A stretch of 64,000 bases of DNA from Burkholderiaceae bacterium (GTDB lineage Bacteria > Pseudomonadota > Gammaproteobacteria > Burkholderiales > Burkholderiaceae_C). Position numbers and translations under genes: made by a program. Location: the NCBI GenBank assembly GCA_026125795.1, contig JAHCKM010000001.1:1426001-1490000 (forward strand). Reading direction: 5' to 3'. The notes below the pieces were generated by a model. It made no database searches. It had not been told where the DNA came from and was given only the letters and a program-made list of their open reading frames with translations. Positions 1-64,000 of this stretch are shown piece by piece (the first letter of the stretch is position 1; every line of letters starts with the position of its first letter).

Positions 1-1
1 G

Positions 2-982
2 GCAATACCCGCGCACTGGGTGGCAGCCATTCTCGACGGGTCGGGCACGATCGTCGCACGCACGCGCGACCCGGCGAAGTTCGTCGGCCAAAAGGCTACC
101 CCGGATCTTATGGAGCGCCTCGAGTCGGCGCAGGCCGAAGGCGTGGTCACATCACACAGCAAGGAGGGGATCCCCACCTACGCCGGCTTCGCTCGCTCGT
201 CGGTGTCGAACTGGAGCGTGGTGGTGGCCGCACCGCGCGCTTCGATCGAAGCACCACTGCACAGGTCGATCGCCTGGCTGATCGCAGGCGCGATCGTGGC
301 CTACGCCGTGGGGATCGGTTTTGCCATTCGGCTGGGCGCGCGCGTCAGCAGCTCGATCCGCGGGCTGGTCGAGCCGGCGCTGTCATTGGGTATGGGCCAG
401 CCGGTCGAGCATCCACCGCCCACGCGTCTGAAGGAGGCCGCGACCGTGGCCCAGGCCATCGTGCGCGCCGGGCATGTGCTCAAGGCGACGCAGCACATGG
501 CGCAGCACGACGCGCTCACGGGGCTGCCCAATCGGCTGCTGTTCGAGGAGTTGGCGAGCAGCCGCCTGGCCGAGGCTCGCCGCCACGGCACCCGGCTCGC
601 GTTGCTGGCCATCGACCTTGATGGTTTCAAGGCGGTGAACGACAGGCATGGCCACCCGGTCGGCGACACCGTGCTGAAGGCGGCCGCGTCACGCATCCGG
701 GCGTTGCTGCGCGAGTCGGATGTCGTGGCGCGGCTGGGCGGCGATGAATTTACCGTCTCGCTCGGCGAAGCCGGCCTCGAGGACGCGCGGTACGTGGCAA
801 GCAAACTGATCGACGCCCTGAGCGAGCCCTATCCGGGTGTCATGCCGGCCGTGTCGGCCAGCGTGGGCATCGCGATCCATCCGGAAGGCGGAGGCACGTT
901 GGCAGAACTGTCCGGGCACGCCGACCATGCGCTCTACGTGGCCAAGCGCTCCGGCAAGCACCGCATGGCGCAGTACCCCTGA
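2..982 (+). CDS. Membrane diguanylate cyclase (GGDEF), 5' end cut by window edge
   Basis: Predicted to make cyclic di-GMP from two GTP at the inner membrane. The visible part begins inside a periplasmic sensor region of the Cache type, has one membrane segment around 80 residues into the visible protein (LIAGAIVAYAVGIGFAIRLG), and ends in a full GGDEF domain with an intact LGGDEF active-site motif and the upstream DALTGLPNR motif. The frame is open to the first base of the window, so the true start lies outside; the GTG at 20 is only the first in-window start. I see no EAL domain. The sensed ligand cannot be told from the sequence. Confidence 0.9.
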   Translation, partial: AIPAHWVAAILDGSGTIVARTRDPAKFVGQKATPDLMERLESAQAEGVVTSHSKEGIPTYAGFARSSVSNWSVVVAAPRASIEAPLHRSIAWLIAGAIVAYAVGIGFAIRLGARVSSSIRGLVEPALSLGMGQPVEHPPPTRLKEAATVAQAIVRAGHVLKATQHMAQHDALTGLPNRLLFEELASSRLAEARRHGTRLALLAIDLDGFKAVNDRHGHPVGDTVLKAAASRIRALLRESDVVARLGGDEFTVSLGEAGLEDARYVASKLIDALSEPYPGVMPAVSASVGIAIHPEGGGTLAELSGHADHALYVAKRSGKHRMAQYP

Positions 983-1092
983 GCCGTCGCACACGTTAGT
1001 GCCGAGTGGTGCGGCGGCAGCCGAGGGACGGCCGCCGACGACATGGCGCACGCCGCCGTCGCGCTCGTCGGCTGCGCCTACACTCACGCGCC

Positions 1093-2760
1093 ATGCAGCC
1101 GGCCACGATCGATCTGGCACCGGGTGTCCTTCCGCCGGCACGGGCGGTGCACCACCTGCGGCAGATCCTGTTGTGGCCTCTGCGGCTGGTGGCGCGGCGC
1201 CGTGGCGAAGACGTAGGGCGCCGGCCGTGGGAGCTGCTCGGCGCCGACATGCCCGGCAGCCCGTGGCAGCGCATGGTCGACGAGTACACCGGCGGCCTCG
1301 AGGGATTTCACGAGCGCCACTACAACGAGTTCGTCACCTTCCTGCCGTACGTGCAGCAGTTCCTCTACGGCGAGGGGCGCGGCCGTCATGGCGAGGGCTC
1401 GGAATCATCGATGCACGTGTTCCGCCGCCGCGACGTGCGCGCGGTGCGCCTGCAGCCGCGCGTGGACATGCAGACCTTGACGCTGCAGGTTGTGCATGCG
1501 GACCTGTACTTCTTCGAAGACGTCGATGTCGTGCTGCTCAGCGTGGAGCTGGCGGGCGACGGCCTGCGCCTGAGCGACGCGCAGGAGATCCTGTACCGCT
1601 TTGGGCGCGGCTATCCGTCGGGGTGGGATGCGTCGGGCCAGCCGCTGCACGCGATGGCCGGCGTCGAGTGGCTCGATGCCCACGGCGCGTCGCTGGCCGC
1701 GTCGGACTCCCAGGCACGCGACAAGTTCCTGGCGTTCGTCAGCGAGCACCGCGCGCCGCGCATCGCGGCGCACTGGGAGTTCCTGCTGAAACCGCTCGTG
1801 CCCGATCACTCCGAGCTCGAGGGCACGCTGCGCTACCGGCAGATCGAGTACTACCGGATGCCGTTGATGGCTTATCTCGCGGTCGACGATCCGCGCACGC
1901 TGGCGCGCAGCGACTTCATCCGCCTCGGGCTGGTGACCGGCGCGGGCGAGAACGACCTGCCGTTCGCCGAGCAGCACGTGGCCGACTTCGAGCAGCGACA
2001 CTGCTACGACCGCTTCTGGTCCGACGCCGGCGCCGCGCCGCGCACGCGCTACATGTGCTGCGGCCACGCGCTGGTGGTGGTGGGCGACGCACGCGCCGAG
2101 TTCTACCGCTGCGGCGACCGCGGCGTGCTGGCGCAGTTTCGCCACCAGCACTTCATGCTGTTCCTGATCGCGCATGTGCAGAAAGCGTCGCTGCTGATGT
2201 TCTCCGATCGGTTGGTGGATGCGCTGAAGCGCCTCGATGTGGCCGACCCGGAGAGCGTCAAGCGCTTCAAGCGAGCGATCCGCGGCGTGTATGCGGCGTT
2301 CCTGCGCTTCACGCACCGCTACTGGTTCCACGAGGTCTCGGAGCAGGCACAGGCGAGGGCGCTGTTTCGCATGTGCACCGGGCAGCTCGGCCTGGATCCG
2401 CTGTACGCCGAGGTGAAGGAGCGCATGCACGACATGAACGCCTACCTCGATGCCGACAGCCTGCGCCGCCAGGCCAACACGGTGGTGCGGCTCACCGTGG
2501 TGACGATCTTCGGCCTCGTCGGCACGGTGACCACCGGCTTCCTCGGCATGAACCTGCTGGCGATGGGCGATTCGCCGATGTTGCCGCGCCTGCTGGCGTT
2601 CGCGGCGGTGTTCGTCGGCACGGTGTGGCTGACGATCTACACCATCGGCAAGTCCAAGCGCCTGTCGGACTTTCTCGACGTGTTGTCCGAGGAGTCGCTG
2701 CCGTGGCGCGTGCGCCTGGTGGCTCTTGCACAGGTGTGGCAGCGCACGCGCGACGGCTGA
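1093..2760 (+). CDS. CorA-like divalent cation transporter family protein
   Basis: About 555 residues with a C-terminal pair of membrane segments (TVVRLTVVTIFGLVGTVTTGFLGMNLL and LAFAAVFVGTVWLTIYTIG). The first ends in GMN, the signature loop of CorA/ZntB-type Mg2+ or Zn2+ channels. The large N-terminal soluble domain is longer than in classic CorA (about 316 residues), so transport is inferred from the C-terminus only. The frame is open upstream to 1006, but that stretch is low-complexity Arg; the ATG at 1093 begins the plausible protein (MQPATIDL). It is followed closely by a small gene on the same strand. The transported ion is unknown. Confidence 0.75.
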   Translation: MQPATIDLAPGVLPPARAVHHLRQILLWPLRLVARRRGEDVGRRPWELLGADMPGSPWQRMVDEYTGGLEGFHERHYNEFVTFLPYVQQFLYGEGRGRHGEGSESSMHVFRRRDVRAVRLQPRVDMQTLTLQVVHADLYFFEDVDVVLLSVELAGDGLRLSDAQEILYRFGRGYPSGWDASGQPLHAMAGVEWLDAHGASLAASDSQARDKFLAFVSEHRAPRIAAHWEFLLKPLVPDHSELEGTLRYRQIEYYRMPLMAYLAVDDPRTLARSDFIRLGLVTGAGENDLPFAEQHVADFEQRHCYDRFWSDAGAAPRTRYMCCGHALVVVGDARAEFYRCGDRGVLAQFRHQHFMLFLIAHVQKASLLMFSDRLVDALKRLDVADPESVKRFKRAIRGVYAAFLRFTHRYWFHEVSEQAQARALFRMCTGQLGLDPLYAEVKERMHDMNAYLDADSLRRQANTVVRLTVVTIFGLVGTVTTGFLGMNLLAMGDSPMLPRLLAFAAVFVGTVWLTIYTIGKSKRLSDFLDVLSEESLPWRVRLVALAQVWQRTRDG

Positions 2761-2819
2761 CGCCCGCGCCGATGCCGCATCGGCGATCATCCGCGTCTCG
2801 TGCCACTCGGGAGAACAAC

Positions 2820-3155
2820 ATGCCCAACGTTCGCTTGCCGCTTTCCGGTGACGTCACCCAAGCGATCAATCCGTGGAACTGGATGCTCAGCGCCGTCGGC
2901 AACCAGTTCGGAGTCGTCAACATCAACCTCGGAAAGAGCGCCGATCCGCAACTCGAGAAGCAGATCCTTGACGAGGTCGGCAGTTATGGCCGCCAGCTCG
3001 GGCGGCTCGGTGATGTGCTGGGCGTCTTGCTCCAGCACGTCAAGCTGTCCGACCTGTCCGACGACGACAAGAAGATGATCTGGGCGTTCGAGTCCCAGCT
3101 CGTGGAGATCGAGCGGCTGAAGGCACAGCGCCCGGCATCGCTTCGAAAGCCTTGA
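2820..3155 (+). CDS. Small conserved-looking hypothetical protein (111 aa)
   Basis: I do not recognise a family. The 111-residue product is soluble, with a Trp-rich N-terminal segment (INPWNWML) and a helical, charged remainder. The start is supported by GGGAGAA a few bases upstream of the ATG. It lies 59 bp after the CorA-like gene on the same strand and could be co-transcribed with it. No signal peptide, membrane segment or metal-binding motif is visible. Confidence 0.65.
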   Translation: MPNVRLPLSGDVTQAINPWNWMLSAVGNQFGVVNINLGKSADPQLEKQILDEVGSYGRQLGRLGDVLGVLLQHVKLSDLSDDDKKMIWAFESQLVEIERLKAQRPASLRKP

Positions 3156-3314
3156 CCGATCCATGCGCCGGATGGCGCGCTACCCTGGGCAACGCAGCGG
3201 CCGCCTCCGGCGTGCGCAGTGGCGCGGCGGCGCAGCCACGCTGTCGGCGGCTTCGATGGCATTGTTGCGCGAAAGTTTCATCGCGCGACCGGGGATCAGT
3301 ACCGATGTACTTTT

Positions 3315-3330
3315 GTGCAAATGTTTGCAC
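3315..3330. promoter_or_regulatory. 16-bp palindrome upstream of membrane gene (likely operator)
   Basis: GTGCAAATGTTTGCAC is a perfect dyad (GTGCAAA / TTTGCAC) around a 2-base centre. It ends 24 bp before the ATG at 3355, inside the most AT-rich part of the 200-bp intergenic region. Size and position fit an operator for a dimeric repressor or activator. Which regulator binds is not visible. Confidence 0.5.
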
Positions 3331-3354
3331 GATGGCATCGCAAGCAGAGGTGCC

Positions 3355-3852
3355 ATGACTGCGAGGTCCGATCGAAGAACGCGTTTTGCGCTGCGCGCCG
3401 TCGACGGCCTCAGCGAAGGCGCGGCCAGCGGCATCGCCGGGCTCGTGGCGGGCCTGGCGTATCTGGGCGCGCAGATGTCGCTGTCGACCGCGCTGGGATT
3501 CGGCGGGCCTGCCGGTTCTTTGCAGCGCATCGGTGCGATGCTGCTCGGACCCGATGCGCTCCCGCCGGGTCAGACGCTGTTCGTCGAAGCGGCGATGGGC
3601 CTGATGATTCACCTGCCGTTGTCTCTGGTGCTCGGGCTCCTGATCGGCTCGCTGGTGCGCGGCCGGCCGGCGCTGGTGGCTGCCGCGCGGGGCGCGGCGG
3701 TTGGCGTGGCGTTCTTCGTGATCGCGTTCTACCTCGTCGCGCCATCTGCGTTTCCATGGTTCCTCGAGGTCCGCAACCTCGGCACGGCGCTGGACCACGC
3801 GATGTTCGGTGCGCTCACCGGGTGGCTCGCCGTCCGGCTGCGGCACCTCTGA
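3355..3852 (+). CDS. Integral membrane protein of unknown function (165 aa)
   Basis: Four hydrophobic stretches can be seen: AASGIAGLVAGLAYLGAQ, LMIHLPLSLVLGLLIGSLV, GAAVGVAFFVIAFYLV and MFGALTGWLAVRL. This suggests a small multi-pass inner-membrane protein. The frame is open further upstream (to 3163), but the ATG at 3355 has AGAGG in the ribosome-binding position and follows a palindromic operator-like site, so I prefer it. No catalytic residues are recognisable. A ClC transporter follows 50 bp downstream on the same strand, so the two may form one transcription unit. Confidence 0.65.
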   Translation: MTARSDRRTRFALRAVDGLSEGAASGIAGLVAGLAYLGAQMSLSTALGFGGPAGSLQRIGAMLLGPDALPPGQTLFVEAAMGLMIHLPLSLVLGLLIGSLVRGRPALVAAARGAAVGVAFFVIAFYLVAPSAFPWFLEVRNLGTALDHAMFGALTGWLAVRLRHL

Positions 3853-3902
3853 GGCGGTGATCGTTACCCGGCAGCGGCCGGCTCACGCGCTATCGTGACG
3901 GC

Positions 3903-5243
3903 ATGCCGAACCGAGAGACGGATCTCTGGCGCAACCTCCGTGCGGAACTCGCTTCCGGCGCCCATTGGGTCGACCGTGCGGTGGTGCTGGCTTACGCGGT
4001 GGCCACCGGGCTGGTGGTGGTGGGGTTCACCGAGCTGAGCGAGGCGGCCAGTGCCGCGTTCGCCCGCTTGCGAAGCTCGGGCGCAATCGGGCCCTGGCTG
4101 CCGCTGCTGTGGACGCCGCTGCTGACCGTGGTGTTGTTGTGGTGGACGCGGCGCTTCGCCGCGGGCGCGGCCGGATCCGGTATTCCGCACGTGATGGTGG
4201 CGCTCGATGCGGCCACGCCGCCGCAGCACAGCGATCAACTGGTGTCGCTGCGCTTGTCGCTGCACAAGATCGGCCTCGTGTCGGGCGGTCTGCTGGCGGG
4301 CCTGTCGATCGGCCGTGAAGGTCCCACGGTGCAGGTGGGCGCCGGCGTGATGCAGCATGCGAAGCGCTGGCTCTCGAGCAGCTCGGGCATCGATGCGCAC
4401 GACCTGATGGTCGCCGGCGCCGCCGCGGGCATTGCCGCGGCGTTCAACACGCCGCTCGGTGGCGTCGTGTTCGCGATCGAGCAGTTGTCCGGCCGGCGTG
4501 ACCTGTCGCACAGCTCACTGGTCATCGCCTGCATCGTGCTGTCCGGCCTGGTGGCCATCTCGCTGCTGGGCAACCTTACCTACTTCGGCGCGCTGACGGT
4601 GCAGCACCTCGATGTGTCGATGATCCTGCCCGGCCTCCTGATTGCGCTGGTGTGCGGCATCGCGGGAGGACTGTTCTCGCGGCTGATCGTCGCCTCGGCG
4701 CGCGACTCGGCCGATTGGGCCGGCCGCTGGCGCACCCGGTATCCGTTTCGTTTTGCCGCCGTTTGCGCGCTCGCCGTGGCGATCATCGGCGTGGTCACGC
4801 AAGGGGCGACGGTGGGAGCCGGCTACGAGCCCACGCGTGCGCTGCTGGAGGCGCAAGGCGACGTGCCGGCGGGCTACACGGTGCTGAAGTTCTGCGCCAC
4901 CTGGTTGTCGGCATGGACCGGGCTGCCGGCGGGCGTGTTCGCGCCGTCGTTGTCGATCGGAGCGGGCATCGGGCACGACGTGGCGGTGATCGCCGGCATC
5001 GAGGGAACGGCGACGATCCCGCTCATCGCGCTCGGCATGGTGGCGTTCCTCGCCGCCACCACGCAGGCACCGGTGACAGCCTTCATCATCGTGATGGAGA
5101 TGGTGGCGGGCCATGCCATGGTGCTGAGCCTGATGGCCAGCGCGCTGCTGGCCAGCGGCACGGCGCGGCTGCTGACGCGGCCGATGTACACCGAGCTGGC
5201 CGAGCTGCTGACGGGCTCGAAAGCTTCCTACCCCACGCGATGA
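3903..5243 (+). CDS. ClC-family voltage-gated chloride channel/antiporter
   Basis: A 446-residue polytopic protein with the ClC selectivity-filter motifs: GSGIP at about residues 92-96 and GREGP at about 137-141, the latter containing the gating glutamate. The third region, FNTPLGGVVFAIEQL, aligns with the helix that in E. coli ClC-ec1 carries the adjacent pair E202-E203. Here the second position is Gln, so the internal proton-path glutamate seems to be missing. That could alter Cl-/H+ coupling (inference). No CBS domains are present, and the length is normal for a bacterial ClC. The product acts in the inner membrane. Confidence 0.93.
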   Translation: MPNRETDLWRNLRAELASGAHWVDRAVVLAYAVATGLVVVGFTELSEAASAAFARLRSSGAIGPWLPLLWTPLLTVVLLWWTRRFAAGAAGSGIPHVMVALDAATPPQHSDQLVSLRLSLHKIGLVSGGLLAGLSIGREGPTVQVGAGVMQHAKRWLSSSSGIDAHDLMVAGAAAGIAAAFNTPLGGVVFAIEQLSGRRDLSHSSLVIACIVLSGLVAISLLGNLTYFGALTVQHLDVSMILPGLLIALVCGIAGGLFSRLIVASARDSADWAGRWRTRYPFRFAAVCALAVAIIGVVTQGATVGAGYEPTRALLEAQGDVPAGYTVLKFCATWLSAWTGLPAGVFAPSLSIGAGIGHDVAVIAGIEGTATIPLIALGMVAFLAATTQAPVTAFIIVMEMVAGHAMVLSLMASALLASGTARLLTRPMYTELAELLTGSKASYPTR

Positions 5244-5278
5244 CGACTTGATCAGCGGGTCGCTGCGCGCGATCGGGC

Positions 5279-8017
5279 TCAGGTCGAGAGTGAAGCTGTC
5301 CTCACCGACTTGCCCATGAAGTCGACCAGCGCGGCGGGTTCCAGCGCGCGCGCAAACAGCCACCCCTGCAGCTCATGGCAGCCGAGCTGCGTGAGGATCT
5401 CGACCTGCTCTTCGGTTTCGACACCTTCGGCGACGACGTCCAAGCCGAGCGCCTGTGCCAACGCAATGATCGAGCGCGTCAGGGCCAGGGCGCTACCGCG
5501 GCGTCCAAGGTCCTCCACGAAGCTGCGGTCGACCTTGAGCACGGTGATGGGCAGCTTGTGCAGGTAGGACAACGACGAGTAGCCGGTGCCGAAGTCGTCC
5601 AGGGCGATGCGAACGCCACTGTCGTGCAGTTGGCGCAGCGAGCGCATGGCCACCGATTGTTCATTCATGAAGATCGACTCGGTGATTTCGAGCTCGAGGT
5701 CGCCCGGACCCAGATCATGGCGTGCGAGGATGGCTATGACGCGAGCTGCGAATCCCTCCGCTTCCAGTTGGCGGGTCGACAGGTTCACAGCAACCGCTTC
5801 GAGCCCCACGCCCTGAGCACGCCATTGCGCCAGCTGCTTCGCGGTGCGTTCGATCACCCACAAGCCGACGCCATCGATCAGGCCGCTCTCTTCCAGCAGC
5901 GGGATGAATGCGCCAGGCAGTACGAATCCGCGCTTCGGGCTGCGCCAACGCAGCAGCGCCTCGGCACACTTGACCGTGCGATCGCTCACCTGCACGCGCG
6001 GTTGGTAGTGCACCTCGAATTCGTTGCGCGCCAGGGCGATGCGCAAATCGGCCAGCATCTCGGCTCGCTGCGCCATGTGGGTGTCCATCGACGGGTCGAA
6101 CCATGCCGCAGCACCACCGCCCCTGGCCTTGACGCCGGCCATCGCCAGATCGGCGCGGCGCATCAGTTCCAAGGCGCTCGCGCCATGCTCCGGATGGTGC
6201 GACAGACCGATGCTGCCCCCCACCACGACGCTGCGTCCATCGAGCTCGAGCGGTCGCGCCAGCTCCTGGCACAGCAGGTTCCCAAGCGACTGCGCTTGCC
6301 TGCGCTCGCCGCGGACGACCAGCACGAACTCGTCACCGCCTGGTCGTGCAACCAGTGCACCGGGCGGAGCATGCTGCCGCAAGCGGCGTGCAACCGCGCG
6401 CAGCAACTCGTCTCCGATCTGGTGACCCAACGAATCGTTGACTTCCTTGAAGCGATCCAGGTCGAGGAAGAGCACGCTGAACGCAGCGCCGGCATTGCCG
6501 GCCAGCAGGTGGTCGATCGCATCGTACAGGTGGCCGCGATTGGCCAATCCGGTCAAGCTGTCGGTGGTGGCACGCTCGGTGAGGCGCCGCTCGCGGTCGG
6601 CGCTCGACAGCGCAATGGACACACGATTGCAGAGCTCGGCGATCTCGCGGCGCGCCTCGGCCGCGATGTCGGCACCGCTGGCGGTGCTGATCATCAACAG
6701 GCCGAACCGCTCGCCCGCAGCCATGGCGACGCGCACCCACACCTGTTGCGCCGACCCGGGCAGGAGAGTGGCCAGCCACGCCGGCGCGTCACACCGTTTC
6801 AGGTCGACGAATTCATCGTCGGCGCGCGCGAGGTCGGTGTTCGCCTGGCTCACGATGGCCAGCGGCGCATGCGCGCTGTGGACGCGCGCCAGCCCGAGTG
6901 AGCTGCGATCGAACTCGACCACCCAGGCCGATGCGCCCGGCACGATGTGCTCCAGGCGCTGGCACACGAGCCGCAAGGCGCGCTCCACATCGAGGTTGTG
7001 GAGGATCTCGTGGTCAATCGACGACTGCACCCGCATGGCGTGGATCTGATGGTCGATCCGCTCGGCCATGTGGTTGAAGGAGTTGGCAAGTTCGCCGAAC
7101 TCATCACCCTGGCGCAGGCGGACACGCGCGCTGAAGTCCTGCTCGGACAGCCGGCGCGTGCCACCGATCAGAAGCTCCAGAGGGACCATCGTGCGTCGAA
7201 CCTGGATCAGTCCCAGCATGCTCACGAGCAGCAGCGTCAACAGGGCGCCCAAGGCTGACAGTTTGGCCAGCGGAGCATCGCCTGATCCCTCGGGCGAGCC
7301 ATCGTCCAACGACACCAACACCCAATCGTTGATGGCGAAGTCCGACCGCAGGAACAGTTGCCACCGAATGTGGCGGCCGGACGCTGCGCGCTCAGCTTCG
7401 TCGTTCGCGGCGGAGGTAGGGCAATAGACCGGTTGGCGTGCGCTGTCGAGGACGCAGATGCGCGAGCCGCTTGATTCGGCGGCCAACTCAGCGAAGAGAA
7501 ATGTCGGCTCGATTTCGGCAATCCACACCCGACCGCGGCGGACCTCGTCGGGCAACACGATCAAGACCGTCCGCAACCCAGGCGCATCGTGGTCGGCGCC
7601 AACCAGCAGCGTGGCGATCTCACGGTCGCGCTGCGCAAGCCCGTGCGCCACTCGCGTGCCCCAGCGTTGCGCCAGGGACGCACTGCCGGAGATCAGTTGG
7701 CCGTCGGCATCGAGCTGCGCAACCTCGGTCAGCACGCGTCCATTGCGACTGTCCGCGGCGGCATCACCGTCGGTGCGGTTGATGCGCGCGACGATGGACA
7801 GCGTGGTGCGGGCGACCAGCAAGCGGTCCAGCAGTCCCATGCCGGCGAACTTGACCAACTGAACCTGCTGCTTCGTCGCCTGGCTTTCGAACTGCTGCGA
7901 CAGCAACTGGTGCATCGTGACGCCGAAGACGGTGATCGGCACCGCGGCGGCCAGCAGCAGCGTCCAGAAGATGCGCCGGCCCGCACGGCTGGACAGAAAC
8001 GTGCCGTGCAGTTTCAT
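5279..8017 (-). CDS. HAMP-GGDEF-EAL bifunctional c-di-GMP turnover protein
   Basis: A 912-residue sensor enzyme. Order: membrane segment (about 16-34), periplasmic domain, second membrane segment (about 252-272), HAMP (about 275-327), GAF-like region (about 345-475), GGDEF domain with intact PGGDEF (560-564), and EAL domain with EALLRW (686-691) and further conserved EAL signatures such as DDFGTGYSSLSYL. Both the cyclase and phosphodiesterase signatures look intact, so it could make or hydrolyse c-di-GMP depending on the signal. It lies 33 bp downstream of a pseudopilin gene on the same strand, which suggests one operon linking a pilus or secretion filament to c-di-GMP. Confidence 0.93.
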   Translation of the reverse strand: MKLHGTFLSSRAGRRIFWTLLLAAAVPITVFGVTMHQLLSQQFESQATKQQVQLVKFAGMGLLDRLLVARTTLSIVARINRTDGDAAADSRNGRVLTEVAQLDADGQLISGSASLAQRWGTRVAHGLAQRDREIATLLVGADHDAPGLRTVLIVLPDEVRRGRVWIAEIEPTFLFAELAAESSGSRICVLDSARQPVYCPTSAANDEAERAASGRHIRWQLFLRSDFAINDWVLVSLDDGSPEGSGDAPLAKLSALGALLTLLLVSMLGLIQVRRTMVPLELLIGGTRRLSEQDFSARVRLRQGDEFGELANSFNHMAERIDHQIHAMRVQSSIDHEILHNLDVERALRLVCQRLEHIVPGASAWVVEFDRSSLGLARVHSAHAPLAIVSQANTDLARADDEFVDLKRCDAPAWLATLLPGSAQQVWVRVAMAAGERFGLLMISTASGADIAAEARREIAELCNRVSIALSSADRERRLTERATTDSLTGLANRGHLYDAIDHLLAGNAGAAFSVLFLDLDRFKEVNDSLGHQIGDELLRAVARRLRQHAPPGALVARPGGDEFVLVVRGERRQAQSLGNLLCQELARPLELDGRSVVVGGSIGLSHHPEHGASALELMRRADLAMAGVKARGGGAAAWFDPSMDTHMAQRAEMLADLRIALARNEFEVHYQPRVQVSDRTVKCAEALLRWRSPKRGFVLPGAFIPLLEESGLIDGVGLWVIERTAKQLAQWRAQGVGLEAVAVNLSTRQLEAEGFAARVIAILARHDLGPGDLELEITESIFMNEQSVAMRSLRQLHDSGVRIALDDFGTGYSSLSYLHKLPITVLKVDRSFVEDLGRRGSALALTRSIIALAQALGLDVVAEGVETEEQVEILTQLGCHELQGWLFARALEPAALVDFMGKSVRTASLST

Positions 8018-8050
8018 GCGGGCGAACGGCCTGGGTCGAGTGGCTGAGAC

Positions 8051-8530
8051 TCAGTAGTCCGCTGCGACACCGATGAACGCTCCGTTGTTGGCGCGCACGA
8101 TGTCGTCGCGGCTGTACTTGGCCGTCAGTGGCGGTGCGCTGCGGCCATCCGGACCCATGCTGTAGAGGTCGAAATCGGTGTTGATGGGGACCAGCGAATG
8201 GTCCTTCCGCGCCTGGCCACGGGTGTTGCTGTCGCCGAGGTTGAGGTAACCATAACGATTGCCCCAGGGGTCGCGCATGCCGCCGAATCCGGCTTCTGCC
8301 AAGCTGTTCGGATAGGCACGGGAATCGAGGTGGAAGTTCGCGATGGCGGCCGATATGACGGCGATGTCTTGCTTGGCTTGCGTGATGCGCGCGCGTTCTC
8401 GGTAGTTCTGGTAGGCGGGCAACGCGATGCTCAGCAGCACCGCGACGGTGCCCAACGCCACGATCACTTCGATGAGCGTGAGCCCGCGATGCCGCCTTGG
8501 CCTCGACGCCGTCCCGATCCTGTCCACCAT
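8051..8530 (-). CDS. Type IV pilin-like / type II secretion pseudopilin
   Basis: The 159-residue protein has a 16-residue basic leader ending in Gly, then the prepilin peptidase site G/LTLIEV with Glu at mature position +5, and a hydrophobic N-terminal helix (VIVALGTVAVLLSIALPAY). Downstream, DPWGNRYGY matches the C-terminal motif of GspG-type major pseudopilins, and SMGPDG recalls the Ca2+-binding loop region. The start ATG is preceded by GGAGGGG. It is a lone pseudopilin with no other Gsp or Pil genes in the window, followed by a GGDEF-EAL gene. It is exported to the inner membrane and, after cleavage, to a filament. Confidence 0.88.
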   Translation of the reverse strand: MVDRIGTASRPRRHRGLTLIEVIVALGTVAVLLSIALPAYQNYRERARITQAKQDIAVISAAIANFHLDSRAYPNSLAEAGFGGMRDPWGNRYGYLNLGDSNTRGQARKDHSLVPINTDFDLYSMGPDGRSAPPLTAKYSRDDIVRANNGAFIGVAADY

Positions 8531-8664
8531 CCCCTCCGGTCTCAGGGATTTTCGGCAGGGCGTCTCGAAAGCGAAGTCAGGAGTTCACGTCTTGTTGCAG
8601 CCCGCCGATGAGAAGTCCACGCCTGCGGCGCATACCACTGTTGCCCGGGGCGGCTTTGCCGGCA

Positions 8665-9615
8665 TCAGCGGCTGGCCGCGTCGATCGCCTCGATCGTGCC
8701 GGCGTCCAGCTGCAGCCGCGCCGCGCCCGCGATCTCGCGCCACTGCGCCACCGACGTGGCGCTGGCGATCGGCGCCGTGATGCCCGGGCGCGCGATCTGC
8801 CACGCAAGCGCCACCTGCGCGGGCGTGGCCTTGTATGGCGCGGCGGCGCTGTCGAGCGCAGCGAGCACGCGCCGGCCGCGTTCGTTGAGGTACTTCTTGA
8901 CGATGCCGGCGCCGCGCGGGCTCTTGCCCGCATCGGCCGGGCTGCGGTACTTGCCGGTGAGAAAGCCGCTGGCCAGCGCATAGAAGTTGATCACGCCCAG
9001 GCTTTCGCGCCGGCACAGCGGCTCGAGCTCCGCCTCGTAGGCGGGGCGCTCCACCAGGTTGTACAGCGGCTGCAGGCATTCGTAGCGCGGCAGCCCGAGC
9101 CGTGCACTGGTCTTCAGCGCCTCTTCCAGGCGCGCGGCGGTGAAGTTGCTGGCGCCGATGGCGCGCACCTTGCCGGCCTGGATCAGCTCGGCATAGGCGC
9201 CCAGCGTCTCTTCCAGCGGCGTGTCGGTGTCGTCGTCGTGCGACTGGTACAGGTCGATGTGATCGGTCTGCAGGCGCTGCAGCGATGCATCGACCGCCTG
9301 CCGGATGTACTTGGGCGCGAGGCCGACCCTGCCGTCGCCCATGTCCTTGCCGACCTTGGTGGCCAACACCACGCGGTCGCGCTTGCCGCTCTTCTTGAGC
9401 CAGCGGCCGATGAGGGTTTCGCTTTCGCCGCCGGCGTGACCCGGCACCCAGCGCGAGTACACGTCGGCGGTGTCGATCAGGTTGAAGCCGTCGTCGATGA
9501 AGGCGTCGAGCACCTCGAACGATGCGGCTTCACCGGCGGTCCAGCCGAACACATTGCCGCCGAGGGCCAGCGGCGCAACCATCAGGCCGCTGCGGCCGAG
9601 CTGGCGTTGCTGCAT
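8665..9615 (-). CDS. Aldo/keto reductase
   Basis: A 316-residue NADPH-dependent oxidoreductase of the AKR (beta/alpha)8 superfamily, cytosolic. The catalytic tetrad is visible as D48 and Y53 (in DTADVYS), K87 (in ATKVGK) and H126 (in LYQSHDDD). GASNF and the C-terminal cofactor-binding region are also present. It resembles the voltage-channel-beta/YghZ-like AKR group rather than aldose reductase. The ATG is directly preceded by the 3' end of a dispersed leader repeat (9616-9691) whose short frame stops with TGA one base before this start, so translation may be coupled. The physiological substrate is not predictable. Confidence 0.92.
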   Translation of the reverse strand: MQQRQLGRSGLMVAPLALGGNVFGWTAGEAASFEVLDAFIDDGFNLIDTADVYSRWVPGHAGGESETLIGRWLKKSGKRDRVVLATKVGKDMGDGRVGLAPKYIRQAVDASLQRLQTDHIDLYQSHDDDTDTPLEETLGAYAELIQAGKVRAIGASNFTAARLEEALKTSARLGLPRYECLQPLYNLVERPAYEAELEPLCRRESLGVINFYALASGFLTGKYRSPADAGKSPRGAGIVKKYLNERGRRVLAALDSAAAPYKATPAQVALAWQIARPGITAPIASATSVAQWREIAGAARLQLDAGTIEAIDAASR

Positions 9616-9691
9616 GTCAGCCTCCGCCGGGCCGCCTCGAGGAGGCTGAAGCCCCCTTGAGGGGCAGCGAACAAAGTGAGCGTGGGGGCAT
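9616..9691 (-). repeat. Leader repeat copy A (upstream of aldo/keto reductase)
   Basis: One of five copies in the window. Read on the minus strand it has the conserved ACGCTCACTTTGTTCGCTGC core, a tight CCCCT/AGGGG hairpin, then a second hairpin with stem CAGCCTCC / GGAGGCTG (9641-9648 with 9618-9625) and a 15-nt loop containing GGCGGC, and ends CTGACATG at the gene start. A 24-codon frame opens at ATG 9691 behind a good GGGAGA ribosome site, encodes a peptide beginning MPPRSLCSLPLKGA, and stops with TGA at 9619-9617, one base before the reductase ATG. Confidence 0.85.
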
Positions 9692-9752
9692 GAAGATTCT
9701 CCCGCGCGGCAGGACGGAGCCGCGCGGAAGCATCCTACCCGGCACGTTCAAG

Positions 9753-11264
9753 CTACAACGAACGCAGGAAATTCAGCAGGTCCTGCTGCTGCGTGTCGTT
9801 GAGGTTGAAGTAGCGCTGCGTCACCGCGTTGGCCTCCGAGCCGTCGCTGGCGTGTTCGCGGATCGCCTGCTTCAGGTCGCTGGTGCGGCCGTCGTGCAGG
9901 AAGAACAGCCGCTGACCCAGCCCCCACAGCGGTGCGGTGCGGAACTCGCGGCCGCCGGCCTGGCCCTGCTGGATGCCGTCGGCCAGGCCGCGGCCCATGT
10001 CGTGCAGCAACAGGTCGGAGTACAGGTTGGCACTCTGGTAGCGCATCGCCGTGACGCTGGAGTTGTAGGTCTTCATGCTCGGCGTGTGGCACAACGCGCA
10101 GCCGGTGGTGGCGAACAGGCCGCGCCCGCGCGTGATCGACTCAGGCCCGCCGGGCTGCGTGGTCGATGGTGTCGGCGGTGCCAGGAATCGCATGAACAGC
10201 GTGAACAGGTCGATCGAGCTCAGCACCTCGGGCGCATGGCCGTCGAGCGACGAGTCGCTGTTGGGCAGCGTGGCGATGTTGCAGGCCTCGGTCTCGTCAC
10301 GCTCGGTCTGGAACAGCCCGTTGCTGATGCCCATCTCGACGTTGTAGGCCTCGCCCGAGAACAGCAGCAACGACTTGTTCTGCGCCTTCCAGCCAAAGCG
10401 CCCGGCCGTGCCGTCGTTGCCGTTGCGATTGAGCTGGCCCGAGATCGCGTTGGCGTTGAGCAAGATGTTGGGCCGTCCGCGGATGCCGAGGCTGCGCTTG
10501 ACGTCGGTCTGCGCGCGCTGGTGCTTGACGATCTCGCTGTCGGGGATCGCTTCGATCAGGCCGGCGCCGAACACCGGCGTGGGAATGCGGAACACCACGT
10601 TGCGGTTGGCCAGCTGGCGCGCGAAGTCGGGCTGCGCAACGGTGCAGCCCGGCGCGGCCGGATCGCCCGCGATCGTGAACAGCGCATGCACGCCGCCGTC
10701 CGGCGAGCCGTCGGGGTTTCGCACGAAGCGCGCCTCGCGCACCGGACCGCTGGCGGTGATGAACGGCGGCACCTTGTTCGTCATGCCGTTCTTGCCGGCG
10801 AACGCCACCTGCGGATTCACCAATGGGCTGGTGCCGCCGATCGCCGGCTGCGAGTGGCAGCCGCCGCAGCCGTCGAGGTTCATCGTCGGCCCGAGGCCTT
10901 CGTCAACCTCTTCGGCCTCCTCGAAGTCGGCCTTGCCGGCGATGAACGCGGCGAGTTGCGGCGGCGTCAAGCCGGCCAGGGGCGCGCCGGCGCTGTCGTT
11001 GCCGGCACGCGGACCGGGGTCGCGCGCGCTCGACGGGCGCACGGTCAGCGCGCTCGACGCGCCGACCGGCGCGTTGCGCTCGAAGGCGGCGACGGTTTCG
11101 CGCACCGCGTTGGCGGAGTCGGCGGCGCTGTGGACATTGGTGTTGGCGGCAGCGGTGCTGTCCAGAGCGGGCGCGTCAGCGGCGGCGGTGGTGTCGGAGT
11201 CCGAGCCGCCGTTGCAGGCCAGCAGACCCGTCGCGGCGATTAGGACGAACATCGAAGGTCTCAT
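9753..11264 (-). CDS. Di-heme c-type cytochrome lipoprotein (DHOR/DUF1111 family)
   Basis: A 503-residue exported protein. A lipobox ends at Cys17 (LLACNGG), followed by a low-complexity Ala/Ser/Asp linker and then the catalytic region. Two CxxCH heme-attachment motifs are present, CGGCH at about 133-137 and CALCH at about 389-393, as expected for the di-heme oxidoreductase family (PF06537). Family members are periplasmic or outer-membrane-anchored electron-transfer proteins, often annotated as thiol oxidoreductases; the true substrate is generally unproven. It is transcribed away from the MetE-like gene, with a 305-bp divergent intergenic region. Confidence 0.88.
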   Translation of the reverse strand: MRPSMFVLIAATGLLACNGGSDSDTTAAADAPALDSTAAANTNVHSAADSANAVRETVAAFERNAPVGASSALTVRPSSARDPGPRAGNDSAGAPLAGLTPPQLAAFIAGKADFEEAEEVDEGLGPTMNLDGCGGCHSQPAIGGTSPLVNPQVAFAGKNGMTNKVPPFITASGPVREARFVRNPDGSPDGGVHALFTIAGDPAAPGCTVAQPDFARQLANRNVVFRIPTPVFGAGLIEAIPDSEIVKHQRAQTDVKRSLGIRGRPNILLNANAISGQLNRNGNDGTAGRFGWKAQNKSLLLFSGEAYNVEMGISNGLFQTERDETEACNIATLPNSDSSLDGHAPEVLSSIDLFTLFMRFLAPPTPSTTQPGGPESITRGRGLFATTGCALCHTPSMKTYNSSVTAMRYQSANLYSDLLLHDMGRGLADGIQQGQAGGREFRTAPLWGLGQRLFFLHDGRTSDLKQAIREHASDGSEANAVTQRYFNLNDTQQQDLLNFLRSL

Positions 11265-11569
11265 GGGCTCCTCCTGTTGACGGTTGAAGCACGCGCCAAC
11301 GTACGCTTCGCTTCTCGCTCGCCAAGGCCCAGACGCGTGCGTTCGTAAACTTCGCGTGCGAGCGTGTGCAAAGCGAGATCGAGCCCTTACAAAGCGACAT
11401 CAACCTGACCCTTGGGTTTTGCAAGAACGCCGCGCCTGGAGGTGTAAGCGCAACCGCTGCGCAGATCTGAGGCCATTGCCCATTTGCCTTCTCGTGCGCG
11501 GGTGCATTCGAAGGCCGCGCGCACGCGTTGCGGCAAGATGTCGTCGTCAAACACCGAGGTCAGTCCGCC
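11265..11569. other. Divergent intergenic region, no gene seen
   Basis: A 305-bp spacer between the divergently transcribed di-heme lipoprotein gene and the MetE-like gene. It must carry both promoters. I see a purine-rich ribosome site (CCGAGG) before the rightward ATG, but no clear hairpin, dyad or small gene. Confidence 0.5.
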
Positions 11570-12670
11570 ATGCAAGCCCATCCGCCGTTTCGTGCCGACC
11601 AGGTCGGCAGCCTGCTGCGTCCTGCGGCGCTCGCGCAACTGCGCGCGCAGCACAAACAAGGCGAGATCGATGCCGCCACGCTGCGCAAGGCCGAAGATGA
11701 CGCCGTGCTCGAGGCGGTGCGCAAGCAGGAGTCGATCGGTCTGCAGTCGGTCACCGACGGCGAGTTCCGGCGCGACTGGTGGCACCTGGACTTCCTGGCG
11801 CAGCTCGACGGCGTGACACTGAAGCGCAACGAGGGCGAGAAGTTCAAGATCGCCGGCCAGGAGCAGCCCCCGATCGCCTCGGTGACGGGACGCATCGGCT
11901 GCAGCAAGCCGATCATGGTGGAGGACTTCAGGTTCCTGAAGGACCACACCACGCGCAGCGCCAAGATGACGATCCCATCGCCGTCGATGCTGCACCTGCG
12001 CGGCGGACGTGCGTCGATCGACCCGGTGGTGTATCCGGACCTCGAGGCGTTTTGGTCCGACGTGGCGGCGGCGTACCGCCGCGCGATCCGGCATCTTGCC
12101 GACGCGGGCTGCCGCTACCTGCAGCTCGATGACGTGACATTCGCCTATCTTTGCGACCCCAAGATCCAGCAGAACTGCCGCAACAACGGCGACGACCCGC
12201 TGGCGCTGCCACGCCGCTATGCCGACACGATCAATGCGGCGCTGACCGACAGGCCGTCCGACATGGTGGTCACGATCCACACCTGCCGCGGCAACTTCAA
12301 GAGTGCGTGGGTCGCCGAAGGCGGCTACGACCCGGTGGTGGAGGCGATGTTCTCCACCGACGTGGACGGCTATTTCATGGAGTTCGACAGCGCGCGCGCC
12401 GGCGGCTTCGAGCCTCTGCGCATCCTGCCGCGTGGCAAGAAAGTGGTGCTTGGGCTCGTCACCACCAAGGTCGGCGACCTCGAAAGCAAAGACGACCTGA
12501 AGCGCCGCATCGACGAAGCGTCGAAGTTCGTGCCGCTGGGGAACCTGTGTCTGTCACCGCAGTGCGGCTTTTCGAGCACCCACCACGGCAACGCGCTTTC
12601 GATCGAGGATCAGTGGCGCAAGCTGGAGCGCGTGGTGGAGGTGGCCGCAGAGGTCTGGGGCGACGGCTGA
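11570..12670 (+). CDS. MetE C-terminal-like (cobalamin-independent) methyltransferase, YxjG type
   Basis: A 366-residue protein matching only the C-terminal catalytic barrel of cobalamin-independent methionine synthase. All four zinc ligands expected for MetE can be placed: H237 and C239 in IHTCRGNF, E271 in MEFDSAR and C332 in SPQCGF. It starts like other family members (PFRADQVGSLLRP). Such stand-alone proteins transfer methyl groups to homocysteine or related thiols, often from donors other than triglutamyl folate. I chose the ATG at 11570 because GAGG lies at ribosome-site distance; the upstream extension is not conserved-looking. It converges with the DUF3857 gene, with only 4 bp between them. 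Confidence 0.87.
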   Translation: MQAHPPFRADQVGSLLRPAALAQLRAQHKQGEIDAATLRKAEDDAVLEAVRKQESIGLQSVTDGEFRRDWWHLDFLAQLDGVTLKRNEGEKFKIAGQEQPPIASVTGRIGCSKPIMVEDFRFLKDHTTRSAKMTIPSPSMLHLRGGRASIDPVVYPDLEAFWSDVAAAYRRAIRHLADAGCRYLQLDDVTFAYLCDPKIQQNCRNNGDDPLALPRRYADTINAALTDRPSDMVVTIHTCRGNFKSAWVAEGGYDPVVEAMFSTDVDGYFMEFDSARAGGFEPLRILPRGKKVVLGLVTTKVGDLESKDDLKRRIDEASKFVPLGNLCLSPQCGFSSTHHGNALSIEDQWRKLERVVEVAAEVWGDG

Positions 12671-12674
12671 CCGC

Positions 12675-15551
12675 TCAGCGCCCCGTCACGCGCTTGATCT
12701 CGAGCTGCGCAAACGCATGCTCGCGATACGGCAGCGCGCCGATGTCGACGGTGCGCTGGAACATGCGGCGCGCGGCCTCGGTGTCGCCGGCCAGCAGCAG
12801 GCGCTGGCCGACGTAGAACCAGGCCTCGGAGAGGTTGAGCCGCTCCATCTGCTTGTCCTTGCGAGCGGCGCGCAGCATCTCGTCCTGCGTGATGCGTCCG
12901 GCGAGGTGGTGCACCACGGCACCGGGCCAGCGCTCGACGTCGGTCTGTTCGACGAACGGCGCGATGGCACTGCGGCCCTTGCCGCCGTTGCGCTCGGCCG
13001 CGAGGTAGAGCCAGATCACGGCAAAGTCGCGATCTTCGCCGCTCGACTCCTGCGCGGCCTCGCGGAACGACGCTTCGGCATCGGCATACTGGCCCTGGTA
13101 GTACTGCGCGTTGCCCAGGCCCTTCGTGACGAAGCTCTTGGTGGCCGGCTCCTGCGCGCTCTTCATTGCCGCCACCGCCTCGTCGGCGCGCCCGAGCGAC
13201 AGCAGCGCCAGCCCGCGTGCGTAGTACAACTCGCCGGTGGCCTGCGCCGACAGCGGCAGCGCCTTGTCGACGTCGGCCAGCGTGGCCTCGAAGCGGTTGA
13301 GCATGTTGTTGGCCACCGCGCGCTTGGTCAGCACGGGTCCGGCCAATGGCGACTTGTCGCCCGCGACCTTCAGCACCTCGGTGGCCAGCGCCAGCTCGAG
13401 CTCCTGCCGCACCACGATCTCGCGCAGGCTGTCCAGGTTGGAGCCGTGCTGGCGCTGCACGCGCTTTTCGATGTCGGCGAACACGCCTTGCAGGCGGTCG
13501 GCATCAAGTAACGGCAGGCGCAGCGTGGTGCCGGCCATGCGGCGCGCGGATTGGATTCGCTCGCGGTAGCTGGCCAGGTCGCGCGGCAGCACCTCGTCGA
13601 GCTTGCGTGTGTAGCCGAGCTGCAGCGTGAAGGTGTTGCCGTTGACCTCCATGCGCGAGCTGATGCTGAAGTGCTTGTCGCCCACCTCCTGCGGCGCCGG
13701 CGGCCGCGTGACGAAGCGGCGCGGCGCGATCACGCGGATGCGCTGGCGCACCTGGCGCGGCGGGTCGTACATCCACGGCATTTCGCGCCGCGCTTCGCGC
13801 GGGCCGGCCATGGTGTCGAGGATCTCGAGCGCCGGCGCCTCGAAGGTCAGCGAGCCGCGTTCGTAGCTGCCGAAGCCCGGCAGCTCGTACTGCAACTCGA
13901 ACTCGAACCGGTTCGTGTCGCGGTCGTCGCGCACCTGTGGCGCGCCGACCGACCGGAGCCCCGGCATCATGCGCGCCCATGCGCCGGCCAGGTTCTGCGC
14001 CAGGCGCTCGGTGCCACCGGCGGCCACGGCGTTGCGCCAGCCTTCGGCCGCCAGGCCACGCGCGCGGATGATGGACGTGAAGCGCGCGGCGCGCGCCAGG
14101 TCGGACACGTCCCAGGTCTGGTCGAACTCCAGGCCCTCGAGCGCGCCGACGGGCGGCTCGACCCGGGCCAACTCACCGCCGTCGCGCGACACCACCAGCG
14201 CCAGCCCGTAGCTGGAGTGGCCGCGCGTGTCGAGATTGCGGCCCTGCTTCTGCAGTGTGGGGTCGAGCCAGTAGACCTTGCCGTCGAGCTGCAGCCGCGT
14301 GATCACGTGATCGAACTGGTCGTGACCCGGCAGGTAGTCGGCGATGCCGCGGTTGCGCTGCAAGGACACGAGCGCCGGCTTGGCATCGAAACCCAGGCGC
14401 TGCAACACCGCGTTGAGCAGCGCCACCTTGTCCTTGCAATCGCCCAGGCGTTGGGCGAACGTGAGCGCCGGTGCCTTGGGCCGGTGCGAGCTTTCGCCCA
14501 GGCTGGCGCTGAAGTAGCGCACCTCGTCCTGCACCGCCTCGAGCACCGCGGCGGCGAGCCGATCGGGCGGCAGGTTCTGCGCGCGCCAGGCATCGATGCG
14601 CTCGCTCAGCTCGGGGCCGAGGTCGGCGCCGTCGCCGAACAGCTCGTCGGCCCAGCGCGCAACGTCGGACCACCCGGCGTACTCGCTGACATGCACCGAC
14701 GGCCACACCTTGTACCAGGGCGGCACGCTCTCTTCAGGACGCACCATCGGCACGTCGCGCTTGACGATGCGCAGCACGCGGCGCTCACCGGCGCTGAGCA
14801 CCTCGGGCGTGACGTCGGCGCGAATGCCCTTGGCGTGCATCGGGCGGCTGGCCGGATGGTCCACGCGCACCTGCACCACGTCGGCCGGCGCACCGAAGTG
14901 AAGCTGGTAGTTCTCGGCGTAGCGACCCTTGAAGATCGGATTGGCGCCGTGCACGGTGTAGGCAACGTCGACCGCGTCGCCGATGCGCACGTCGTTCATG
15001 ACCACGAGCAGCGTCTGCGTGCCGGTGAGCGTGCTCTGCTCGAGCCGTTCCTCGCGGCGCAGCAACTCGATGCGCGCGCCGGGCAGTCGATCGTGCCGCA
15101 CGCCGTCGCGCCACACCGCCGCCTCGTGCAGTGTGAGGGTCTGGAACGCGGGGTTGAAGTGCAGCTCGGCCTTGGACACCTCGGCCAGCGCCGCGCTCTC
15201 GGTGGCCACCAGACGCGAGCGCGCGAACTGTTGCTGCTCGCCCGGCGCATCGAGCCGCGTCTGCACGTCGGACAGCAGCAGGCGATAGCTGGGGCCGCTG
15301 TGCGAGGCGGGGGCCTTGACCGGCGCATCGGCTTCCACCACCCAAGACGGCTTGGGCGCGATGCGATAGCCGTTGACGAACGGCACGGCGGCCGGAGCGC
15401 TCGGCTGCACAGCCGCAGGCTGGCTCGCGGCAGGCCTGGCCTTGGCGGTCTTGCTGGTTTGTGCCGCCAGACCACTGCTGAACGCGATGGCGGCGGCGAT
15501 CGTCAGGGCCCGGCAGGCGAGCGGCGATGCGGCGAAGATGTGGGCGAGCAT
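12675..15551 (-). CDS. Exported DUF3857 / transglutaminase-like / TPR protein
   Basis: A 958-residue protein with an N-terminal signal peptide (ALTIAAAIAFSSGLAAQ). A DUF3857 domain fills the first third. A transglutaminase-like domain follows, with its likely Cys-His-Asp triad in LGDCKDKVALL (Cys near 371), PGHDQFDHVI and YWLDPT. The last 250 residues are TPR-like helical repeats (ALPLSAQATGELYYARGLAL and AQEPATKSFVTKGLGNAQYY). The family is periplasmic or surface-associated and of unproven activity; crosslinking or proteolysis is inferred from the fold. It is followed upstream by the lipase-like gene on the same strand, 113 bp away. Confidence 0.87.
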   Translation of the reverse strand: MLAHIFAASPLACRALTIAAAIAFSSGLAAQTSKTAKARPAASQPAAVQPSAPAAVPFVNGYRIAPKPSWVVEADAPVKAPASHSGPSYRLLLSDVQTRLDAPGEQQQFARSRLVATESAALAEVSKAELHFNPAFQTLTLHEAAVWRDGVRHDRLPGARIELLRREERLEQSTLTGTQTLLVVMNDVRIGDAVDVAYTVHGANPIFKGRYAENYQLHFGAPADVVQVRVDHPASRPMHAKGIRADVTPEVLSAGERRVLRIVKRDVPMVRPEESVPPWYKVWPSVHVSEYAGWSDVARWADELFGDGADLGPELSERIDAWRAQNLPPDRLAAAVLEAVQDEVRYFSASLGESSHRPKAPALTFAQRLGDCKDKVALLNAVLQRLGFDAKPALVSLQRNRGIADYLPGHDQFDHVITRLQLDGKVYWLDPTLQKQGRNLDTRGHSSYGLALVVSRDGGELARVEPPVGALEGLEFDQTWDVSDLARAARFTSIIRARGLAAEGWRNAVAAGGTERLAQNLAGAWARMMPGLRSVGAPQVRDDRDTNRFEFELQYELPGFGSYERGSLTFEAPALEILDTMAGPREARREMPWMYDPPRQVRQRIRVIAPRRFVTRPPAPQEVGDKHFSISSRMEVNGNTFTLQLGYTRKLDEVLPRDLASYRERIQSARRMAGTTLRLPLLDADRLQGVFADIEKRVQRQHGSNLDSLREIVVRQELELALATEVLKVAGDKSPLAGPVLTKRAVANNMLNRFEATLADVDKALPLSAQATGELYYARGLALLSLGRADEAVAAMKSAQEPATKSFVTKGLGNAQYYQGQYADAEASFREAAQESSGEDRDFAVIWLYLAAERNGGKGRSAIAPFVEQTDVERWPGAVVHHLAGRITQDEMLRAARKDKQMERLNLSEAWFYVGQRLLLAGDTEAARRMFQRTVDIGALPYREHAFAQLEIKRVTGR

Positions 15552-15664
15552 GCGGGCCTTCGATGGTCCGCGCCATTATCGGAGCGCATCCACGAGGCCG
15601 GTCCCCCGACGCGAGGGGCAAATGAGTAACTGCGGGGCCGCGTCCAGCGGCCCGCGTCACGCGA

Positions 15665-17791
15665 TCACGGGATGAAGTTCAACGATTCAGGCAACGGACC
15701 GGCGATCGGCACCTCGAACAACGGCCCTGCGTCATCGGGATCGATCACGGTCATGCCGTTGGTGGCGAAGAAGGCTGCGATCTGCATCTGCGTGCCGATC
15801 GCGACCTGCGGAGCCAGTCCACCGGAAACGATGTTCGTCAGGAACGTGTGCGGGTTCTTGGGCGTCAGGTTGTCGGCGGCAAACGCGAGGTCGTTCCGGA
15901 AGTAGACCGTGCGGTCCTGCAGATCACCGGCGCGAATCAGCGCACTCGAGGTCGGGTTGGGCACCGTCATGTCGCCTTTGGCGACTTGCACCAGGACCGG
16001 CTTCGGACCGCCTTGCAAGGGCTGCTTGCGGATGTGCTGCGCGTACGACACGGGGTTGCCGAGCTGTTGCACCCACTGGAAGCGATCGAGCACGCGCTGG
16101 ATCGCCATCGCGCCGGGCACGGTGTTGATGCGCACGCTCTCGTCGCGCAGCGGCAGGTTCTCGTTGAACTGCAGGTTGAACGGTGCCGGCACGCCCGGCA
16201 CCGGCGGCAGGTTGATCAGCCCACGCGGCGCCAGCGCCAGCGCGGTCAGCAAGCGGAAGCTCGGGCTCAGGCGAGCGATCTCGGTGATCGACCCGCCCGG
16301 CACGTTCAGCACGCCGCCACCCAGGTGCGGCTCGGTGCCCATGAGGATCGTGCCGTAGATGCCGCCGAACGACTGGCCGGAATAGTAGATGCGCTGCTGG
16401 CTCAGATCGACGCTGCCGTCGCCGTCGACGTCGACGCCGGCTTCGATCTGACGGATCAGCTGCATCAGGTCGATGGTGGTCTGGCGCAGCGCATCGCGGC
16501 TGCTGATGATGTTGCGCAGGCCAGCGACGCTCGAACCCTCGGTGGAATCGATGGTGCCGTTGCCATCCTGGTCAAAGCCGCGGCCCGGCGCGGGCACGGT
16601 GACGGTACCGCCGTTGGTCAGCGTGGCCAACAGCGTGCCGTTCGGTCCGCCACCATGGCCCACCACTTGGATCGACACGATCGCGATGCCTTGCGAGGCG
16701 TACACCGACGGCAACGTGAACGTGGTGCCGAACATGTTGTCGGTGAAGCCGTGGCCGTAGATCGCCACCGGCCAGCCACCGGCCGGTTTGGCCCCGGCCG
16801 GCAGGAACACCTGCACCAGCAGGCCCGACTGCCCCTGCGGCGCGGGCTGTCCGGTGAGCGTGGGTGTGACCGGGATGTACTGGCCTGCGGTCATGTACTG
16901 AGGCGATTGAAACGTGCCGTAGGCGAGCGTGCCCACAGTGGGGCCGACGATGTCCAGCGCGGCCAGCGGCAGATTGACCGGCGTGGGGCTGCCCGCCACG
17001 GTGGTCTGGCGGTTGAACACCAGCGTGCTCAGCTGAGCGCGCGTGAACACCGCGCGCGTGGCACCGTTGTTGCCGATCTGGAAGTTGATCGGCGCCGGCG
17101 CGGCGCGCCGAACCTGGTGGTTGATCTTCTGCAGATCGGCGGTGATGCTTTGCGTGGTGAACAGGCTCGCTGCCACCACGCGGTTGCGGTGCCAGCCCCA
17201 GCGCATGCCGTCGCGCAGGTCGCGGTCGTATTCGTGGTGGCCGCGGCCGAAATCGGCGCGGCCGCCATCGATGCGCTGGCGGTTGGCATCGCGAACGCCG
17301 TCGGTCACCACCAGCAGGTAACGCGAATGTTGCTGAAGCAGCTCATCGGGCTGCAGTGCCAGCGTGTTCGTCGTCGGGTCCCACACCACCTGGTTGATGC
17401 CGACGCGATCGCCGAAGCCGCGCAGGCTCAGCGTGTCGCCCAGGTTGAGGAGGTAGACCGTGCTGCTGTTGACGCTGGTCGGATCGATCGCGCCGGTGAA
17501 CGGGATCGTGATGCGCGGCTGCGTGGAGAAGCCGTCGAGCTCGTTGATCACGTCGATGTCTGCGCACTCCAGCGCCGCGGCTGCGCTCGCCGCGCAATCG
17601 GGCTTGGGCAGGTTGACGCGCCGGAAGGTGTTGTTGTGCCAGGCCCGCACGGTGAAGCGATCGCTCGGGAACGGCGTGGCAGAGGGATCGGTGCTGCTGG
17701 TGCGCACCGACACGCCGGCGCTGGCACTGACTGCAAGGCAGGCGAGAACGCTCGCGAGAGCGAGCCGCCCGAGGACGCGGGCATGCGGCAT
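15665..17791 (-). CDS. Secreted alpha/beta-hydrolase, virulence-factor-type lipase
   Basis: A 708-residue protein with a signal peptide (LALASVLACLAVSASA). The N-terminal 300 residues resemble the bacterial virulence-factor lipase N-terminal/Ig-like region (FPSDRFTVRAW, ITIPFTGAIDPTSV). The C-terminal half is an alpha/beta hydrolase with an oxyanion-type AIYGHGF motif and the nucleophile elbow GQSFGG. An EF-hand-like DVDGDGSVDLSQ and a DQDGNGTIDS segment suggest Ca2+ binding. Probable extracellular lipase or esterase; the substrate is unknown. It is the middle gene of a leftward run between ornithine cyclodeaminase and the DUF3857 protein. Confidence 0.82.
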   Translation of the reverse strand: MPHARVLGRLALASVLACLAVSASAGVSVRTSSTDPSATPFPSDRFTVRAWHNNTFRRVNLPKPDCAASAAAALECADIDVINELDGFSTQPRITIPFTGAIDPTSVNSSTVYLLNLGDTLSLRGFGDRVGINQVVWDPTTNTLALQPDELLQQHSRYLLVVTDGVRDANRQRIDGGRADFGRGHHEYDRDLRDGMRWGWHRNRVVAASLFTTQSITADLQKINHQVRRAAPAPINFQIGNNGATRAVFTRAQLSTLVFNRQTTVAGSPTPVNLPLAALDIVGPTVGTLAYGTFQSPQYMTAGQYIPVTPTLTGQPAPQGQSGLLVQVFLPAGAKPAGGWPVAIYGHGFTDNMFGTTFTLPSVYASQGIAIVSIQVVGHGGGPNGTLLATLTNGGTVTVPAPGRGFDQDGNGTIDSTEGSSVAGLRNIISSRDALRQTTIDLMQLIRQIEAGVDVDGDGSVDLSQQRIYYSGQSFGGIYGTILMGTEPHLGGGVLNVPGGSITEIARLSPSFRLLTALALAPRGLINLPPVPGVPAPFNLQFNENLPLRDESVRINTVPGAMAIQRVLDRFQWVQQLGNPVSYAQHIRKQPLQGGPKPVLVQVAKGDMTVPNPTSSALIRAGDLQDRTVYFRNDLAFAADNLTPKNPHTFLTNIVSGGLAPQVAIGTQMQIAAFFATNGMTVIDPDDAGPLFEVPIAGPLPESLNFIP

Positions 17792-17892
17792 GGTTGTCTC
17801 CGTATCGTTTTGTGGCGCGTTGCCACTCTAGATCTGCGCCGCGCGCGCGACAACCGTGGTTTCGCGCCCGGCTAAAACCCCCGCCGAAACGG

Positions 17893-18969
17893 CTACGAGT
17901 CGCTCGTTGTCGCGGCGGTGACAGCGCGGCACGCCGCGCTGCGCGCGCGGCCATGCAGCGCGATCTGGCCGAACAGATCCTTCGGGTCGGTCAGCGCGGG
18001 CACGAGCTCGGTTGGCGCACCGAGATGAAGCTCGCGCGCGCTGTCGTACAACCAGCGCAGCGCGGAGAAGTCTTCGAGGGCGAAGCCGACCGAATCGAAC
18101 ACGGTCCACTGATTGTCGTGTTGTCGACCCCGCGCCTGGCCGAGCAGCACCTGCCACAGCTCGGTCACCGGAAACGACGGCGGCATCTGCTGGATGTCGC
18201 CTTCGACGCGCGTCTGCGGCTCGTACTCGACGACCACGTGCGCCGCTTCGAGCACACCCGGGTGCAGCTCGGTCTTGCCCGGGCAATCGCCGCCCACCGC
18301 GTTGACGTGCGTTCCCGGCGCCAGCATGTCGGGCGTGACAATCGTCGCGTGCGTCTTGTCGGCGGTGGCGGTGGTGACGATGTCGGCGCCGCGTGCGGCG
18401 TCGGCGGCGCTGCTGCAGGCATGCAATTCGAGGCCGGGCACGTGGCGCAGGTTGCGCTGCAGCCGGGCGGTGGCGGCCGGGTCGATGTCGAACAGCCGGA
18501 TCCGGTGGATGCCCAGCAGGTGGTGAAACGCGAGCGCCTGGAACTCGGCCTGCGCGCCGTTGCCGATCAGCGCCATCGTGCGGCTTTGAGGGCGCGCCAT
18601 CACGCGCGCCGCCAGCGCCGATGTGGCGGCGGTGCGCAGCGCAGTGGTCAGCGTCAACTCGCTCAGCAACCGGGGCTCGCCGGTGGCCACATCGGCCAAC
18701 ACGCCGAACGCCATCACCGTGGACAGGCCGATGCGGGTGTTGCCGGGGTGGCCGTTGACGTACTTGAAGCTGTACAGCGCGCCGTCGGCGATCGGCATCA
18801 GCTCGATCACGCCGTCGCGCGAGTGGCTGGCGCTGCGCGCGCTCTTGTCAAAGTCATTCCAGCGGCGAAAGTCAGCTTCGACTTCGTGCGCGAGACAGCG
18901 CAGCGCCCCGGCCATGCCTTGCGCCTGCACGATGAGCGCAACGTCTCGCGGAGTCAGCAGCAAGGTCAT
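17893..18969 (-). CDS. Ornithine cyclodeaminase / mu-crystallin family protein
   Basis: About 358 residues from the ATG at 18969 (the frame is open a further 10 codons upstream). The NAD-binding Rossmann motif appears as ALIGNGAQAEFQ, followed by FDID with the acidic ribose-binding residue. RDGVIELMPI, GALYSFKYVNGHPGN and VNAVGGDCPGKTEL match ornithine cyclodeaminase, which converts L-ornithine to L-proline and ammonia. Related enzymes act on other amino or imino acids, so the substrate is not certain. It is divergent from an Lrp/AsnC regulator with about 100 bp between starts, the usual layout for a locally controlled amino-acid catabolic gene. Confidence 0.9.
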   Translation of the reverse strand: MTLLLTPRDVALIVQAQGMAGALRCLAHEVEADFRRWNDFDKSARSASHSRDGVIELMPIADGALYSFKYVNGHPGNTRIGLSTVMAFGVLADVATGEPRLLSELTLTTALRTAATSALAARVMARPQSRTMALIGNGAQAEFQALAFHHLLGIHRIRLFDIDPAATARLQRNLRHVPGLELHACSSAADAARGADIVTTATADKTHATIVTPDMLAPGTHVNAVGGDCPGKTELHPGVLEAAHVVVEYEPQTRVEGDIQQMPPSFPVTELWQVLLGQARGRQHDNQWTVFDSVGFALEDFSALRWLYDSARELHLGAPTELVPALTDPKDLFGQIALHGRARSAACRAVTAATTSDS

Positions 18970-19072
18970 GCAAACCATTCTGCAAACAGCCAATGGCAAC
19001 CAAAACCCCCATCAATGCACCAGAACGCGTGGTTTCTTGACATTTCGGCAGGTCATGCTGACACTTTGCTGC

Positions 19073-19498
19073 ATGGACACGTTGGATCAGCAGCTCATCG
19101 GCTTGCTGCGGGTCAATGCGCGCAGCACGGTGGCCGCACTCGCGCACAAGCTCGGCGTGTCGCGCGGCACGGTGAAGAACCGCATCACCAAGCTCGAGGA
19201 CGACGGCGTGATCACCGGCTACACGGTTCGCCTGAAGCCCGACACGCAGCCCAACGAGATCCATGCCTGGACCAGCATCGCAGTCGAAGGCAACCAGATG
19301 CGCAAGGTGATCAGTGTGCTGCTCGGCGAGCCGGGTGTGGCCGCGGTGCACGACACCAACGGGCGTTGGGATCTGCTGGCCGAGATCCGGTCATCGAACC
19401 TGACCGAGCTCGGTCAGGTGCTGGAGCGGCTGCGGCTGATCAAGGGCATCGGCGCCACCGAGACCAGCATTCACCTGATGACGTACAAGACCAGCTGA
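19073..19498 (+). CDS. Lrp/AsnC-family transcriptional regulator
   Basis: A 141-residue regulator. An N-terminal winged helix-turn-helix (LAHKLGVSRGTVKNRITKLE) is followed by the RAM ligand-binding domain (IAVEGNQMRKVISVLLGEPG, WDLLAEIR). Lrp/AsnC proteins bind amino acids and form DNA-wrapping oligomers. The start at 19073 gives a standard MDTLDQQLIGLL beginning; an ATG at 19055 is in frame but adds only six residues. It is divergent from the ornithine-cyclodeaminase gene and probably controls it, an inference from the layout. It converges with the TPR-GGDEF gene. Confidence 0.93.
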   Translation: MDTLDQQLIGLLRVNARSTVAALAHKLGVSRGTVKNRITKLEDDGVITGYTVRLKPDTQPNEIHAWTSIAVEGNQMRKVISVLLGEPGVAAVHDTNGRWDLLAEIRSSNLTELGQVLERLRLIKGIGATETSIHLMTYKTS

Positions 19499-19547
19499 TT
19501 GTTGACCCGGTGAGGCCCGCGCCACCACGCCGCCGTGGGCGCTGCGC

Positions 19548-21371
19548 TCAGGACGCCGACTCGGTCAACCCCGGTCCGAGCACGCGGCTGCGGCCGTGTT
19601 GCTTGGCCACGAGCAGTTGCTGGTCGGCGGCTTGCAGCAGCATGTGCGGCGACAGCGGCGCGCGCTGCGAATCGCAGATGCCGGCCGAGAAGCTCAGGCC
19701 GGTGAGCGTGTCGCCTTCGATGTCGAAGCGCTGCTGCCGCCACAGGACAAGCAGTGCGTTGACCTTGCGCTGGGCCGCGGCCGCATCCGTGCGCGGCATC
19801 AGCAGGCAGAACTCCTCGCCGCCGTAACGGCACGCGACGTCGCTCTTGCGGCAGTGCGCCAGCAGCAGCTTGCCAAAGGCCGCCAGCAGCGTGTCGCCCG
19901 CGCCGTGGCCGTAGCGATCGTTCACGGCCTTGAAGTGATCGAGGTCGATGATCGCCACCGCCAGCCCCTGGTGCTCGCGCTGCGCCAGCGCGAACGCGGT
20001 GGGCAGTGTTTCGTTCAGGTACCGGCGGTTGAACAGCCCGGTCAAGGCATCGCGCACCGCCTGCTCGTGCAGCGCCTGCTGCAGTGCCTGCACCTCGGCG
20101 ATCTTGCGCGACAGCTGCGCGTTGGCGGTCTCCAGCTCGGCGCGCGCGCGTTCGGTGGCACGGCGCTGCGACGATTGTTCGTCGAGCTTGTGCTGCAGGC
20201 GGATCAGCTCGGTTTGCAGCGCCGCCGCCTGGTAGCGTGCGCGCGAGGCCATGTGTGCGCGCGCCACGTGCAGCTGCTGCCAGATGCGCATGTGCGCCAG
20301 CGCCGGCTCGGTGTCGCGGAGCTGCTCGTGGATCTCGGATCGGATCAGAAAGTACATGCAGCGCACGCGCAGGCTCAGGCCTTCGGCGGCGTCGGTGTCG
20401 CCGGCCCCCACCAGCGGCAGCGCGCGGTCGAGCTCCCGCAAGGCATCGGGCCAGCGCCCTTCCTGGCCGGCGAGCAGCGCGGCGGCGATCGCCAGCTCGA
20501 CGTGCTCGTCGGGGATGTCTTCGCGCGGCGCCGCGCGTGCCTGTTCGACCAGTTCGCGGCCGATCGCGCGCTCGCCGGCGCGCAACGCGGCAATGGCCAT
20601 GGTCTCGTACGACATCGCAAGCGTGCCCCGGCCCTGCGAGCCGATGGGCAGGCTGCGCACGCGCGACACGTCGAGCATCGCCTCCTGCGCGCGGTCGAGC
20701 TCGGTCAGGCAGATCACGCGGTTGATCAGCAGCACGCTCAATAGCCGCGGGTTGTTCAGGTGATGGCAGCGCGTGATGCCCTGGTCGAGGTAACGCAGCG
20801 CTTCGTGGTAGTCGCCGATCTGCAGCAGCTCGTGCGCGAGGTTGCAGTAAAGCACCGCGTCGAAGCCGTGGCCATGCGTGGGGCCGGAATCGCGCAGCGC
20901 CTGGTACATATAGGCAAACGCCTGCTCGGAACGCCCTTGCGCGGAATAGCAGCCCGCGATGGTGTTGAGCATCACCCCGCGCTGCTCGTGGCGCAGCACC
21001 TGCAGGCCTTCTTCGCGCAGCGGCAGCACCTGGTCGAGCGACGCGGGGAACTTGCCTTCGCGCCACAGACAGCGCGCCAGACCGGTGCCGGCAAGGATGT
21101 AACCGGCGCGCTCGTGGATGCTCTCGAACTGCTGTTGCGCCGTCGTGAGTTCGGGCGCGGCCTCCGCCGGTGTGCCGAAGTACAGCAGATGCCAGCCGAT
21201 GGCCAGATGCGCCCAGGCCTCGCCGGCGATGTCGGCCCCCTGGCGCGCGGCCTCCAGCGCCTCGCGCGCCAGCGCCACCGAGCGCGCCGAATCCTGATGC
21301 AATAGCTGCCAGGCCTTGCGCGCCAGGCGCAGGCCCTTGGATGACGTCGAAAGCTCCCCAAACCTCGACAT
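19548..21371 (-). CDS. TPR-repeat diguanylate cyclase (GGDEF)
   Basis: A 607-residue cytosolic protein without a membrane segment. The N-terminal 370 residues are TPR-like helical repeats (for example ALREALEAARQGADIAGEAW and AFAYMYQALRDSG). A short coiled coil (LIRLQHKLDEQSSQRRATER) connects to a C-terminal GGDEF domain with DALTGLFNRRYLNE and an active CRYGGEEF motif. Predicted to make c-di-GMP in response to a protein partner sensed by the TPRs. The ATG is directly preceded by leader repeat copy B, whose short frame stops with TGA one base upstream; there is no good Shine-Dalgarno next to this ATG, so reinitiation is plausible. Confidence 0.9.
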   Translation of the reverse strand: MSRFGELSTSSKGLRLARKAWQLLHQDSARSVALAREALEAARQGADIAGEAWAHLAIGWHLLYFGTPAEAAPELTTAQQQFESIHERAGYILAGTGLARCLWREGKFPASLDQVLPLREEGLQVLRHEQRGVMLNTIAGCYSAQGRSEQAFAYMYQALRDSGPTHGHGFDAVLYCNLAHELLQIGDYHEALRYLDQGITRCHHLNNPRLLSVLLINRVICLTELDRAQEAMLDVSRVRSLPIGSQGRGTLAMSYETMAIAALRAGERAIGRELVEQARAAPREDIPDEHVELAIAAALLAGQEGRWPDALRELDRALPLVGAGDTDAAEGLSLRVRCMYFLIRSEIHEQLRDTEPALAHMRIWQQLHVARAHMASRARYQAAALQTELIRLQHKLDEQSSQRRATERARAELETANAQLSRKIAEVQALQQALHEQAVRDALTGLFNRRYLNETLPTAFALAQREHQGLAVAIIDLDHFKAVNDRYGHGAGDTLLAAFGKLLLAHCRKSDVACRYGGEEFCLLMPRTDAAAAQRKVNALLVLWRQQRFDIEGDTLTGLSFSAGICDSQRAPLSPHMLLQAADQQLLVAKQHGRSRVLGPGLTESAS

Positions 21372-21453
21372 GTCAGCGGCGCCCGGCCGCCCGAAGCCGC
21401 TGACGCGCCCCCTCGGGGGGCAGCGAGCGCGGCGAGCGTGGGGGCAAACACAT
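21372..21453 (-). repeat. Leader repeat copy B (upstream of TPR-GGDEF gene)
   Basis: Same element on the minus strand. A first hairpin is formed by GCCCCCCGAGGGGGC. The second has a perfect 9-bp stem GTCAGCGGC / GCCGCTGAC (21396-21404 with 21372-21380) around a 15-nt loop with GGCGGC, and the copy ends CTGACATG. A 26-codon frame from ATG 21453 (peptide begins MCLPPRSPRSLPPEGA) stops at TGA 21375-21373, one base before the GGDEF gene ATG. The stem sequence differs from copy A, but pairing is kept. Confidence 0.85.
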
Positions 21454-21534
21454 TCACGCCATTATCGAATCCGCGCGCCGCGCGCGCCACCGCCAAAAGG
21501 TGGATTACCGCAAGCCGCAAACCGCGATGAATCG

Positions 21535-24500
21535 CTACATGCTGCGACGGTACTGGCCGCCCACCTCGAACAATGCCGCGGTGATCTGCCCAAGTGAGCA
21601 GCAACGCACGGCGTCCATCAGCACCTCGAACACGTTGCGGTCGTCGATCACCGCCTGCTGCAGGCGCTGCAACAGGGCCGGCGCCTCGCTGGCATGGCGC
21701 CCGTGAAAGTCGCGCAGGCGCTTCAGTTGCGACTGCTTCTCGTCTTCGGTGGAGCGGGCCAGCTCGATGTGTTCAGGCATCGGGTCGCCGTGTGGATTGC
21801 GGAAGGTGTTCACGCCGATGATCGGGTACTCGCCGGTGTGCTTCTGCATCTCGTAGTGCAGGCTCTCTTCCTGGATCTTGCTGCGCTGGTACCCGGTTTC
21901 CATCGCACCCAGCACGCCGCCGCGCTCGGTGATGCGCTCGAACTCCTGCAGCACCGCCTCTTCGACCAACTCGGTCAGCTCGTCGATGATGAACGCGCCC
22001 TGGTTCGGGTTCTCGTTCTTCGCCAGGCCCCATTCGCGGTTGATGATCAGCTGGATCGCCATCGCGCGGCGCACGCTCTCTTCGGTGGGCGTGGTGATCG
22101 CCTCGTCGTAGGCATTGGTGTGCAGCGAGTTGCAGTTGTCGTAGATCGCGATCAGCGCCTGCAGCGTGGTGCGGATGTCGTTGAATGCGATCTCCTGCGC
22201 GTGCAGGCTGCGCCCCGACGTCTGGATGTGGTACTTGAGCTTCTGGCTGCGCTCGTTGGCGCCGTAGCGCTCCTTCATCGCCACCGCCCAGATGCGCCGC
22301 GCGACGCGGCCGAGCACGGTGTACTCCGGATCCATGCCGTTGGAGAAGAAGAAGCTCAGGTTGGGCGCGAAGTCGTCGATGTGCATGCCGCGCGCCAGAT
22401 ACGCCTCGACGAAGGTGAAGCCGTTGGACAGCGTGAACGCGAGCTGGCTGATCGGGTTGGCGCCGGCCTCGGCAATGTGGTAGCCGCTGATGCTCACCGA
22501 GTAGAAGTTGCGCACGTCGTGGTGCACGAAGTACTGCGCGATGTCGCCCATCACCTTGAGCGAGAACTCGGTGGAGAAGATGCAGGTGTTCTGGCCCTGG
22601 TCCTCCTTGAGGATGTCGGCCTGCACCGTGCCGCGCACGTTGGCCAGCACCCATGCGCGGATCTTGGCGGCCTCGTCGTCGGTGGGTTCGCGACCGTTCT
22701 CGGCAGCGAACTTGTCGAGCTGCTGATCGATCGCGGTGTTCATGAACATCGCTAGGATCGTCGGCGCCGGGCCGTTGATCGTCATGCTCACCGAGGTGCT
22801 GGGGCTGCACAGGTCGAAGCCCGAGTACAGCACCTTCATGTCGTCGAGCGTGGCGATGCTGACCCCCGAGTTGCCGACCTTGCCGTAGATGTCGGGACGC
22901 AGGTCGGGGTCGTTGCCGTACAGCGTGACCGAGTCGAACGCGGTCGACAGCCGCTTGGCCGGCATGCCCTGGCTCAGCATCTTGAAGCGCCGATTGGTGC
23001 GGAATGCATCGCCTTCTCCGGCGAACATGCGCGTCGGATCTTCGCCCTCGCGCTTGAACGCGAAGGTGCCGGCGGTGTAGGGGAAGCTGCCCGGCACGTT
23101 CTCCAGCAGCAGCCACTTCAGCAGCTCGCCGTGGCACTCGTACCGGGGCAACGCCACCTTGCGGATCTTGTTGCCCGACAGCGTGGTGTGCGTCAGCGCG
23201 GTGCGGATCTCCTTGTCGCGGATCTTCACCACGTACTCGTCGCCGGCGTAAGCCTTCTGCATGGCCGGCCACATCGCGAGCAGCTTCCTGGCGTGCGGAT
23301 CCTGGCGCGCCTCGCGTTGCTCAGCCAGGTTGATCGTGGCCTCGGCTGCCGGCGCACGATCGGGCTTGCCAGCCTTCAGCATCTCGGCGGCCGCCCGCAA
23401 CTGCTGGATTTCGCGTGCCAGCCTGGCCTGCTCGTGGGCGCGCTCCTTGTAACCGCGCAGCGTGTCGGCGATGTCGGCCAGGTAGCGCGTGCGCGCCGCG
23501 GGAACGATCGGGTGCTGGTGCGTGCTGTGGCGGGTGTTCACCGCCGGCAAGCGGCCTTGCTTCAGCGACAGGCCGAGCGCCTGCAGGCGCGGCTTGATCG
23601 CCTGGTACAGCGCGGTCACGCCGTCGTCGTTGAAGCGGCTGGCCATGGTGCCGAACACCGGCATCTCGTCGGGCTTCTTGCCGAATGATTGCCGGTTGCG
23701 CTGCACCTGCTTGGCCACGTCGCGCAAGGCATCGGCGGCGCCTTTGCGGTCGAACTTGTTGATCGCCACGAACTCGGCGAAGTCCAGCATGTCGATCTTC
23801 TCCAGCTGGCTCGCCGCGCCGTACTCCGGGGTCATCACGTACATAGGCACGTCGACCAGCGGCACGATCGCCGCATCGCCCTGGCCGATGCCCGAGGTCT
23901 CGACGATCACGAGGTCGAAGCCGGCCGCCTTGCAGGCGGTGATCACGTCGGGCAGCGCGGCGCTGATCTCGCTGCCGGTGTCGCGCGTGGCCAGGCTGCG
24001 CATGAAGACCTTCTGGCCATTGCTCCACGGCCCGATCGCGTTCATCCGGATGCGATCACCGAGCAGCGCGCCGCCGCTCTTGCGCCGCGACGGGTCGATA
24101 CTGATCACCGCGACGTGCAGCGCGTCGTCCTGATCCAGGCGCAGGCGGCGGATCAACTCGTCGGTGAGCGATGACTTGCCGGCGCCGCCGGTGCCGGTGA
24201 TGCCGAGCACCGGCGTGGTCCCGCCCGCGGCCTGCGCCTGCAGCGCGGCCATGAGGCCGGCGTCGCCGGCCTTGTTTTCGAGCGCCGTGATCAGCTGCGC
24301 CAGCGCGCGCCAGGCCGGCTCGCCATGGCCCTGCAACGCTGCGAGCTCCTTGGGGGCGTGCGAGGACAGGTCCCCGTCGCAGCGCATCACCATCTCGCCG
24401 ATCATGCCCTGCAGCCCCATGCGCTGCCCGTCCTCCGGGCTGTAGATGCGCGCCACGCCGTAGTCCTGCAACTCGCGAATTTCGGCCGGCACGATCACGC

Positions 24501-24828
24501 CGCCGCCGCCGCCGAACACCTGGATGTGCGCGCCGCCGCGCTGCTTGAGCAGGTCGACCATGTAGCGGAAGTACTCGACGTGGCCGCCCTGATAGCTGGA
24601 CACCGCGATGCCCTGCACGTCTTCCTGCAGCGCGGCGGTGACGATCTCGTCCACCGACCGGTTGTGCCCGAGGTGGATCACCTCGGCGCCCATGCCTTGC
24701 AGGATGCGCCGCATGATGTTGATGGCGGCGTCGTGGCCGTCGAACAGGCTGGCGGCGGTGACGAAGCGCACCTTGTGGGTCGGGCGGTACTCGGCAAGGG
24801 CCTTGAACTCGGCGGACAGGTCGGTCAT
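21535..24828 (-). CDS. icmF: Fused isobutyryl-CoA mutase (IcmF)
   Basis: A 1097-residue adenosylcobalamin-dependent acyl-CoA mutase. Domain order is typical of IcmF: B12-binding domain at the N-terminus ([15 protein letters not shown] and [11 protein letters not shown]), a MeaB-like G-protein chaperone in the middle (P-loop [14 protein letters not shown] near residue 215; NKFDRKGA), and the mutase barrel at the C-terminus ([20 protein letters not shown] and [18 protein letters not shown]). It interconverts isobutyryl-CoA and n-butyryl-CoA, and in some homologues pivalyl- and isovaleryl-CoA. It is preceded by the long leader repeat copy C, whose reading frame overlaps the ATG as ATGA. An AraC regulator is divergent. 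Confidence 0.95.
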
Positions 24829-24989
24829 GGCCGGCCTCCGTGGAGCCGCCTCAGGGAGGCTGGAGCCTCCGCGGGGCTGAGCCCGGACGGGAACAGTCCG
24901 GTGGACTGTTCCCGCCTGGCGAGGGGTTGACCGCTTGCGGGCAACGCGCCCTGCAAGGGCAGCGAACGTCGTGAGCGTGAGGGTCTCAT
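24829..24989 (-). repeat. Leader repeat copy C (expanded, upstream of icmF)
   Basis: A longer, more diverged copy on the minus strand. It keeps the ACGCTCAC..CGTTCGCTGCCC core, the first hairpin (CCCT/AGGG) and the last hairpin (GCCTCC / GGAGGC, 24855-24860 with 24834-24839, 15-nt loop with GGCGGC). Between them lie about 87 extra bases with a perfect 11-bp hairpin GGGAACAGTCC / GGACTGTTCCC (24889-24899 and 24903-24913). The whole remains open: a 54-codon frame from ATG 24989, with GGAGAG upstream, ends in a TGA that overlaps the icmF ATG (ATGA). Confidence 0.75.
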
Positions 24990-25121
24990 TGCACTCTCCG
25001 GGGCAACCGGCAGTCTAGGCCGGGTGCCATCGCCTTGCGATGGCCGAAGCGATCACCCGACCGATCGCATTTGCCAGAATCCGGCTGGAAGTCCCCATGC
25101 TTGTCCGATCGCGCCGCTGAC

Positions 25122-26132
25122 ATGGCCGCCTCTCCTCCTGCCGCCTCGCACACGGTGTCTGCGGCGTTCGTCGCCAGCGCCGTCGCACGGCTGACTGCGG
25201 CGGCCCGCAAACGCGTGCTGGAGGCATGCGGCATCGCGCCGCAAGCGCTCACCACGCCCGGGGCCCGTGTGCCGGCGGCCTCGTTCGGGGCGTTGTGGCT
25301 GGCAGTGGCCGAGGAACTCGACGACGAATTCTTCGGGTTGGATTCGCGGCGCATGAAGGTGGGCAGTTTCGCGTTGCTGTGCCGGGCGTCGCTGAGCCAT
25401 GCCACCGTCGGCGGCGCCCTGCGCGAGGCGCTGCGGGCGTTCGGCCTGTTCCTCGACGACGTGCGCATCGAGCTCCGGGTGGACGCCTTGCGCGCTCGGC
25501 TGTTGCTGCACAACCGCATCCGGCCGCCGGAAGCACGGCGCTTTGCCGATGAAACCCTGCTGGTGATGCTGCATGGCCTGCTGTGCTGGCTGGCCGGGCG
25601 CCGCATCGCGCTGCGCGCCACCACGATGGCCTGGCCCCGACCGGCCCATGCGGCGGAACACCGGCGCATGTTCGGTCCGGCGCTGCGCTTCGAGGCGGTG
25701 TCGACCTCGATCGAGTTCGACTCGGCGGTGCTGCACGCTCGCCGCGCGCCCACGGTGGCATCGCTGCGCGAGTTCCTGCGTGACGCGCCTCAATCGGTGT
25801 TTCTCAAGCAGGTGGGCGAGCCGGTCTGGTCGGAGCGGGTGCGCCGGCGCCTGCGGCGGGGCGCCGACTGGCCGGGAGCGCCCGCGGTGGCGGCGGAGTG
25901 GGGTGTCTCCGCGGTGACTCTGCGCCGCAAGCTGGCCGCCGAGGGTACGAGCTGGCAACGCATGGTCGACGAAGTGCGGCACGACCTGGCGCTGCGGTTG
26001 CTTGGCGACCGCGCGCGCAGCATCGAGCAGGTGGCGGTCAGCCTGGGCTATGGCGACGCCCGCTCGCTGCACCGGGCGTTCCGCAAGTGGACCGGGGCTG
26101 CGCCCGGCGCCTACCGAGCTGATCGGCCGTGA
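25122..26132 (+). CDS. AraC-family regulator (arabinose-binding-like N-domain), 3' end formed by prophage
   Basis: About 336 residues from ATG 25122. The N-terminal part fits the AraC-binding-like domain seen in OruR/ArgR-type regulators, and the C-terminus is a double HTH (SVEQ-type second helix: ARSIEQVAVSLGYGDARSLHRAFRKWTG). It is divergent from icmF and may regulate it. The stop codon TGA at 26130-26132 seems to come from the first bases of the prophage, so the last residue or residues of the native protein were probably replaced. The HTH is complete, so the protein may still work. Confidence 0.85.
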   Translation: MAASPPAASHTVSAAFVASAVARLTAAARKRVLEACGIAPQALTTPGARVPAASFGALWLAVAEELDDEFFGLDSRRMKVGSFALLCRASLSHATVGGALREALRAFGLFLDDVRIELRVDALRARLLLHNRIRPPEARRFADETLLVMLHGLLCWLAGRRIALRATTMAWPRPAHAAEHRRMFGPALRFEAVSTSIEFDSAVLHARRAPTVASLREFLRDAPQSVFLKQVGEPVWSERVRRRLRRGADWPGAPAVAAEWGVSAVTLRRKLAAEGTSWQRMVDEVRHDLALRLLGDRARSIEQVAVSLGYGDARSLHRAFRKWTGAAPGAYRADRP

Positions 26133-26436
26133 GATAACTCAGCCAGGCCGATTGAGATAAATGGCGGAAGAGGCCGGACAACGCCGGCCCAGGACGGACC
26201 GGGAGATTAAGAGCCTTGCGGTGGCCGAAAGAATTCGGCCCCACGATTTTGCGGGCCGCTGCGGTCGCCGTGGCGCGCAGAAAGTCGCCGAGGCGGCGCC
26301 ACCACCAGGTGCTGAGGCGCAGGCCGCAGTGCAGGCAGCTGGGCGTGTGGCGCCACGTGTGGCCGCCGCACTGTGGGCACGTCACGGCGTGCGGGTGATG
26401 CGGTGCTGGCGGTGCCAGCGGGCTCTGCGAGCCCAT
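26038..26436 (-). CDS. Zinc-ribbon protein at phage left end, reads through into host DNA
   Basis: From ATG 26436 the product contains CPQCGGHTWRHTPSCLHCG followed by LSTWWWRRLGDFLRA: four cysteines in a zinc-ribbon arrangement and a Trp-rich, probably membrane-associating tail. The same motif occurs in the protein at 36845-37189 next to the repressor, so the phage has two relatives of this small protein. It is the last gene of the leftward early operon. The frame continues past the predicted phage end for about 30 codons of host sequence (the antisense of the AraC gene), so the C-terminus depends on the insertion site. Nothing else is evident in 26437-26639. Confidence 0.55.
   Translation of the reverse strand: MGSQSPLAPPAPHHPHAVTCPQCGGHTWRHTPSCLHCGLRLSTWWWRRLGDFLRATATAAARKIVGPNSFGHRKALNLPVRPGPALSGLFRHLSQSAWLSYLTADQLGRRRAQPRSTCGTPGAASGRRHSPG
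26130..26160. other. Predicted left prophage end with repeated transposase-site-like motif
   Basis: TGAGATAA occurs at 26130-26137 and again at 26153-26160, 23 bp apart, just where host AraC coding ends and phage sequence begins. A related GAGATTAA lies at 26203-26210. Mu-type phages begin with 5'-TG and carry spaced transposase-binding repeats of about 22 bp, which this matches in layout. The exact junction (host up to 26129) is inferred, because the right end and target duplication are outside the window. Confidence 0.55.
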
Positions 26437-26639
26437 GTGTAGGTGCAACGAACTGCTGAACACGGCCCCTACGCGGCCGATGAACTCCCAGCGCATACGG
26501 CTTGCGCTCTCCCCCAGACGACTGCCGACCCCCCTCGCCAGTGGGCCGATTGTCCGGGACCCGATGTGCGTGCTCGAGGTGGCGCGTCACGCGGGCTTGA
26601 TCTGCCTCATGCCGACCCACGTGATCGAGCGTCGGGTAA

Positions 26640-27047
26640 CTACCTGGGCTCGAAGCCCGGCAGGAAGGCGCCGCCGCGACGCGGCTCGTCGGCCTGCAGG
26701 GCGCCGTGCAGGTTGAGCACGTTGCGCACCTGCTGGGCCGTGAGGTCGTGCTGGGCGGCGAGCTGGTGGATGCGGTCGTTGCTGCGACGTAGCACGCCCT
26801 TGGGGCCGTCCTGGTTGTACTCGGCCGCGACGGCCTGGTTGCGCAGCGCCTGGCGCATGTTGTTCGGCGTGGGCACGTACATGTAGGTCTTGGAGTACTG
26901 CTCGCACAGCCGAAACGCGAGTTCCATGCCGAGCTGGCGGGCCTGATCGGGCTTGATGCCGACATCGACCAGCAGCGACTCGGCGTGCGCCACCAGGTCG
27001 GCCACGAACTGCAGCAGCGTCTCTCGTTGCAGGCGGGGTGGTGCCAT
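26640..27047 (-). CDS. mor: Mor-family transcription activator
   Basis: A 135-residue protein resembling the Mu Mor/C activators, which turn on middle or late phage transcription. The N-terminal half is a helical dimerisation region (MELAFRLCEQYSKTYMYVPT). The C-terminal half is a helix-turn-helix (RIHQLAAQHDLTAQQVRNVL). The ATG at 27047 has GGGAGGAA upstream and overlaps the stop of the GemA-like gene. The position at the end of the early operon matches Mu, where mor follows gemA. Confidence 0.85.
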   Translation of the reverse strand: MAPPRLQRETLLQFVADLVAHAESLLVDVGIKPDQARQLGMELAFRLCEQYSKTYMYVPTPNNMRQALRNQAVAAEYNQDGPKGVLRRSNDRIHQLAAQHDLTAQQVRNVLNLHGALQADEPRRGGAFLPGFEPR

Positions 27048-27514
27048 CACGTTCCTCCCGTGCGCTTGCGCCAGGCCTTGAGGCTCTGGATCACCAGGTC
27101 CTCCTGGGCCGAGTTGAGCCACTCGAGGCGGGCGATGCCGGTCTGGCGCTCGATGAAGTGCAGCAGCGCGGGCATGCGGCGGTCGGTGACCACGCCGGCC
27201 TCGTAGAGCTGCTGCCACAGGCTCCACATCAGGCGCTGCGGCTTGGTCAGCGTGGGCCTTTTCGCGGCCGTGGCGGGCCGAGCGGAGCTGCGCCGCGGTG
27301 TGGAGCCGCCGGACCAGCCGCAGGCGCGCAGGTGGGCCAGGAAACGCTTGCGGCCGGCATGATCGAGGTCGCCGCTCGAGCGCACGCGGCATACGGTGAA
27401 GAGGATGTCGCGGTAGAAGTCGTCGTCCCAACCCAGCGCTGCCTTGGCGATGTGGATCGCGGCCAGGTCGGCCTTGCGGGCGCCCGGCGGGTCGAGGACG
27501 GCGCGCGCGTTCAC
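27047..27514 (-). CDS. gemA: GemA / gp16-like regulatory protein (DUF1018)
   Basis: A 155-residue protein with the gp16/GemA family pattern: IHIAKAALGWDDDFYRDILF near the N-terminus, LTKPQRLMWSLWQQLYEAG in the middle, and WLNSAQEDLVIQSLKAWRK at the end. In Mu, GemA affects host gene expression and DNA supercoiling during the early phase. It overlaps the preceding small gene by ATGA and its own stop overlaps the mor ATG, so all three are translationally coupled. Confidence 0.85.
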   Translation of the reverse strand: MNARAVLDPPGARKADLAAIHIAKAALGWDDDFYRDILFTVCRVRSSGDLDHAGRKRFLAHLRACGWSGGSTPRRSSARPATAAKRPTLTKPQRLMWSLWQQLYEAGVVTDRRMPALLHFIERQTGIARLEWLNSAQEDLVIQSLKAWRKRTGGT

Positions 27515-27705
27515 CAGCGAGAACCTCCGGGAGTGTGCCCGATGTGGTAGTCGGAGCAGAAGCGGCAGCGGTACACACTCATGCGATCCGCTTCTGCACG
27601 GCCGGCTCGTTGCAGCGAGCGCGATGCCGCGTAGCCTGCGGCACTATCGGCGTGACGCACCTTGCCTGCGCACGCGCGGCGGCGAATCGCGCGCTTGGAC
27701 GACAT
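27511..27705 (-). CDS. Small phage protein with C-terminal Cys/His motif
   Basis: About 64 residues from ATG 27705 (the frame is open 15 codons further up). A basic N-terminus (SSKRAIRRRACAGKVRHAD) leads to a C-terminal YRCRFCSDYHIGHTPG, a CxxC..H..H cluster that could bind one zinc together with an upstream Cys. Its stop overlaps the GemA ATG by four bases. I have seen this type of short Cys/His tail in phage early regions, but the function is unknown. Confidence 0.6.
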   Translation of the reverse strand: MSSKRAIRRRACAGKVRHADSAAGYAASRSLQRAGRAEADRMSVYRCRFCSDYHIGHTPGGSRW

Positions 27706-27706
27706 A

Positions 27707-28015
27707 TCAGCTCTCCACCCCCAGCCGGCTGAACAGTCCGCCTGGCGCAAGCGCCTTGCGGTGGCGCGCGAGGTGCGGCTGGCAGTAGTGGACGCCGGGG
27801 CCGACTTCGGCGGCGTGCTGCGCGCACAGGTGCGCGTCGCAGGTCTTGTCGCCGGTGATCGGCCAGTCGCACTGGTAGGCCGACGAGCGTGCGCAGCGCA
27901 CGGCGTTGCCGTCGGTGCACTTGACCAGGCCGGCGCAGCGGTGCGCGCGCGGCTTGGCCACCTTCACGTGGGCGGTCATGCCGTTGGGCAGCTTGACGAA
28001 AGGCATCGGGGTCAC
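27707..28015 (-). CDS. Small Cys-rich phage protein
   Basis: A 102-residue protein. Eight Cys/His residues are arranged as HRCAGLVKC, YQCDW, KTCDAHLCAQHA and HYCQPH, which suggests zinc binding. The start is a GTG at 28015 overlapping the upstream stop; an ATG at 28006 is an alternative. Part of the tightly packed leftward early operon. No function is assignable. Confidence 0.6.
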   Translation of the reverse strand: MTPMPFVKLPNGMTAHVKVAKPRAHRCAGLVKCTDGNAVRCARSSAYQCDWPITGDKTCDAHLCAQHAAEVGPGVHYCQPHLARHRKALAPGGLFSRLGVES

Positions 28016-28491
28016 TCCAGGGTGATCGTGAGCGCCGCGGTCGCCGCGGCCAGCTTCGCGGCCTCGCGCGCGGCGGCCTTCTTGGCCAGGATCCGCTCGC
28101 GGTTGCGCTGGTAGTACTCGCGCTGGCGCTGCAGGTGCAGCTCGTGGCGCTCGTGGTAGTCGCGGCGCTGCCAGGCGCTCTTGAGCTCGCGCTGGCGCCC
28201 GCGCGTGCGCTCGTCGTAGGCTTTCTTGTAGGCACGCAGCTTGTCGCGGTTGGCTTTGCGATAGGCCGCCAGGCGCGCCCGGTAGGCCGGGTCCTGCATG
28301 CGGCGCTGCTCGTAGGCGCGTTTCTTCGCGCGCCGCACCTCGGCGCGCACGCGCGCGGCTTCCTCGGCATCGTCGCGCTGCACCTGGCGCACGTCGTCGA
28401 CGATGCGCCCGTCCACCACCACGCGCGCGCGCTCGGTGAGCGGCGGCGCCGGCTGGTGCAGCTTGAGCAGCTGGGCAAACGGGTTCGCCAC
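28012..28491 (-). CDS. Highly charged helical phage protein
   Basis: A 159-residue protein begun by GTG at 28491. The middle is almost entirely Arg/Lys/Glu/Tyr-rich helix (RRAKKRAYEQRRMQDPAYRA and RRDYHERHELHLQRQREYYQ), like the repetitive charged helices found in some phage DNA-associated proteins. It overlaps the next gene by GTGA. I cannot assign a function; nucleic-acid binding is a guess from the charge. Confidence 0.6.
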   Translation of the reverse strand: MANPFAQLLKLHQPAPPLTERARVVVDGRIVDDVRQVQRDDAEEAARVRAEVRRAKKRAYEQRRMQDPAYRARLAAYRKANRDKLRAYKKAYDERTRGRQRELKSAWQRRDYHERHELHLQRQREYYQRNRERILAKKAAAREAAKLAAATAALTITLE

Positions 28492-28494
28492 CGC

Positions 28495-28740
28495 TCAGTG
28501 CCTCGTCTCGTCGGCCACGCGGCGCTCGAGCTGCTCGGCGATGTGGCGCAGGTGGCGCACGTTGCTGGCCGGGTCGATGCTGGAGATGTAGGAGTTGCTC
28601 TTGGGCCCGTGCACGATCAGCGTCACGCCCACGATCGGCGGTTCGCAGCCGAGCTGGGAGAACGCCGCCTGCGCGGCGGCCAGCATCTCCTCCTGGCTGG
28701 CGGCGGCCACGCCGTCGCCGCTCCAGTCGTTGACCTTCAC
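28495..28740 (-). CDS. Small phage protein of unknown function (81 aa)
   Basis: Starts with GTG at 28740, overlapping the Gam-like gene stop by GTGA. The N-terminus is helical (SQEEMLAAAQAAFSQLG), followed by a beta stretch with VGVTLIVHGPKS and a C-terminal helix. No motif is recognised. It is kept as a real gene because the overlap pattern is that of the surrounding operon. Confidence 0.55.
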   Translation of the reverse strand: MKVNDWSGDGVAAASQEEMLAAAQAAFSQLGCEPPIVGVTLIVHGPKSNSYISSIDPASNVRHLRHIAEQLERRVADETRH

Positions 28741-29270
28741 TCGACGCCCTCCGCCTGGCCCGACACCAGCGCCTTCACCAGCTTGTCGAGCGTGCTCTCG
28801 GCGGGCTTGATGAACACCGCGTCGCCGGTGTCTTTCAGCTCCACGCCGATGCGCTTGAGCTCCACCGCGCTGAGCTGCGCCAGCGCGTCCTTCACCGGCG
28901 CCTCCTTGGTGGCGATCAGCACGTCCACCATGTCGGCCAGGTGCCGGTGGATCAGCTTCACCGTGCGCTCGGGATCGTCGATCTGCAGGCCGCCCTTGCC
29001 CTTCTGCCAGCCAAAGCGGATGCCGTGCGCCTCGAGGCTGCGCGGCTTGACGAACAGCTCCGGGTGCTCGCGCACGCGCAGCTCCAGCTCGCGCCAGGCC
29101 GCGGTGGCCCAGGCGATCGCCTCGCGGATCGCCGGCATCGCGTCGGCCTTGGCGGCCTCCACGTGCTCGTTGAGCGCGAGCACCAGGGTGGACAGGTGCG
29201 CGCGCGCATCGGCCAGCCCCTTGGCGCTGTCGATGATCTCTTCGGTGGCGGTGACGGTTGCTTCGGTCAT
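28737..29270 (-). CDS. Gam-like host-nuclease inhibitor (DNA-end binding)
   Basis: A 177-residue protein. An N-terminal helical hairpin (residues 1-65, ARAHLSTLVLALNEHVEAAK) is followed by a beta-rich core with HGIRFGWQKGKGGLQIDD and a C-terminal segment ending LKDTGDAVFIKP. Layout, size and the GIRFGW..G core resemble Mu Gam (PF07352), a Ku-like dimer that coats linear DNA ends and protects them from RecBCD. The position in the early operon between transposition genes and gemA/mor also fits Mu. The sequence similarity is judged by eye, so this is a moderate call. Confidence 0.6.
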   Translation of the reverse strand: MTEATVTATEEIIDSAKGLADARAHLSTLVLALNEHVEAAKADAMPAIREAIAWATAAWRELELRVREHPELFVKPRSLEAHGIRFGWQKGKGGLQIDDPERTVKLIHRHLADMVDVLIATKEAPVKDALAQLSAVELKRIGVELKDTGDAVFIKPAESTLDKLVKALVSGQAEGVE

Positions 29271-29288
29271 GGCAATCTCGGGCCTCCT

Positions 29289-29606
29289 TCAGGCCTGGTT
29301 CAACTTCAACTGCCCGAGCAGCTCGGGCAGGCTGATCTTTTGCATGCGGCTGGCCAGCACCAGGCTCTTCATCGCGCGCTCGTGCAGGAAGCGGCAGCTC
29401 TCCTGCAGTTCCTCTGGCGTCACGGCCAGGTAGTAGCCCGTCTCCGGCGTGGCGCAGATCGCGATGCCTTCCTCGCGCAGCGCGCTGATCAGCGTGCGCA
29501 GCGCGCGCTCGGGGATCTGGCACAGGCGCGCCAGGTCCACGGCGTGGATGCCGCGTTCGCGGCCTTGGTGGCGCGCCATCACGTTGAGCAGCTCGGCGCC
29601 GGTCAT
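29289..29606 (-). CDS. Winged-helix phage regulator (105 aa)
   Basis: From ATG 29606: GIHAVDLARLCQIPERALRT and LISALREEGIAICATPETGY form a recognisable winged helix, with the wing ending in GYYLAVT. The remaining 40 residues are helical. The ATG overlaps the preceding stop (ATGA). Probably a DNA-binding accessory protein of the early region; its target is unknown. Confidence 0.65.
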   Translation of the reverse strand: MTGAELLNVMARHQGRERGIHAVDLARLCQIPERALRTLISALREEGIAICATPETGYYLAVTPEELQESCRFLHERAMKSLVLASRMQKISLPELLGQLKLNQA

Positions 29607-29794
29607 GCGGCACTCCTGCGGCGCGCCTGGCGCTCCAGCGTGCGTGCAGCCCTTTCGGCCAGCGCACGTGCGTTGCGCGGGCCGTACTGCCGGCACGAGA
29701 AGTAGCGCGTGGAGCCGGCGGGCGTCTGCCACGCCGCGCGCGCCTGGTAGCCGCGCTCGCCGGTGGCCTTGTTGACGATGAGCTGCACGGGCAT
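29603..29794 (-). CDS. Small basic phage protein (63 aa)
   Basis: The sequence GERGYQARAAWQTPAGSTRY followed by FSCRQYG resembles the three-stranded beta, arm-type DNA-binding fold seen at the N-terminus of integrases and in AP2-like domains, followed by a basic helix (ARALAERAARTLERQARRR). Coupled to the winged-helix gene by ATGA. DNA binding is an inference. Confidence 0.55.
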   Translation of the reverse strand: MPVQLIVNKATGERGYQARAAWQTPAGSTRYFSCRQYGPRNARALAERAARTLERQARRRSAA

Positions 29795-29802
29795 GGCGGG
29801 GC

Positions 29803-30048
29803 CTACTGCACGATCTCTTGGCCGAGCTCGACCTTCACGCCGTACATCACGTGCCCGGCGCCGCCGTCGTCACAGCGGTCGATCATCCCGTGCTCGCACA
29901 GATCGTCGGCCACCGACTTCACGCGCAGCGGCGTCAGCTCCAGGCGGCGCGCCAGCCAGTCGAGCGTGCACCAGTGGTGCTGGTGGCTGTCCAGCGCAAT
30001 CAGGATGAGGGCGCGCAGCGCCCAGCTTCCAGTGAGGGCTTCAGGCAT
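29803..30048 (-). CDS. Winged-helix phage protein (81 aa)
   Basis: ALRALILIALDSHQHHWCTL followed by DWLARRLELTPLRVKSVADD forms a helix-turn-helix, with a wing HGMIDRCDDGGAGHVMYGVK. The third small DNA-binding-type protein in this operon. It overlaps the upstream gene by eight bases. Function unknown. Confidence 0.6.
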   Translation of the reverse strand: MPEALTGSWALRALILIALDSHQHHWCTLDWLARRLELTPLRVKSVADDLCEHGMIDRCDDGGAGHVMYGVKVELGQEIVQ

Positions 30049-30706
30049 GCTCGCCTCCAGCGGCCAGCGTGGCGGCCGCCTGCAGCGTGTGCTCCAGGTA
30101 GTGCATCAGCGCCCGCGTGTGCTCCACCGGCAGCTCTAGCTCCGTGTCGCCGCTGCGCACGTACAGCACGCCGTCGGAGAACAGCGCGCAGCGGAACTCC
30201 GGGCCGGTGGTCACGCGTGAGCGCGCGGGCCGGCTGCGCACCGGGCCTGGGGCCGCGTCGGGCGGCAGCATGGCCAGCACCTCGGACGCGCTTCGGATCG
30301 GCGGCGCCGGCGGCGTGCCGTGCAGCGTGCGGTGCGCGGCATCGATGTCCACCTCGCGCACCGGCAGCTCCACGGGGTCGGAGCCAGCGGGGGCCGCTCG
30401 CCTATCCCCGCCTTGTGGGCGCTGCTCCGAAACCTCTGCCTCTGGTGTACGTTCGTCCACCGTCAGGCCCGCCTCCTCGGCCGCCTTGCGCTGGCGCAGC
30501 TCCTCGAGCTTGCTGCGGCCGTCTCGCGTGATGCGGTACACGTGGTGACCGTCCTTGCGCTGCACGCGCTCCACGTGGCCAAAGTTCTTGGCGTTGCCCA
30601 CGTCTTTGGTGGTGAGCAGATCGCCGGTGGTCAGCGCGTCGATCGTCATGCCGTCGGGGCTGTCGTCCAGCACGCTCAGCACGAGCAAGAGCTTTTCGCC
30701 CTTCAT
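30041..30706 (-). CDS. Phage protein with N-terminal winged helix (221 aa)
   Basis: From ATG 30706. Residues 1-70 form a winged-helix-like domain (ALTTGDLLTTKDVGNAKNFG followed by HVERVQRKDGHHVYRIT). A low-complexity linker follows, then a C-terminal beta segment (EFRCALFSDGVLYVRSGDTE) and a terminal helix. It overlaps the next gene (30703-31017) by four bases. Role not known; DNA binding inferred from the N-domain. Confidence 0.6.
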   Translation of the reverse strand: MKGEKLLLVLSVLDDSPDGMTIDALTTGDLLTTKDVGNAKNFGHVERVQRKDGHHVYRITRDGRSKLEELRQRKAAEEAGLTVDERTPEAEVSEQRPQGGDRRAAPAGSDPVELPVREVDIDAAHRTLHGTPPAPPIRSASEVLAMLPPDAAPGPVRSRPARSRVTTGPEFRCALFSDGVLYVRSGDTELELPVEHTRALMHYLEHTLQAAATLAAGGEHA

Positions 30707-31017
30707 GGCCGCCGCTCCTGCGCGAAACCCGCCGCCAGGCACGCCTGCACCAGCTGCACGCCCTCGGGCTTGCCTGCCAGCGCCTCGTGCGCGTCGCGCT
30801 GGCCGGCGGTGTAGGCCTCGGCCATGTCCTGCATGCGCTGCTGCTCGCGGCGCAGCGCCTCGCGCTCGTCCACGGTGTCGATCGCGTGGCCCACGGCCAG
30901 CAGGATCACCACCACCAGGAGCGCCAGCGCGCCGAAGCCCAGGTCCCACGGCACCTCCTGGGTGCGGCCGTCCACGGCGCTCACGCCGAAGCCGTGTTGA
31001 TCGGGATCGAGTTTCAT
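30703..31017 (-). CDS. Single-span membrane phage protein (104 aa)
   Basis: One membrane segment, FGALALLVVVILLAVGHAI, after a 27-residue N-terminus, then a cytoplasmic coiled coil (DEREALRREQQRMQDMAEAY). It sits between the MuB-like gene and a winged-helix gene in the early operon. Membrane proteins in this position could affect lysis timing or exclusion, but nothing in the sequence decides. Confidence 0.6.
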   Translation of the reverse strand: MKLDPDQHGFGVSAVDGRTQEVPWDLGFGALALLVVVILLAVGHAIDTVDEREALRREQQRMQDMAEAYTAGQRDAHEALAGKPEGVQLVQACLAAGFAQERRP

Positions 31018-31029
31018 ATGCCCTCCCCG

Positions 31030-32298
31030 TCACACCAGGCGCACCACGTCGCGCGTGGCCACCGGCGGGCCCAGCTGGGCCGTCTTGTTGAGCACCGCGG
31101 TCACCATGTTGTTGACCGCCAGCGGGTACAGCAGGCTCACCGGCTGCGCGTTGCGCAGGCCCGGCGGCACCACCGTGAGCCGCTCGCGCATGGCCTCGAT
31201 GGCCGAGTCGTCGAGCAGCTCGGCGAGATCCTTGCCGGCCTGCTTCGCGCGGTGCTGCAGGTACGGCTTGAGGTCGTTGCCCAGCGGCTGCAGCTCCACC
31301 AGCTCGATGCGCTGCACCACCTCACGCACGTCGTGGCGCTTCTCGTCGAGCTTGGCCTTCAGCTCGGGCTGGCCCAGCAGCAGGATGCCCAGCATCGGCT
31401 TGCGGCCGTTCAGGCGCATGCGCTCGTGCAGCCGCTTCAGGTGCTTGAGCGTGGCGATGGGCAGGCTGTGTGCCTCCTCGATCAGCAGCATGTGCGCGTT
31501 GCCCGCGCCCGTGCTGCCGGCGAGCAGCGCCTCGGCCTGGCGCGTGCGGCGCTCCATCGTCTGGCCCACCTTGGCCAGCGGGTCCAGCGTGGCCACGATG
31601 GCGTGCAGGATGTCCTGGCTCTTCATCGGCATGCCACGCGAGTCGGTGTCCTCCATGCCGAGCACGCTGGGCTCGACCACGATCACCTGCTTGCGGTCCG
31701 CAGCGATGCGCTCCTTCAGGTCGGCCAGCAGCGTGCTCTTGCCCGCGCCGCTCTCGCCCACCACGGCCACGAAGCGCGCGTTCACGGCGGCCTGCCAGCA
31801 CACCTCGCGCACGAAGCGGATCTCGCCGCTGGTGAACATCTGCTCGGCCGTCTCGACTTCGCCGTCGAACGGGTTCACCGGCAGGCTCCACTTGCGGCGG
31901 GCCTCCGGGCTGAGGGTTTGCTTTGCGAGCAGCACGTCGGTGATCTCCTCTTGGCGTTGCGGGGCCACGCGCGGCACGATGCGCGTATGGCCCGTGGGGT
32001 TGCTCACGTTGTGGTGCCGCCGGCGCGTGTGCGCGTGAAACAGCACCTGCAGGTCGGCCTCGGTGGCGCCGTGCGCCGCGCACACCTGGCGCAGCTTCTC
32101 GCGCAGGCCCTCGAGGTCCTCGCGCGCGGGCCAGATGTTCTCCACCAGGATGCGGCCCATCACCGAGCGGCTCAGCCCCGTGGCCTCGGCCAGGTCGCGC
32201 ACGGAGAGGCCCAACTCCACCGCGATGGCGGAAAGCTCGATGCGCTTGCCCTCGGGCGGGTTGGTGATGTCCATCACCGGCACCAGCACGGCGCTCAT
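31030..32298 (-). CDS. MuB-like transposition ATPase
   Basis: A 422-residue AAA+ ATPase that, in Mu-type phages, binds target DNA and stimulates the transposase. An N-terminal helix-turn-helix (AIAVELGLSVRDLAEATGLS) precedes the ATPase core: Walker A GESGAGKST at 181-189 and Walker B HMLLIEEAH at about 269-277. The C-terminal helical region (LQHRAKQAGKDLAELLDDSA) matches the MuB DNA/transposase-binding part. The ATG at 32298 overlaps the transposase stop (ATGA), as expected for coupled A-B expression. Confidence 0.93.
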   Translation of the reverse strand: MSAVLVPVMDITNPPEGKRIELSAIAVELGLSVRDLAEATGLSRSVMGRILVENIWPAREDLEGLREKLRQVCAAHGATEADLQVLFHAHTRRRHHNVSNPTGHTRIVPRVAPQRQEEITDVLLAKQTLSPEARRKWSLPVNPFDGEVETAEQMFTSGEIRFVREVCWQAAVNARFVAVVGESGAGKSTLLADLKERIAADRKQVIVVEPSVLGMEDTDSRGMPMKSQDILHAIVATLDPLAKVGQTMERRTRQAEALLAGSTGAGNAHMLLIEEAHSLPIATLKHLKRLHERMRLNGRKPMLGILLLGQPELKAKLDEKRHDVREVVQRIELVELQPLGNDLKPYLQHRAKQAGKDLAELLDDSAIEAMRERLTVVPPGLRNAQPVSLLYPLAVNNMVTAVLNKTAQLGPPVATRDVVRLV

Positions 32299-34154
32299 GG
32301 CGTGCCTCCGCCCACCGCACGCAGCGGCACGGGCTGCACCGGCGTGTCGGCCTGCCCGGCCAGGCGCGCCGCGTTGTCGATCAAGACGCGGCAGGCGGCG
32401 TCCACCTGGTCCTCCGGCATGCCCTCGTCGCCCCACTGGCGAGCGATCCACGCGAAAACGCTGCTCGCGTCGTAGGCCGCCACCTGGCCCACGCGCGCCA
32501 GCGCGTCGTGGATGCGGCTGCAGGCCTCCACGGCGGACAGGCGCGCCACCTCCACGCTGCGCGCCGGCGCGTCCAGCGGCGTGCCGCGGCGCGGCAGGTA
32601 GGCCGGCAGCTGCGCGGAGTCGTCGGCAATGGGCTTGAACGGATCCACCGCGCCGCCGAACACCAGCGCGCCCTTCTCGTGCGCCGCCTCGGCGGCGGCG
32701 AGCCGCTCCTTGCGCGGCGCATCGGTGCCGGCCTGCTCGGCCACGTCGTGCGCGTAGGCGCGCAACAGCAGCGCCTCGCGGTTGTGCTCCAGCAGGCCGC
32801 GCGGCGCGGCGCGCAGGTCTTGGCCGATGACCGGTGCGTCCACCAGGCGGCCGTCGGCGCCACGCACGTTGGGCTCCACCGCCATCCAGCGCTGCTCGCC
32901 GGTGGCGGCATCGATGTAGCCCACGTCCACCGCCGGCACGCGGTACGGGTTGACCACCACGTCGAGCAGCGCGCCGGCCATCACGCCGGGCACGTAGCGC
33001 ACGTCGTAGTCGCGGCTGCCTTCGCCGCGCACCGGCACGAAGGTGATGGCCAGGTTGTTGCTCACGCGGCGCTTGGCCGGGTGCGTGGTCACCAGCTCGC
33101 GCATCAGCGGCGCCGGCGGCGCCAGGCGCAGCTGCTCGGGCGTGATGGACATCCACTCCGCGTGGCGCGTGCGGCCGTAGCGCGTGTGCACGCGCGTGGC
33201 GCCGAAGCGGTGGCTCCACTCGAGCGCGCGTGCGTTCAGCGCCTCCAGGCTCGGCACGTGCGCGAAGCGCAGGCGGCTCTCGAAGTCCAGCTCCACCAGG
33301 TGGTGGCCCTTCTCCACCGCGCCGTTGGCGCGCGAGTTGTGGCGCTGGTGCACGATGAGCTGCACCTGCAGCCGCTCCAGCAGGTTGAGCACCGGCGCGC
33401 TGGTGTTGGCCGCGCCCATGTCGAGCTGCACGATCAGCGGCACGCCGTGCACGATGTGCTCGTCGCCCTTGGGCGAGAAGGCCCACATCAAGAAGTCCGC
33501 CAGGTGCGCGGCGCACTCGCTGCCCAGGTAGTAGCGCGTGAGCAGCTGGTGCGTGTAGTGGTCGGCCACCGTGTAGCGGATCAGCCGCTCCTGCTGGATG
33601 CGCGAGAGGTTGCGCGGCTTGTTCTTGTAGAACTTGGCCTCGTCCATCACCTGCAGCCCGGTGACGTTGCTCAGGTAGTACGCCACGCACACCGAGGCGT
33701 CCACCTGCCACACGTGGTTGGGGTGCAGGCTGCGCTGCTCGATGGCCGGCGTGGGCCGCGTCATCTGGCTCGGGTGCAGGCCGGCCTCCATCAGCAGCGT
33801 GGCCAGGCGCGAGGCCGTGAGCGCGGTGTCGATGCGGCCGTTGGCCTTGAGCATCTCGACCGCAGCGTCGAACGTCATGATGCGTCGCCCCGTCTTGCGG
33901 AACGTGCCGTGCAGCGCGGTGGCGATCTCCTCCAGCTCGTCGCGGCTCACCGCGCGCTCGCCGGCATCGGCCCGGCGCGCGCGGCCGCTCTCGTGGTGCA
34001 GGTGAGAGGCGAGCCAGCGGTACACGCTGCCCGCGCTGATGCCCAGCTCGGCGGCGGCCTGCTTGACCACCGCGGCCTTGTTGCCGTGGCCCGCGGAGAG
34101 CAGCTCGTCACGCAGGCGGTACAGCCGCAATGTCTGCACTGCATTGATCCCCAT
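32295..34154 (-). CDS. MuA-like DDE transposase
   Basis: A 619-residue transposase for replicative transposition. Residues 1-50 are a helix-turn-helix (VVKQAAAELGISAGSVYRWL). The RNase-H-like core has the DDE triad D152 (HVWQVDAS), D245 (IVQLDMGAANTS) and E281 (RANGAVEKGHH), with 35 residues between the last two. The beta-barrel and C-terminal MuB-interacting region follow. The frame is open upstream for 150 codons of shadow sequence; ATG 34154 (MGINAVQTL) begins the real protein, 14 bp after the DUF3102 gene. Confidence 0.95.
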   Translation of the reverse strand: MGINAVQTLRLYRLRDELLSAGHGNKAAVVKQAAAELGISAGSVYRWLASHLHHESGRARRADAGERAVSRDELEEIATALHGTFRKTGRRIMTFDAAVEMLKANGRIDTALTASRLATLLMEAGLHPSQMTRPTPAIEQRSLHPNHVWQVDASVCVAYYLSNVTGLQVMDEAKFYKNKPRNLSRIQQERLIRYTVADHYTHQLLTRYYLGSECAAHLADFLMWAFSPKGDEHIVHGVPLIVQLDMGAANTSAPVLNLLERLQVQLIVHQRHNSRANGAVEKGHHLVELDFESRLRFAHVPSLEALNARALEWSHRFGATRVHTRYGRTRHAEWMSITPEQLRLAPPAPLMRELVTTHPAKRRVSNNLAITFVPVRGEGSRDYDVRYVPGVMAGALLDVVVNPYRVPAVDVGYIDAATGEQRWMAVEPNVRGADGRLVDAPVIGQDLRAAPRGLLEHNREALLLRAYAHDVAEQAGTDAPRKERLAAAEAAHEKGALVFGGAVDPFKPIADDSAQLPAYLPRRGTPLDAPARSVEVARLSAVEACSRIHDALARVGQVAAYDASSVFAWIARQWGDEGMPEDQVDAACRVLIDNAARLAGQADTPVQPVPLRAVGGGTP

Positions 34155-34168
34155 GATGGCGGGCGGAT

Positions 34169-35113
34169 TCAGTGGCCCTTGCCGTTGGGCTTGGCGGCCG
34201 GCTCGATGTCCAGGCCCGGCATGCCCCAGCCGATGGGCGGCTCGATCGGGCTGGACAGGTCGATCTCGATGCCCTGCTCGCCGATCAGGTCCACCAGCCG
34301 CTGCACGATGAACTGCACCGCCTGGTGCGCGCGCCCGCGCATCGCCGGGCTGTCGGTGGCAGCGTCGATCTGCGCCACGATGTCGGCGAGCTGGTTGAAC
34401 TCGGCCAGGCAGGCCACGGTCTTGCGGTCCAGCGCCTCGAGCTGGGCTGCCTGCTCCTCGCTGCGGGCGATGCTGTCGGGGCTGGGCTTGAACTTCTTGG
34501 CCGAGCGCAGCTTGTCGTTCTCGGCGTTCTTGTGCTCGATGAGCTTCTGCTTCGCCTCGACGGTCTCGTGCGCCTCGCGCAAGGCGGCGCGCAGCTCCGA
34601 GACGCACATCGTGTCTACCTTGTCGAGCGTCACGCCGCGCACGGAGTCGCCGTCCAGGAGGCCCTTGACCTCTTCGTCGTCGAGCACGAGCAGTTCGATT
34701 ACTTTGCTGGGCGCAATCCGGTTGATCCGGTCGAAATGCGCCGACGTCGGCGCATTCGAGAACTTGAGCGCGGCCTGCATGAACTTCTGAGCCCCGCGAG
34801 GCGGCATACCGAGCCGCTCCAGGCTCTGCATGAATGCACCGCGGCCCACACGCTCCTTGAGCAGCAGCAGAAGCCGCCCCGTGTCCAGAAACGCCGCGAA
34901 GCTGCGCTGCATGGATTGCCGGACCTCCAGCTCGAGAAGCTCAGGCTGCAGCGGTCCGTCGTAGCCCAGGCGCTGCGCCAGCTCGGCGGTCTGCGTGTGC
35001 AGTGTCTGGTCGATCACCACGATCTCGTCGCGTGCGGCGCTCGCGCGGGCCAATGACTCGTTGTCGAGCTGCACGGCGTGCTGGGGTGTGGTCGGCTTCG
35101 GTGGGCGTGCCAT
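34169..35113 (-). CDS. DUF3102-like phage protein
   Basis: A 314-residue, mostly helical protein. AAFLDTGRLLLLLKERVGRG followed by AFMQSLERLGMPPRGAQKFM resembles DUF3102, with its 'resistant tube/short helix then aromatic-K-x-M' pattern found in phage and plasmid proteins. A long coiled coil follows (ELRAALREAHETVEAKQKLI). It sits directly upstream of the transposase, 14 bp apart. The ATG at 35113 lacks a classic ribosome site; instead a G9 run on the plus strand (C9 on the coding strand, 35117-35125) lies just upstream. Function unknown. Confidence 0.65.
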   Translation of the reverse strand: MARPPKPTTPQHAVQLDNESLARASAARDEIVVIDQTLHTQTAELAQRLGYDGPLQPELLELEVRQSMQRSFAAFLDTGRLLLLLKERVGRGAFMQSLERLGMPPRGAQKFMQAALKFSNAPTSAHFDRINRIAPSKVIELLVLDDEEVKGLLDGDSVRGVTLDKVDTMCVSELRAALREAHETVEAKQKLIEHKNAENDKLRSAKKFKPSPDSIARSEEQAAQLEALDRKTVACLAEFNQLADIVAQIDAATDSPAMRGRAHQAVQFIVQRLVDLIGEQGIEIDLSSPIEPPIGWGMPGLDIEPAAKPNGKGH

Positions 35114-35148
35114 TGCGGGGGGGGGTGGGACAAGAAGGGGGAGGTGGG

Positions 35149-35448
35149 TCAGCCGCGTGTGAAGCGGCCACGGGTTTCGGTGAGGTGTTGCTCGGCGCGG
35201 CCGAGCTCCATCTGCAGGCGCACCGCGATCTGCACGATCTGCGGGCTGAGACGCCATTGCTTGTTGTGCGGCACCTGCTCGGCGTAGCCGGCCTCGCGCA
35301 GGTTGGCCAGGTCGCGCGTCACGAGGCTCGCGCTGCAGCCCTGCAGCACCGCGATTTCGCCCGGCGCCAGGCCGTTGATCTCGTTGCCGGCCAGCAGCGT
35401 GATCAGCTTGAGGATGCGCTGCTGGCCCTCGTGGGTGTAGTCGCTCAT
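35149..35448 (-). CDS. Winged-helix regulator (99 aa)
   Basis: From ATG 35448. RILKLITLLAGNEINGLAPG followed by EIAVLQGCSASLVTRDLANL has the pattern of IclR/DeoR-type winged helices with a clear recognition helix, and the wing is AGYAEQVPHNKQWRLSPQ. A C-terminal helix could dimerise. Coupled by ATGA to the lipoprotein-like gene before it. Probably an early-region regulator. Confidence 0.7.
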   Translation of the reverse strand: MSDYTHEGQQRILKLITLLAGNEINGLAPGEIAVLQGCSASLVTRDLANLREAGYAEQVPHNKQWRLSPQIVQIAVRLQMELGRAEQHLTETRGRFTRG

Positions 35449-35633
35449 TGCGCCTGCTCGCGGCACGGCGTGGTGGGCACCTGCTCGCGGCCGGTGGGCG
35501 CGGTCTGCTCGTCCGGCGTGCAGGCCTCGGGCTCGGGGTCGCCGCCGCCGCATGCGGCGAGCAGCAGCACCACCAGCAGCAGCGCCACCAGCGTGAGAAA
35601 CGCGGTGCCGCGGTCTTGTTCGCGGTTCAACAT
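35445..35633 (-). CDS. Small lipoprotein-like protein in phage early region
   Basis: A 62-residue product: basic N-terminus, hydrophobic stretch TLVALLLVVLLLAACGGG with a good lipobox (LAAC), then a short hydrophilic tail (DPEPEACTPDEQTAPTG). Likely lipid-anchored, or simply membrane-inserted. It lies among DNA-binding proteins, which is an odd place for an exported protein. It resembles Rz1-like spanins only in being small and Pro-containing. Function unknown. Confidence 0.55.
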   Translation of the reverse strand: MLNREQDRGTAFLTLVALLLVVLLLAACGGGDPEPEACTPDEQTAPTGREQVPTTPCREQAQ

Positions 35634-35926
35634 GGCTGTACCTCCTGTTGAGGGCTGGGTGAGAGCACGCGCAGGCCGCCTTCGCGATCGAGGCCGAGCC
35701 GCACGTCGTCGATCTGGTGGAGCGCGTCGGCGAACATGTCGGCGCGCGCGTCGGCCCACGACGCTTCGTGCGCGAGGTCGCCCATGCGCGCGCGCTGCCG
35801 ATGAGCCAGCGCGCGCAGCCGGTCGAGCTGTCGGGCCTGGCGCGCGGCCAGCGCGCGCAGGTGCAGCAGCTCCCAGCCGTCGAGCTTGCGCTGCACGGCC
35901 TGCAGCTCGCGAAGCGCCGCGCTCAT
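35627..35926 (-). CDS. Small helical phage protein (99 aa)
   Basis: An Arg/Leu/Ala-rich helical protein (LDGWELLHLRALAARQARQL followed by DRLRALAHRQRARMGDLA) with a short C-terminal tail. It overlaps both neighbours in the leftward operon. No motif is recognised; possibly a coiled-coil accessory protein. Confidence 0.5.
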   Translation of the reverse strand: MSAALRELQAVQRKLDGWELLHLRALAARQARQLDRLRALAHRQRARMGDLAHEASWADARADMFADALHQIDDVRLGLDREGGLRVLSPSPQQEVQPC

Positions 35927-36174
35927 GCCACCGCCTTGAAGGTCCTGGGGTCGGCCACGTAGCCGCGCTTCAGGCCCAGCGCCACAGCCACGCGGTGGCT
36001 CTCGCCGTAGCTACCGTTGAGGCGCCCCACCAGCACGGCCACCACCACGTCGCGCTTGAAGCCGTTCAGGCGCGACCACTCGGCAACAGTGACGCCGGCC
36101 TCGCGGAACTCGGCGCGCACCTGCTCGCGCGTCTTGAGCGGGGCTTGCGTGGGCTTGGTGTGCTTGGTGGCCAT
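35923..36174 (-). CDS. Ner-like early regulator / DNA-binding protein
   Basis: An 83-residue protein from ATG 36174 (a GTG-free extension to 36189 is possible). TREQVRAEFREAGVTVAEWS followed by RLNGFKRDVVVAVLVGRLNG carries an HTH of the kind found in small phage regulators; the recognition helix would be FKRDVVVAVLVG. First gene of the leftward early operon, facing the repressor gene across a 100-bp operator region, which is the Ner position in Mu. Expected to repress the early promoter; this is inferred from position and size. Confidence 0.65.
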   Translation of the reverse strand: MATKHTKPTQAPLKTREQVRAEFREAGVTVAEWSRLNGFKRDVVVAVLVGRLNGSYGESHRVAVALGLKRGYVADPRTFKAVA

Positions 36175-36290
36175 GACAGAATGTGTCAACTGGTGAGCCG
36201 CGTTTGAGGGATATCAAGATGCGACGGTGTGGGTGACATTGTGGAACGAAAGTTTTCCATGCGTCAAGGGGGACAGTGGAAATTTTCCAT
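36174..36290. promoter_or_regulatory. Immunity/operator region between Ner-like and repressor genes
   Basis: An AT-richer stretch between the two divergent phage regulators. Dyads: TGACA-GAATG-TGTCA at 36174-36188; TGGAA...TTCCA at 36242-36259; and the perfect 13-bp TGGAAATTTTCCA at 36277-36289. The TGGAA/TTCCA half-sites recur in both of the latter, so they are good candidate operators for the repressor. The last one overlaps the first codons if the GTG start at 36276 is used. Confidence 0.55.
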
Positions 36291-36734
36291 GCCATAGGCA
36301 TGCGCCTGAGGGAAGAACGCGAACGGCTCGGTAAGTCGCAGAGCGACTTCGCCGCGCTTGCCGTGCAACTCGGCGTGCGTGGCGCAACGCGGCAGTCCCT
36401 CTCGATGTACGAGAAGGGAGAGCGCCCGCCCGATGCGGGCTATCTCGCCGCGATTGCCCAGGCGGGCGCCGACGTGCGCTACATCGTCACGGGCGCGCGC
36501 GACTACGAGCCGCCGCCGGTGCTAACGCCGCAGGAGCAGCTGCTGCTCGATGAATTCCGCAGGGCCTCACCGGCGATGCGGCGCAACGCACTGGGCGCGC
36601 TGATGGGCGTGCTGCACGCCGCGGACGCGGAGAAGATCTACGGCAACGTGGGCCAGGTGGTGCATGGCGACGTGCACGGCGTCAAGATCGACCAGCGCAG
36701 CAGCTCCGCGGCCAAGCCGCCGCGTAAGCGGTAA
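36276..36734 (+). CDS. XRE-family phage repressor
   Basis: A 152-residue repressor. The HTH is SQSDFAALAVQLGVRGATRQ followed by SLSMYEKGERPPDAGYLAAI. The start is GTG 36276 with AAGGGGG upstream, which gives the IG-RLREERERLG beginning common in this family; ATG 36300 is the alternative and would leave the 36277-36289 operator outside the gene. There is no peptidase domain. Instead the C-terminus has YGNVGQVVHGDVHGVKI, a motif also found in the next protein. Expected to maintain lysogeny by blocking the leftward early promoter. Confidence 0.85.
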   Translation: MEIFHAIGMRLREERERLGKSQSDFAALAVQLGVRGATRQSLSMYEKGERPPDAGYLAAIAQAGADVRYIVTGARDYEPPPVLTPQEQLLLDEFRRASPAMRRNALGALMGVLHAADAEKIYGNVGQVVHGDVHGVKIDQRSSSAAKPPRKR

Positions 36735-36844
36735 CCCGAACGCTCAGTTGGGTGGGGCGTCCACCGTTGTCGGTGCAGGCCACGCCGAGAATTCAAGACG
36801 CCTGGAGGGGGCGACAACCAGGTGGAAAAAGGGAGAGCGCACCC

Positions 36845-37189
36845 ATGCGCAAGCGGCAGTCCTTCGACGACATCGAGACCGTGGTCAACCACTCGTTCCA
36901 CGTGCACACCCGCGAGGGCGCTGGCCGGTCAGCGGCCGACGTGGAGATGAATTTCTATGGGCCGGTAGGCCAGTACGCGAGAGAGGCCCACGGCACCACG
37001 ATCCACCAGGGCAGCGCCGGTGCCGCACAGCCTGACGAATCGTCGGAGCACGCGTTGCAGTGCCCGCAGTGCGGTCAGCACACTTGGCGGCACACGCGGC
37101 ACTGCGTGCATTGCGGCGTGGACCTGCGCCGCTGGTGGTGGCTGCAGTTGTGGGGCAGGATCTTCAGGCGGAGGGGAGTCAAGCCATGA
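36845..37189 (+). CDS. Zinc-ribbon/Trp-tail protein downstream of repressor
   Basis: A 114-residue protein from ATG 36845 (ribosome site GGGAG). Residues 40-65 have MNFYGPVGQYAREAHGTTIH, similar to the repressor C-terminus. The C-terminal half is CPQCGQHTWRHTRHCVHCG plus DLRRWWWLQLWGRIFRR, a zinc ribbon with an amphipathic Trp-rich tail that could touch the membrane. Its relative lies at the other end of the early region (26038-26436). It overlaps the lipoprotein gene by ATGA and is probably expressed with the repressor in the lysogen. Function unknown. Confidence 0.7.
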   Translation: MRKRQSFDDIETVVNHSFHVHTREGAGRSAADVEMNFYGPVGQYAREAHGTTIHQGSAGAAQPDESSEHALQCPQCGQHTWRHTRHCVHCGVDLRRWWWLQLWGRIFRRRGVKP

Positions 37190-37863
37190 ACCCGGTGCGC
37201 GCTCTCGTCATTGTTGCTGCGCTGTTGCTTGTCGGGTGCGCCTCGGTCACGCCGGTGGCCACGCAGACGAAGGTGGTCGACTCGCCGCCGCTGAACACAG
37301 TGCACGAGGAAGAGCTCGGCAACACGCTTCTTCAGTACGTCATCTCGAACACTCGGCCCAGCATCAGAGTCATCGAGCCTTGGGGCATCGGTTCGAGGAG
37401 CAAGAACCTTGCGCCCCAAGTCCTGCGTCCGGTAGGAGTCGGCGCCAAGGTGGCGCGGTACTACATCGAAGACGCGCCGCCCGAGATGGGAGAGTTGTTC
37501 AGGCAGGTGTGCTACGACCCGGCCGACCGCGTCTTCTTCATTCCCAACGGCTTCGGTGTGTGCGATTTCGTCGGCAAGCAGCTCGTCAACTCAGGCCCGG
37601 TGAGGGTCGAGCAGGCAGACTACGTCGACGTTCGCGCACCGCAGTTCAGCCAGGAGCTCATCTACAACGGAAAAGCCGGCAATGTCGTCAAGTTCCTCTA
37701 CCGGGAGCTCTCCGGCGGGTACATGAGGCCAGCCTTCACGCAGGAGGTTCAATACGACCTCGCCGAGGGCAACGTCGTTGGTTTCAAGGGCGCGCGCATC
37801 GAGATCGTCTCGTCCACCAACAACGGCATCGTCTACAAGGTGCTGAGCACCTTCAGGCGCTAG
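37186..37863 (+). CDS. Prophage-encoded lipoprotein (225 aa), possible lysogenic-conversion gene
   Basis: A signal peptide with lipobox LLLVGC (Cys18) followed by about 205 mature residues rich in beta structure (VGAKVARYYIEDAPPEMGEL, QELIYNGKAGNVVKFLYREL, YDLAEGNVVGFKGARIEIVS). No known domain is recognised. The start ATG is in an ATGA overlap with the zinc-ribbon gene. Position behind the repressor suggests expression from the prophage; such lipoproteins in other phages block superinfection or change the cell surface, which here is only an inference. Codon use seems less GC-biased than in the late genes. Confidence 0.65.
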   Translation: MNPVRALVIVAALLLVGCASVTPVATQTKVVDSPPLNTVHEEELGNTLLQYVISNTRPSIRVIEPWGIGSRSKNLAPQVLRPVGVGAKVARYYIEDAPPEMGELFRQVCYDPADRVFFIPNGFGVCDFVGKQLVNSGPVRVEQADYVDVRAPQFSQELIYNGKAGNVVKFLYRELSGGYMRPAFTQEVQYDLAEGNVVGFKGARIEIVSSTNNGIVYKVLSTFRR

Positions 37864-37928
37864 GTGCGCCACCTCTCGATAAAGCGCCATAGCTACCCCC
37901 TGAAAGTGCGCGCGGGCACTCTGCCCGC

Positions 37929-38240
37929 ATGCCGCACGCCCTGCCGTCCCCTGTAGCGCAGCGCTTCGTTGCGCGTGAGCTGCGCCGCCGGCGCCTGAGC
38001 ACCGCTCGGCGCTGGCTGCGCGCGCTCGCGCTGACTGCGCTGGCCGTGGCCACCGCGGCGTTCGCCGCCGGCTGCGCCACGGGCAACTTCGACAAGCGCA
38101 TCACCTGCATCGGGCCCGAGGCGTACTTCGTCATCAAGTTCGGGCCGGTGGCCACCATCGATCGCGCCGCCGATGCCGACCCGCTGTGCGCCAAGGTGCA
38201 GCCGCGCTTCGGCACTGCATCGCCCGGCGAGCCGAGCTGA
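37929..38240 (+). CDS. Small exported phage protein, lipoprotein-like (103 aa)
   Basis: A basic N-terminus and hydrophobic segment (LRALALTALAVATAAFAAGC) end in a possible lipobox (AAGC). The mature part is short, with ITCIGPEAYFVIKFGPVATI and one further Cys. A perfect 7-bp hairpin (GCGGGCA / TGCCCGC, 37912-37928) ends one base before the ATG. First gene of the rightward block. Could be a Rz1/spanin-type or surface protein; not decidable. Confidence 0.5.
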   Translation: MPHALPSPVAQRFVARELRRRRLSTARRWLRALALTALAVATAAFAAGCATGNFDKRITCIGPEAYFVIKFGPVATIDRAADADPLCAKVQPRFGTASPGEPS

Positions 38241-38268
38241 CCCTCTCTTTTCCCACGGAGCAAACCCG

Positions 38269-38778
38269 ATGAAGCTGATGCAACGGCTGCGCAACGCGGC
38301 CCTGACCCTCGCCGTCACCGCCGCCGCGCTGCTGGGCGCCTTGGTCCCCAGCGCCCCGGCGCAAGCCGCCGCGCTGACCGACGCGCTCGAAACCTCGCTC
38401 ATCAACCACCTGTTCCGTGGCACGGCGTACACCGCGCCCACCACGTGGTACGTGGGCCTGCTCACCGCCGCGTGCAGCGACTCCGCCGCCGGCACCGAGG
38501 TCTCCGGCGGCAGCTATGCGCGCGTGGGCGTGGCCGCGGGCACTGCCAACTGGGCCGCCACCTCCGGCGGCAACGGCACCACCAGCAACGTCAACGCGGT
38601 GAACTTCAGCCCGAACCCATCGGCCGGCTGGGGCACGGTGACGCACTTCGGCCTGTACGACGCGGCCAGCGCGGGCAACTTGCTGGTGTGCGCGGCGCTG
38701 ACCACCAGCAAGACCATCAACTCGGGCGACACGGTGAGCTTTCCTGCGGGATCGCTCACGTTCCAGATCGACAACTGA
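38269..38778 (+). CDS. Phage tail-fibre-like protein with an N-terminal signal peptide
   Basis: A 169-residue protein. The part after residue 38 (LTDALETSLINHLFRGTAYT, then APTTWYVGLLTAACS, later FGLYDAASAGNLL) matches a common phage protein type annotated as tail fibre protein. Unusually it begins with a complete Sec-type signal (LTLAVTAAALLGALVPSAPAQA), so the product may be exported rather than, or before, being assembled into virions. The ATG has GGAG upstream. It precedes three other small structural-type genes. Confidence 0.6.
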   Translation: MKLMQRLRNAALTLAVTAAALLGALVPSAPAQAAALTDALETSLINHLFRGTAYTAPTTWYVGLLTAACSDSAAGTEVSGGSYARVGVAAGTANWAATSGGNGTTSNVNAVNFSPNPSAGWGTVTHFGLYDAASAGNLLVCAALTTSKTINSGDTVSFPAGSLTFQIDN

Positions 38779-38803
38779 TCGCCTTGCGCAGGGTGCACTT
38801 GCC

Positions 38804-39118
38804 ATGACGGTCAAGCTGCTCGACACGCAGACCACCACCACCGCCGGCGTCAAGGCGCCGGCCACGCTGGCCAAGTGGCCCGAGGGCGGCGCCACCGCGA
38901 GCGTGGGCCTCTCGGCCGGTACCGCCACGGTGGAGCTGTTGGCCTGGGTGAGCGCGGGCTACAAGCAGAAGCTCGCCACCTTCAGCCTCGACGTGACGGG
39001 CGGCGAGGCGAGCGAGGCGCTGCCCATCGCCTCCATCTGGGACGACTGGGAGTGGAACGTGCTCGCCATTGCCGGCGGCGGCACGCTCACGCTGGCCCTG
39101 GTGGGCCTGGGGCTGTAG
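38804..39118 (+). CDS. Small phage structural-type protein (104 aa)
   Basis: A Thr/Ala/Gly-rich beta-type protein (DTQTTTTAGVKAPATLAKWP and TASVGLSAGTATVELLAWVS) with a C-terminal hydrophobic stretch (VLAIAGGGTLTLALVGLGL). Probably associates with its neighbours in the host-recognition block. I do not recognise a family. Confidence 0.5.
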   Translation: MTVKLLDTQTTTTAGVKAPATLAKWPEGGATASVGLSAGTATVELLAWVSAGYKQKLATFSLDVTGGEASEALPIASIWDDWEWNVLAIAGGGTLTLALVGLGL

Positions 39119-39121
39119 CGC

Positions 39122-40372
39122 ATGGGCAAGGTCATCGCCCCTGCGCTGCTGGGCACCGGCGTGCCGTGGGGCGCGCTGTACGGCAACATCGTTGACCAGA
39201 CCGACCTGGCCAACCTGCTTGGCCTGGGCGGCGGCGGTGCCGCGTGGGACAACGGCGTGCCCGACGGCGGGAACGTCATCTTCAACGGCACGCTGCAGGT
39301 GGGCGAGCGGCCGGTGGGCATGCACTGGACGCAGTTCACCTCGAGCTACGGCGGCAGCGAGGGCGGCCCCGTGCAGCCCACCGACACGCTGCGCGTGAAC
39401 AGCTTTCGCGTCTACGGCTCCTACAAGCTCTACTGGAGCCACACCGAGCCCGCCGCCAACGGCGTGTACGACTGGACCGAGTGGGACAAGGCCGAGGCCT
39501 TCTTCGCGCGCGGCAACGTGGACTACGTGCAGGTCAACCTGTTCGGCGTGCCGGCGGGCTACCGCACGCAGCCCGAGAACCCCAACACCGGCGGCTGGTC
39601 GATGCAGCTGCCCAGCTCGCAGGCGGCGCTGAACAACTACCTCACGGCGCTGTTCAACCGCTACCCGCGTCTGAAGATGGTGGAGGTGGCCAACGAGGTG
39701 TGGACCGACAACCAGGGCATCGCCTACGGCGTGTACTGGGTGCCCTCGGTGGTGGCGCCGGCGCCGGATGGCGAGGCGAGCCTGTTCACGCTGATGAACT
39801 GGGTGCTCGACTGGAAGGCCGCATACAACACCGCCAACCCGGGGCGCAACGTGAAGGTGCAGGCGCCCAGCACGCCTGGCACGCACTGGCACGTGGGCTA
39901 CCTGCTGCAGGTGTGGGACCGCTACCAGGCCCTGTACGGCCGCCTGGCCGAGTTCGACTCGTTCGCGGTGCATTGCTACGGCACCGACTTCACCAACCTG
40001 CACAACTACCAGGGCACGGGGCTGCCCGAGTACAAGGACGGGCTGGTGGCGCGCGGCCTGGGCGGCAAGGAGCTGCGCGACGGCGAGCGCGGCTTTCCGG
40101 GCAACACCGAGGTCACGCCCGCGCGCGCCTACAACACCGTGGTGCGCACGCTCTTGGCCGGCGGCTCGGGCTGCGACTTCTTCTACTACGGCAGCCCCGG
40201 CACGGACGAGACCAACCTCGGCCAGCCGGGCCCGCTGACCAACGCCACGTTGCGCCAGTGGGGCTACGAGCACGCCGCCGAGCTCAAGGGCAAGGTGATC
40301 ACGCGCGTCACCGAGGGCGCGGGCTCGGGCGTGCACGCCGGCAAGTGGCGGGTGGAGGGCTACACGCCATGA
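39122..40372 (+). CDS. Phage-encoded glycoside-hydrolase-like TIM-barrel protein
   Basis: A 416-residue protein. Residues 17-36 (GALYGNIVDQTDLANLLG) look like a phage tail-fibre lead-in. The rest has the features of a clan-A glycosidase: FRVYGSYKLYWSHTEPAANG and VYDWTEWDKAEAFF at the barrel entry, a VANEVW motif with candidate acid/base E192, and a candidate nucleophile E322 in RDGERGFPG. Spacing of the two glutamates is reasonable for GH39/GH5-like enzymes. It could degrade a capsule or exopolysaccharide during adsorption. Starts 3 bp after the previous gene and overlaps the next by ATGA. No signal peptide. Confidence 0.65.
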   Translation: MGKVIAPALLGTGVPWGALYGNIVDQTDLANLLGLGGGGAAWDNGVPDGGNVIFNGTLQVGERPVGMHWTQFTSSYGGSEGGPVQPTDTLRVNSFRVYGSYKLYWSHTEPAANGVYDWTEWDKAEAFFARGNVDYVQVNLFGVPAGYRTQPENPNTGGWSMQLPSSQAALNNYLTALFNRYPRLKMVEVANEVWTDNQGIAYGVYWVPSVVAPAPDGEASLFTLMNWVLDWKAAYNTANPGRNVKVQAPSTPGTHWHVGYLLQVWDRYQALYGRLAEFDSFAVHCYGTDFTNLHNYQGTGLPEYKDGLVARGLGGKELRDGERGFPGNTEVTPARAYNTVVRTLLAGGSGCDFFYYGSPGTDETNLGQPGPLTNATLRQWGYEHAAELKGKVITRVTEGAGSGVHAGKWRVEGYTP

Positions 40373-40599
40373 GCGACGAGATCAAGGGCGTGATGGCGTT
40401 CCGCGGCAAGCTGCTGTACCGCACGTACAAGCAGACCACCTGCGAGCACTGCGGCGCGCCGGCCACCAGGGTCATCGGCGAGGGGCTCGAGCGCACCAGC
40501 GTGTGCGACAACACAGCGTGCGCGGCCAAGGGCGTGATCCCCGATCCGCCGTTCACGCCCGGGAGCGGCACGCCGACGGGCGGAGGCAGCACGCCGTGA
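40369..40599 (+). CDS. Small zinc-ribbon phage protein (76 aa)
   Basis: Four cysteines in two pairs, TTCEHCGAPATRV and TSVCDNTACAAKG, predict one zinc site. The C-terminal tail is Gly/Pro/Thr-rich. Coupled at both ends by overlaps (ATGA, GTGA). Unknown function; possibly a small tail-associated protein. Confidence 0.55.
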   Translation: MSDEIKGVMAFRGKLLYRTYKQTTCEHCGAPATRVIGEGLERTSVCDNTACAAKGVIPDPPFTPGSGTPTGGGSTP

Positions 40600-41471
40600 C
40601 CACGCTGCGCGCCTGGGCGCGCGCCATCGTCGTGCTCACGGTGCTGATCGCGCTGGGAGGCTTTGCGCTCGAGGCGCAGGCGCAGGTGCCGGCCGGCGAG
40701 AAGCACTACTGCCTGCCCAAGAACGGCTGGGCCGACCCGGCCAAGATCGGCGGCGTGCTGATGCAGGGCCGCGACGAGGCGCTGCGCGGCGACTGGTGGG
40801 CGCTGTGGTGCAAGACGCCGTACAGCGGCGCTGCAAGCGCGCCGATCTGGCAGTTTCACTGGTATGCCGCGCTCGACGAGGCGCAGCCGCCCGGCGTGAA
40901 GCCCGCAGTGCAGGCCGCGCTCAAGCTGTGGCAGGCGCCCGACATGGCGGCGATGGCCAAGTCCGCCGGCGACCTGATCAGCGCCGTTTGGGACACGCCG
41001 GCCACGCTCAGCATCCTGCGCGACATCTTTGCAGCGCTGTGGTCGGCCGAGCCGGCCGTCGAGCTGCAGAAGATGCTGGTGCAGAAGCCGCCTGAGCGCG
41101 GCACGCAGCGCTTCGACGACTTGGCTCAGCTCGGCCACCAGGCGTGCCAGCAGGCCGCGGTGCTGCCGCCGTGGGTGAGCGCGCCGCTGCCGGCGGCATC
41201 GGCGGTGATCGCGTGCACGGCGCCGCAGCCCACGGTGGGCACCGTGCCGGTGGACACCTACGTGGTGACCGGCGCGCGCGCCTACCCGCTGAACGCCGAC
41301 GGCTCGCGCAACACCGCGCCGATCCCGCAGCTGCCCACCGCGGGCGCGGCGTGCGATTGCGCGCTCAAGCTGATCCCCACCTTGTTCGGCGGCCGCTACT
41401 GCGCGGTGAGCATCTTCGGCGTCGCGCAGACGGTGGTGGCCGGCTGCAGCCTCAAGCGGGGCGGCGCGTGA
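40596..41471 (+). CDS. Exported phage protein of unknown function (291 aa)
   Basis: GTG start overlapping the previous stop. A signal peptide (IVVLTVLIALGGFALEAQAQ) is followed by a mature domain with several conserved-looking Trp and Cys residues (HYCLPKNGWADPAKIGG, GDWWALWCKTPYSG) and a helical middle. The C-terminus has CDCALKLIPTLFGGRYCAVS, possibly disulphide-linked in the periplasm. No catalytic motif is recognised. In a phage this size of secreted protein could be a lysis or surface factor. Confidence 0.55.
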   Translation: MTTLRAWARAIVVLTVLIALGGFALEAQAQVPAGEKHYCLPKNGWADPAKIGGVLMQGRDEALRGDWWALWCKTPYSGAASAPIWQFHWYAALDEAQPPGVKPAVQAALKLWQAPDMAAMAKSAGDLISAVWDTPATLSILRDIFAALWSAEPAVELQKMLVQKPPERGTQRFDDLAQLGHQACQQAAVLPPWVSAPLPAASAVIACTAPQPTVGTVPVDTYVVTGARAYPLNADGSRNTAPIPQLPTAGAACDCALKLIPTLFGGRYCAVSIFGVAQTVVAGCSLKRGGA

Positions 41472-41569
41472 TCGTGCTCTCCGCCGACCAGGGCCTGGTG
41501 CAGGCGTCGCGCGAGCTGCGCGCACTGAACCGGGCCGTTCTCGTTCTCTTGGACAGGAGCCTTGACATC

Positions 41570-41887
41570 ATGGAATCAGTCGAATCCCTCAACGCGAAAG
41601 TGGACGCGCTCAACGCCAAGCTCGACGAGGCCAACGCCGACGCCGCGCGCCAGACCGCGCTGGCGCAGCAGGCCGTGGGCCTGATGCAGGACATGCGGCA
41701 GTCGATCGTGGACCTGCGCGCGCAGCTCGCGAACGCGGTGCCCGGCCTGACGCAGGTGCAGATCGACGCGCTTGGCGCGCAGCTCGACGCGGTGGCGGCC
41801 AAGGCCGACAGCGTGAACACCGTGCGCGACGCGGCCGATGCGAGCCTGCAGCAGGGCGTGAGCGACGCGTCGGCGCCGCTGGCCTAG
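41570..41887 (+). CDS. Coiled-coil phage protein (105 aa)
   Basis: ATG 41570 is preceded by AGGAG. The product is a heptad-rich helix (SVESLNAKVDALNAKLDEAN and ADAARQTALAQQAVGLMQDM), followed by a second helix. Typical of trimeric fibre stalks or small scaffolds. A GTG at 41468 is in frame and overlaps the previous stop, but the strong ribosome site favours 41570. Followed by beta-rich proteins. Confidence 0.6.
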   Translation: MESVESLNAKVDALNAKLDEANADAARQTALAQQAVGLMQDMRQSIVDLRAQLANAVPGLTQVQIDALGAQLDAVAAKADSVNTVRDAADASLQQGVSDASAPLA

Positions 41888-41919
41888 AGTCGGCGAACGC
41901 CCTGGAGGTGGTGGCCTCT

Positions 41920-42714
41920 ATGCGCGGCAACGTCTTTGGTGTTCGTGCGAGGGGGTCACCGGCCGGCGGAGGCGGTGCCGGTGATCCGTACACGCTCGAC
42001 TTCACGGCGCTCGGATCGAACGAAAGCCCTATCTCGCAGGGTGGGGTGTGGACCAACGCCAGTAGCGGCACCGGCGGCAACGCTGCCCTGGCGCCAAACC
42101 AGAGCATGCAGATTCGCTTGTCGGCCGACAGCACGACGCGCATCTGCTGCGAGACCGGGGCCACAAGCGACTACGACGATTCCCTGTCCTTCGTGCCCGG
42201 CTTCTCAGGAAACCAACGCGTACAAGCCACCATCTACCGTCAGTCCGGCTACACGCCGAGCAGCACGAATCACGAGATGGAGATCCATGTCGGCTGCGCG
42301 TCGTTCGGCAACAACGACAAGCGAGGCGTGGAGTTCGGCTTCAACTACGCGGGCGGGTACTTCATCGCCGGGTTCGATGGCGACCTGGTGTCGTGGGATG
42401 CGCCCCCTACGGGCGTCATGTCCAGTCCCTGGTACAGCGCGGCTACTGGGCTCGGCAGCGCCCCAGCCGATGGCGATGTGATGCGCGTGGAGTTGAACCG
42501 CGCGGCCAAGACGATCAAGTGCTGGCAAAACAGCACGCTCGTCATCGATCTCCAGTGGAACGACCTGACGCACGTCACCTCTGCCGCGCAGGCGGTGCTC
42601 AACGCTCTCGGTGATGGCGCCGGGCTCGGCGCACTGCGGCGGATCGGTGGGGACGCTACCGAGGGCGCGTTCGGCTGGCGGGACATCCTGATCTCATCGA
42701 CGCTACTGGGGTGA
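41920..42714 (+). CDS. Beta-sandwich (LamG-like) phage protein
   Basis: About 264 residues, rich in beta strands and aromatic residues (YTLDFTALGSNESPISQGGV, then GFSGNQRVQATIYRQ, HEMEIHVGCASFGNN, GDVMRVELNRAAKTIKCWQN). The pattern resembles concanavalin-A/LamG-type carbohydrate-binding folds. No signal peptide. The start is ATG 41920 with GGAGG at 41904-41908; a GTG at 41908 is alternative. The third-base GC bias is weaker than in the neighbours, suggesting a separate origin for 41.9-44.0 kb. Confidence 0.55.
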   Translation: MRGNVFGVRARGSPAGGGGAGDPYTLDFTALGSNESPISQGGVWTNASSGTGGNAALAPNQSMQIRLSADSTTRICCETGATSDYDDSLSFVPGFSGNQRVQATIYRQSGYTPSSTNHEMEIHVGCASFGNNDKRGVEFGFNYAGGYFIAGFDGDLVSWDAPPTGVMSSPWYSAATGLGSAPADGDVMRVELNRAAKTIKCWQNSTLVIDLQWNDLTHVTSAAQAVLNALGDGAGLGALRRIGGDATEGAFGWRDILISSTLLG

Positions 42715-42717
42715 CGC

Positions 42718-43422
42718 GTGTCAAGTCACGGCGGCGCAACAACCACACTCTGGGGGCAGACGTCCTGGCCGTACACCAGTGCGGACACCGTTATCTCGGC
42801 CGGGCAAAGCGTCGACGTGTTCATTGGGTGGGAGAGCACCGACACGATTTCGTCTGTCACCGATGACGCCGGGCAGACCTACACGCACGTCGTCACGCTG
42901 CAGAACCCTGGTGGCCCCAGCGGCGCGATCTATCGCAAGGTCAACCACCCTGGCGGCGCTGCTGTAAACGTTTCGGTCTCCGGCTCTGGTGGCGCCGGGC
43001 CGTCTTACGGCGGCGTGACTGTGATGCCGATGAACGGTGGTGGCGGTGGCGACGATGGCACACCTACATCGGCACAAGGCGAAGCCGCTGCTTCATTCTC
43101 GTGCGGTGACATCACGACCACTGCTGTCGGGTATGTCGTGCAGTTTTTGGTCGGCTATCAAGCAACCACTGGCGTGGTGGCCGGTGGAACGCCGACATTC
43201 ACGCGCGACACAGCGAGCGAGGCAAACAACGGCGGGACGCAAACCTCGTTTGTGCAGTACCTGCTGTCGGGCTCGGCGCAGACCGTGTCGCCGGCGGCGT
43301 CGTGGGGGGCCATCGGATCGCAGTACGTATTCATGGCCGCTGCATTCAAGGACAGCGGCGGCGGCGGCGGTGGCGGTCAGCCCCCGCGTTCGATGAACCA
43401 GTACAGCCACAGGAGGGCGTGA
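42718..43422 (+). CDS. Beta-rich, Gly-rich phage protein (234 aa)
   Basis: Starts with GTG 42718, 3 bp after the previous stop. A beta-sandwich-like sequence (TVISAGQSVDVFIGWESTDT followed by ISSVTDDAGQTYTHVV) with poly-Gly segments (MNGGGGGDDG and DSGGGGGGGQ). It resembles the repetitive surface proteins near phage tails but no family is recognised. Ends overlapping the next ATG by one base, with AGGAGG just before. Lower GC than typical here. Confidence 0.55.
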   Translation: MSSHGGATTTLWGQTSWPYTSADTVISAGQSVDVFIGWESTDTISSVTDDAGQTYTHVVTLQNPGGPSGAIYRKVNHPGGAAVNVSVSGSGGAGPSYGGVTVMPMNGGGGGDDGTPTSAQGEAAASFSCGDITTTAVGYVVQFLVGYQATTGVVAGGTPTFTRDTASEANNGGTQTSFVQYLLSGSAQTVSPAASWGAIGSQYVFMAAAFKDSGGGGGGGQPPRSMNQYSHRRA

Positions 43423-44042
43423 TGCGCCTACTCAAGCAAAACACGGCCTTCACCTTCCGCATCGGCCCGTTCGTCGATGCAACGGACGGCGTGACGGCAG
43501 AGACGGCCCTGTCGATCGCGCAGGCCGACATGCAGATCAGCAAGAACGGCGGCGCCTTCGCGCAAACGAGTGCGGCCCCGACGACGACGCACGACGCCGA
43601 TGGCTGGTATCAGTGCCCGCTGACGGCAACCGACACCAACACGCTCGGCCCGCTGACCGTGCAGATCGTCATGGCCGGGGCGCTGCCGGTGTGGGAACAC
43701 TTCATGGTGGTGCCGGCGAACGTCTATGACTCGCTGGTCGCCGGGACGGATCGCCTCGCGATCAAGAGCGGAATTCGCAAGAACCAGGCGCTCGCCAACT
43801 TTCCGTTCCTGATGACGGACTCGACCAACCACAACCCGGCCACCGGGCTCACGGTCACGGCCACGCGCAGCATCGACGGCGCGGCGTTCGGTGCGGGAAC
43901 GATCGCCAACATGACCGAGGTGGCCAACGGCGTGTACCAGTGTGATCTGGGTGCCGGGGACCTGAATGGCGACACCATCGCGCTGCGCTTCACGGCAACC
44001 GGTGCCGATGACCTGATCGTCACGTTGATCACCGAGCCCTGA
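43422..44042 (+). CDS. Two-domain Ig-like phage protein (206 aa)
   Basis: A strong ribosome site (AGGAGG). Two similar beta domains in tandem: residues about 1-105 contain GWYQCPLTATDTN, and about 115-206 contain GVYQCDLGAGDLN, so the domains share a G-x-YQC-x-L motif. This type of protein is common in phage tail regions, where Ig-like domains probably bind cell-surface sugars. No enzyme motif. Lower GC than the genes after 45 kb. Confidence 0.6.
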   Translation: MRLLKQNTAFTFRIGPFVDATDGVTAETALSIAQADMQISKNGGAFAQTSAAPTTTHDADGWYQCPLTATDTNTLGPLTVQIVMAGALPVWEHFMVVPANVYDSLVAGTDRLAIKSGIRKNQALANFPFLMTDSTNHNPATGLTVTATRSIDGAAFGAGTIANMTEVANGVYQCDLGAGDLNGDTIALRFTATGADDLIVTLITEP

Positions 44043-44046
44043 CGCC

Positions 44047-45168
44047 GTGGCCATGTTCCGCATCGTCGTCGCGCGTGGCGCTGCGATCGCGTGGCGGCAG
44101 AGCGAGTTCGTTCCGGCCGGCACCGGCACAGCCAGGCCGCGCAGACGCTTCGAGATCCGCACCAGTCGCGGCCGGGCGATGGCGTGGAATACGCGGATCG
44201 ACGGAGCTGTCGATCTCGCCGGCGCGGCTGCGGCCCAGGCCAGCGCGTCAGCGGCGCTTGAGCTCCTGAAAGGCTTGGCTGGCGCGGCCGCGGCGGTGGC
44301 CAGCGTCAGCGGCGAAGTGAGCAAGACTGTTGCGCTCGGCGCAAACGCGGCCGGCTCGGCGGCAGCGCAGGCCGAGTTGGCCAAGGCGGTGCAGCTCGCC
44401 GTGGCCGCCGCGGCGCAGGCCTCGGGTAACGGCGCGCTGGCGCTCAGCGTGCTGCTCAACGGCGCGGCCACCGCGGTGGGCTCGGCAACTGGCGCGCTCA
44501 GCACAAACGGCACGGTCGACCTGGCCGGTGCGGCTGCGGGCGAGGCCTCGGCCACTGCCGCACTGTCGCTCTCGGTGAACCTGCTGGCCACCGCGCTCGG
44601 CCAGGGCGCAGCCGGCGGCGCGCTGCAGCTCGCGGTGCCGCTCGACGGCGCCGCGGTGGCGGTGGCCGGCGCCGGCGGAGCACTCGCGCTCTCCATCGCG
44701 CTGGCGGGCGCGGCGCTTGGCCAGGCGAGCGCGGGCGCATCGTTCAACACGGTGGTGTCGCTCGGTGGCAGCGCGGCCGCGGCGGCCGGCGTGTCCGGCA
44801 CGCTGGCGCTCACGGTGCCGCTGGATGCCGATGCGCTGGCCATCGCCGCGGCCGGCGGCGGCCTGGTGCTCACGGTGCAGCTCGGCGGCGCAGGGGCCGC
44901 GCAAGGGGCCGCCGGCGCCGCGGCGGTGCTGGGCAAGCCGCTGACCGGGGCAGCGCTCGGCCAGGCGCTGGCCAGCGGCGCGTTCAGCACCGCCATCACG
45001 CTGGCCGGCGCGGCCGGCGGCCAGGCGCAACTCGTGGGCCAGCTCGCCGGCTTCGCCAACGGCGCGTCCACCGACCGCGCGTGGACCGCGCGGCCGCCGG
45101 CGCGGCGCTGGCAGGCGCCGCCGGTGCCGCGGCGCTGGATCGTCGATCAACCGAGAGCCATGCAATGA
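44047..45168 (+). CDS. Ala-rich tandem-repeat phage protein (20-residue repeat)
   Basis: A 373-residue protein begun by GTG 44047 (ATG 44053 also possible). After a basic 55-residue head it consists of about 12 tandem repeats of exactly or nearly 20 residues with the pattern A-x-A-x-A-x-A-x-GAL-x-L-x-V-x-L-x-GA, for example AVAVAGAGGALALSIALAGA. The regular alternation of small and hydrophobic residues suggests a beta-solenoid or fibrous rod. A basic Trp/Arg/Pro tail ends it. The same 20-residue unit is found inside the tail protein L at 61937. Overlaps the next gene by ATGA. Confidence 0.65.
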   Translation: MAMFRIVVARGAAIAWRQSEFVPAGTGTARPRRRFEIRTSRGRAMAWNTRIDGAVDLAGAAAAQASASAALELLKGLAGAAAAVASVSGEVSKTVALGANAAGSAAAQAELAKAVQLAVAAAAQASGNGALALSVLLNGAATAVGSATGALSTNGTVDLAGAAAGEASATAALSLSVNLLATALGQGAAGGALQLAVPLDGAAVAVAGAGGALALSIALAGAALGQASAGASFNTVVSLGGSAAAAAGVSGTLALTVPLDADALAIAAAGGGLVLTVQLGGAGAAQGAAGAAAVLGKPLTGAALGQALASGAFSTAITLAGAAGGQAQLVGQLAGFANGASTDRAWTARPPARRWQAPPVPRRWIVDQPRAMQ

Positions 45169-45482
45169 GACTGCCCAACAAGCACCCGCAGGAGGTGAAG
45201 CTGGTGGTGCTGCCGTTCGGCGGCGAGATCGAGCCCGGCGTCACGATCCTGAGCTACCAGGTGCTGGCGATCACCGTGACGCAGGGCACCGACGCCACGC
45301 CGGACAACGTGCGCGACGGCGACGGCCTGATCGACAACCTGGCGCTCAAGGTCTACCAGCGCGTGAAGGCCGGCGTGAACGGCTGCGACTACCTGTTCGA
45401 CACGCTGGCCACCGACTCCAGCGGACTGAAGCACGCCATCCAGTTCACGCTGCCCGTGCGCTCGCTGATCGCACCGACCTGA
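45165..45482 (+). CDS. Small phage tail-region protein (105 aa)
   Basis: A beta-type protein with VTQGTDATPDNVRDGDGLID followed by NLALKVYQRVKAGVNGCDYL and ending QFTLPVRSLI. This is a common small phage protein, usually found in tail or fibre regions and often annotated as hypothetical. ATGA overlap with the repeat protein. Predicted virion component, inferred from context. Confidence 0.55.
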   Translation: MRLPNKHPQEVKLVVLPFGGEIEPGVTILSYQVLAITVTQGTDATPDNVRDGDGLIDNLALKVYQRVKAGVNGCDYLFDTLATDSSGLKHAIQFTLPVRSLIAPT

Positions 45483-45492
45483 GTTCAAGCCA

Positions 45493-45834
45493 ATGGACAT
45501 CATCAGAGACTTCCGCGACGTGCTGACGTTGATCAACCTGCTGGCCACCGGGGTGCTCGCGCTCTTGCTGTGGCTGCGCAAGCCAGGCGTGGACGCCATG
45601 CGCCAAGTGCGCGCGCACGCCGTGCAGCAGGCCGAGCTGCACCAGGAGCACCAGAACCGCCTGACCAAGCTCGAGGCGCACGTGAGCCACATGCCCACCG
45701 ACGAGGAACTCAAGGAGCTGGAGGGTACGGTGAAGGCGATCAACGAGCGCACGCGCGGCCTGGCCGAGGCGGTGTCCACGATCCGCGCCACGCTCGGGCG
45801 TATCGAGAACTTTCTGCTGAGCCACAAGCCATGA
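45493..45834 (+). CDS. DUF2730 protein (Mu gp25-like)
   Basis: A 113-residue protein: one N-terminal membrane segment (VLTLINLLATGVLALLLWLR) followed by a coiled coil (KLEAHVSHMPTDEELKELEG and TVKAINERTRGLAEAVSTIR). Matches the DUF2730 family at the start of Mu-like structural regions. Coupled by ATGA to the gp26-like gene. The role is unknown, perhaps in lysis or membrane association. Confidence 0.8.
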   Translation: MDIIRDFRDVLTLINLLATGVLALLLWLRKPGVDAMRQVRAHAVQQAELHQEHQNRLTKLEAHVSHMPTDEELKELEGTVKAINERTRGLAEAVSTIRATLGRIENFLLSHKP

Positions 45835-46127
45835 GCTTCGACGACTACCTCACCGAAGACCGGCGCCTCGTGCTGCTGCGCGGCCTGGCCGCGAGCGTGC
45901 AGTACCGCGCTAATGCGTTCCTGCTCGGCCGCTACGCGGCGGCGGTGGGCCACACCGTGAGCGCCGACCGCCTGGCGGCGGATCTGGCTTGGCTGGCCGA
46001 GCAAGGGCTGGTCACACTGGCCAAGGCCGAGGGCGTGACGGTGGCCACGCTCACCGTGCGCGGGCTCGACGTGGCCGAGGGCCGCGCGCGCGTGCCCGGC
46101 GTGCAGCAGCCGCAACCAGGAGCTTGA
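45831..46127 (+). CDS. Mu gp26-like winged-helix protein
   Basis: A 98-residue protein with a helix-turn-helix and wing (RYAAAVGHTVSADRLAADLA followed by WLAEQGLVTLAKAEGVTVAT) that fits the VpaChn25/gp26-like winged-helix proteins of Mu-type phages. Position between gp25-like and gp27-like supports this. Possibly a regulator of late genes; role unproven. Confidence 0.75.
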   Translation: MSFDDYLTEDRRLVLLRGLAASVQYRANAFLLGRYAAAVGHTVSADRLAADLAWLAEQGLVTLAKAEGVTVATLTVRGLDVAEGRARVPGVQQPQPGA

Positions 46128-46129
46128 GC

Positions 46130-46723
46130 GTGGGACCGCGCAGCAAGATCGCGCAGTTGCCCGAGGAGATCCGCGCCTGGCTGCACAAGGCCATCGTGGA
46201 GCGCGGCTTCGGCGACATCGTGGCGCTGACCGAGGAACTCAACGCGCTGTGCAAACAAGGCGGCGTGGCGATCAGCATCGGCAAGAGCGCGGTGGGCGAG
46301 GAGAGCAAGAAGGTCAAGCGCGCGCAGGAGGCGATCCGTGCCACCACCGAGGCCGCCAAGCTCATTGCCGAATCCAGCCGCGACGACAGCGACAGCCGCA
46401 GCGAGGCCGCGATCGCGCTGGTGCAGTCGCAGGTGTTCGATCTCCTGCTCGAGCTGCGCGAGGCCGACGACGAGGCGGACCCGGTGGAGCGCATGAAGGT
46501 GATGACCAAGGTGGCCAAGAGCCTGAGCGAGATGAGCCGGGCTCGGGTCAACCAGGCCAAGTGGCGCACCGAGGTGGAGGGCCGCGCCAAGGCCGCCGCC
46601 GACAAGGTGGCCAAGCTGGCCAAGAAGGGCGGCATGGACGCCGGCACCGTGGCCGAGATCCGCGCCTCGATCCTCGGCATCGTCAAACGTGAGCCGGCGC
46701 AGCCGGCGGAAGGAACTGCATGA
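46130..46723 (+). CDS. DUF3486 protein (Mu gp27-like, small terminase)
   Basis: A 197-residue protein begun by GTG 46130 with AGGAG upstream. SKIAQLPEEIRAWLHKAIVE and FGDIVALTEELNALCKQGGV match the DUF3486/gp27 family N-terminal DNA-binding part; the rest is helical. In Mu-type phages this protein is thought to be the small terminase that recognises the phage end for headful packaging. Stop overlaps the membrane protein gene. Confidence 0.85.
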   Translation: MGPRSKIAQLPEEIRAWLHKAIVERGFGDIVALTEELNALCKQGGVAISIGKSAVGEESKKVKRAQEAIRATTEAAKLIAESSRDDSDSRSEAAIALVQSQVFDLLLELREADDEADPVERMKVMTKVAKSLSEMSRARVNQAKWRTEVEGRAKAAADKVAKLAKKGGMDAGTVAEIRASILGIVKREPAQPAEGTA

Positions 46724-46971
46724 GCCCGTCCAAAATCCTGCAGGCGCTGCTCGGCCTGGTGATCGCCATCGGCTTCTTCGTGGTCACCTACGTGCTGCTG
46801 GTGCGGGTGATCCCGCCCGAGAACAAGGACCTGGTGCTGATCCTGATCGGCCAGCTCAGCGGCGCGTTCCTCGCGGTGGTGGGCTTCGCCTTCGGCTCGA
46901 GCGCCGGCAGCCAGCGCAAGGACGAGCTGGGCGTGCTGCCGCCCAAGCTGCGCGACCCGACCAAGGCATGA
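46720..46971 (+). CDS. Two-span membrane protein, holin-like (83 aa)
   Basis: Two membrane segments, ALLGLVIAIGFFVVTYVLLV and LVLILIGQLSGAFLAVVGFA, with a charged tail containing GSSAGSQRKDEL. Size and topology fit a class-II-like holin that would release the lysin encoded at 62877. It sits between small and large terminase genes, coupled by ATGA at both ends. A holin role is inferred. Confidence 0.65.
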   Translation: MSPSKILQALLGLVIAIGFFVVTYVLLVRVIPPENKDLVLILIGQLSGAFLAVVGFAFGSSAGSQRKDELGVLPPKLRDPTKA

Positions 46972-48584
46972 GCGACAACCCGCTGCTGATCGGCCCGGGC
47001 CCGGCGGCGGAAGCGCCGCCGCCCGCACTGCTGCCGTACCAGCAGGAGTGGATCGCCGACGACGCGCAGCTCAAGGTGTGCGAGAAGAGCCGGCGCACCG
47101 GCTTCACCTGGGCCGAGGCGGCCGACGACGTGCTGATCGCCGCGGCCGAGGGCGGCTCCAACGTGTTCTACATCTCGGCCACCCAGGACATGGCGCGCGA
47201 GTACATCGAGGCCTGCGCCATGTGGGCGCGTTCGTACGACTTTGCCGCGCTGCAGCTCAGCGAGGGCCTGTACGACGACGGCGCCGACGTGGCCGACCCA
47301 GGCAAGCGGTTCATCAAGACCTACGAGCTGAACTTCCCGAAGAGCGGGCGGCGCATCGTGGCGCTCAGCAGCCGGCCCACCAACCTGCGCGGCAAGCAGG
47401 GCGTGATCGTGATCGACGAGGCCGCCTTCGCGCCCGAGCTGGCGGGCCTGCTGAAGGCGGCGATGGCGATGCTGCTGTGGGGCGACAAGGTGCGCATCAT
47501 CAGCACGCACGACGGCGTGGAGAACCCGTTCAACGCGCTGATCCAGGAGATCCGCGCCGGCAAGCGCGGCAAGGCCACGGTGCATCGGGTGGACTTCGCG
47601 CGCGCGGTGCGCGAAGGGCTGTTCCATCGCGTGTGCCTGCGCCGCGGCAAGGCGTGGAGCCAGGAGGCCGAGGACGAATGGGTGGCCAGCGCGCGCGCCT
47701 TCTACGGCGACGACGCGGCCGAGGAGCTGGACTGCGTCCCGAGCCAGAGCGCGGGCGCGTACCTGAGCCTGGCGCTGATCGAGCAGCGCATGACGACCAC
47801 GCCGCCGCCGGAGGGCCCGGTGATCGTGCGCGGCAAGTGGGACGACGCGTTCGCGTATCTGCCGGAGGACGTGCGCGCGCACGCGATCCGTGGCTGGTGC
47901 GAGGAGGAGCTGAGCTCCCACCTGGCCGCGCTGCCGAAGGACCGCCGCCATGCCTTCGGCCAGGATTTCGCACGCAACCGCGACCAGAGCGTGATCACGG
48001 TGACGCAGCAGGACCCGATGCTGATCGAGCGCGTGAAGCTGGTGGTGGAGCTGGCCAACTGCCCGTTCAGCTCGCAGCAGCAGATTCTGGAGTTCATCAT
48101 CGATCGGCTGCCGCGCTTTGCCGGCGGCGCGATGGACGCCACCGGCAACGGCGCGGCGCTGGCCGAGGCCGCGGCGCAGAAGTACGGTGTGCTGATGGTC
48201 GAGCAGGTGAAGCTCAACGACGGCTTCTACCTGGCGCACATGCCCAAGCTCAAGGCCGGGCTGCAGGACGGCACGCTCACCGACATCCCGCGCGACGAGC
48301 TGCTGCGCGACGACCTGCGCGCCATCAAGCTGATCAAGGGCGTGCCCAAGGTGCCGCAGGCGGACACGCAGAGCGCCGCGGCCAAGGCCGCCGCGGCCGA
48401 GAGCGGCGTCAAGCTGCGCCGGCACGGCGACTTTGCGATCGCGCTGTTCCTGGCCAAGTACGCGTTCGTGCGCGAGGCCGGCGAGATCGCCTGGACCCCG
48501 GCGCCGGCGTCGACTTCCGGCTGGGACGAGGCCGACGACGACGCGGCGGCCGAACTCGGCCTGATCCGAAAAAGGGGGTGGTGA
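46968..48584 (+). CDS. Terminase large subunit (Mu gp28-like)
   Basis: A 538-residue DNA-packaging motor. The N-terminal ATPase has LKVCEKSRRTGFTWAEA (P-loop region) and VIVIDEAAFAPE (Walker B). The C-terminal nuclease has HAFGQDFARNRDQSVI with a metal-binding Asp, and GAMDATGNG. Matches the gp28 family used by Mu-like phages for headful packaging. Start in an ATGA overlap with the holin-like gene. It is followed by a 156-bp non-coding gap before the portal. Confidence 0.9.
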   Translation: MSDNPLLIGPGPAAEAPPPALLPYQQEWIADDAQLKVCEKSRRTGFTWAEAADDVLIAAAEGGSNVFYISATQDMAREYIEACAMWARSYDFAALQLSEGLYDDGADVADPGKRFIKTYELNFPKSGRRIVALSSRPTNLRGKQGVIVIDEAAFAPELAGLLKAAMAMLLWGDKVRIISTHDGVENPFNALIQEIRAGKRGKATVHRVDFARAVREGLFHRVCLRRGKAWSQEAEDEWVASARAFYGDDAAEELDCVPSQSAGAYLSLALIEQRMTTTPPPEGPVIVRGKWDDAFAYLPEDVRAHAIRGWCEEELSSHLAALPKDRRHAFGQDFARNRDQSVITVTQQDPMLIERVKLVVELANCPFSSQQQILEFIIDRLPRFAGGAMDATGNGAALAEAAAQKYGVLMVEQVKLNDGFYLAHMPKLKAGLQDGTLTDIPRDELLRDDLRAIKLIKGVPKVPQADTQSAAAKAAAAESGVKLRRHGDFAIALFLAKYAFVREAGEIAWTPAPASTSGWDEADDDAAAELGLIRKRGW

Positions 48585-48740
48585 ATGGCCGCCCGCCGAA
48601 CCCCTTGCCGGCCTGGGACAGTTTTGGGACGTCCCAATCGAGCGCTGTTGGCCGATCGAGGCCGGGGGGCTATCGCGTAGCCACCCGCGCCCGATCGGCG
48701 CTCCTGGGCCGTTCTGTGCCTTTCCGCTGAAAGCCCCCCC
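48585..48740. promoter_or_regulatory. Structured 156-bp gap before portal gene
   Basis: Contains a perfect 14-bp dyad TTGGGACGTCCCAA at 48624-48637, and a nested hairpin: outer arms GCCGATCG (48651-48658) and CGATCGGC (48692-48699), inner arms GGCTA (48668-48672) and TAGCC (48678-48682). Gaps are rare in this operon. It is a candidate late promoter/activator site or a transcript leader for the portal gene. No ORF is seen in it. Confidence 0.45.
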
Positions 48741-50426
48741 ATGCCCCGCCTCATCGACCCCAACACCGGCCAGGCGATCGACACGCTGGCGATCCGCGAG
48801 CCGCAGACCGCGCACGTGCGCCACCTGGAGCGCGAGTTCGAGCTGCACCCGGCGCGCGGGCTCACGCCCGAGCGGCTGGCGCGCATCCTGCAAGACGCCG
48901 AGGTCGGCAGCCTGACCGACCAGCTCGACCTGGCCGACGACATGGAGGAGCGGGACGCGCACCTCTACGCGGAGCTGTCCAAGCGGCGCGGCGCCATCAC
49001 CGGGCTGGACTGGCAGCTCGAGGAGCCCGAGGGCGCGAGCGCGGCCGAGAAGGACTGGACGGCGCGCATCAAGGAGTGGCTGGGCGCGATCGACGCGCAC
49101 GCCAACGGCGTGGCCGGCGGGCTGGGCCTGGTGCTGGCCACGATGACCGACGCCATGCTCAAGGGCTTTGCGCCCCAGGAAATGGTGTGGGCGCCGCAGG
49201 AGGGCGTGCTGCTGCCGCGCATCACCGCGCAGCCGCAGCGCTGGTTCACGGTGAGCGCGGACCGGCGGCGATTTCTGCTGCGCAGCGCCACGCGCAGCTC
49301 GGTGAGCGCGGGCACGGCGGTGAGCGGCGAGGAGCTGAAGCCGCTGTCGTGGCTGCTGCACGTGCACCCGGCGCGCAACGGCTACGTGGCGCGCATGAGC
49401 CTGCTGCGCGTGCTGGTGTGGCCGTACCTGTTCAAGAACTACAGCACGCGCGACCTGGCCGAGTTTCTGGAGATCTACGGTCTGCCGCTGCGCGTGGGCA
49501 AGTACCCCAGCGGCGCCAGCGACACCGAGAAGCGCGCGCTGCTGGCCGCGGTGACGCAGATCGGCCACAACGCGGCGGGCATCATTCCGCAGAGCATGGC
49601 GCTGGAGTTCGAGGCCGCGGCGGCGGGCACCGACGTGCCGTTCGCCACCATGATGCGCTACATGGACGCGGCCGAGAGCAAGGCCATCCTGGGCCAGACG
49701 CTCACGGCCAGCGAGGGCGAGCACGGCACGCAGGCGCTCGGCAACGTGCACAACGAGGTGCGGATGGACATCCGCAACGCCGACGCGCGGCTGATCGAGG
49801 AGACGCTGCACCGGCAGCTCATCCAGCCGCTGGCGCTGCTGAACATCCCGGGCGTGGACATCAAGCGGCTGCCGCGCGTGTGCCTGGACACCAGCGAGCC
49901 CGAGGACCTGCAGGCCTACGCGGACAACCTGCCCAAGCTCGCGGCCGCGGGGCTCAAGATCCCGGTGAAGTGGGCGCAGGACAAGCTGCGCATCCCGGAG
50001 CCCGAAGGCGACGAACCGGTCCTGAGCGGGCCGGAACCGGTGGTACCGCAGGCGGGCGAGGAATTGCAGCTTGGCGCTGCAAAACCGCCGGCAAAGATGA
50101 TGCACGACAAGATGCCGGCCAAGGAGGCGCTGGCCGCCGAGCTGCCCGGTACCGACCCGCGCGACGCACTGGATGACCTGGTCGACGAGGCGCTGGCCGA
50201 CTGGCGCCCGCTGATGGCGCCGCTGGTGTCGCCGCTTGTCGATGCGATGCGCCAGGCCGCCGCCAACGGCGAGACGCTGGAGGCGTTCGCCGCGCGGCTG
50301 CCGGAACTGGTGGAGCGGCTCGACGGCAAGCCGCTCGCCGAGCAGCTGGCGCGCGCCGCGTTCGTTGCGCGCCTGGCCGGCGAGGCGCAACTCGATCTGG
50401 ACCCACCACAGGAGGACGACCAATGA
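48741..50426 (+). CDS. Portal protein (DUF935, Mu gp29-like)
   Basis: A 561-residue DUF935 portal, the dodecameric ring through which DNA enters the head. Characteristic segments are LADDMEERDAHLYAELSKRR, ITGLDWQLEEPE, SLLRVLVWPYLFKNYSTRDL and AEFLEIYGLPLRVGKYP. The C-terminal 130 residues are helical with an acidic linker. No classic ribosome site is visible before ATG 48741 (a C-rich leader). Overlaps the next gene by ATGA. Confidence 0.92.
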   Translation: MPRLIDPNTGQAIDTLAIREPQTAHVRHLEREFELHPARGLTPERLARILQDAEVGSLTDQLDLADDMEERDAHLYAELSKRRGAITGLDWQLEEPEGASAAEKDWTARIKEWLGAIDAHANGVAGGLGLVLATMTDAMLKGFAPQEMVWAPQEGVLLPRITAQPQRWFTVSADRRRFLLRSATRSSVSAGTAVSGEELKPLSWLLHVHPARNGYVARMSLLRVLVWPYLFKNYSTRDLAEFLEIYGLPLRVGKYPSGASDTEKRALLAAVTQIGHNAAGIIPQSMALEFEAAAAGTDVPFATMMRYMDAAESKAILGQTLTASEGEHGTQALGNVHNEVRMDIRNADARLIEETLHRQLIQPLALLNIPGVDIKRLPRVCLDTSEPEDLQAYADNLPKLAAAGLKIPVKWAQDKLRIPEPEGDEPVLSGPEPVVPQAGEELQLGAAKPPAKMMHDKMPAKEALAAELPGTDPRDALDDLVDEALADWRPLMAPLVSPLVDAMRQAAANGETLEAFAARLPELVERLDGKPLAEQLARAAFVARLAGEAQLDLDPPQEDDQ

Positions 50427-50728
50427 TCCCGACCCAGGGAAGGATGGTGCGCGTGCTCGGCGTGATGAGCAACGGCAGCGACGAGCAGGCCGCGGTGATC
50501 ACGCGCGCCTGGAGCAGCCGCGACACGCGCGACGGCGCGATCGCGGTGAACTTGACGGTGTTGCCCGACATGGGCATGCCGCTGCTGTACAGCTCGGTGA
50601 TGCTGTTCGACAACCGCGACCTGGCGATGGCCTGGCTCGGCGAGCAGCCGCATCGGCGCGGCGCCATCGTGGCGTTCTGGCCCGAGACGCAGCCCGTGGC
50701 CGCGGCGCCGGCCGTGCGCGCGGCCTGA
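50423..50728 (+). CDS. Small phage protein between portal and F (101 aa)
   Basis: A mixed alpha/beta protein: MVRVLGVMSNGSDEQAAVIT, then AVNLTVLPDMGMPLLYSSVM and LFDNRDLAMAWLGEQ. No family recognised. ATGA overlap with the portal. It is followed directly by a leader repeat copy, which separates it from gene F. Confidence 0.6.
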   Translation: MIPTQGRMVRVLGVMSNGSDEQAAVITRAWSSRDTRDGAIAVNLTVLPDMGMPLLYSSVMLFDNRDLAMAWLGEQPHRRGAIVAFWPETQPVAAAPAVRAA

Positions 50729-50734
50729 AACAGC

Positions 50735-50813
50735 ATGGCCCCCACGCTCACTTCGCTCGCTGCCCCCCGAGGGGGCGCAGTCGGCTTGGGGCGGCCCGGC
50801 GCCGCCTGACCAG
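50735..50813 (+). repeat. Leader repeat copy D (prophage, upstream of F)
   Basis: Sense orientation to gene F. Core CCCACGCTCACTTCGCTCGC, first hairpin CCCCC-GA-GGGGG, second hairpin CAGTCGGC / GCCGCCTG (50778-50785 with 50801-50808, one mismatch) with a 15-nt loop containing GGCGGC. A 24-codon frame from ATG 50735 (peptide begins MAPTLTSLAAPRGGA) ends at TGA 50807-50809, four bases before the F ATG. It begins six bases after the stop of the previous gene, so it fills the whole intergenic gap. Confidence 0.85.
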
Positions 50814-52157
50814 ATGCCGCTCACTGCGCTGCCGCCGGGCTTCAAGCTCGGCGTGCTCGAGCCGCGCGACGCGATCGCCGCGTTCCAGCGGCGTGCGCTG
50901 CTGGAGCCGAGCTTTCGCTGGCAGGACGTGTTCCAGGAAGAGCACGCGCGCGCCTTCGCGGTGGCCGGCGTGATGCGGCTGGACGTGTTGCAGCTGTTCC
51001 AGCAGCAGCTGCAGGTGGCGCTTGCCGAGGGCCAGCGCTTCGAGCAGTTTGCGAAGGAGATGATGCCGCGCCTGGTGGGTGCGGGCTTCTGGGGCGACGT
51101 GAAGGTCACAGACCCCGAGAGCGGCGACACGCGCCTTGCGCGCTTCGACCGCCGGCGCCTGGGCCTGATCTTCGACGTGAACCTGCGCCAGAGCCAGGCC
51201 GCCGGCCGCTGGGCGGGGATCGAGCGGGCCAAGGCGCGCTTCCCGTTCATCATGTACCGCACCATGCGCGACGAGCGCGTGCGCGCCAGCCACCGGCCCT
51301 GGGACGGCGTGGTGCTTCCGGTGGACCACGAGTGGTGGCACACGCACTACCCGCCCAACGGCTGGCGCTGCCGCTGCACCGCCTTTGGGATCGACGAGCG
51401 GGGCATCGATCGGATGCGCGCGAAGGGCCTGCCGGTGAAGACGGTGGCGCCGGAGACGCGCTGGATCACCTACGTGAACCCGCGCACCGGGCAGATCGCG
51501 CCGGTGCCGCACGGCATCGACCCCGGTTTTGCGTACAACCCGGGCCAGCAGCGCGACGCCGCGTTCTTCGATGCGATGCTCGACAAGGCCGCGCGCTCCT
51601 CGCCGCTGGCCGGCGCATCGGTGGTGGCGCAAGCCACGGCGGACCACCAGGCGATGGTGGCGCAGGCCACCGGCCGTTTCGGCGACTGGGCCACGCGCGT
51701 GATCGCCGCCGGCCAGGCGCGCGGCGAGATGCAGTACGTGGGCGCGATCGCACCGGCGGCCGTGCGCGCGATGGCACTGCGCGAGGTGGAGCCGGCCAGC
51801 GCCGCGATCGCCGTGCGCGACCAGGATCTGCTGCACACGCTGCGCTCGAGCAAGATCGCCGGCGGCCGCGCGGTCGATCTCGCCACGCTGATGCGGCTGC
51901 CCGAGCTGCTGGTGCGCGCAAGCGCCTTGCTGCTCGAGAAAGGCGCCAAGCCGCCAGCGCTGGTGTACGTGATCGACCTGGGCGGCACCGACGGCAAGGC
52001 GGCCAAGCTGGTGGTGCTGCTGGACTACCAGGCCGCGCGGCGCGTGGCGGGCAAGAAGATGGCGCTGCCGCTGAACCTGGCGCGCACGATCAGCCTGGTG
52101 GATCGCACGGCGCTCACCGATGCCGCGCGCTACGAGCTGATCTGGGGTCGCTTGTGA
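50814..52157 (+). CDS. Head morphogenesis protein F (SPP1 gp7 / Mu gpF family)
   Basis: A 447-residue minor head protein. The conserved Mu F region is YRTMRDERVRASHRPWDGVV and HEWWHTHYPPNGWRCRCTAF. The C-terminal third has a second domain with ALVYVIDLGGTDGKAAKLVV and RYELIWGRL. In Mu-type phages it joins the portal during prohead assembly. It has no Shine-Dalgarno of its own; the leader repeat copy D ends just upstream, so it may be translated by reinitiation. 52158-52305 downstream holds no gene I can support. Confidence 0.9.
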   Translation: MPLTALPPGFKLGVLEPRDAIAAFQRRALLEPSFRWQDVFQEEHARAFAVAGVMRLDVLQLFQQQLQVALAEGQRFEQFAKEMMPRLVGAGFWGDVKVTDPESGDTRLARFDRRRLGLIFDVNLRQSQAAGRWAGIERAKARFPFIMYRTMRDERVRASHRPWDGVVLPVDHEWWHTHYPPNGWRCRCTAFGIDERGIDRMRAKGLPVKTVAPETRWITYVNPRTGQIAPVPHGIDPGFAYNPGQQRDAAFFDAMLDKAARSSPLAGASVVAQATADHQAMVAQATGRFGDWATRVIAAGQARGEMQYVGAIAPAAVRAMALREVEPASAAIAVRDQDLLHTLRSSKIAGGRAVDLATLMRLPELLVRASALLLEKGAKPPALVYVIDLGGTDGKAAKLVVLLDYQAARRVAGKKMALPLNLARTISLVDRTALTDAARYELIWGRL

Positions 52158-52305
52158 GGAGTGGCTGCCCGGCCGGTGCGCTCGAGTATGTCCGGCATAC
52201 GACAACCGGCAGAGGGCGCGATGCCTTGCCGGCCGCCCGCCCCGTCGCGACTTTCCGGGACGCCACAGGCAGCGCGGCCATGATACCGAGCGGAGCGCCG
52301 GCGCG

Positions 52306-52740
52306 GTGAGCTGCATCGCCTACAGCGACGGCTACGAGTACCAGCTCCGGGCGGACTGCCGGGTGGAGCTGTGGGAGCTGCGGCTGGAGCGCGACGTGGC
52401 GCTGCAGCCGTGGCTGGAGCTTTCCGGCGACGGCTGGCTGCTGATCCGAGCCGGCTATGCATGGGACGGCCCGTCGGGCCCGGCGATCGACACGCCGAGC
52501 TTCATGCGCGGCTCGCTGGTGCACGACGCGCTGTACCAGCTCATGCGCGACGGCGTGCTCGAGGAGGCGCTGCACCGCGCGCCGGCCGACCAGGCGCTGC
52601 GCCGGCTGTGCATCGAGGACGGCATGTGGCGCTTGCGCGCGTGGTGGGTCTACCAGGGCGTGCGGCTGTTCGGCAAGCCGCACGCCGACCCGGAACTGCG
52701 CAAACCCTGGCTGCGCGCGCCCGAAGGCTGCACGCCGTGA
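52306..52740 (+). CDS. DUF1353-like phage protein (144 aa)
   Basis: GTG start. The pattern LIRAGYAWDGPSGPAIDTPS followed by FMRGSLVHDALYQLMRDGVL matches DUF1353, a small phage protein with a conserved HDxLY motif suggesting metal or enzyme activity. It often lies in phage head or lysis regions. Overlaps the G gene by GTGA. Function not known. Confidence 0.75.
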   Translation: MSCIAYSDGYEYQLRADCRVELWELRLERDVALQPWLELSGDGWLLIRAGYAWDGPSGPAIDTPSFMRGSLVHDALYQLMRDGVLEEALHRAPADQALRRLCIEDGMWRLRAWWVYQGVRLFGKPHADPELRKPWLRAPEGCTP

Positions 52741-53207
52741 CCGACCGCTTCACCATCGAGCTCGACGAGCGCGAGCTGCAGCAGCGGCTCGATGACGCTG
52801 CGGCGCGGCTGGAGAACCCGCGCGAGCTGCTGGAGCGCATGGGCGGCGTGCTGCAGCTCAACGTGCAGCAGCGCTTCGACACCAAGACCGACCCCGGCGG
52901 CGCGGCCTGGCTGCCGCTGGCGCCGAGCACGGTACGGCGCTACCTGAAGAAGTACGACGGCAACATCCCGGGCAGCCTGCTGCAGCGCACGCGCCACATG
53001 CGCGACAGCCTCACGCACAACGTGGGCGACGGCTACGTCGACGTAGGCTTCAGCGAGGTGATCGCCGCGTACCACGAGACCGGCACGCGGCGCGGGCTGC
53101 CGCGGCGCTCGCTGCTGGCCGACGATCCGATCGCCGGCACGCTCGGCGCGCAGGACCGCGAGGACCTGCTCGACGAGGTGAACGCGTACCTGCAGACGCT
53201 GCTCTGA
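52737..53207 (+). CDS. Virion morphogenesis protein G (Mu gpG, tail completion)
   Basis: A 156-residue protein begun by GTG in a GTGA overlap. LNVQQRFDTKTDPGGAAWLP followed by LAPSTVRRYLKK, and later LLQRTRHMRDSLTHNVG and YHETGTRRGLPRRSLL match the phage virion morphogenesis family (PF05069). In Mu, gpG takes part in head or tail completion. Confidence 0.9.
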   Translation: MTDRFTIELDERELQQRLDDAAARLENPRELLERMGGVLQLNVQQRFDTKTDPGGAAWLPLAPSTVRRYLKKYDGNIPGSLLQRTRHMRDSLTHNVGDGYVDVGFSEVIAAYHETGTRRGLPRRSLLADDPIAGTLGAQDREDLLDEVNAYLQTLL

Positions 53208-53222
53208 GCGGCGCGTCTCTCC

Positions 53223-53240
53223 GCCGAACGATCGTTCGGC
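53223..53240. promoter_or_regulatory. 18-bp perfect palindrome before the protease/scaffold gene
   Basis: GCCGAACGATCGTTCGGC is a perfect 18-bp dyad in the 146-bp gap between G and the protease gene, with no T-run after it. It could be an operator for a late activator, or a hairpin. The rest of the gap (to 53353) contains no gene. Confidence 0.5.
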
Positions 53241-53353
53241 CCCGTCTTGATTGCGTCACGAATTCAACGGGCGACCCCACCACCGCGCGCGCTGGCACTC
53301 GATAAAACGCGATGGCTATGTGAGCCTGCACGCGCGACGCAAAGTGCCGGCCC

Positions 53354-54544
53354 ATGCGCTTGTTCGCCGCCCTGCTGGCTTCCACCTTCGCGCTCGCCGC
53401 GAACGGTGAGGCGCAGCTGCTGCCCGCGGGCGAGTTCGCGGCGAGAGATGGCCGCCCCGGGCCGGGCAAGCGCTGGCGTGTGACGGACGAGCAGGGTCGG
53501 CGCATCGCCGCCACGCTCTCCGCCACCGCCGCGATCACGCCGGTGGTGATCGACTACGAGCACCAGACGCTGCTGGCCAAGAGCAACGGCCAGGCCGCGC
53601 CTGCGGCCGGCTGGATCCGCGGCGCTGCCTGGCGGCCGGGCGAAGGCCTGTTCGCCAACGTCGAGTGGACCGCCGCCGCCAAGGCACGCATCGACGCCGG
53701 CGAGTACCGCTACATCAGCCCGGTGATCACCTTCGACGAGGACGGCACCGTCACCAGCGTGCAGCTGGCCGCGCTCGTGAACCACCCCGCGCTGCTGGGC
53801 ATGGAGCCCGTGGTGGCGCAGCTCGCAACGCAGTTTTCGTCTCTTCAAGAGGAGAAAGCCTCCATGACTCTGCTCGCGTCTCTGATCGCCGCGCTCGGCC
53901 TGCCGGCCGACACGCCCGAGGCCACCGCGCTGACCGCCGTGACCACGCTGTCGGCCGCGCCGAACAAGACCAAGATGGCCGAGGCGCTGGCCGGCGCGCT
54001 CGGCCTGCAGCCCAGCGTGGACCAGACCACGGCGCTGGCGGCGATCAGCGCACTGCGCCGCAGCCGCGACGCGATGATCGACGCGCTCGGTTTGCAGCGC
54101 GATGTGGACCAGGCCACCGCGCTGGCGGCGATCGCCACGATGAAGGGCAGCGGCGACGATGCGCGCACGCAGCTCGCGATGCTGCAGGCGGAGGTGGTTG
54201 CGCTGAAGACGCGCGAGACCGAGCGCGAACTGCAGGTGCTGCTCGACGACGCGATCGCGCAGCACAAGATCACGCCGGCACAGCGCGAGAGCTTGGCCAC
54301 CATCGGCAAGACGCAGCTCGCGTGGCTGAAGGGCCACCTGCAGGGGCTCAAGCCGATCCCGGGCCTGGAGGGCCAGAGCGGCGGCGCCGAGCGCGGTGCC
54401 GAAGGCAATGGCGGCGCCACGCCCGAGGCGCAGGCCAAGGATCTGGCGCAGCGCGCCCGCGCCTACCAGGCCGAGCAGCTCAAGGGCGGCATCGAGGTGA
54501 CCACCGCGCAGGCGGTGGCGCACGTGGCCGCGCTGAAGAGCTGA
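53354..54544 (+). CDS. Prohead protease with C-terminal scaffold (Mu gpI-like)
   Basis: A 396-residue protein. The N-terminal half matches the Mu I protease family (VVIDYEHQTLLAKSNGQAAP, GWIRGAAWRPGEGLFANVEW, YRYISPVITFDEDGTV). The C-terminal half is helical scaffold. In Mu, gene I also makes a shorter scaffold (Z) from an internal in-frame start, and a similar strong start exists here at 53864. The first 18 residues are hydrophobic (LFAALLASTFALAA), unusual for a head protease. ATG 53354 has no clear ribosome site. Confidence 0.88.
   Translation: MRLFAALLASTFALAANGEAQLLPAGEFAARDGRPGPGKRWRVTDEQGRRIAATLSATAAITPVVIDYEHQTLLAKSNGQAAPAAGWIRGAAWRPGEGLFANVEWTAAAKARIDAGEYRYISPVITFDEDGTVTSVQLAALVNHPALLGMEPVVAQLATQFSSLQEEKASMTLLASLIAALGLPADTPEATALTAVTTLSAAPNKTKMAEALAGALGLQPSVDQTTALAAISALRRSRDAMIDALGLQRDVDQATALAAIATMKGSGDDARTQLAMLQAEVVALKTRETERELQVLLDDAIAQHKITPAQRESLATIGKTQLAWLKGHLQGLKPIPGLEGQSGGAERGAEGNGGATPEAQAKDLAQRARAYQAEQLKGGIEVTTAQAVAHVAALKS
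53864..54544 (+). CDS. Probable internal-start scaffold protein (Mu Z-like)
   Basis: An in-frame ATG within the protease gene, preceded by AGAGGAGAAAG at good spacing (ending about 5-8 bases upstream), would give a 226-residue helical scaffold starting MTLLASLIAALGLPADTP. The strong ribosome site inside coding sequence, at the boundary between protease and scaffold parts, matches the Mu I/Z arrangement. Expected to guide capsid assembly and be removed by the protease. Inferred from Mu. Confidence 0.7.
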   Translation: MTLLASLIAALGLPADTPEATALTAVTTLSAAPNKTKMAEALAGALGLQPSVDQTTALAAISALRRSRDAMIDALGLQRDVDQATALAAIATMKGSGDDARTQLAMLQAEVVALKTRETERELQVLLDDAIAQHKITPAQRESLATIGKTQLAWLKGHLQGLKPIPGLEGQSGGAERGAEGNGGATPEAQAKDLAQRARAYQAEQLKGGIEVTTAQAVAHVAALKS

Positions 54545-54589
54545 CGCGCCGCGCGATCAACCACCCCACCTTTCACGGAGCAGCACGCG

Positions 54590-54973
54590 ATGTCGAACCA
54601 GACCCTCACCAAGCAGCTGATCGCCGAAGGCGCGATCTCGCCCAACCGCTTCGTCAAGTTCGGCTCGACGGACGAGTTCGTCGTGCAGGCCGCCGCGGCC
54701 ACCGACTCGATCATCGGCGTGTACGAGGGCTTCGGCTCGGTGGGCGCCGTCGCCAACGACCGCGTGGACGTCGTGCTCGGCGGCCTGGCGGAGGTGAAGT
54801 TCGGCGGCGCGGTGACGCGCGGCGGCGAGGTGACCAGCGACGCCAGCGGCCAGGCCGTGGCGAGTGCGCCGGCGGCGGGCTCCAACAACCGGCTGGGCGG
54901 CATTGCGTTCGCCAGCGCCGTGAACGGCGACATCGCCCGCGTGATCGTGGCGCTGGGCATGAAGCAGGGCTGA
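54590..54973 (+). CDS. Capsid decoration/cement protein
   Basis: A 127-residue beta-rich protein (GAISPNRFVKFGSTDEFVVQ, RVDVVLGGLAEVKFGGAVTR, GGEVTSDASGQAVAS). Size, composition and position between scaffold and capsid fit a DUF2190-type capsid cement protein. Preceded by an ACGGAG ribosome site. Expected to sit on the capsid surface. Confidence 0.8.
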   Translation: MSNQTLTKQLIAEGAISPNRFVKFGSTDEFVVQAAAATDSIIGVYEGFGSVGAVANDRVDVVLGGLAEVKFGGAVTRGGEVTSDASGQAVASAPAAGSNNRLGGIAFASAVNGDIARVIVALGMKQG

Positions 54974-55019
54974 TCGACCCGACAGCGCCACACCCGAAGC
55001 AACGAAGGAGAGCAGCTCA

Positions 55020-55952
55020 ATGGCAACCCGCCCGTTCCCGATCGACCCCAAGCTCACCGCGATCGCGATCGCGTACCGCAACCCCGACGTGGCGCTGATC
55101 GCCGACGACGTGTTGCCGCGCACGCCGGTGGCGCAGGAGTTCAAGTACCTCAAGTACGACCTGGGCCAGGGCTTCACGGTGCCCGATCTCAAGGTGGGCC
55201 GCAAGAGCTACCCCGCGGAGGTGGAGTTCAACGCCACCGAGGTGCAGGACAAGGTGGTGGACTACGGCCTGGACGACTTCGTGCCCAACGAGGACATCGA
55301 GGCCGACAACCAGGGCGTGGACCCGCGCGGCATGGCGGTGGCCTACCTGACCAACCTGATCAACCTGGGGCGCGAGATCCGCGCGGCCAACCTGGTGTTC
55401 AACACGAACAGCTACGTGGCCGGCAACCAGGTGACGCTCTCCGGCACGGGCCAGTGGAGCGACGAGGCGAACGCCAACCCGGTGAGCGCGATCGGCGACG
55501 CGCTCGACATTCCGATCTACCGGCCCAACATCGCGGTGTTCGGCCAGGCGGCGTGGACCAAGACGCGGCGCCACCCGAAGCTGGTGCAGGCCATCAAGGG
55601 CACGGCGCAGGGCGCGGGCATGGTGAGCCGCCAGGAGTTCGCCGACTTCTTCGAGCTCTCCGCGGTGTACGTGGGCGCGGGGTTCATGAACACGGCCAAG
55701 AAAGGCCAGACGGTGACCACGGCGCGCGTGTGGGGCAAGCACGCGGCGTTCCTCTACCGCGACCGCGCGGCCGGCCCGCAGGCGGGCGTGACGTTCGGCT
55801 TCACCGCGGCCTGGGGCGACAAGATCAGCGGCTCGATGCCCGACCAGAAGCGCGGCCTCACCGGCGGCGAGCAGGTGCGCGTGGGCGAGCGCGTGAAGGA
55901 GCTGGTGACCGCCACCGATTTGGGCTACTGGTTCCAGAACGCGGTGGCGTGA
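55020..55952 (+). CDS. Major capsid protein
   Basis: A 310-residue protein with the pattern of siphophage-type Mu-like capsids: FPIDPKLTAIAIAYRNPDVA, LIADDVLPRTPVAQEFKYLK, EVEFNATEVQDKVVDYGLDD and FVPNEDIEADNQG; later PVSAIGDALDIPIYRPNIAV. GAAGGAGAG precedes the ATG. Expected HK97-like fold. The most abundant virion protein. Confidence 0.9.
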   Translation: MATRPFPIDPKLTAIAIAYRNPDVALIADDVLPRTPVAQEFKYLKYDLGQGFTVPDLKVGRKSYPAEVEFNATEVQDKVVDYGLDDFVPNEDIEADNQGVDPRGMAVAYLTNLINLGREIRAANLVFNTNSYVAGNQVTLSGTGQWSDEANANPVSAIGDALDIPIYRPNIAVFGQAAWTKTRRHPKLVQAIKGTAQGAGMVSRQEFADFFELSAVYVGAGFMNTAKKGQTVTTARVWGKHAAFLYRDRAAGPQAGVTFGFTAAWGDKISGSMPDQKRGLTGGEQVRVGERVKELVTATDLGYWFQNAVA

Positions 55953-56024
55953 TCGACGCGATACAGCGACGACACGACGAGCAAGACGGCAACTGCAACG
56001 GCAACTGCAAAGGGGGCAAGCGAG

Positions 56025-56210
56025 ATGGTAAGAGCCAAGAGAAACGACGGCGAGGCGACCCAGGAGTACCGCGTGATCGGCAACCTGGAGCACGACGGCG
56101 AGCGCTACGGCGTGGGCGACACGGTGTCGCTGCCCGAGCGCGACGCACAGCCGCTGCTGGCGGCCAACGTGATCCAGCCGATGGCGCCGGAGGCGCCCGC
56201 CGCGGTCTGA
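56025..56210 (+). CDS. Small phage protein after capsid (61 aa)
   Basis: A short protein, EYRVIGNLEHDGERYGVGDT followed by VSLPERDAQPLLAANVI, of the type often found after the major capsid gene and annotated as DUF7210-like or hypothetical. Ribosome site GGGGG upstream of ATG 56025. Possibly an SH3-like beta fold; role unknown. Confidence 0.6.
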   Translation: MVRAKRNDGEATQEYRVIGNLEHDGERYGVGDTVSLPERDAQPLLAANVIQPMAPEAPAAV

Positions 56211-56238
56211 GATACCACCCCAGCGATGGGGCACTGAT

Positions 56239-56343
56239 CCCAGCGTAGTTGTCTGCCACGCGCTGGGGGAGCCCACAGACGGACTCAAGCGTGAACTTCC
56301 TGCCGGGGGCTTCATAGCGCGGATGGTGTAGGTAGCCCCCGGC
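56239..56343. promoter_or_regulatory. Two hairpins in the gap before the gp36-like gene
   Basis: CCCAGCG / CGCTGGG (56239-56245 with 56261-56267) and a stronger 10-bp perfect stem GCCGGGGGCT / AGCCCCCGGC (56302-56311 with 56334-56343, 22-nt loop). The second ends 14 bases before ATG 56358. No T-run follows, so a factor-independent terminator is unlikely. A transcript-stability or translational element is possible. Confidence 0.45.
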
Positions 56344-56357
56344 ACTTTCAACGCACC

Positions 56358-56774
56358 ATGCCCTACGCCACCCAAGCCGAGATGATCGCCAGCTACGGCA
56401 TGCCGAAGCTGGTGGCGCTCACCGACATCGGCCAGCCGATGACGGGCGAGCTGCAGGGCGCGGTGCTCGACGCCAAGCTCGACGATGCGTCGGCCGAGAT
56501 CGACGGCTACCTGGCGGGGCGCATGAGCGTGCCGCTGGCCAGCCCGCCGCCGGTGATCAAGCTGATGTGCCGGCGGCTGGCGTACTACCTGCTGCTGGGG
56601 CCTGCGGCCACCGAGGTGGACCAGGCCGACGCGAAGGCCGTGCGCGACTACCTGCGAGCAGTCGCGGCGGGCAATGTCTCCTTGACTTCACCCGACCAGG
56701 CGCCGGCGCAAGCGGGCGCCGGGTCGGTGCTTTTCGAGCAAGGGGCGAAGGACTGGGGTCGTGAGGCTGCATGA
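56358..56774 (+). CDS. DUF1320 protein (Mu gp36-like, head completion)
   Basis: A 138-residue protein: MPYATQAEMIASYGMPKLVA, then AKLDDASAEIDGYLAGRMSV and IKLMCRRLAYYLLLG match DUF1320, the Mu gp36 family thought to form the head-tail connector. Its position after the capsid and before the gp37-like gene is standard. Confidence 0.9.
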   Translation: MPYATQAEMIASYGMPKLVALTDIGQPMTGELQGAVLDAKLDDASAEIDGYLAGRMSVPLASPPPVIKLMCRRLAYYLLLGPAATEVDQADAKAVRDYLRAVAAGNVSLTSPDQAPAQAGAGSVLFEQGAKDWGREAA

Positions 56775-56783
56775 GGTGCGTGC

Positions 56784-57239
56784 ATGAGCAACGCCGCCGC
56801 AGCCGCGGACTACCTGTTCATCGGCCCGCTGATCGAGCAGCGCCTGCGGGCGCAGATCGGCGAGAACGTGCCCGTGGAGGGTGTGGAGCACATGGCGCAG
56901 GCGCGCGACGCGCAGGACCTGCGCGAGCTGGTGCTCTACGTGATGTGGGGCGGCGACAGCTTTGCCGGCGGCGAGGCCTCGCGTGCGCGCGGCGGCGAGA
57001 GCCAGCGCGTGTTCCAGCGCTGGATCGTGTGGCTGCGCGTGCGCAACGCGAGCGTGGCCAACAAGGCGGCGCGCAGCACGCGCGCGGGGCCGCTGCTTTC
57101 CGCCGTGCACAAGGCGCTTGCGGGCTGGACGCCGGAGGGCGCTTTCAGGCCGTTGCTGCGCACGCAGGGGCCGGCGCCGGACTATCAAGCGGCCAGCGGT
57201 CTGTACCCGCTCGCCTTCGAGATCAACCTGTCACTCTAG
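56784..57239 (+). CDS. DUF1834/gp37-like tail-terminator type protein
   Basis: A 151-residue protein from ATG 56784 (GAGGTG upstream): YLFIGPLIEQRLRAQIGENV and QDLRELVLYVMWGGDSFAGG fit the Mu gp37/DUF1834 family, at the head-tail junction. Ends 10 bp before the tail-tube gene. Confidence 0.8.
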   Translation: MSNAAAAADYLFIGPLIEQRLRAQIGENVPVEGVEHMAQARDAQDLRELVLYVMWGGDSFAGGEASRARGGESQRVFQRWIVWLRVRNASVANKAARSTRAGPLLSAVHKALAGWTPEGAFRPLLRTQGPAPDYQAASGLYPLAFEINLSL

Positions 57240-57249
57240 AGGTGAGGCG

Positions 57250-58017
57250 ATGAGCGGTTTCCTGGGGCAAGGCAAGGTGTTCGTGGGCCTGCGGCTGGCA
57301 TCGGGCTTGCCCGACATCAGCCGCTGGATCGGCAACGCGAGCGTGTTCAAGCTCGGCATGGAAGAGGACTCGATCGAGCGCAACGAAAGCTACTCGGGCA
57401 ACCGGCTGCCGCTGCGCCGCGCCACGCGCACGCGCCAGGGCACGGTGCAGATCGTGTTCGACGAGTTCTCCGACGACAACGCCGCGCTGGCGCTGATCGG
57501 CGCCAAGACGACGGTGGCCGCGGGCTCGCCGCAGACCAACGTGGCGCTGGCCGCGACGGTGGGCAACCCGGCCAAGGTGGGCGACACGCTGATCATTCCG
57601 GGGCACAACCTGAGCGCGGTGACGATCAAGGACAGCACGGGGTCGCCCAAGACGCTGACGCTGGACACGAACTACTCGCTCGACGCCTTTGCCGGCTCGA
57701 TCGACATCCTGAACCTGACGACCGGCGGGCCGTTCGTGATGCCGCTCACCGCGGACTTCACGCCGGGGCAGCGCACGGTGGTGGGCGCGTTCAAGACCGT
57801 CTCGCCGGAGGTGTACGTCCGGCTGAACGGCATCAACACCGACGACGGCTCGCGCGTGATCGTGGACGTGTTCCGCTCGCGCCTCTCGCCGGCGCGCGAG
57901 TTCAACCTGATCGGCGACGACTTCGCCGACTTCGAGCTCAACGGCAGCATGCTGGCCGACCTCACGCGGCTGCAGAGCGCGGCTGGCGGGCAGTTCTTCA
58001 GCATCACTCGGGCCTGA
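57250..58017 (+). CDS. Major tail tube protein (siphovirus type)
   Basis: A 255-residue beta-rich protein preceded by GAGGTGAGG. VFVGLRLASGLPDISRWIGN, FKLGMEEDSIERNESYSGNR and FKTVSPEVYVRLNGINTDDG fit a tail-tube fold; there is no sheath gene beside it, so the tail is non-contractile. Followed by tail chaperone and tape measure genes in the canonical order. Confidence 0.85.
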   Translation: MSGFLGQGKVFVGLRLASGLPDISRWIGNASVFKLGMEEDSIERNESYSGNRLPLRRATRTRQGTVQIVFDEFSDDNAALALIGAKTTVAAGSPQTNVALAATVGNPAKVGDTLIIPGHNLSAVTIKDSTGSPKTLTLDTNYSLDAFAGSIDILNLTTGGPFVMPLTADFTPGQRTVVGAFKTVSPEVYVRLNGINTDDGSRVIVDVFRSRLSPAREFNLIGDDFADFELNGSMLADLTRLQSAAGGQFFSITRA

Positions 58018-58019
58018 CC

Positions 58020-58490
58020 ATGACGGCAGGCAGTGAGGGCGCGGGCGGCCCCAGCCTGCGCGAGCTGATGGCCGCCCCGGTGGAGCTGCCGGTGGGCACG
58101 CTCAAGCTGCCCGTGCGGCCGATGGGCTGGTACCAGGCCACGCTGGCACTCGAGCCGATCATTCCGCTGCTGGCCACGCTGCCGGATGCACTGGGCGCCG
58201 CCGGCGAGAGCCGCGCCGAACAGGCGGCGCGCTGGATGCAGATGCTGGCCTCGAGCCGCGACGAGATCGCGCGCTTCGCGGCGCTGGCCAGCGCGCTGCC
58301 CGAAGGCGAGATCCGCGAGCTGCCGCCGGCGGCGCTGTGCGAGCTGGTGGTGGGCCTGCTGGAGATCAACGCCGATTTTTTCGTGCGCAGCCTGCCGCTG
58401 CTGATGGAGCGAGCAGGCGCCAGCGTGGGGCTGCTGTTGGGCAAGCTGGCCGCGGCCGACGCGGCATCGCAGACGACTTCCAGCGCCTGA
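58020..58490 (+). CDS. Tail assembly chaperone (G-like)
   Basis: A 156-residue, mostly helical protein (SRAEQAARWMQMLASSRDEI, ELVVGLLEINADFFVRSLPL) between tube and tape measure, the place of lambda G. A second ORF in the -1 frame overlaps its end (to 58678). The codons for D-F-F are GAT TTT TTC, creating T TTT TTC in the correct phase for -1 slippage, although this genome strongly prefers GAC and TTC. Confidence 0.85.
   Translation: MTAGSEGAGGPSLRELMAAPVELPVGTLKLPVRPMGWYQATLALEPIIPLLATLPDALGAAGESRAEQAARWMQMLASSRDEIARFAALASALPEGEIRELPPAALCELVVGLLEINADFFVRSLPLLMERAGASVGLLLGKLAAADAASQTTSSA
58376..58382 (+). other. Candidate -1 programmed frameshift site TTTTTTC
   Basis: The heptamer T TTT TTC is read as TTT TTC in the zero frame of the chaperone. 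After a -1 slip, both tRNAs can re-pair and translation enters the 58678 frame. GC-rich sequence downstream could form a stimulatory structure. Predicted fusion: residues 1-121 of the chaperone plus 98 residues, 219 in total. Confidence 0.6.
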
Positions 58491-58678
58491 TCGGCGCGGG
58501 GCACCGGTGGAGCGAGGTGATGCACTACACGCCTGCGCAGACGCGGTGGTTTCTCAAGGCGATCGATCGCGCTGAACGCGACGCGCACCGCGCGCAGGTG
58601 ATCGGCGCACGCGTGGCGCAGGCAGCCGACGGCAAGGCGGTGACGCGCTACCTCGACGGGCTGGAAGACAGGGACTGA
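58383..58678 (+). CDS. Frameshift extension of tail chaperone (GT-like)
   Basis: Open in the -1 frame relative to the chaperone, ending at 58678 just before the tape measure. The C-terminal half looks real (HRWSEVMHYTPAQTRWFLKA followed by IDRAERDAHRAQVIGARVAQ). It has no strong start of its own, although ATG 58520 with GGAGCGAGG upstream could give a 52-residue stand-alone product. By analogy with lambda T it should bind the tape measure. Frameshift inferred. Confidence 0.65.
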
Positions 58679-58685
58679 ACGCGCC

Positions 58686-61502
58686 GTGGCCACGCAGCTC
58701 GAAGCCCACCTGCGCATCCGCGCCGACACGGCGCAGGCGGCCGCCGGCGTGCGGCAGATCAAGACCGAGCTGCAGGGCCTGGGCCAGGCCGCGGGCAACG
58801 CGAGCGCCGGGCCGGCCAACGTGGCCGACCTGCTGCGCAGGAAGCTCGACGAGGCGGCGGCCAACGCGAGGAAGCTGGGCCAGACGCCGGTTGTGCCCAG
58901 GGGCCTGCCCAAGCTGAAGGACGACGCCGACGCGGCCGCAAAGGCCTTGCAGCGCACGCAACGCCAGGCCGCGCTGCTGGTGCCGCAGCTCAACGACATC
59001 TTCACGCAGCTCGCATCGGGCACCAGCCCGCTGACGGTGCTGGTGCAGCAAGGGCCGCAGATCCGCGACGTGATGGGCTCGTGGAGCAATGCGGGCAAGG
59101 CGCTGCTGAGCGTGTTCACGCCGCTGCGCGTGGCGATCGGCGGCGTGCTGGGGGTGGCGGCCACGTTCGCGCTGGCGGCGTTCCAGGGCGCACAGGAGAG
59201 CCGCGAGCTGGGCCGTGCGATCGCCTTCACCGGCAACGCGGCCGGCGTGACGGCGGGCCAGGTGGAGGCGATGACCACGCGCATCGCCGAGAGCACGAAG
59301 CAAAGCCGCGGCGACGTGCGTGCCACGCTGACCGAGCTGATCGCCACCGGGCGCTTTACCAGCACGAGCCTGGACAGCGCGGCGCGCGGCGTGGATGCGT
59401 TCGCCAAGCTCACCGGGCGCTCGCGCGCCGAGGCGGTGAGCGACTATGCGGCAATGGCCGACGGCGTGACGGCGTGGGCCACCAAGTACGACCGCGCGCT
59501 GAACTTCCTCACGGCCGCGCAGCTCCGGCAGATCCGCCAGCTCGAGAGCCTGGGGCGCACGCAGGAGGCGGTGCGCGTGGCGAGCGACGCGCTGGCCGAC
59601 GCAGCCAAGCAGCGGCACGAGCCGGCGCTGGGCGTGCTGGAGCGTGCCTGGCGCGCGGTGGGCCTGGCGGTGAGCGGCGTGTGGGAGGCGCTCAAGAGCA
59701 TCGGCCGCGACAACACGGCGGAGCAGGAGTTCCAGCGGCTGCAGGGGCGACTGCAGACGCTGCTGGAGCTGCGCGAGCGTGCGACTGCGCCGCTGACGCA
59801 GCGCCAGCAGGCGCAGAGCAACGCCGAGATCGAGCGCGCGCGCGCGGCGCTGCAGGACGCGTTCAAGCGATTGGAGCGCGAGCAGGGCAATGCGTCCGGC
59901 ACCGCGGAGGCGCTGGCGCGCGAGCAGGAAGAGAAGCGCCGGCTGGAGGCGGGTTTTCAGAGCGCACAGGCGCAGCAGGCCAACGCCGATGCCGCCAAGC
60001 GCCTGGCGCAGTTGCAGGCGCGGCTGGATCGCGAGCGCGATGCCGTGCAGAGCGACCACGCGCGCGGACTGCTCGACGAGCGCGCGTACCAGGATAAGCT
60101 GGCCGAGATCGAGGTGCGGCGGCTGCAGGCGCAGGCGGACAACCTGCGCAAGCAGCGCGAGACCGAAGCGGCGCGCGATCCGGGCACGAAGCCTGAGGAC
60201 CGCCTGGCGCAGGCGGCCCGGCTGGCGCAACTGGACGCGCAGATCATCGACGCACAGTCGCGCGCCACCACGGCGGCCGCGCAGCGGCGCGAGAAGGCCG
60301 ACGCCGATGCGCTGGCAGAGGCGCGCACGAAAGCGACCGAGTGGGCCGCGGTGTGGCTGCGCGCGGAGGAACAGGTGCGCCGCTTTGCGCAGCGCAACGC
60401 GGTGCGCGCAGCCGAGGGTGAAGCGGACCCGGTGGAGCGCGCTCGGCTCGAGGCCGATGCCGCGGTGGCGGAGACGAAGCGCGTGTTCGAAGACGCGCAG
60501 ATCGAGCTGAAGGCCAAGATCGTCTCGCCCACGCTGACGCCCGGCGAGCGCGCCGAACTGCAGAAGCAGCTCGACCAACTCACCGCGCAGGCAACGAAGG
60601 CGATCGCCGAGGACACGCGGCGCGCGCGCTTCGACTCGCTGGTGCAGCAGTTCAACGAGCTAGCCGTTGCACTGGCCACCGCCGAGCAGCAGATCGACCA
60701 GGCCGTGGAGCAGGGTCTGATCACCACCGAGGAGGCCGAGCGCCGCAAGATCGCTGCACGCGAAACGTCTATCACCCAGCTCGAGCGCATCCGCGCGCTG
60801 CTCAGCAGCAGTGCGCAGACGCCCGCGGAGCAGAACACTGCGGCGCAGGTGGCGCTGACCGCGCAGGGCTACCGCGAGTTGCGCACCGAGATCGAGAAGA
60901 CCGCGCGCGGCGCCGCGGTGAGCGGCCTGGCCACGGCACTCACTGACATCGAAACCGGCGCCAAGCGCGGCAAGGACGCGCTGCTGGACATGGTGGGCGG
61001 CTTCGCCAAGGCGATGCTCGACGTGCTGAACCGCAAGCTGGCCGAGGCGCTGGTCAAGCAGTTCGCTGACGCGGCGGCCAGCGGCGGCTTCGGCTCGCTG
61101 CTGTCCACCGCGGGCTCGTTCATCGCGAGCTTCTTTCACTCGGGCGGCGTGGTGGGCGCGCCGGGCGGCATGCGCCGCGCGGTGCCGGCCGCGGCCTTCA
61201 CGCTGGCGCCGCGCTTTCATGGCGGCGGCGTGGTGCCCGGGCTGATGCCGGGCGAGCGGCCGATCGTGGCGCGTGTGGGCGAGACGATCCGCACCGAGCA
61301 GCAGGAGCGCGCGCTGCAGCGCAGCCTGGGTGGTGTGCAGATCACCAACAACATGACTATCACCGGCGACGCGGCACAGGGCGGAGCCGACGGCGCAAGC
61401 GCGGCGCTCGATGACCTGGCGCGCGTGCAGGAAGAGGCGATGAGCCGCTGGGCGATCAAGCAGATGCGGCCCGGCGGGCTGTTCTCGCAAGGTCAACGCT
61501 GA
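58686..61502 (+). CDS. Tail length tape measure protein
   Basis: A 938-residue protein begun by GTG 58686. The N-terminal 160 residues match the lambda H-type tape-measure start (LVPQLNDIFTQLASGTSPLT followed by VLVQQGPQIRDVMG; membrane-like AIGGVLGVAATFALAAFQG). Long coiled coils fill residues 330-720 (for example RLEAGFQSAQAQQANADAAK). A second hydrophobic patch (LLSTAGSFIASFFHSGGVVG) comes near the C-terminus. It sets tail length and is injected at infection. Followed by leader repeat copy E. Confidence 0.93.
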   Translation: MATQLEAHLRIRADTAQAAAGVRQIKTELQGLGQAAGNASAGPANVADLLRRKLDEAAANARKLGQTPVVPRGLPKLKDDADAAAKALQRTQRQAALLVPQLNDIFTQLASGTSPLTVLVQQGPQIRDVMGSWSNAGKALLSVFTPLRVAIGGVLGVAATFALAAFQGAQESRELGRAIAFTGNAAGVTAGQVEAMTTRIAESTKQSRGDVRATLTELIATGRFTSTSLDSAARGVDAFAKLTGRSRAEAVSDYAAMADGVTAWATKYDRALNFLTAAQLRQIRQLESLGRTQEAVRVASDALADAAKQRHEPALGVLERAWRAVGLAVSGVWEALKSIGRDNTAEQEFQRLQGRLQTLLELRERATAPLTQRQQAQSNAEIERARAALQDAFKRLEREQGNASGTAEALAREQEEKRRLEAGFQSAQAQQANADAAKRLAQLQARLDRERDAVQSDHARGLLDERAYQDKLAEIEVRRLQAQADNLRKQRETEAARDPGTKPEDRLAQAARLAQLDAQIIDAQSRATTAAAQRREKADADALAEARTKATEWAAVWLRAEEQVRRFAQRNAVRAAEGEADPVERARLEADAAVAETKRVFEDAQIELKAKIVSPTLTPGERAELQKQLDQLTAQATKAIAEDTRRARFDSLVQQFNELAVALATAEQQIDQAVEQGLITTEEAERRKIAARETSITQLERIRALLSSSAQTPAEQNTAAQVALTAQGYRELRTEIEKTARGAAVSGLATALTDIETGAKRGKDALLDMVGGFAKAMLDVLNRKLAEALVKQFADAAASGGFGSLLSTAGSFIASFFHSGGVVGAPGGMRRAVPAAAFTLAPRFHGGGVVPGLMPGERPIVARVGETIRTEQQERALQRSLGGVQITNNMTITGDAAQGGADGASAALDDLARVQEEAMSRWAIKQMRPGGLFSQGQR

Positions 61503-61504
61503 CC

Positions 61505-61586
61505 ATGTTGACCCCCACGCTCACTTCGTTCGCTGCCCCCCGAGGGGGCGCTCAGTCGGCTCGGGAGCGGCCCAGCGCCGACTGAC
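61505..61586 (+). repeat. Leader repeat copy E (prophage, upstream of M)
   Basis: Sense orientation to the M-like gene. Core CCCACGCTCACTTCGTTCGC, first hairpin CCCCC-GA-GGGGG, second hairpin with a perfect 8-bp stem CAGTCGGC / GCCGACTG (61553-61560 with 61577-61584), 16-nt loop. A 26-codon frame from ATG 61505 (begins MLTPTLTSFAAPRGGA) ends at TGA 61583-61585, one base before the M ATG. Starts three bases after the tape-measure stop. Confidence 0.88.
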
Positions 61587-61928
61587 ATGGCCGACTTCAT
61601 CTGGGCCGAGAGCCCCGGCGCGACGATGGAGCTGCAGGCCGCGGTCGTGGCCACGCGCTTCGGCGACGGCTACGAGCAGCGCGCCGACGCGGGGCTGAAC
61701 CCGGTGGCGCAGGTGTGGGACGTGCCGTTCAACGGCATCGACGAGGCGATTGCCGACGAGATCGAGGCGTTCCTGCGCCCGGGCCTGGGCCGCACGCTGT
61801 TCGACTGGGTGCCGCCGCGGCAGACGGTGGCGCTGAAGTTCCGCTGCACGTCGTTCCGGCGCACGCTGGCCAACGCGATCGGCGAAGTGGACATCCAGGT
61901 GCGGTTCGAGCAGCGCTTCGAGCCTTAA
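61587..61928 (+). CDS. Minor tail protein M-like
   Basis: A 113-residue protein of the lambda M family (PF05939): ATMELQAAVVATRFGDGYEQ, WDVPFNGIDEAIADEIEAFL, LFDWVPPRQTVALKFRCTSF. Part of the tail tip. No Shine-Dalgarno other than the leader repeat directly upstream (CTGACATG), so expression may depend on the leader peptide. Confidence 0.88.
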   Translation: MADFIWAESPGATMELQAAVVATRFGDGYEQRADAGLNPVAQVWDVPFNGIDEAIADEIEAFLRPGLGRTLFDWVPPRQTVALKFRCTSFRRTLANAIGEVDIQVRFEQRFEP

Positions 61929-61936
61929 GGCCACGC

Positions 61937-62884
61937 ATGAGCCTGGCGCGGTTCCTGCTGCTGAACGACGAAGCCGGCGCGGTGCCGCTGGATGGCGACG
62001 CGGCCGCGGCCGCGGCCGCCGCCGCGGCGCTGAACGTTGGCAAGCCGCTGGCCGGCGGGGCCGCGGGCACTGCGAGCGCGAGCGCGGCACTGCCCGGCGA
62101 GAAGACGCTGGCCGGCGCGGCGGCGGGCCAGGCGGGGGGCGCAGGCACGCTGGCCTCACAGGGCGACCCGGGGCCGCAGTACGCGCACCTGGCGCTCAAC
62201 CTGGCGCGGCTCGAGCACGGCGCGGTGATCGAGCTCTACGAGCTGGACGCCACGATGCTGGGCGGCGAGGTGCTGCGCTTTCACGCGGGGCGCAACGGGC
62301 TCGGCGGCTCGGTGGTGTGGCAGGGGCTGACGTACGAGCCGTTCCCGATCGAGTGCGACGGGTTCGAGCTTGCCGCGCAGGGGCCGATGCCGCGGCCGAC
62401 GCTGCGCGTGGCCAACGTGTTTGGCCTGATCGGCGTGCTGGTGCGCCAGTACAAGGGCCTGAAGGGCGCCAGGCTGACGCGCCGGCGCACGCTGGCGAAG
62501 TACCTGGACGCGGTGAACTTCGAGGGCGGGGTGAACCCGAGCGCGGACCCGCTGGCGCACTACCCGGACGACGTGTACCAAGTGGACCGCCAGTCGCAGC
62601 GCGACCGCGCGCTGGCGGTGTTCGAGCTGGCCAGCCCGATGGACGTGGCCGGCGTGATGCTGCCGCGCCGGCAGATCGTGCACGGCTTCTGCCCGTGGAT
62701 CTACCGCGGGCCGGACTGCGGCTACACGGGCGCGCCGGTGGCCAAGGAGGACGACTCGCCCACCGCGCTGCTGGGCGAGGACAAGTGCGGCCACCGGCTC
62801 TCGAGCTGCCGGCTGCGGCAGTGGCCCAACAACGAGCTGAGCTTCGGGGGCTTCCCCGGAGCGGGAGTGGTGCGCAATGTCTGA
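61937..62884 (+). CDS. Minor tail protein L-like with Ala-rich repeat insertion
   Basis: A 315-residue lambda L homologue. The C-terminal domain has four cysteines C252, C261, C284 and C291 (GFCPWIYRGPDCGYTG and DKCGHRLSSCRLRQW), spacing 9/23/7, the pattern that binds an iron-sulphur cluster in lambda gpL. The N-terminus carries about 60 extra residues: an Ala run and about two copies of the same 20-residue repeat as in the 44047 protein (AAGTASASAALPGEKTLAGA). The central part (RLEHGAVIELYELDATMLGG) is typical. Overlaps the lysin gene by eight bases. Confidence 0.9.
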   Translation: MSLARFLLLNDEAGAVPLDGDAAAAAAAAAALNVGKPLAGGAAGTASASAALPGEKTLAGAAAGQAGGAGTLASQGDPGPQYAHLALNLARLEHGAVIELYELDATMLGGEVLRFHAGRNGLGGSVVWQGLTYEPFPIECDGFELAAQGPMPRPTLRVANVFGLIGVLVRQYKGLKGARLTRRRTLAKYLDAVNFEGGVNPSADPLAHYPDDVYQVDRQSQRDRALAVFELASPMDVAGVMLPRRQIVHGFCPWIYRGPDCGYTGAPVAKEDDSPTALLGEDKCGHRLSSCRLRQWPNNELSFGGFPGAGVVRNV

Positions 62885-63230
62885 GATCCGTGAAACCTTG
62901 CGGCAGAAGCAAAGCCGTTTTGCGCGTGCGGTGGCCGAGCTGGTACAGGAGGCCACGCGGCGCGGCTACGAGGTGACCTGGGGCGAAGCCTGGCGCAGCG
63001 AGTGGGAGGCCACGCGCCTGGCCAAGGCGCGGCTGGGCATCCGCCGCAGCCTGCATTGCGACCGCCTGGCGGTGGACCTGAACCTGTTTCGCGGCGGCGT
63101 GTGGCTCGAGGACACCGAGGACCACCGGCCGCTGGGCGAGTGGTGGGAGCAGCACTTCGCGGGCGCGGCATGGGGCGGGCGCTTCGGCGACGGCAACCAC
63201 TACAGCTTTGAGCACGAGGGGCGCAGGTGA
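62877..63230 (+). CDS. M15-family peptidase (endolysin)
   Basis: A 117-residue zinc peptidase of the VanY/L-Ala-D-Glu type. Metal-binding motifs: SLHCDRLAVDLNLF (H and D of the HxxxxAxD pattern) and a late His in GDGNHYSFE; E is provided nearby. It hydrolyses peptidoglycan peptides to lyse the host. No signal peptide, so it needs a holin, a candidate for which is at 46720. It lies between L and K genes, an unusual but known place for a lysin in such phages. Confidence 0.85.
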   Translation: MSEIRETLRQKQSRFARAVAELVQEATRRGYEVTWGEAWRSEWEATRLAKARLGIRRSLHCDRLAVDLNLFRGGVWLEDTEDHRPLGEWWEQHFAGAAWGGRFGDGNHYSFEHEGRR

Positions 63231-64000
63231 CCCGTGTAGTACGCGAGACGAACGCGCCGTTCGAGGGCGTGGTGCCGGGCTTCGTTCGGCTGTACCACAG
63301 CGTGCTCGAGCACGCGCTGAAGTGCTACCCGCGCGAGGCCTGCGGCGTGCTGGTGCGCGACGGCCGCGGCGCGCTGGCCTATCACCGCTGCCGCAGCACG
63401 GTGCCCGAGGGCGAGGCCGGCGACGCGTTCCGCATCCACCCGCAGGACTGGGCGGCGGCTGAGGACGCCGGCCGCGTGGTGGCGGTGGTGCACAGCCACC
63501 CGGACGACGATGCGCACCCCAGCGACGCCGACCGCGCGCAGTGCCACGCCAGCGGGCTGCCGTGGTTCATCTTGCAGGTGCCGGGCACCGCCTGGAGCAC
63601 GCTGTGGCCGCAGGCGCCGCTGGCGCTGCTGGGGCGGCAGTTTCACCACGGGGTGGTGGACTGCTACAGCCTGATCCGCGACTACTACCGGGAGCGTTGC
63701 TCGATCACGCTGCCTGACTTCGAGCGCGAGGACGGCTGGTGGGAGCGCGGCGAGGACCTGTACCGCAAGGGCTTTGCGCAGGCCGGCTTCGTGGAGGTGG
63801 GGCGCCCGGCAGGCCGTGCCGACGGCGCGGCCGAGGTGCGGCTGCACGACGTGCTGCTGATGCAGGTGGCCGCGCGCGTGGAGAACCACGCGGCGGTGTT
63901 CGTGGGGCCGGTGCACGGGGTGGACTCGATCATCCACCACCTCTACGGCCGGCTGAGCTGCCACGACCCGTGGGGCGGCTATTGGCTGCAGCGCTGCACG
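63227..64000 (+). CDS. Tail tip protein K-like (JAMM + NlpC/P60), cut by window end
   Basis: GTG 63227 overlaps the lysin stop (GTGA); the frame is open to the window end (258 residues seen). The N-terminal MPN/JAMM isopeptidase-like domain has the complete metal motif: E37, H89-S-H91, seven residues, S99 and D102 (HSHPDDDAHPSDAD). The C-terminal NlpC/P60 domain has its nucleophile in GVVDCYSLIRDYY (C146) and a later His in ENHAAVFVG. As in lambda gpK, it probably helps tail assembly or cell-wall crossing. The 3' end lies outside the window. Confidence 0.9.
   Translation, partial: MTRVVRETNAPFEGVVPGFVRLYHSVLEHALKCYPREACGVLVRDGRGALAYHRCRSTVPEGEAGDAFRIHPQDWAAAEDAGRVVAVVHSHPDDDAHPSDADRAQCHASGLPWFILQVPGTAWSTLWPQAPLALLGRQFHHGVVDCYSLIRDYYRERCSITLPDFEREDGWWERGEDLYRKGFAQAGFVEVGRPAGRADGAAEVRLHDVLLMQVAARVENHAAVFVGPVHGVDSIIHHLYGRLSCHDPWGGYWLQRCT

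Follow-up and report, generated by a model that had tools for sequence, protein, structure and literature searches.

MIRUs of Mycobacterium, according to the passages available of a 2025 review (PMC12548453, citing Supply 1997), seem to be mobile; they insert at start codons, and the frame that they contain is coupled to the gene at −4 nt. The Beta-proteobacterial repeat element (BRE; Hot et al. 2011, PMC3110155) is described in the available parts of that report as about 75-91 bp long, GC-rich, and both dispersed and tandem in Betaproteobacteria including Comamonadaceae; its mobility is considered possible and its function was left open. Most BREs lie between genes, some overlapping the ends of reading frames by a few bases, and the same passages name no link to start codons or to short frames. 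The palindromic elements of Rickettsia, in the excerpts available of a review (PMC10969869), are repeats that are compatible with in-frame translation and form in-frame fusions with genes. Translational coupling at ATGA and TGATG junctions is established, and a separation of about 20 nt nearly abolished it in six gene pairs (available passages of PMC6728339 and PMC10666635). In the literature searched, which covered few subscription papers, we found no report of a start-codon and short-frame link for such a repeat outside Mycobacterium.

The repeat analysed here resembles MIRUs, as portrayed in those passages, in being short and apparently mobile, in lying at start codons and in carrying a frame coupled to the gene, a likeness of architecture read from the sequence (40/47 and 46/50 copies in the two sets defined below); dispersal among start codons and presence or absence between relatives were also found. 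It differs from MIRUs in belonging to another phylum, in having two GC-rich hairpins with a variable 3′ stem, in using all three frames, and in forming TGANATG and TGATG junctions besides ATGA, the comparison being one of architecture. With the BRE, as far as the available description goes, it shares size, GC content, host group and tandem arrangement, and it is probably related to that element, judged by the published description. Near lexA, a published BRE site, no copy was found in the one genome concerned. In contrast to the gene fusions reported in the Rickettsia excerpts, the frame here mostly ends at the gene start, with fusions in 2/47 and 2/50 copies. The MIRU review and the coupling papers mean that the principle is already known; what we add is the element itself, its host range, the variety of its junctions, its arrays and the likely link to BRE-like repeats.

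An earlier note, made from the letters of a 64,000-nt stretch of a Burkholderiaceae genome (the window), had described five copies of a leader, each in front of a gene and each with a short frame of 24 to 54 codons closing at the gene start. All five were found again and are detected by R1, a covariance model that we built from 37 simple copies, and their frames measure 24, 26, 54, 24 and 26 codons (A to E):

9616..9689, minus strand: copy A repeat, R1 match of 80.8 bits
9617..9691, minus strand: copy A short frame, 24 codons, TGA-C-ATG (−4) onto the aldo/keto reductase start at 9615
21372..21445, minus strand: copy B repeat, R1 match of 78.4 bits
21373..21453, minus strand: copy B short frame, 26 codons, TGA-C-ATG (−4) onto the TPR-GGDEF start at 21371
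24830..24984, minus strand: copy C repeat, long form, R1 pieces at 24925-24984 (33.1 bits) and 24830-24876 (22.1 bits)
24825..24989, minus strand: copy C short frame, 54 codons, stop in ATGA overlap (+1) with the icmF start at 24828
50738..50810, plus strand: copy D repeat, in prophage, R1 match of 86.8 bits
50735..50809, plus strand: copy D short frame, 24 codons, TGACCAGATG (−7) onto the Mu F-like gene start at 50814
61511..61586, plus strand: copy E repeat, in the gap between the tape measure and minor tail genes, R1 match of 95.3 bits
61505..61585, plus strand: copy E short frame, 26 codons, TGA-C-ATG (−4) onto the minor tail start at 61587

Recomputing the junctions gave the same result as reported earlier, with TGA-C-ATG in A, B and E, TGACCAGATG in D and an ATGA overlap in C, and the offsets from ATG to core were likewise 2 mod 3 in A, B and C (8, 14 and 11) and 0 mod 3 in D and E (9 and 12). 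The genes after B and E had been said to have no other ribosome site, and by eye no purine-rich site precedes the ATG of either gene. The products encoded 3′ of copies A to E are, by Pfam, an aldo/keto reductase, a TPR-GGDEF protein, IcmF, a Mu F-like protein and a phage minor tail protein; the icmF product is a fused isobutyryl-CoA mutase with B12-binding, MeaB and MCM domains. An additional hairpin module separates the two halves of copy C, and because of it R1 sees this copy as two weak pieces. A search of the window for the 20-nt core at ≤3 mismatches gave 4 matches where 0.01 are expected, and copy B, which is more diverged than these matches, was recovered by the covariance model. The short-frame ATG of copy E starts 2 nt past the tape-measure stop, and a GATAAT box lies just 5′ of the short-frame ATG of copy B (by eye). 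At least 50814-61928 is occupied by structural genes of a prophage (Mu F-like, tape measure and minor tail; Pfam), with D and E among them. The window contains no Rfam match at gathering score.

The repeat is GC-rich and about 75-85 nt long. Its 5′ half is a conserved block, CCCCCACGCTCACTTCGTTCGCTGCCCCCCGAGGGGGC, with one short hairpin, its 3′ half is a hairpin whose closing arm often terminates in CTGA(C/G), and the frame in use is free of stops. Extra modules lie between the halves in the window copy at 24825-24989 and in L037, L040, L007, L009, L052, L039, L048 and L061, and in several such copies the short frame is open for about 50-59 codons. Both sides have changed in 5 of the 9 predicted pairs of the consensus structure. 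The 3′ halves yielded 79 and 76 distinct stem strings in two sets, which indicates variety and not covariation because each 3′ half was folded alone. Compared with shuffled sequences, RNA folding was weakly better or no better (z = −0.6, +1.0, −1.3, −1.0 and −2.0).

Within the 6.57-Mb genome to which the window belongs (own genome), R1 gave at least 148 matches at E ≤ 0.01 (150 candidates scored), a few of which are fragments of one copy. The 20-mer core occurs there 115 times at ≤3 mismatches, part of these occurrences being a different repeat that is also matched by the 20-mer (CCGCTCACTTCGTTCGCTGT) and was excluded from our counts; this second family (L036, L043, L058 and L059, own genome), in which CCGCTCACTTCGTTCGCTGT lies within GTCGAAACTCCC...GTCGAACAGTCGACGCGAGTCAG, is a separate element. 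The core at ≤1 mismatch was present in 47 of 250 genomes of the family. Across the order, a 25-nt pattern at ≤2 mismatches was found in 11 of 300 genomes and an R1 match in 17 of 200, and R1 also had matches in 45 of the 121 genomes of another family of this order. Named genomes contain at least 114 stretches with the repeat; R1 was applied to 80 of these loci, and the 80 listed come mainly from Burkholderiales and Rhodocyclaceae-type genera. Rubrivivax, Ideonella, Piscinibacter, Methyloversatilis, Burkholderia and others are also represented among the matches listed. With copy E as the query, we retrieved 14 plasmid records and no match in the phage collection, and a 28-nt exact pattern of the repeat occurred in 3 viral stretches. 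In two viral contigs that have a stretch in common (L308 and L310), the repeat lies directly before the ATG that opens a called gene.

To locate copies relative to genes, we used our own gene calls, from a self-trained codon model seeded with 12 genes judged real. The 137 placed copies of the own genome are the 148 matches minus 9 that were not fetched and after merging 2 split pairs, with copy C not included. A sense gene start between −14 and +45 nt of the repeat 3′ end was found for 96/137 copies vs. 479/5480 random sites in the same loci, and within the tight interval of −4 to +6 nt the counts were 71/137 and 93/5480, respectively. In the named other genomes, 71 of 108 copies lie at a sense start, and several of the others are inner units of arrays. 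Many copies start 1-12 nt after the preceding stop. Random placement and orientation relative to gene starts, which the earlier note had named in advance as speaking against its proposal, is thus not what the genome contains. The same note had described the copies as sense and at starts; this is true of all five in the window and does not extend to 41 of the 137 copies genome-wide, of which 17 face a gene on the opposite strand, 12 have their sense gene further away, and 9 antisense and 3 sense copies lie inside a called gene. By eye, four antisense copies of the own genome (C3:5657-5730, C3:599488-599561, C4:233840-233913 and C4:362577-362650) read ATGA...GGGGG and then a start codon on the opposite strand, which is the same architecture reversed. 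Reverse function is thus apparent for some copies, whose other strand runs ATGA...AAGGGGG up to a start codon (by eye). Two loci, L296 and L277, have copies in the cell-wall gene cluster, recognised by eye from the protein starts: at a murG-murC junction in one genome and, as an antisense array, at an ftsW-murG junction in another.

We then compared the short frames with chance in standard close copies, meaning those that have the standard 5′ module, an ATG upstream of it and a called start in sense orientation at −4 to +6. Each frame was opened at whichever ATG was nearest within 28 nt and was scored as in frame when its stop fell at −12 to +5 of the gene start, and the expected number is the share of each copy's three frames, the observed one included, that stop in this interval. 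In the own genome, 40 of 47 copies end the short frame at the gene start vs. 18.0 expected (P = 1 × 10−12), and in other genomes, where L210 of the same genus was omitted from the set, 46 of 50 do so vs. 19.7 expected (P = 8 × 10−17). An upstream ATG in frame at only about one third of copies had been set beforehand as the result that would tell against coupling; the share found was 85-92% of standard close copies. Two further copies in each set continue in frame into the gene as N-terminal extensions, and 5/47 own and 2/50 other copies are out of frame and unfused, three of these seven stopping at +7 or +10. When the 5′ offsets were shuffled 5000 times among copies, the mean counts were 27.5 and 28.5 and the maxima 36 and 38 (own and other, respectively); as the shuffles never reach the observed counts, the mutual compensation of offset and body length goes beyond what descent from a single layout would give. 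Some of the excess of in-frame copies is inherited, because subfamilies have a common ATG context. Under looser criteria, 56/80 copies were in frame vs. 27.7 expected; among the misses, five start inside an extra module, and two of these five (L048 and L061) have an in-frame start further upstream. No ATG lies within 28 nt in 16 of the 96 start copies. The commonest junctions, TGANATG, ATGA and TGATG, are those already known from coupling.

All three frames are used (29/9/2 in the own set and 32/8/6 in the other), and the peptide changes with the frame (PPRSLRSLPPEG, PTLTSFAAPRGG and PHAHFVRCPPRG), so that no conserved peptide was found across the own and other standard close sets. Since all three frames occur, it seems to be translation, and not the peptide, that matters.

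Ribosomes could reach the short frame in several ways. Where a co-directional neighbour is present, the distance from the preceding stop to the short-frame ATG is −4, −1 or +1 in 22/68 own and 35/65 other copies. SD matches of at least 4 bases precede the short-frame ATG in 27/61 own and 24/50 other close copies and the gene start in 16/61 and 20/50, and they occur in a control stretch in 8/61 and 8/49. Where no gene lies close upstream, the SD frequencies at the short-frame ATG vs. the gene start were 10/24 vs. 7/24 (own) and 3/10 vs. 5/10 (other). Several own copies have a −10-like box a few bases upstream, such as the GATAAT of copy B (by eye), which suggests leaderless starts.

Tandem arrays are readable through to the gene start in 12 of 17 cases, finishing within −4 to +1. 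In 5 of the 17 (L184, L191, L197, L201 and L208) the units form a chain in which the stop-start junction of each unit opens the next, and 7 (L196, L219, L230, L242, L261, L267 and L270) form a single open frame, where L242 and L270 are counted on the assumption that the gene begins at an in-frame ATG 5′ of the start that we called; some array gene starts are GTG. Of the other five, L022, L223 and L240 do not fit, L190 stops 15 nt early, and L183 reaches the contig end. The arrays L278-L293, from another family of the order, share the body of the repeat and have T-run/A-run stems; they lie mostly in intergenic gaps and look terminator-like (by eye). They may be the published BRE, and our guess is that they stand nearer to it than the start-codon copies do.

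Presence or absence of the repeat was read at orthologous sites. In 400 kb of the same-genus genome G391, both flanks were matched for 13 own copies; at one of these, C3:155803, the identity is 67-70%, and the match is possibly a paralogue. R1 gave 4 matches at E up to 0.1 in the G391 DNA and four nuoN loci, one of them at the shared locus C2:677895 and another being a relative in opposite orientation at the C2:1719248 junction. At C2:1599964 the relative has no R1 match and has a short ATG...TGA frame ending on an ATG (by eye), perhaps a decayed copy. No copy was found by R1 (E up to 0.1) at the remaining sites of the 13 flank-matched loci in G391. The cleanest near-empty site is C5:149806, where the relative reads agcTGATGGAG and the own genome reads agcTGATGGg, then the repeat ending in TTGAT, then GGAG; at this one clean site TGATGG stands on both sides of the insert, a possible target-site duplication. 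At nuoN, the own genome has a copy between this gene and the preceding one, and four genomes of the same genus lack it. In five genomes of the same genus, the best matches to the gene after copy A reach about 37-38% identity; none is a close counterpart, which puts copy A outside this comparison. Left and right junction types match in 18/31 copies of the other set vs. 9.0 when shuffled and in 6/14 own copies vs. 4.1, exceeding shuffles only in the other-genome set. Terminal inverted repeats, a MITE trait, were not seen by eye at the aligned copy ends (CCCCCACGCTC / CTGAC). Presence and absence between same-genus genomes supports dispersal of the repeat.

These patterns are, in our judgement, probably best explained by a presumably mobile repeat whose insertion at a start codon is tolerated because it re-establishes coupling between termination and re-initiation. 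It would go into start codons and, within operons, into stop-start junctions. A ribosome due at the host gene, arriving via an SD, a preceding stop or perhaps a leaderless start, would initiate at the short-frame ATG, 5′ in the repeat, rather than at the gene, translate 24 to about 59 codons across the repeat while opening its hairpins, halt at a TGA touching or nearly touching the ATG of the gene, and re-initiate at that ATG; the insertion would be tolerated because coupling is rebuilt across it. The earlier note had proposed a mobile translation-coupling leader, with which placement, phasing and dispersal agree; movement and translation are what we infer from them, and the MIRU precedent, the antisense copies and the terminator-like relatives had not entered that proposal. 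A bolder version, which we put forward tentatively and hold to be possible without expecting it, is that of a selfish repeat moved by transposition machinery for which stop-start junctions (ATGA, TGATG and TGANATG) are the target, recognised and duplicated at each insertion so that coupling is regenerated on both sides; it would have originated independently of MIRUs, from a stock whose other branch became T-run terminators.

Were the repeat simply a palindrome or terminator between genes, of the common BRE or REP kind, short operon gaps would force it into contact with starts and the frames would be incidental. The terminator-like T-run/A-run relatives in intergenic gaps of another family and the short distances from many copies to the preceding stop are in keeping with this, but it fails to predict the 40/47 and 46/50 copies in frame, the compensating offsets and the restart chains in arrays, and we regard it as unlikely. 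A regulatory element, in which translation of the short frame gates the downstream gene like an attenuator and copies are kept for setting expression, would account for a 3′ hairpin that often contains the stop and adjoins the start and for a closing arm with GGAGG in one subfamily (11/61 own and 17/50 other copies); for iraD, repression by CsrA is reported to target a short coupled frame upstream of the gene (PMC5574718, in the passages available). The recognised downstream genes are, however, unrelated, the peptide is not conserved, and the repeat is absent from most of the orthologous sites compared, all of which makes regulation improbable as the reason for its presence. As to how copies might spread, the small size, the hairpins and a polarity fixed towards the target recall classical REPs moved by a Y1/RAYT transposase. 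Yet no PF01797 match was found in the own genome or in 13 of 16 other copy-holding genomes, and the four Y1 loci of the other 3 had no copy in the flanks examined (E up to 1), so that spread by this enzyme is very improbable.

If the hand-over from short frame to gene that the coupling reading proposes is real, start-codon insertion made harmless by such a ribosome relay exists outside Mycobacterium, possibly with an independent origin. An abundant and functionally unexplained betaproteobacterial repeat would then have a testable role, and re-initiation could be studied on its copies, a large natural collection of coupled short frames. Annotators would also be warned that many gene leaders in such genomes may contain translated repeats.
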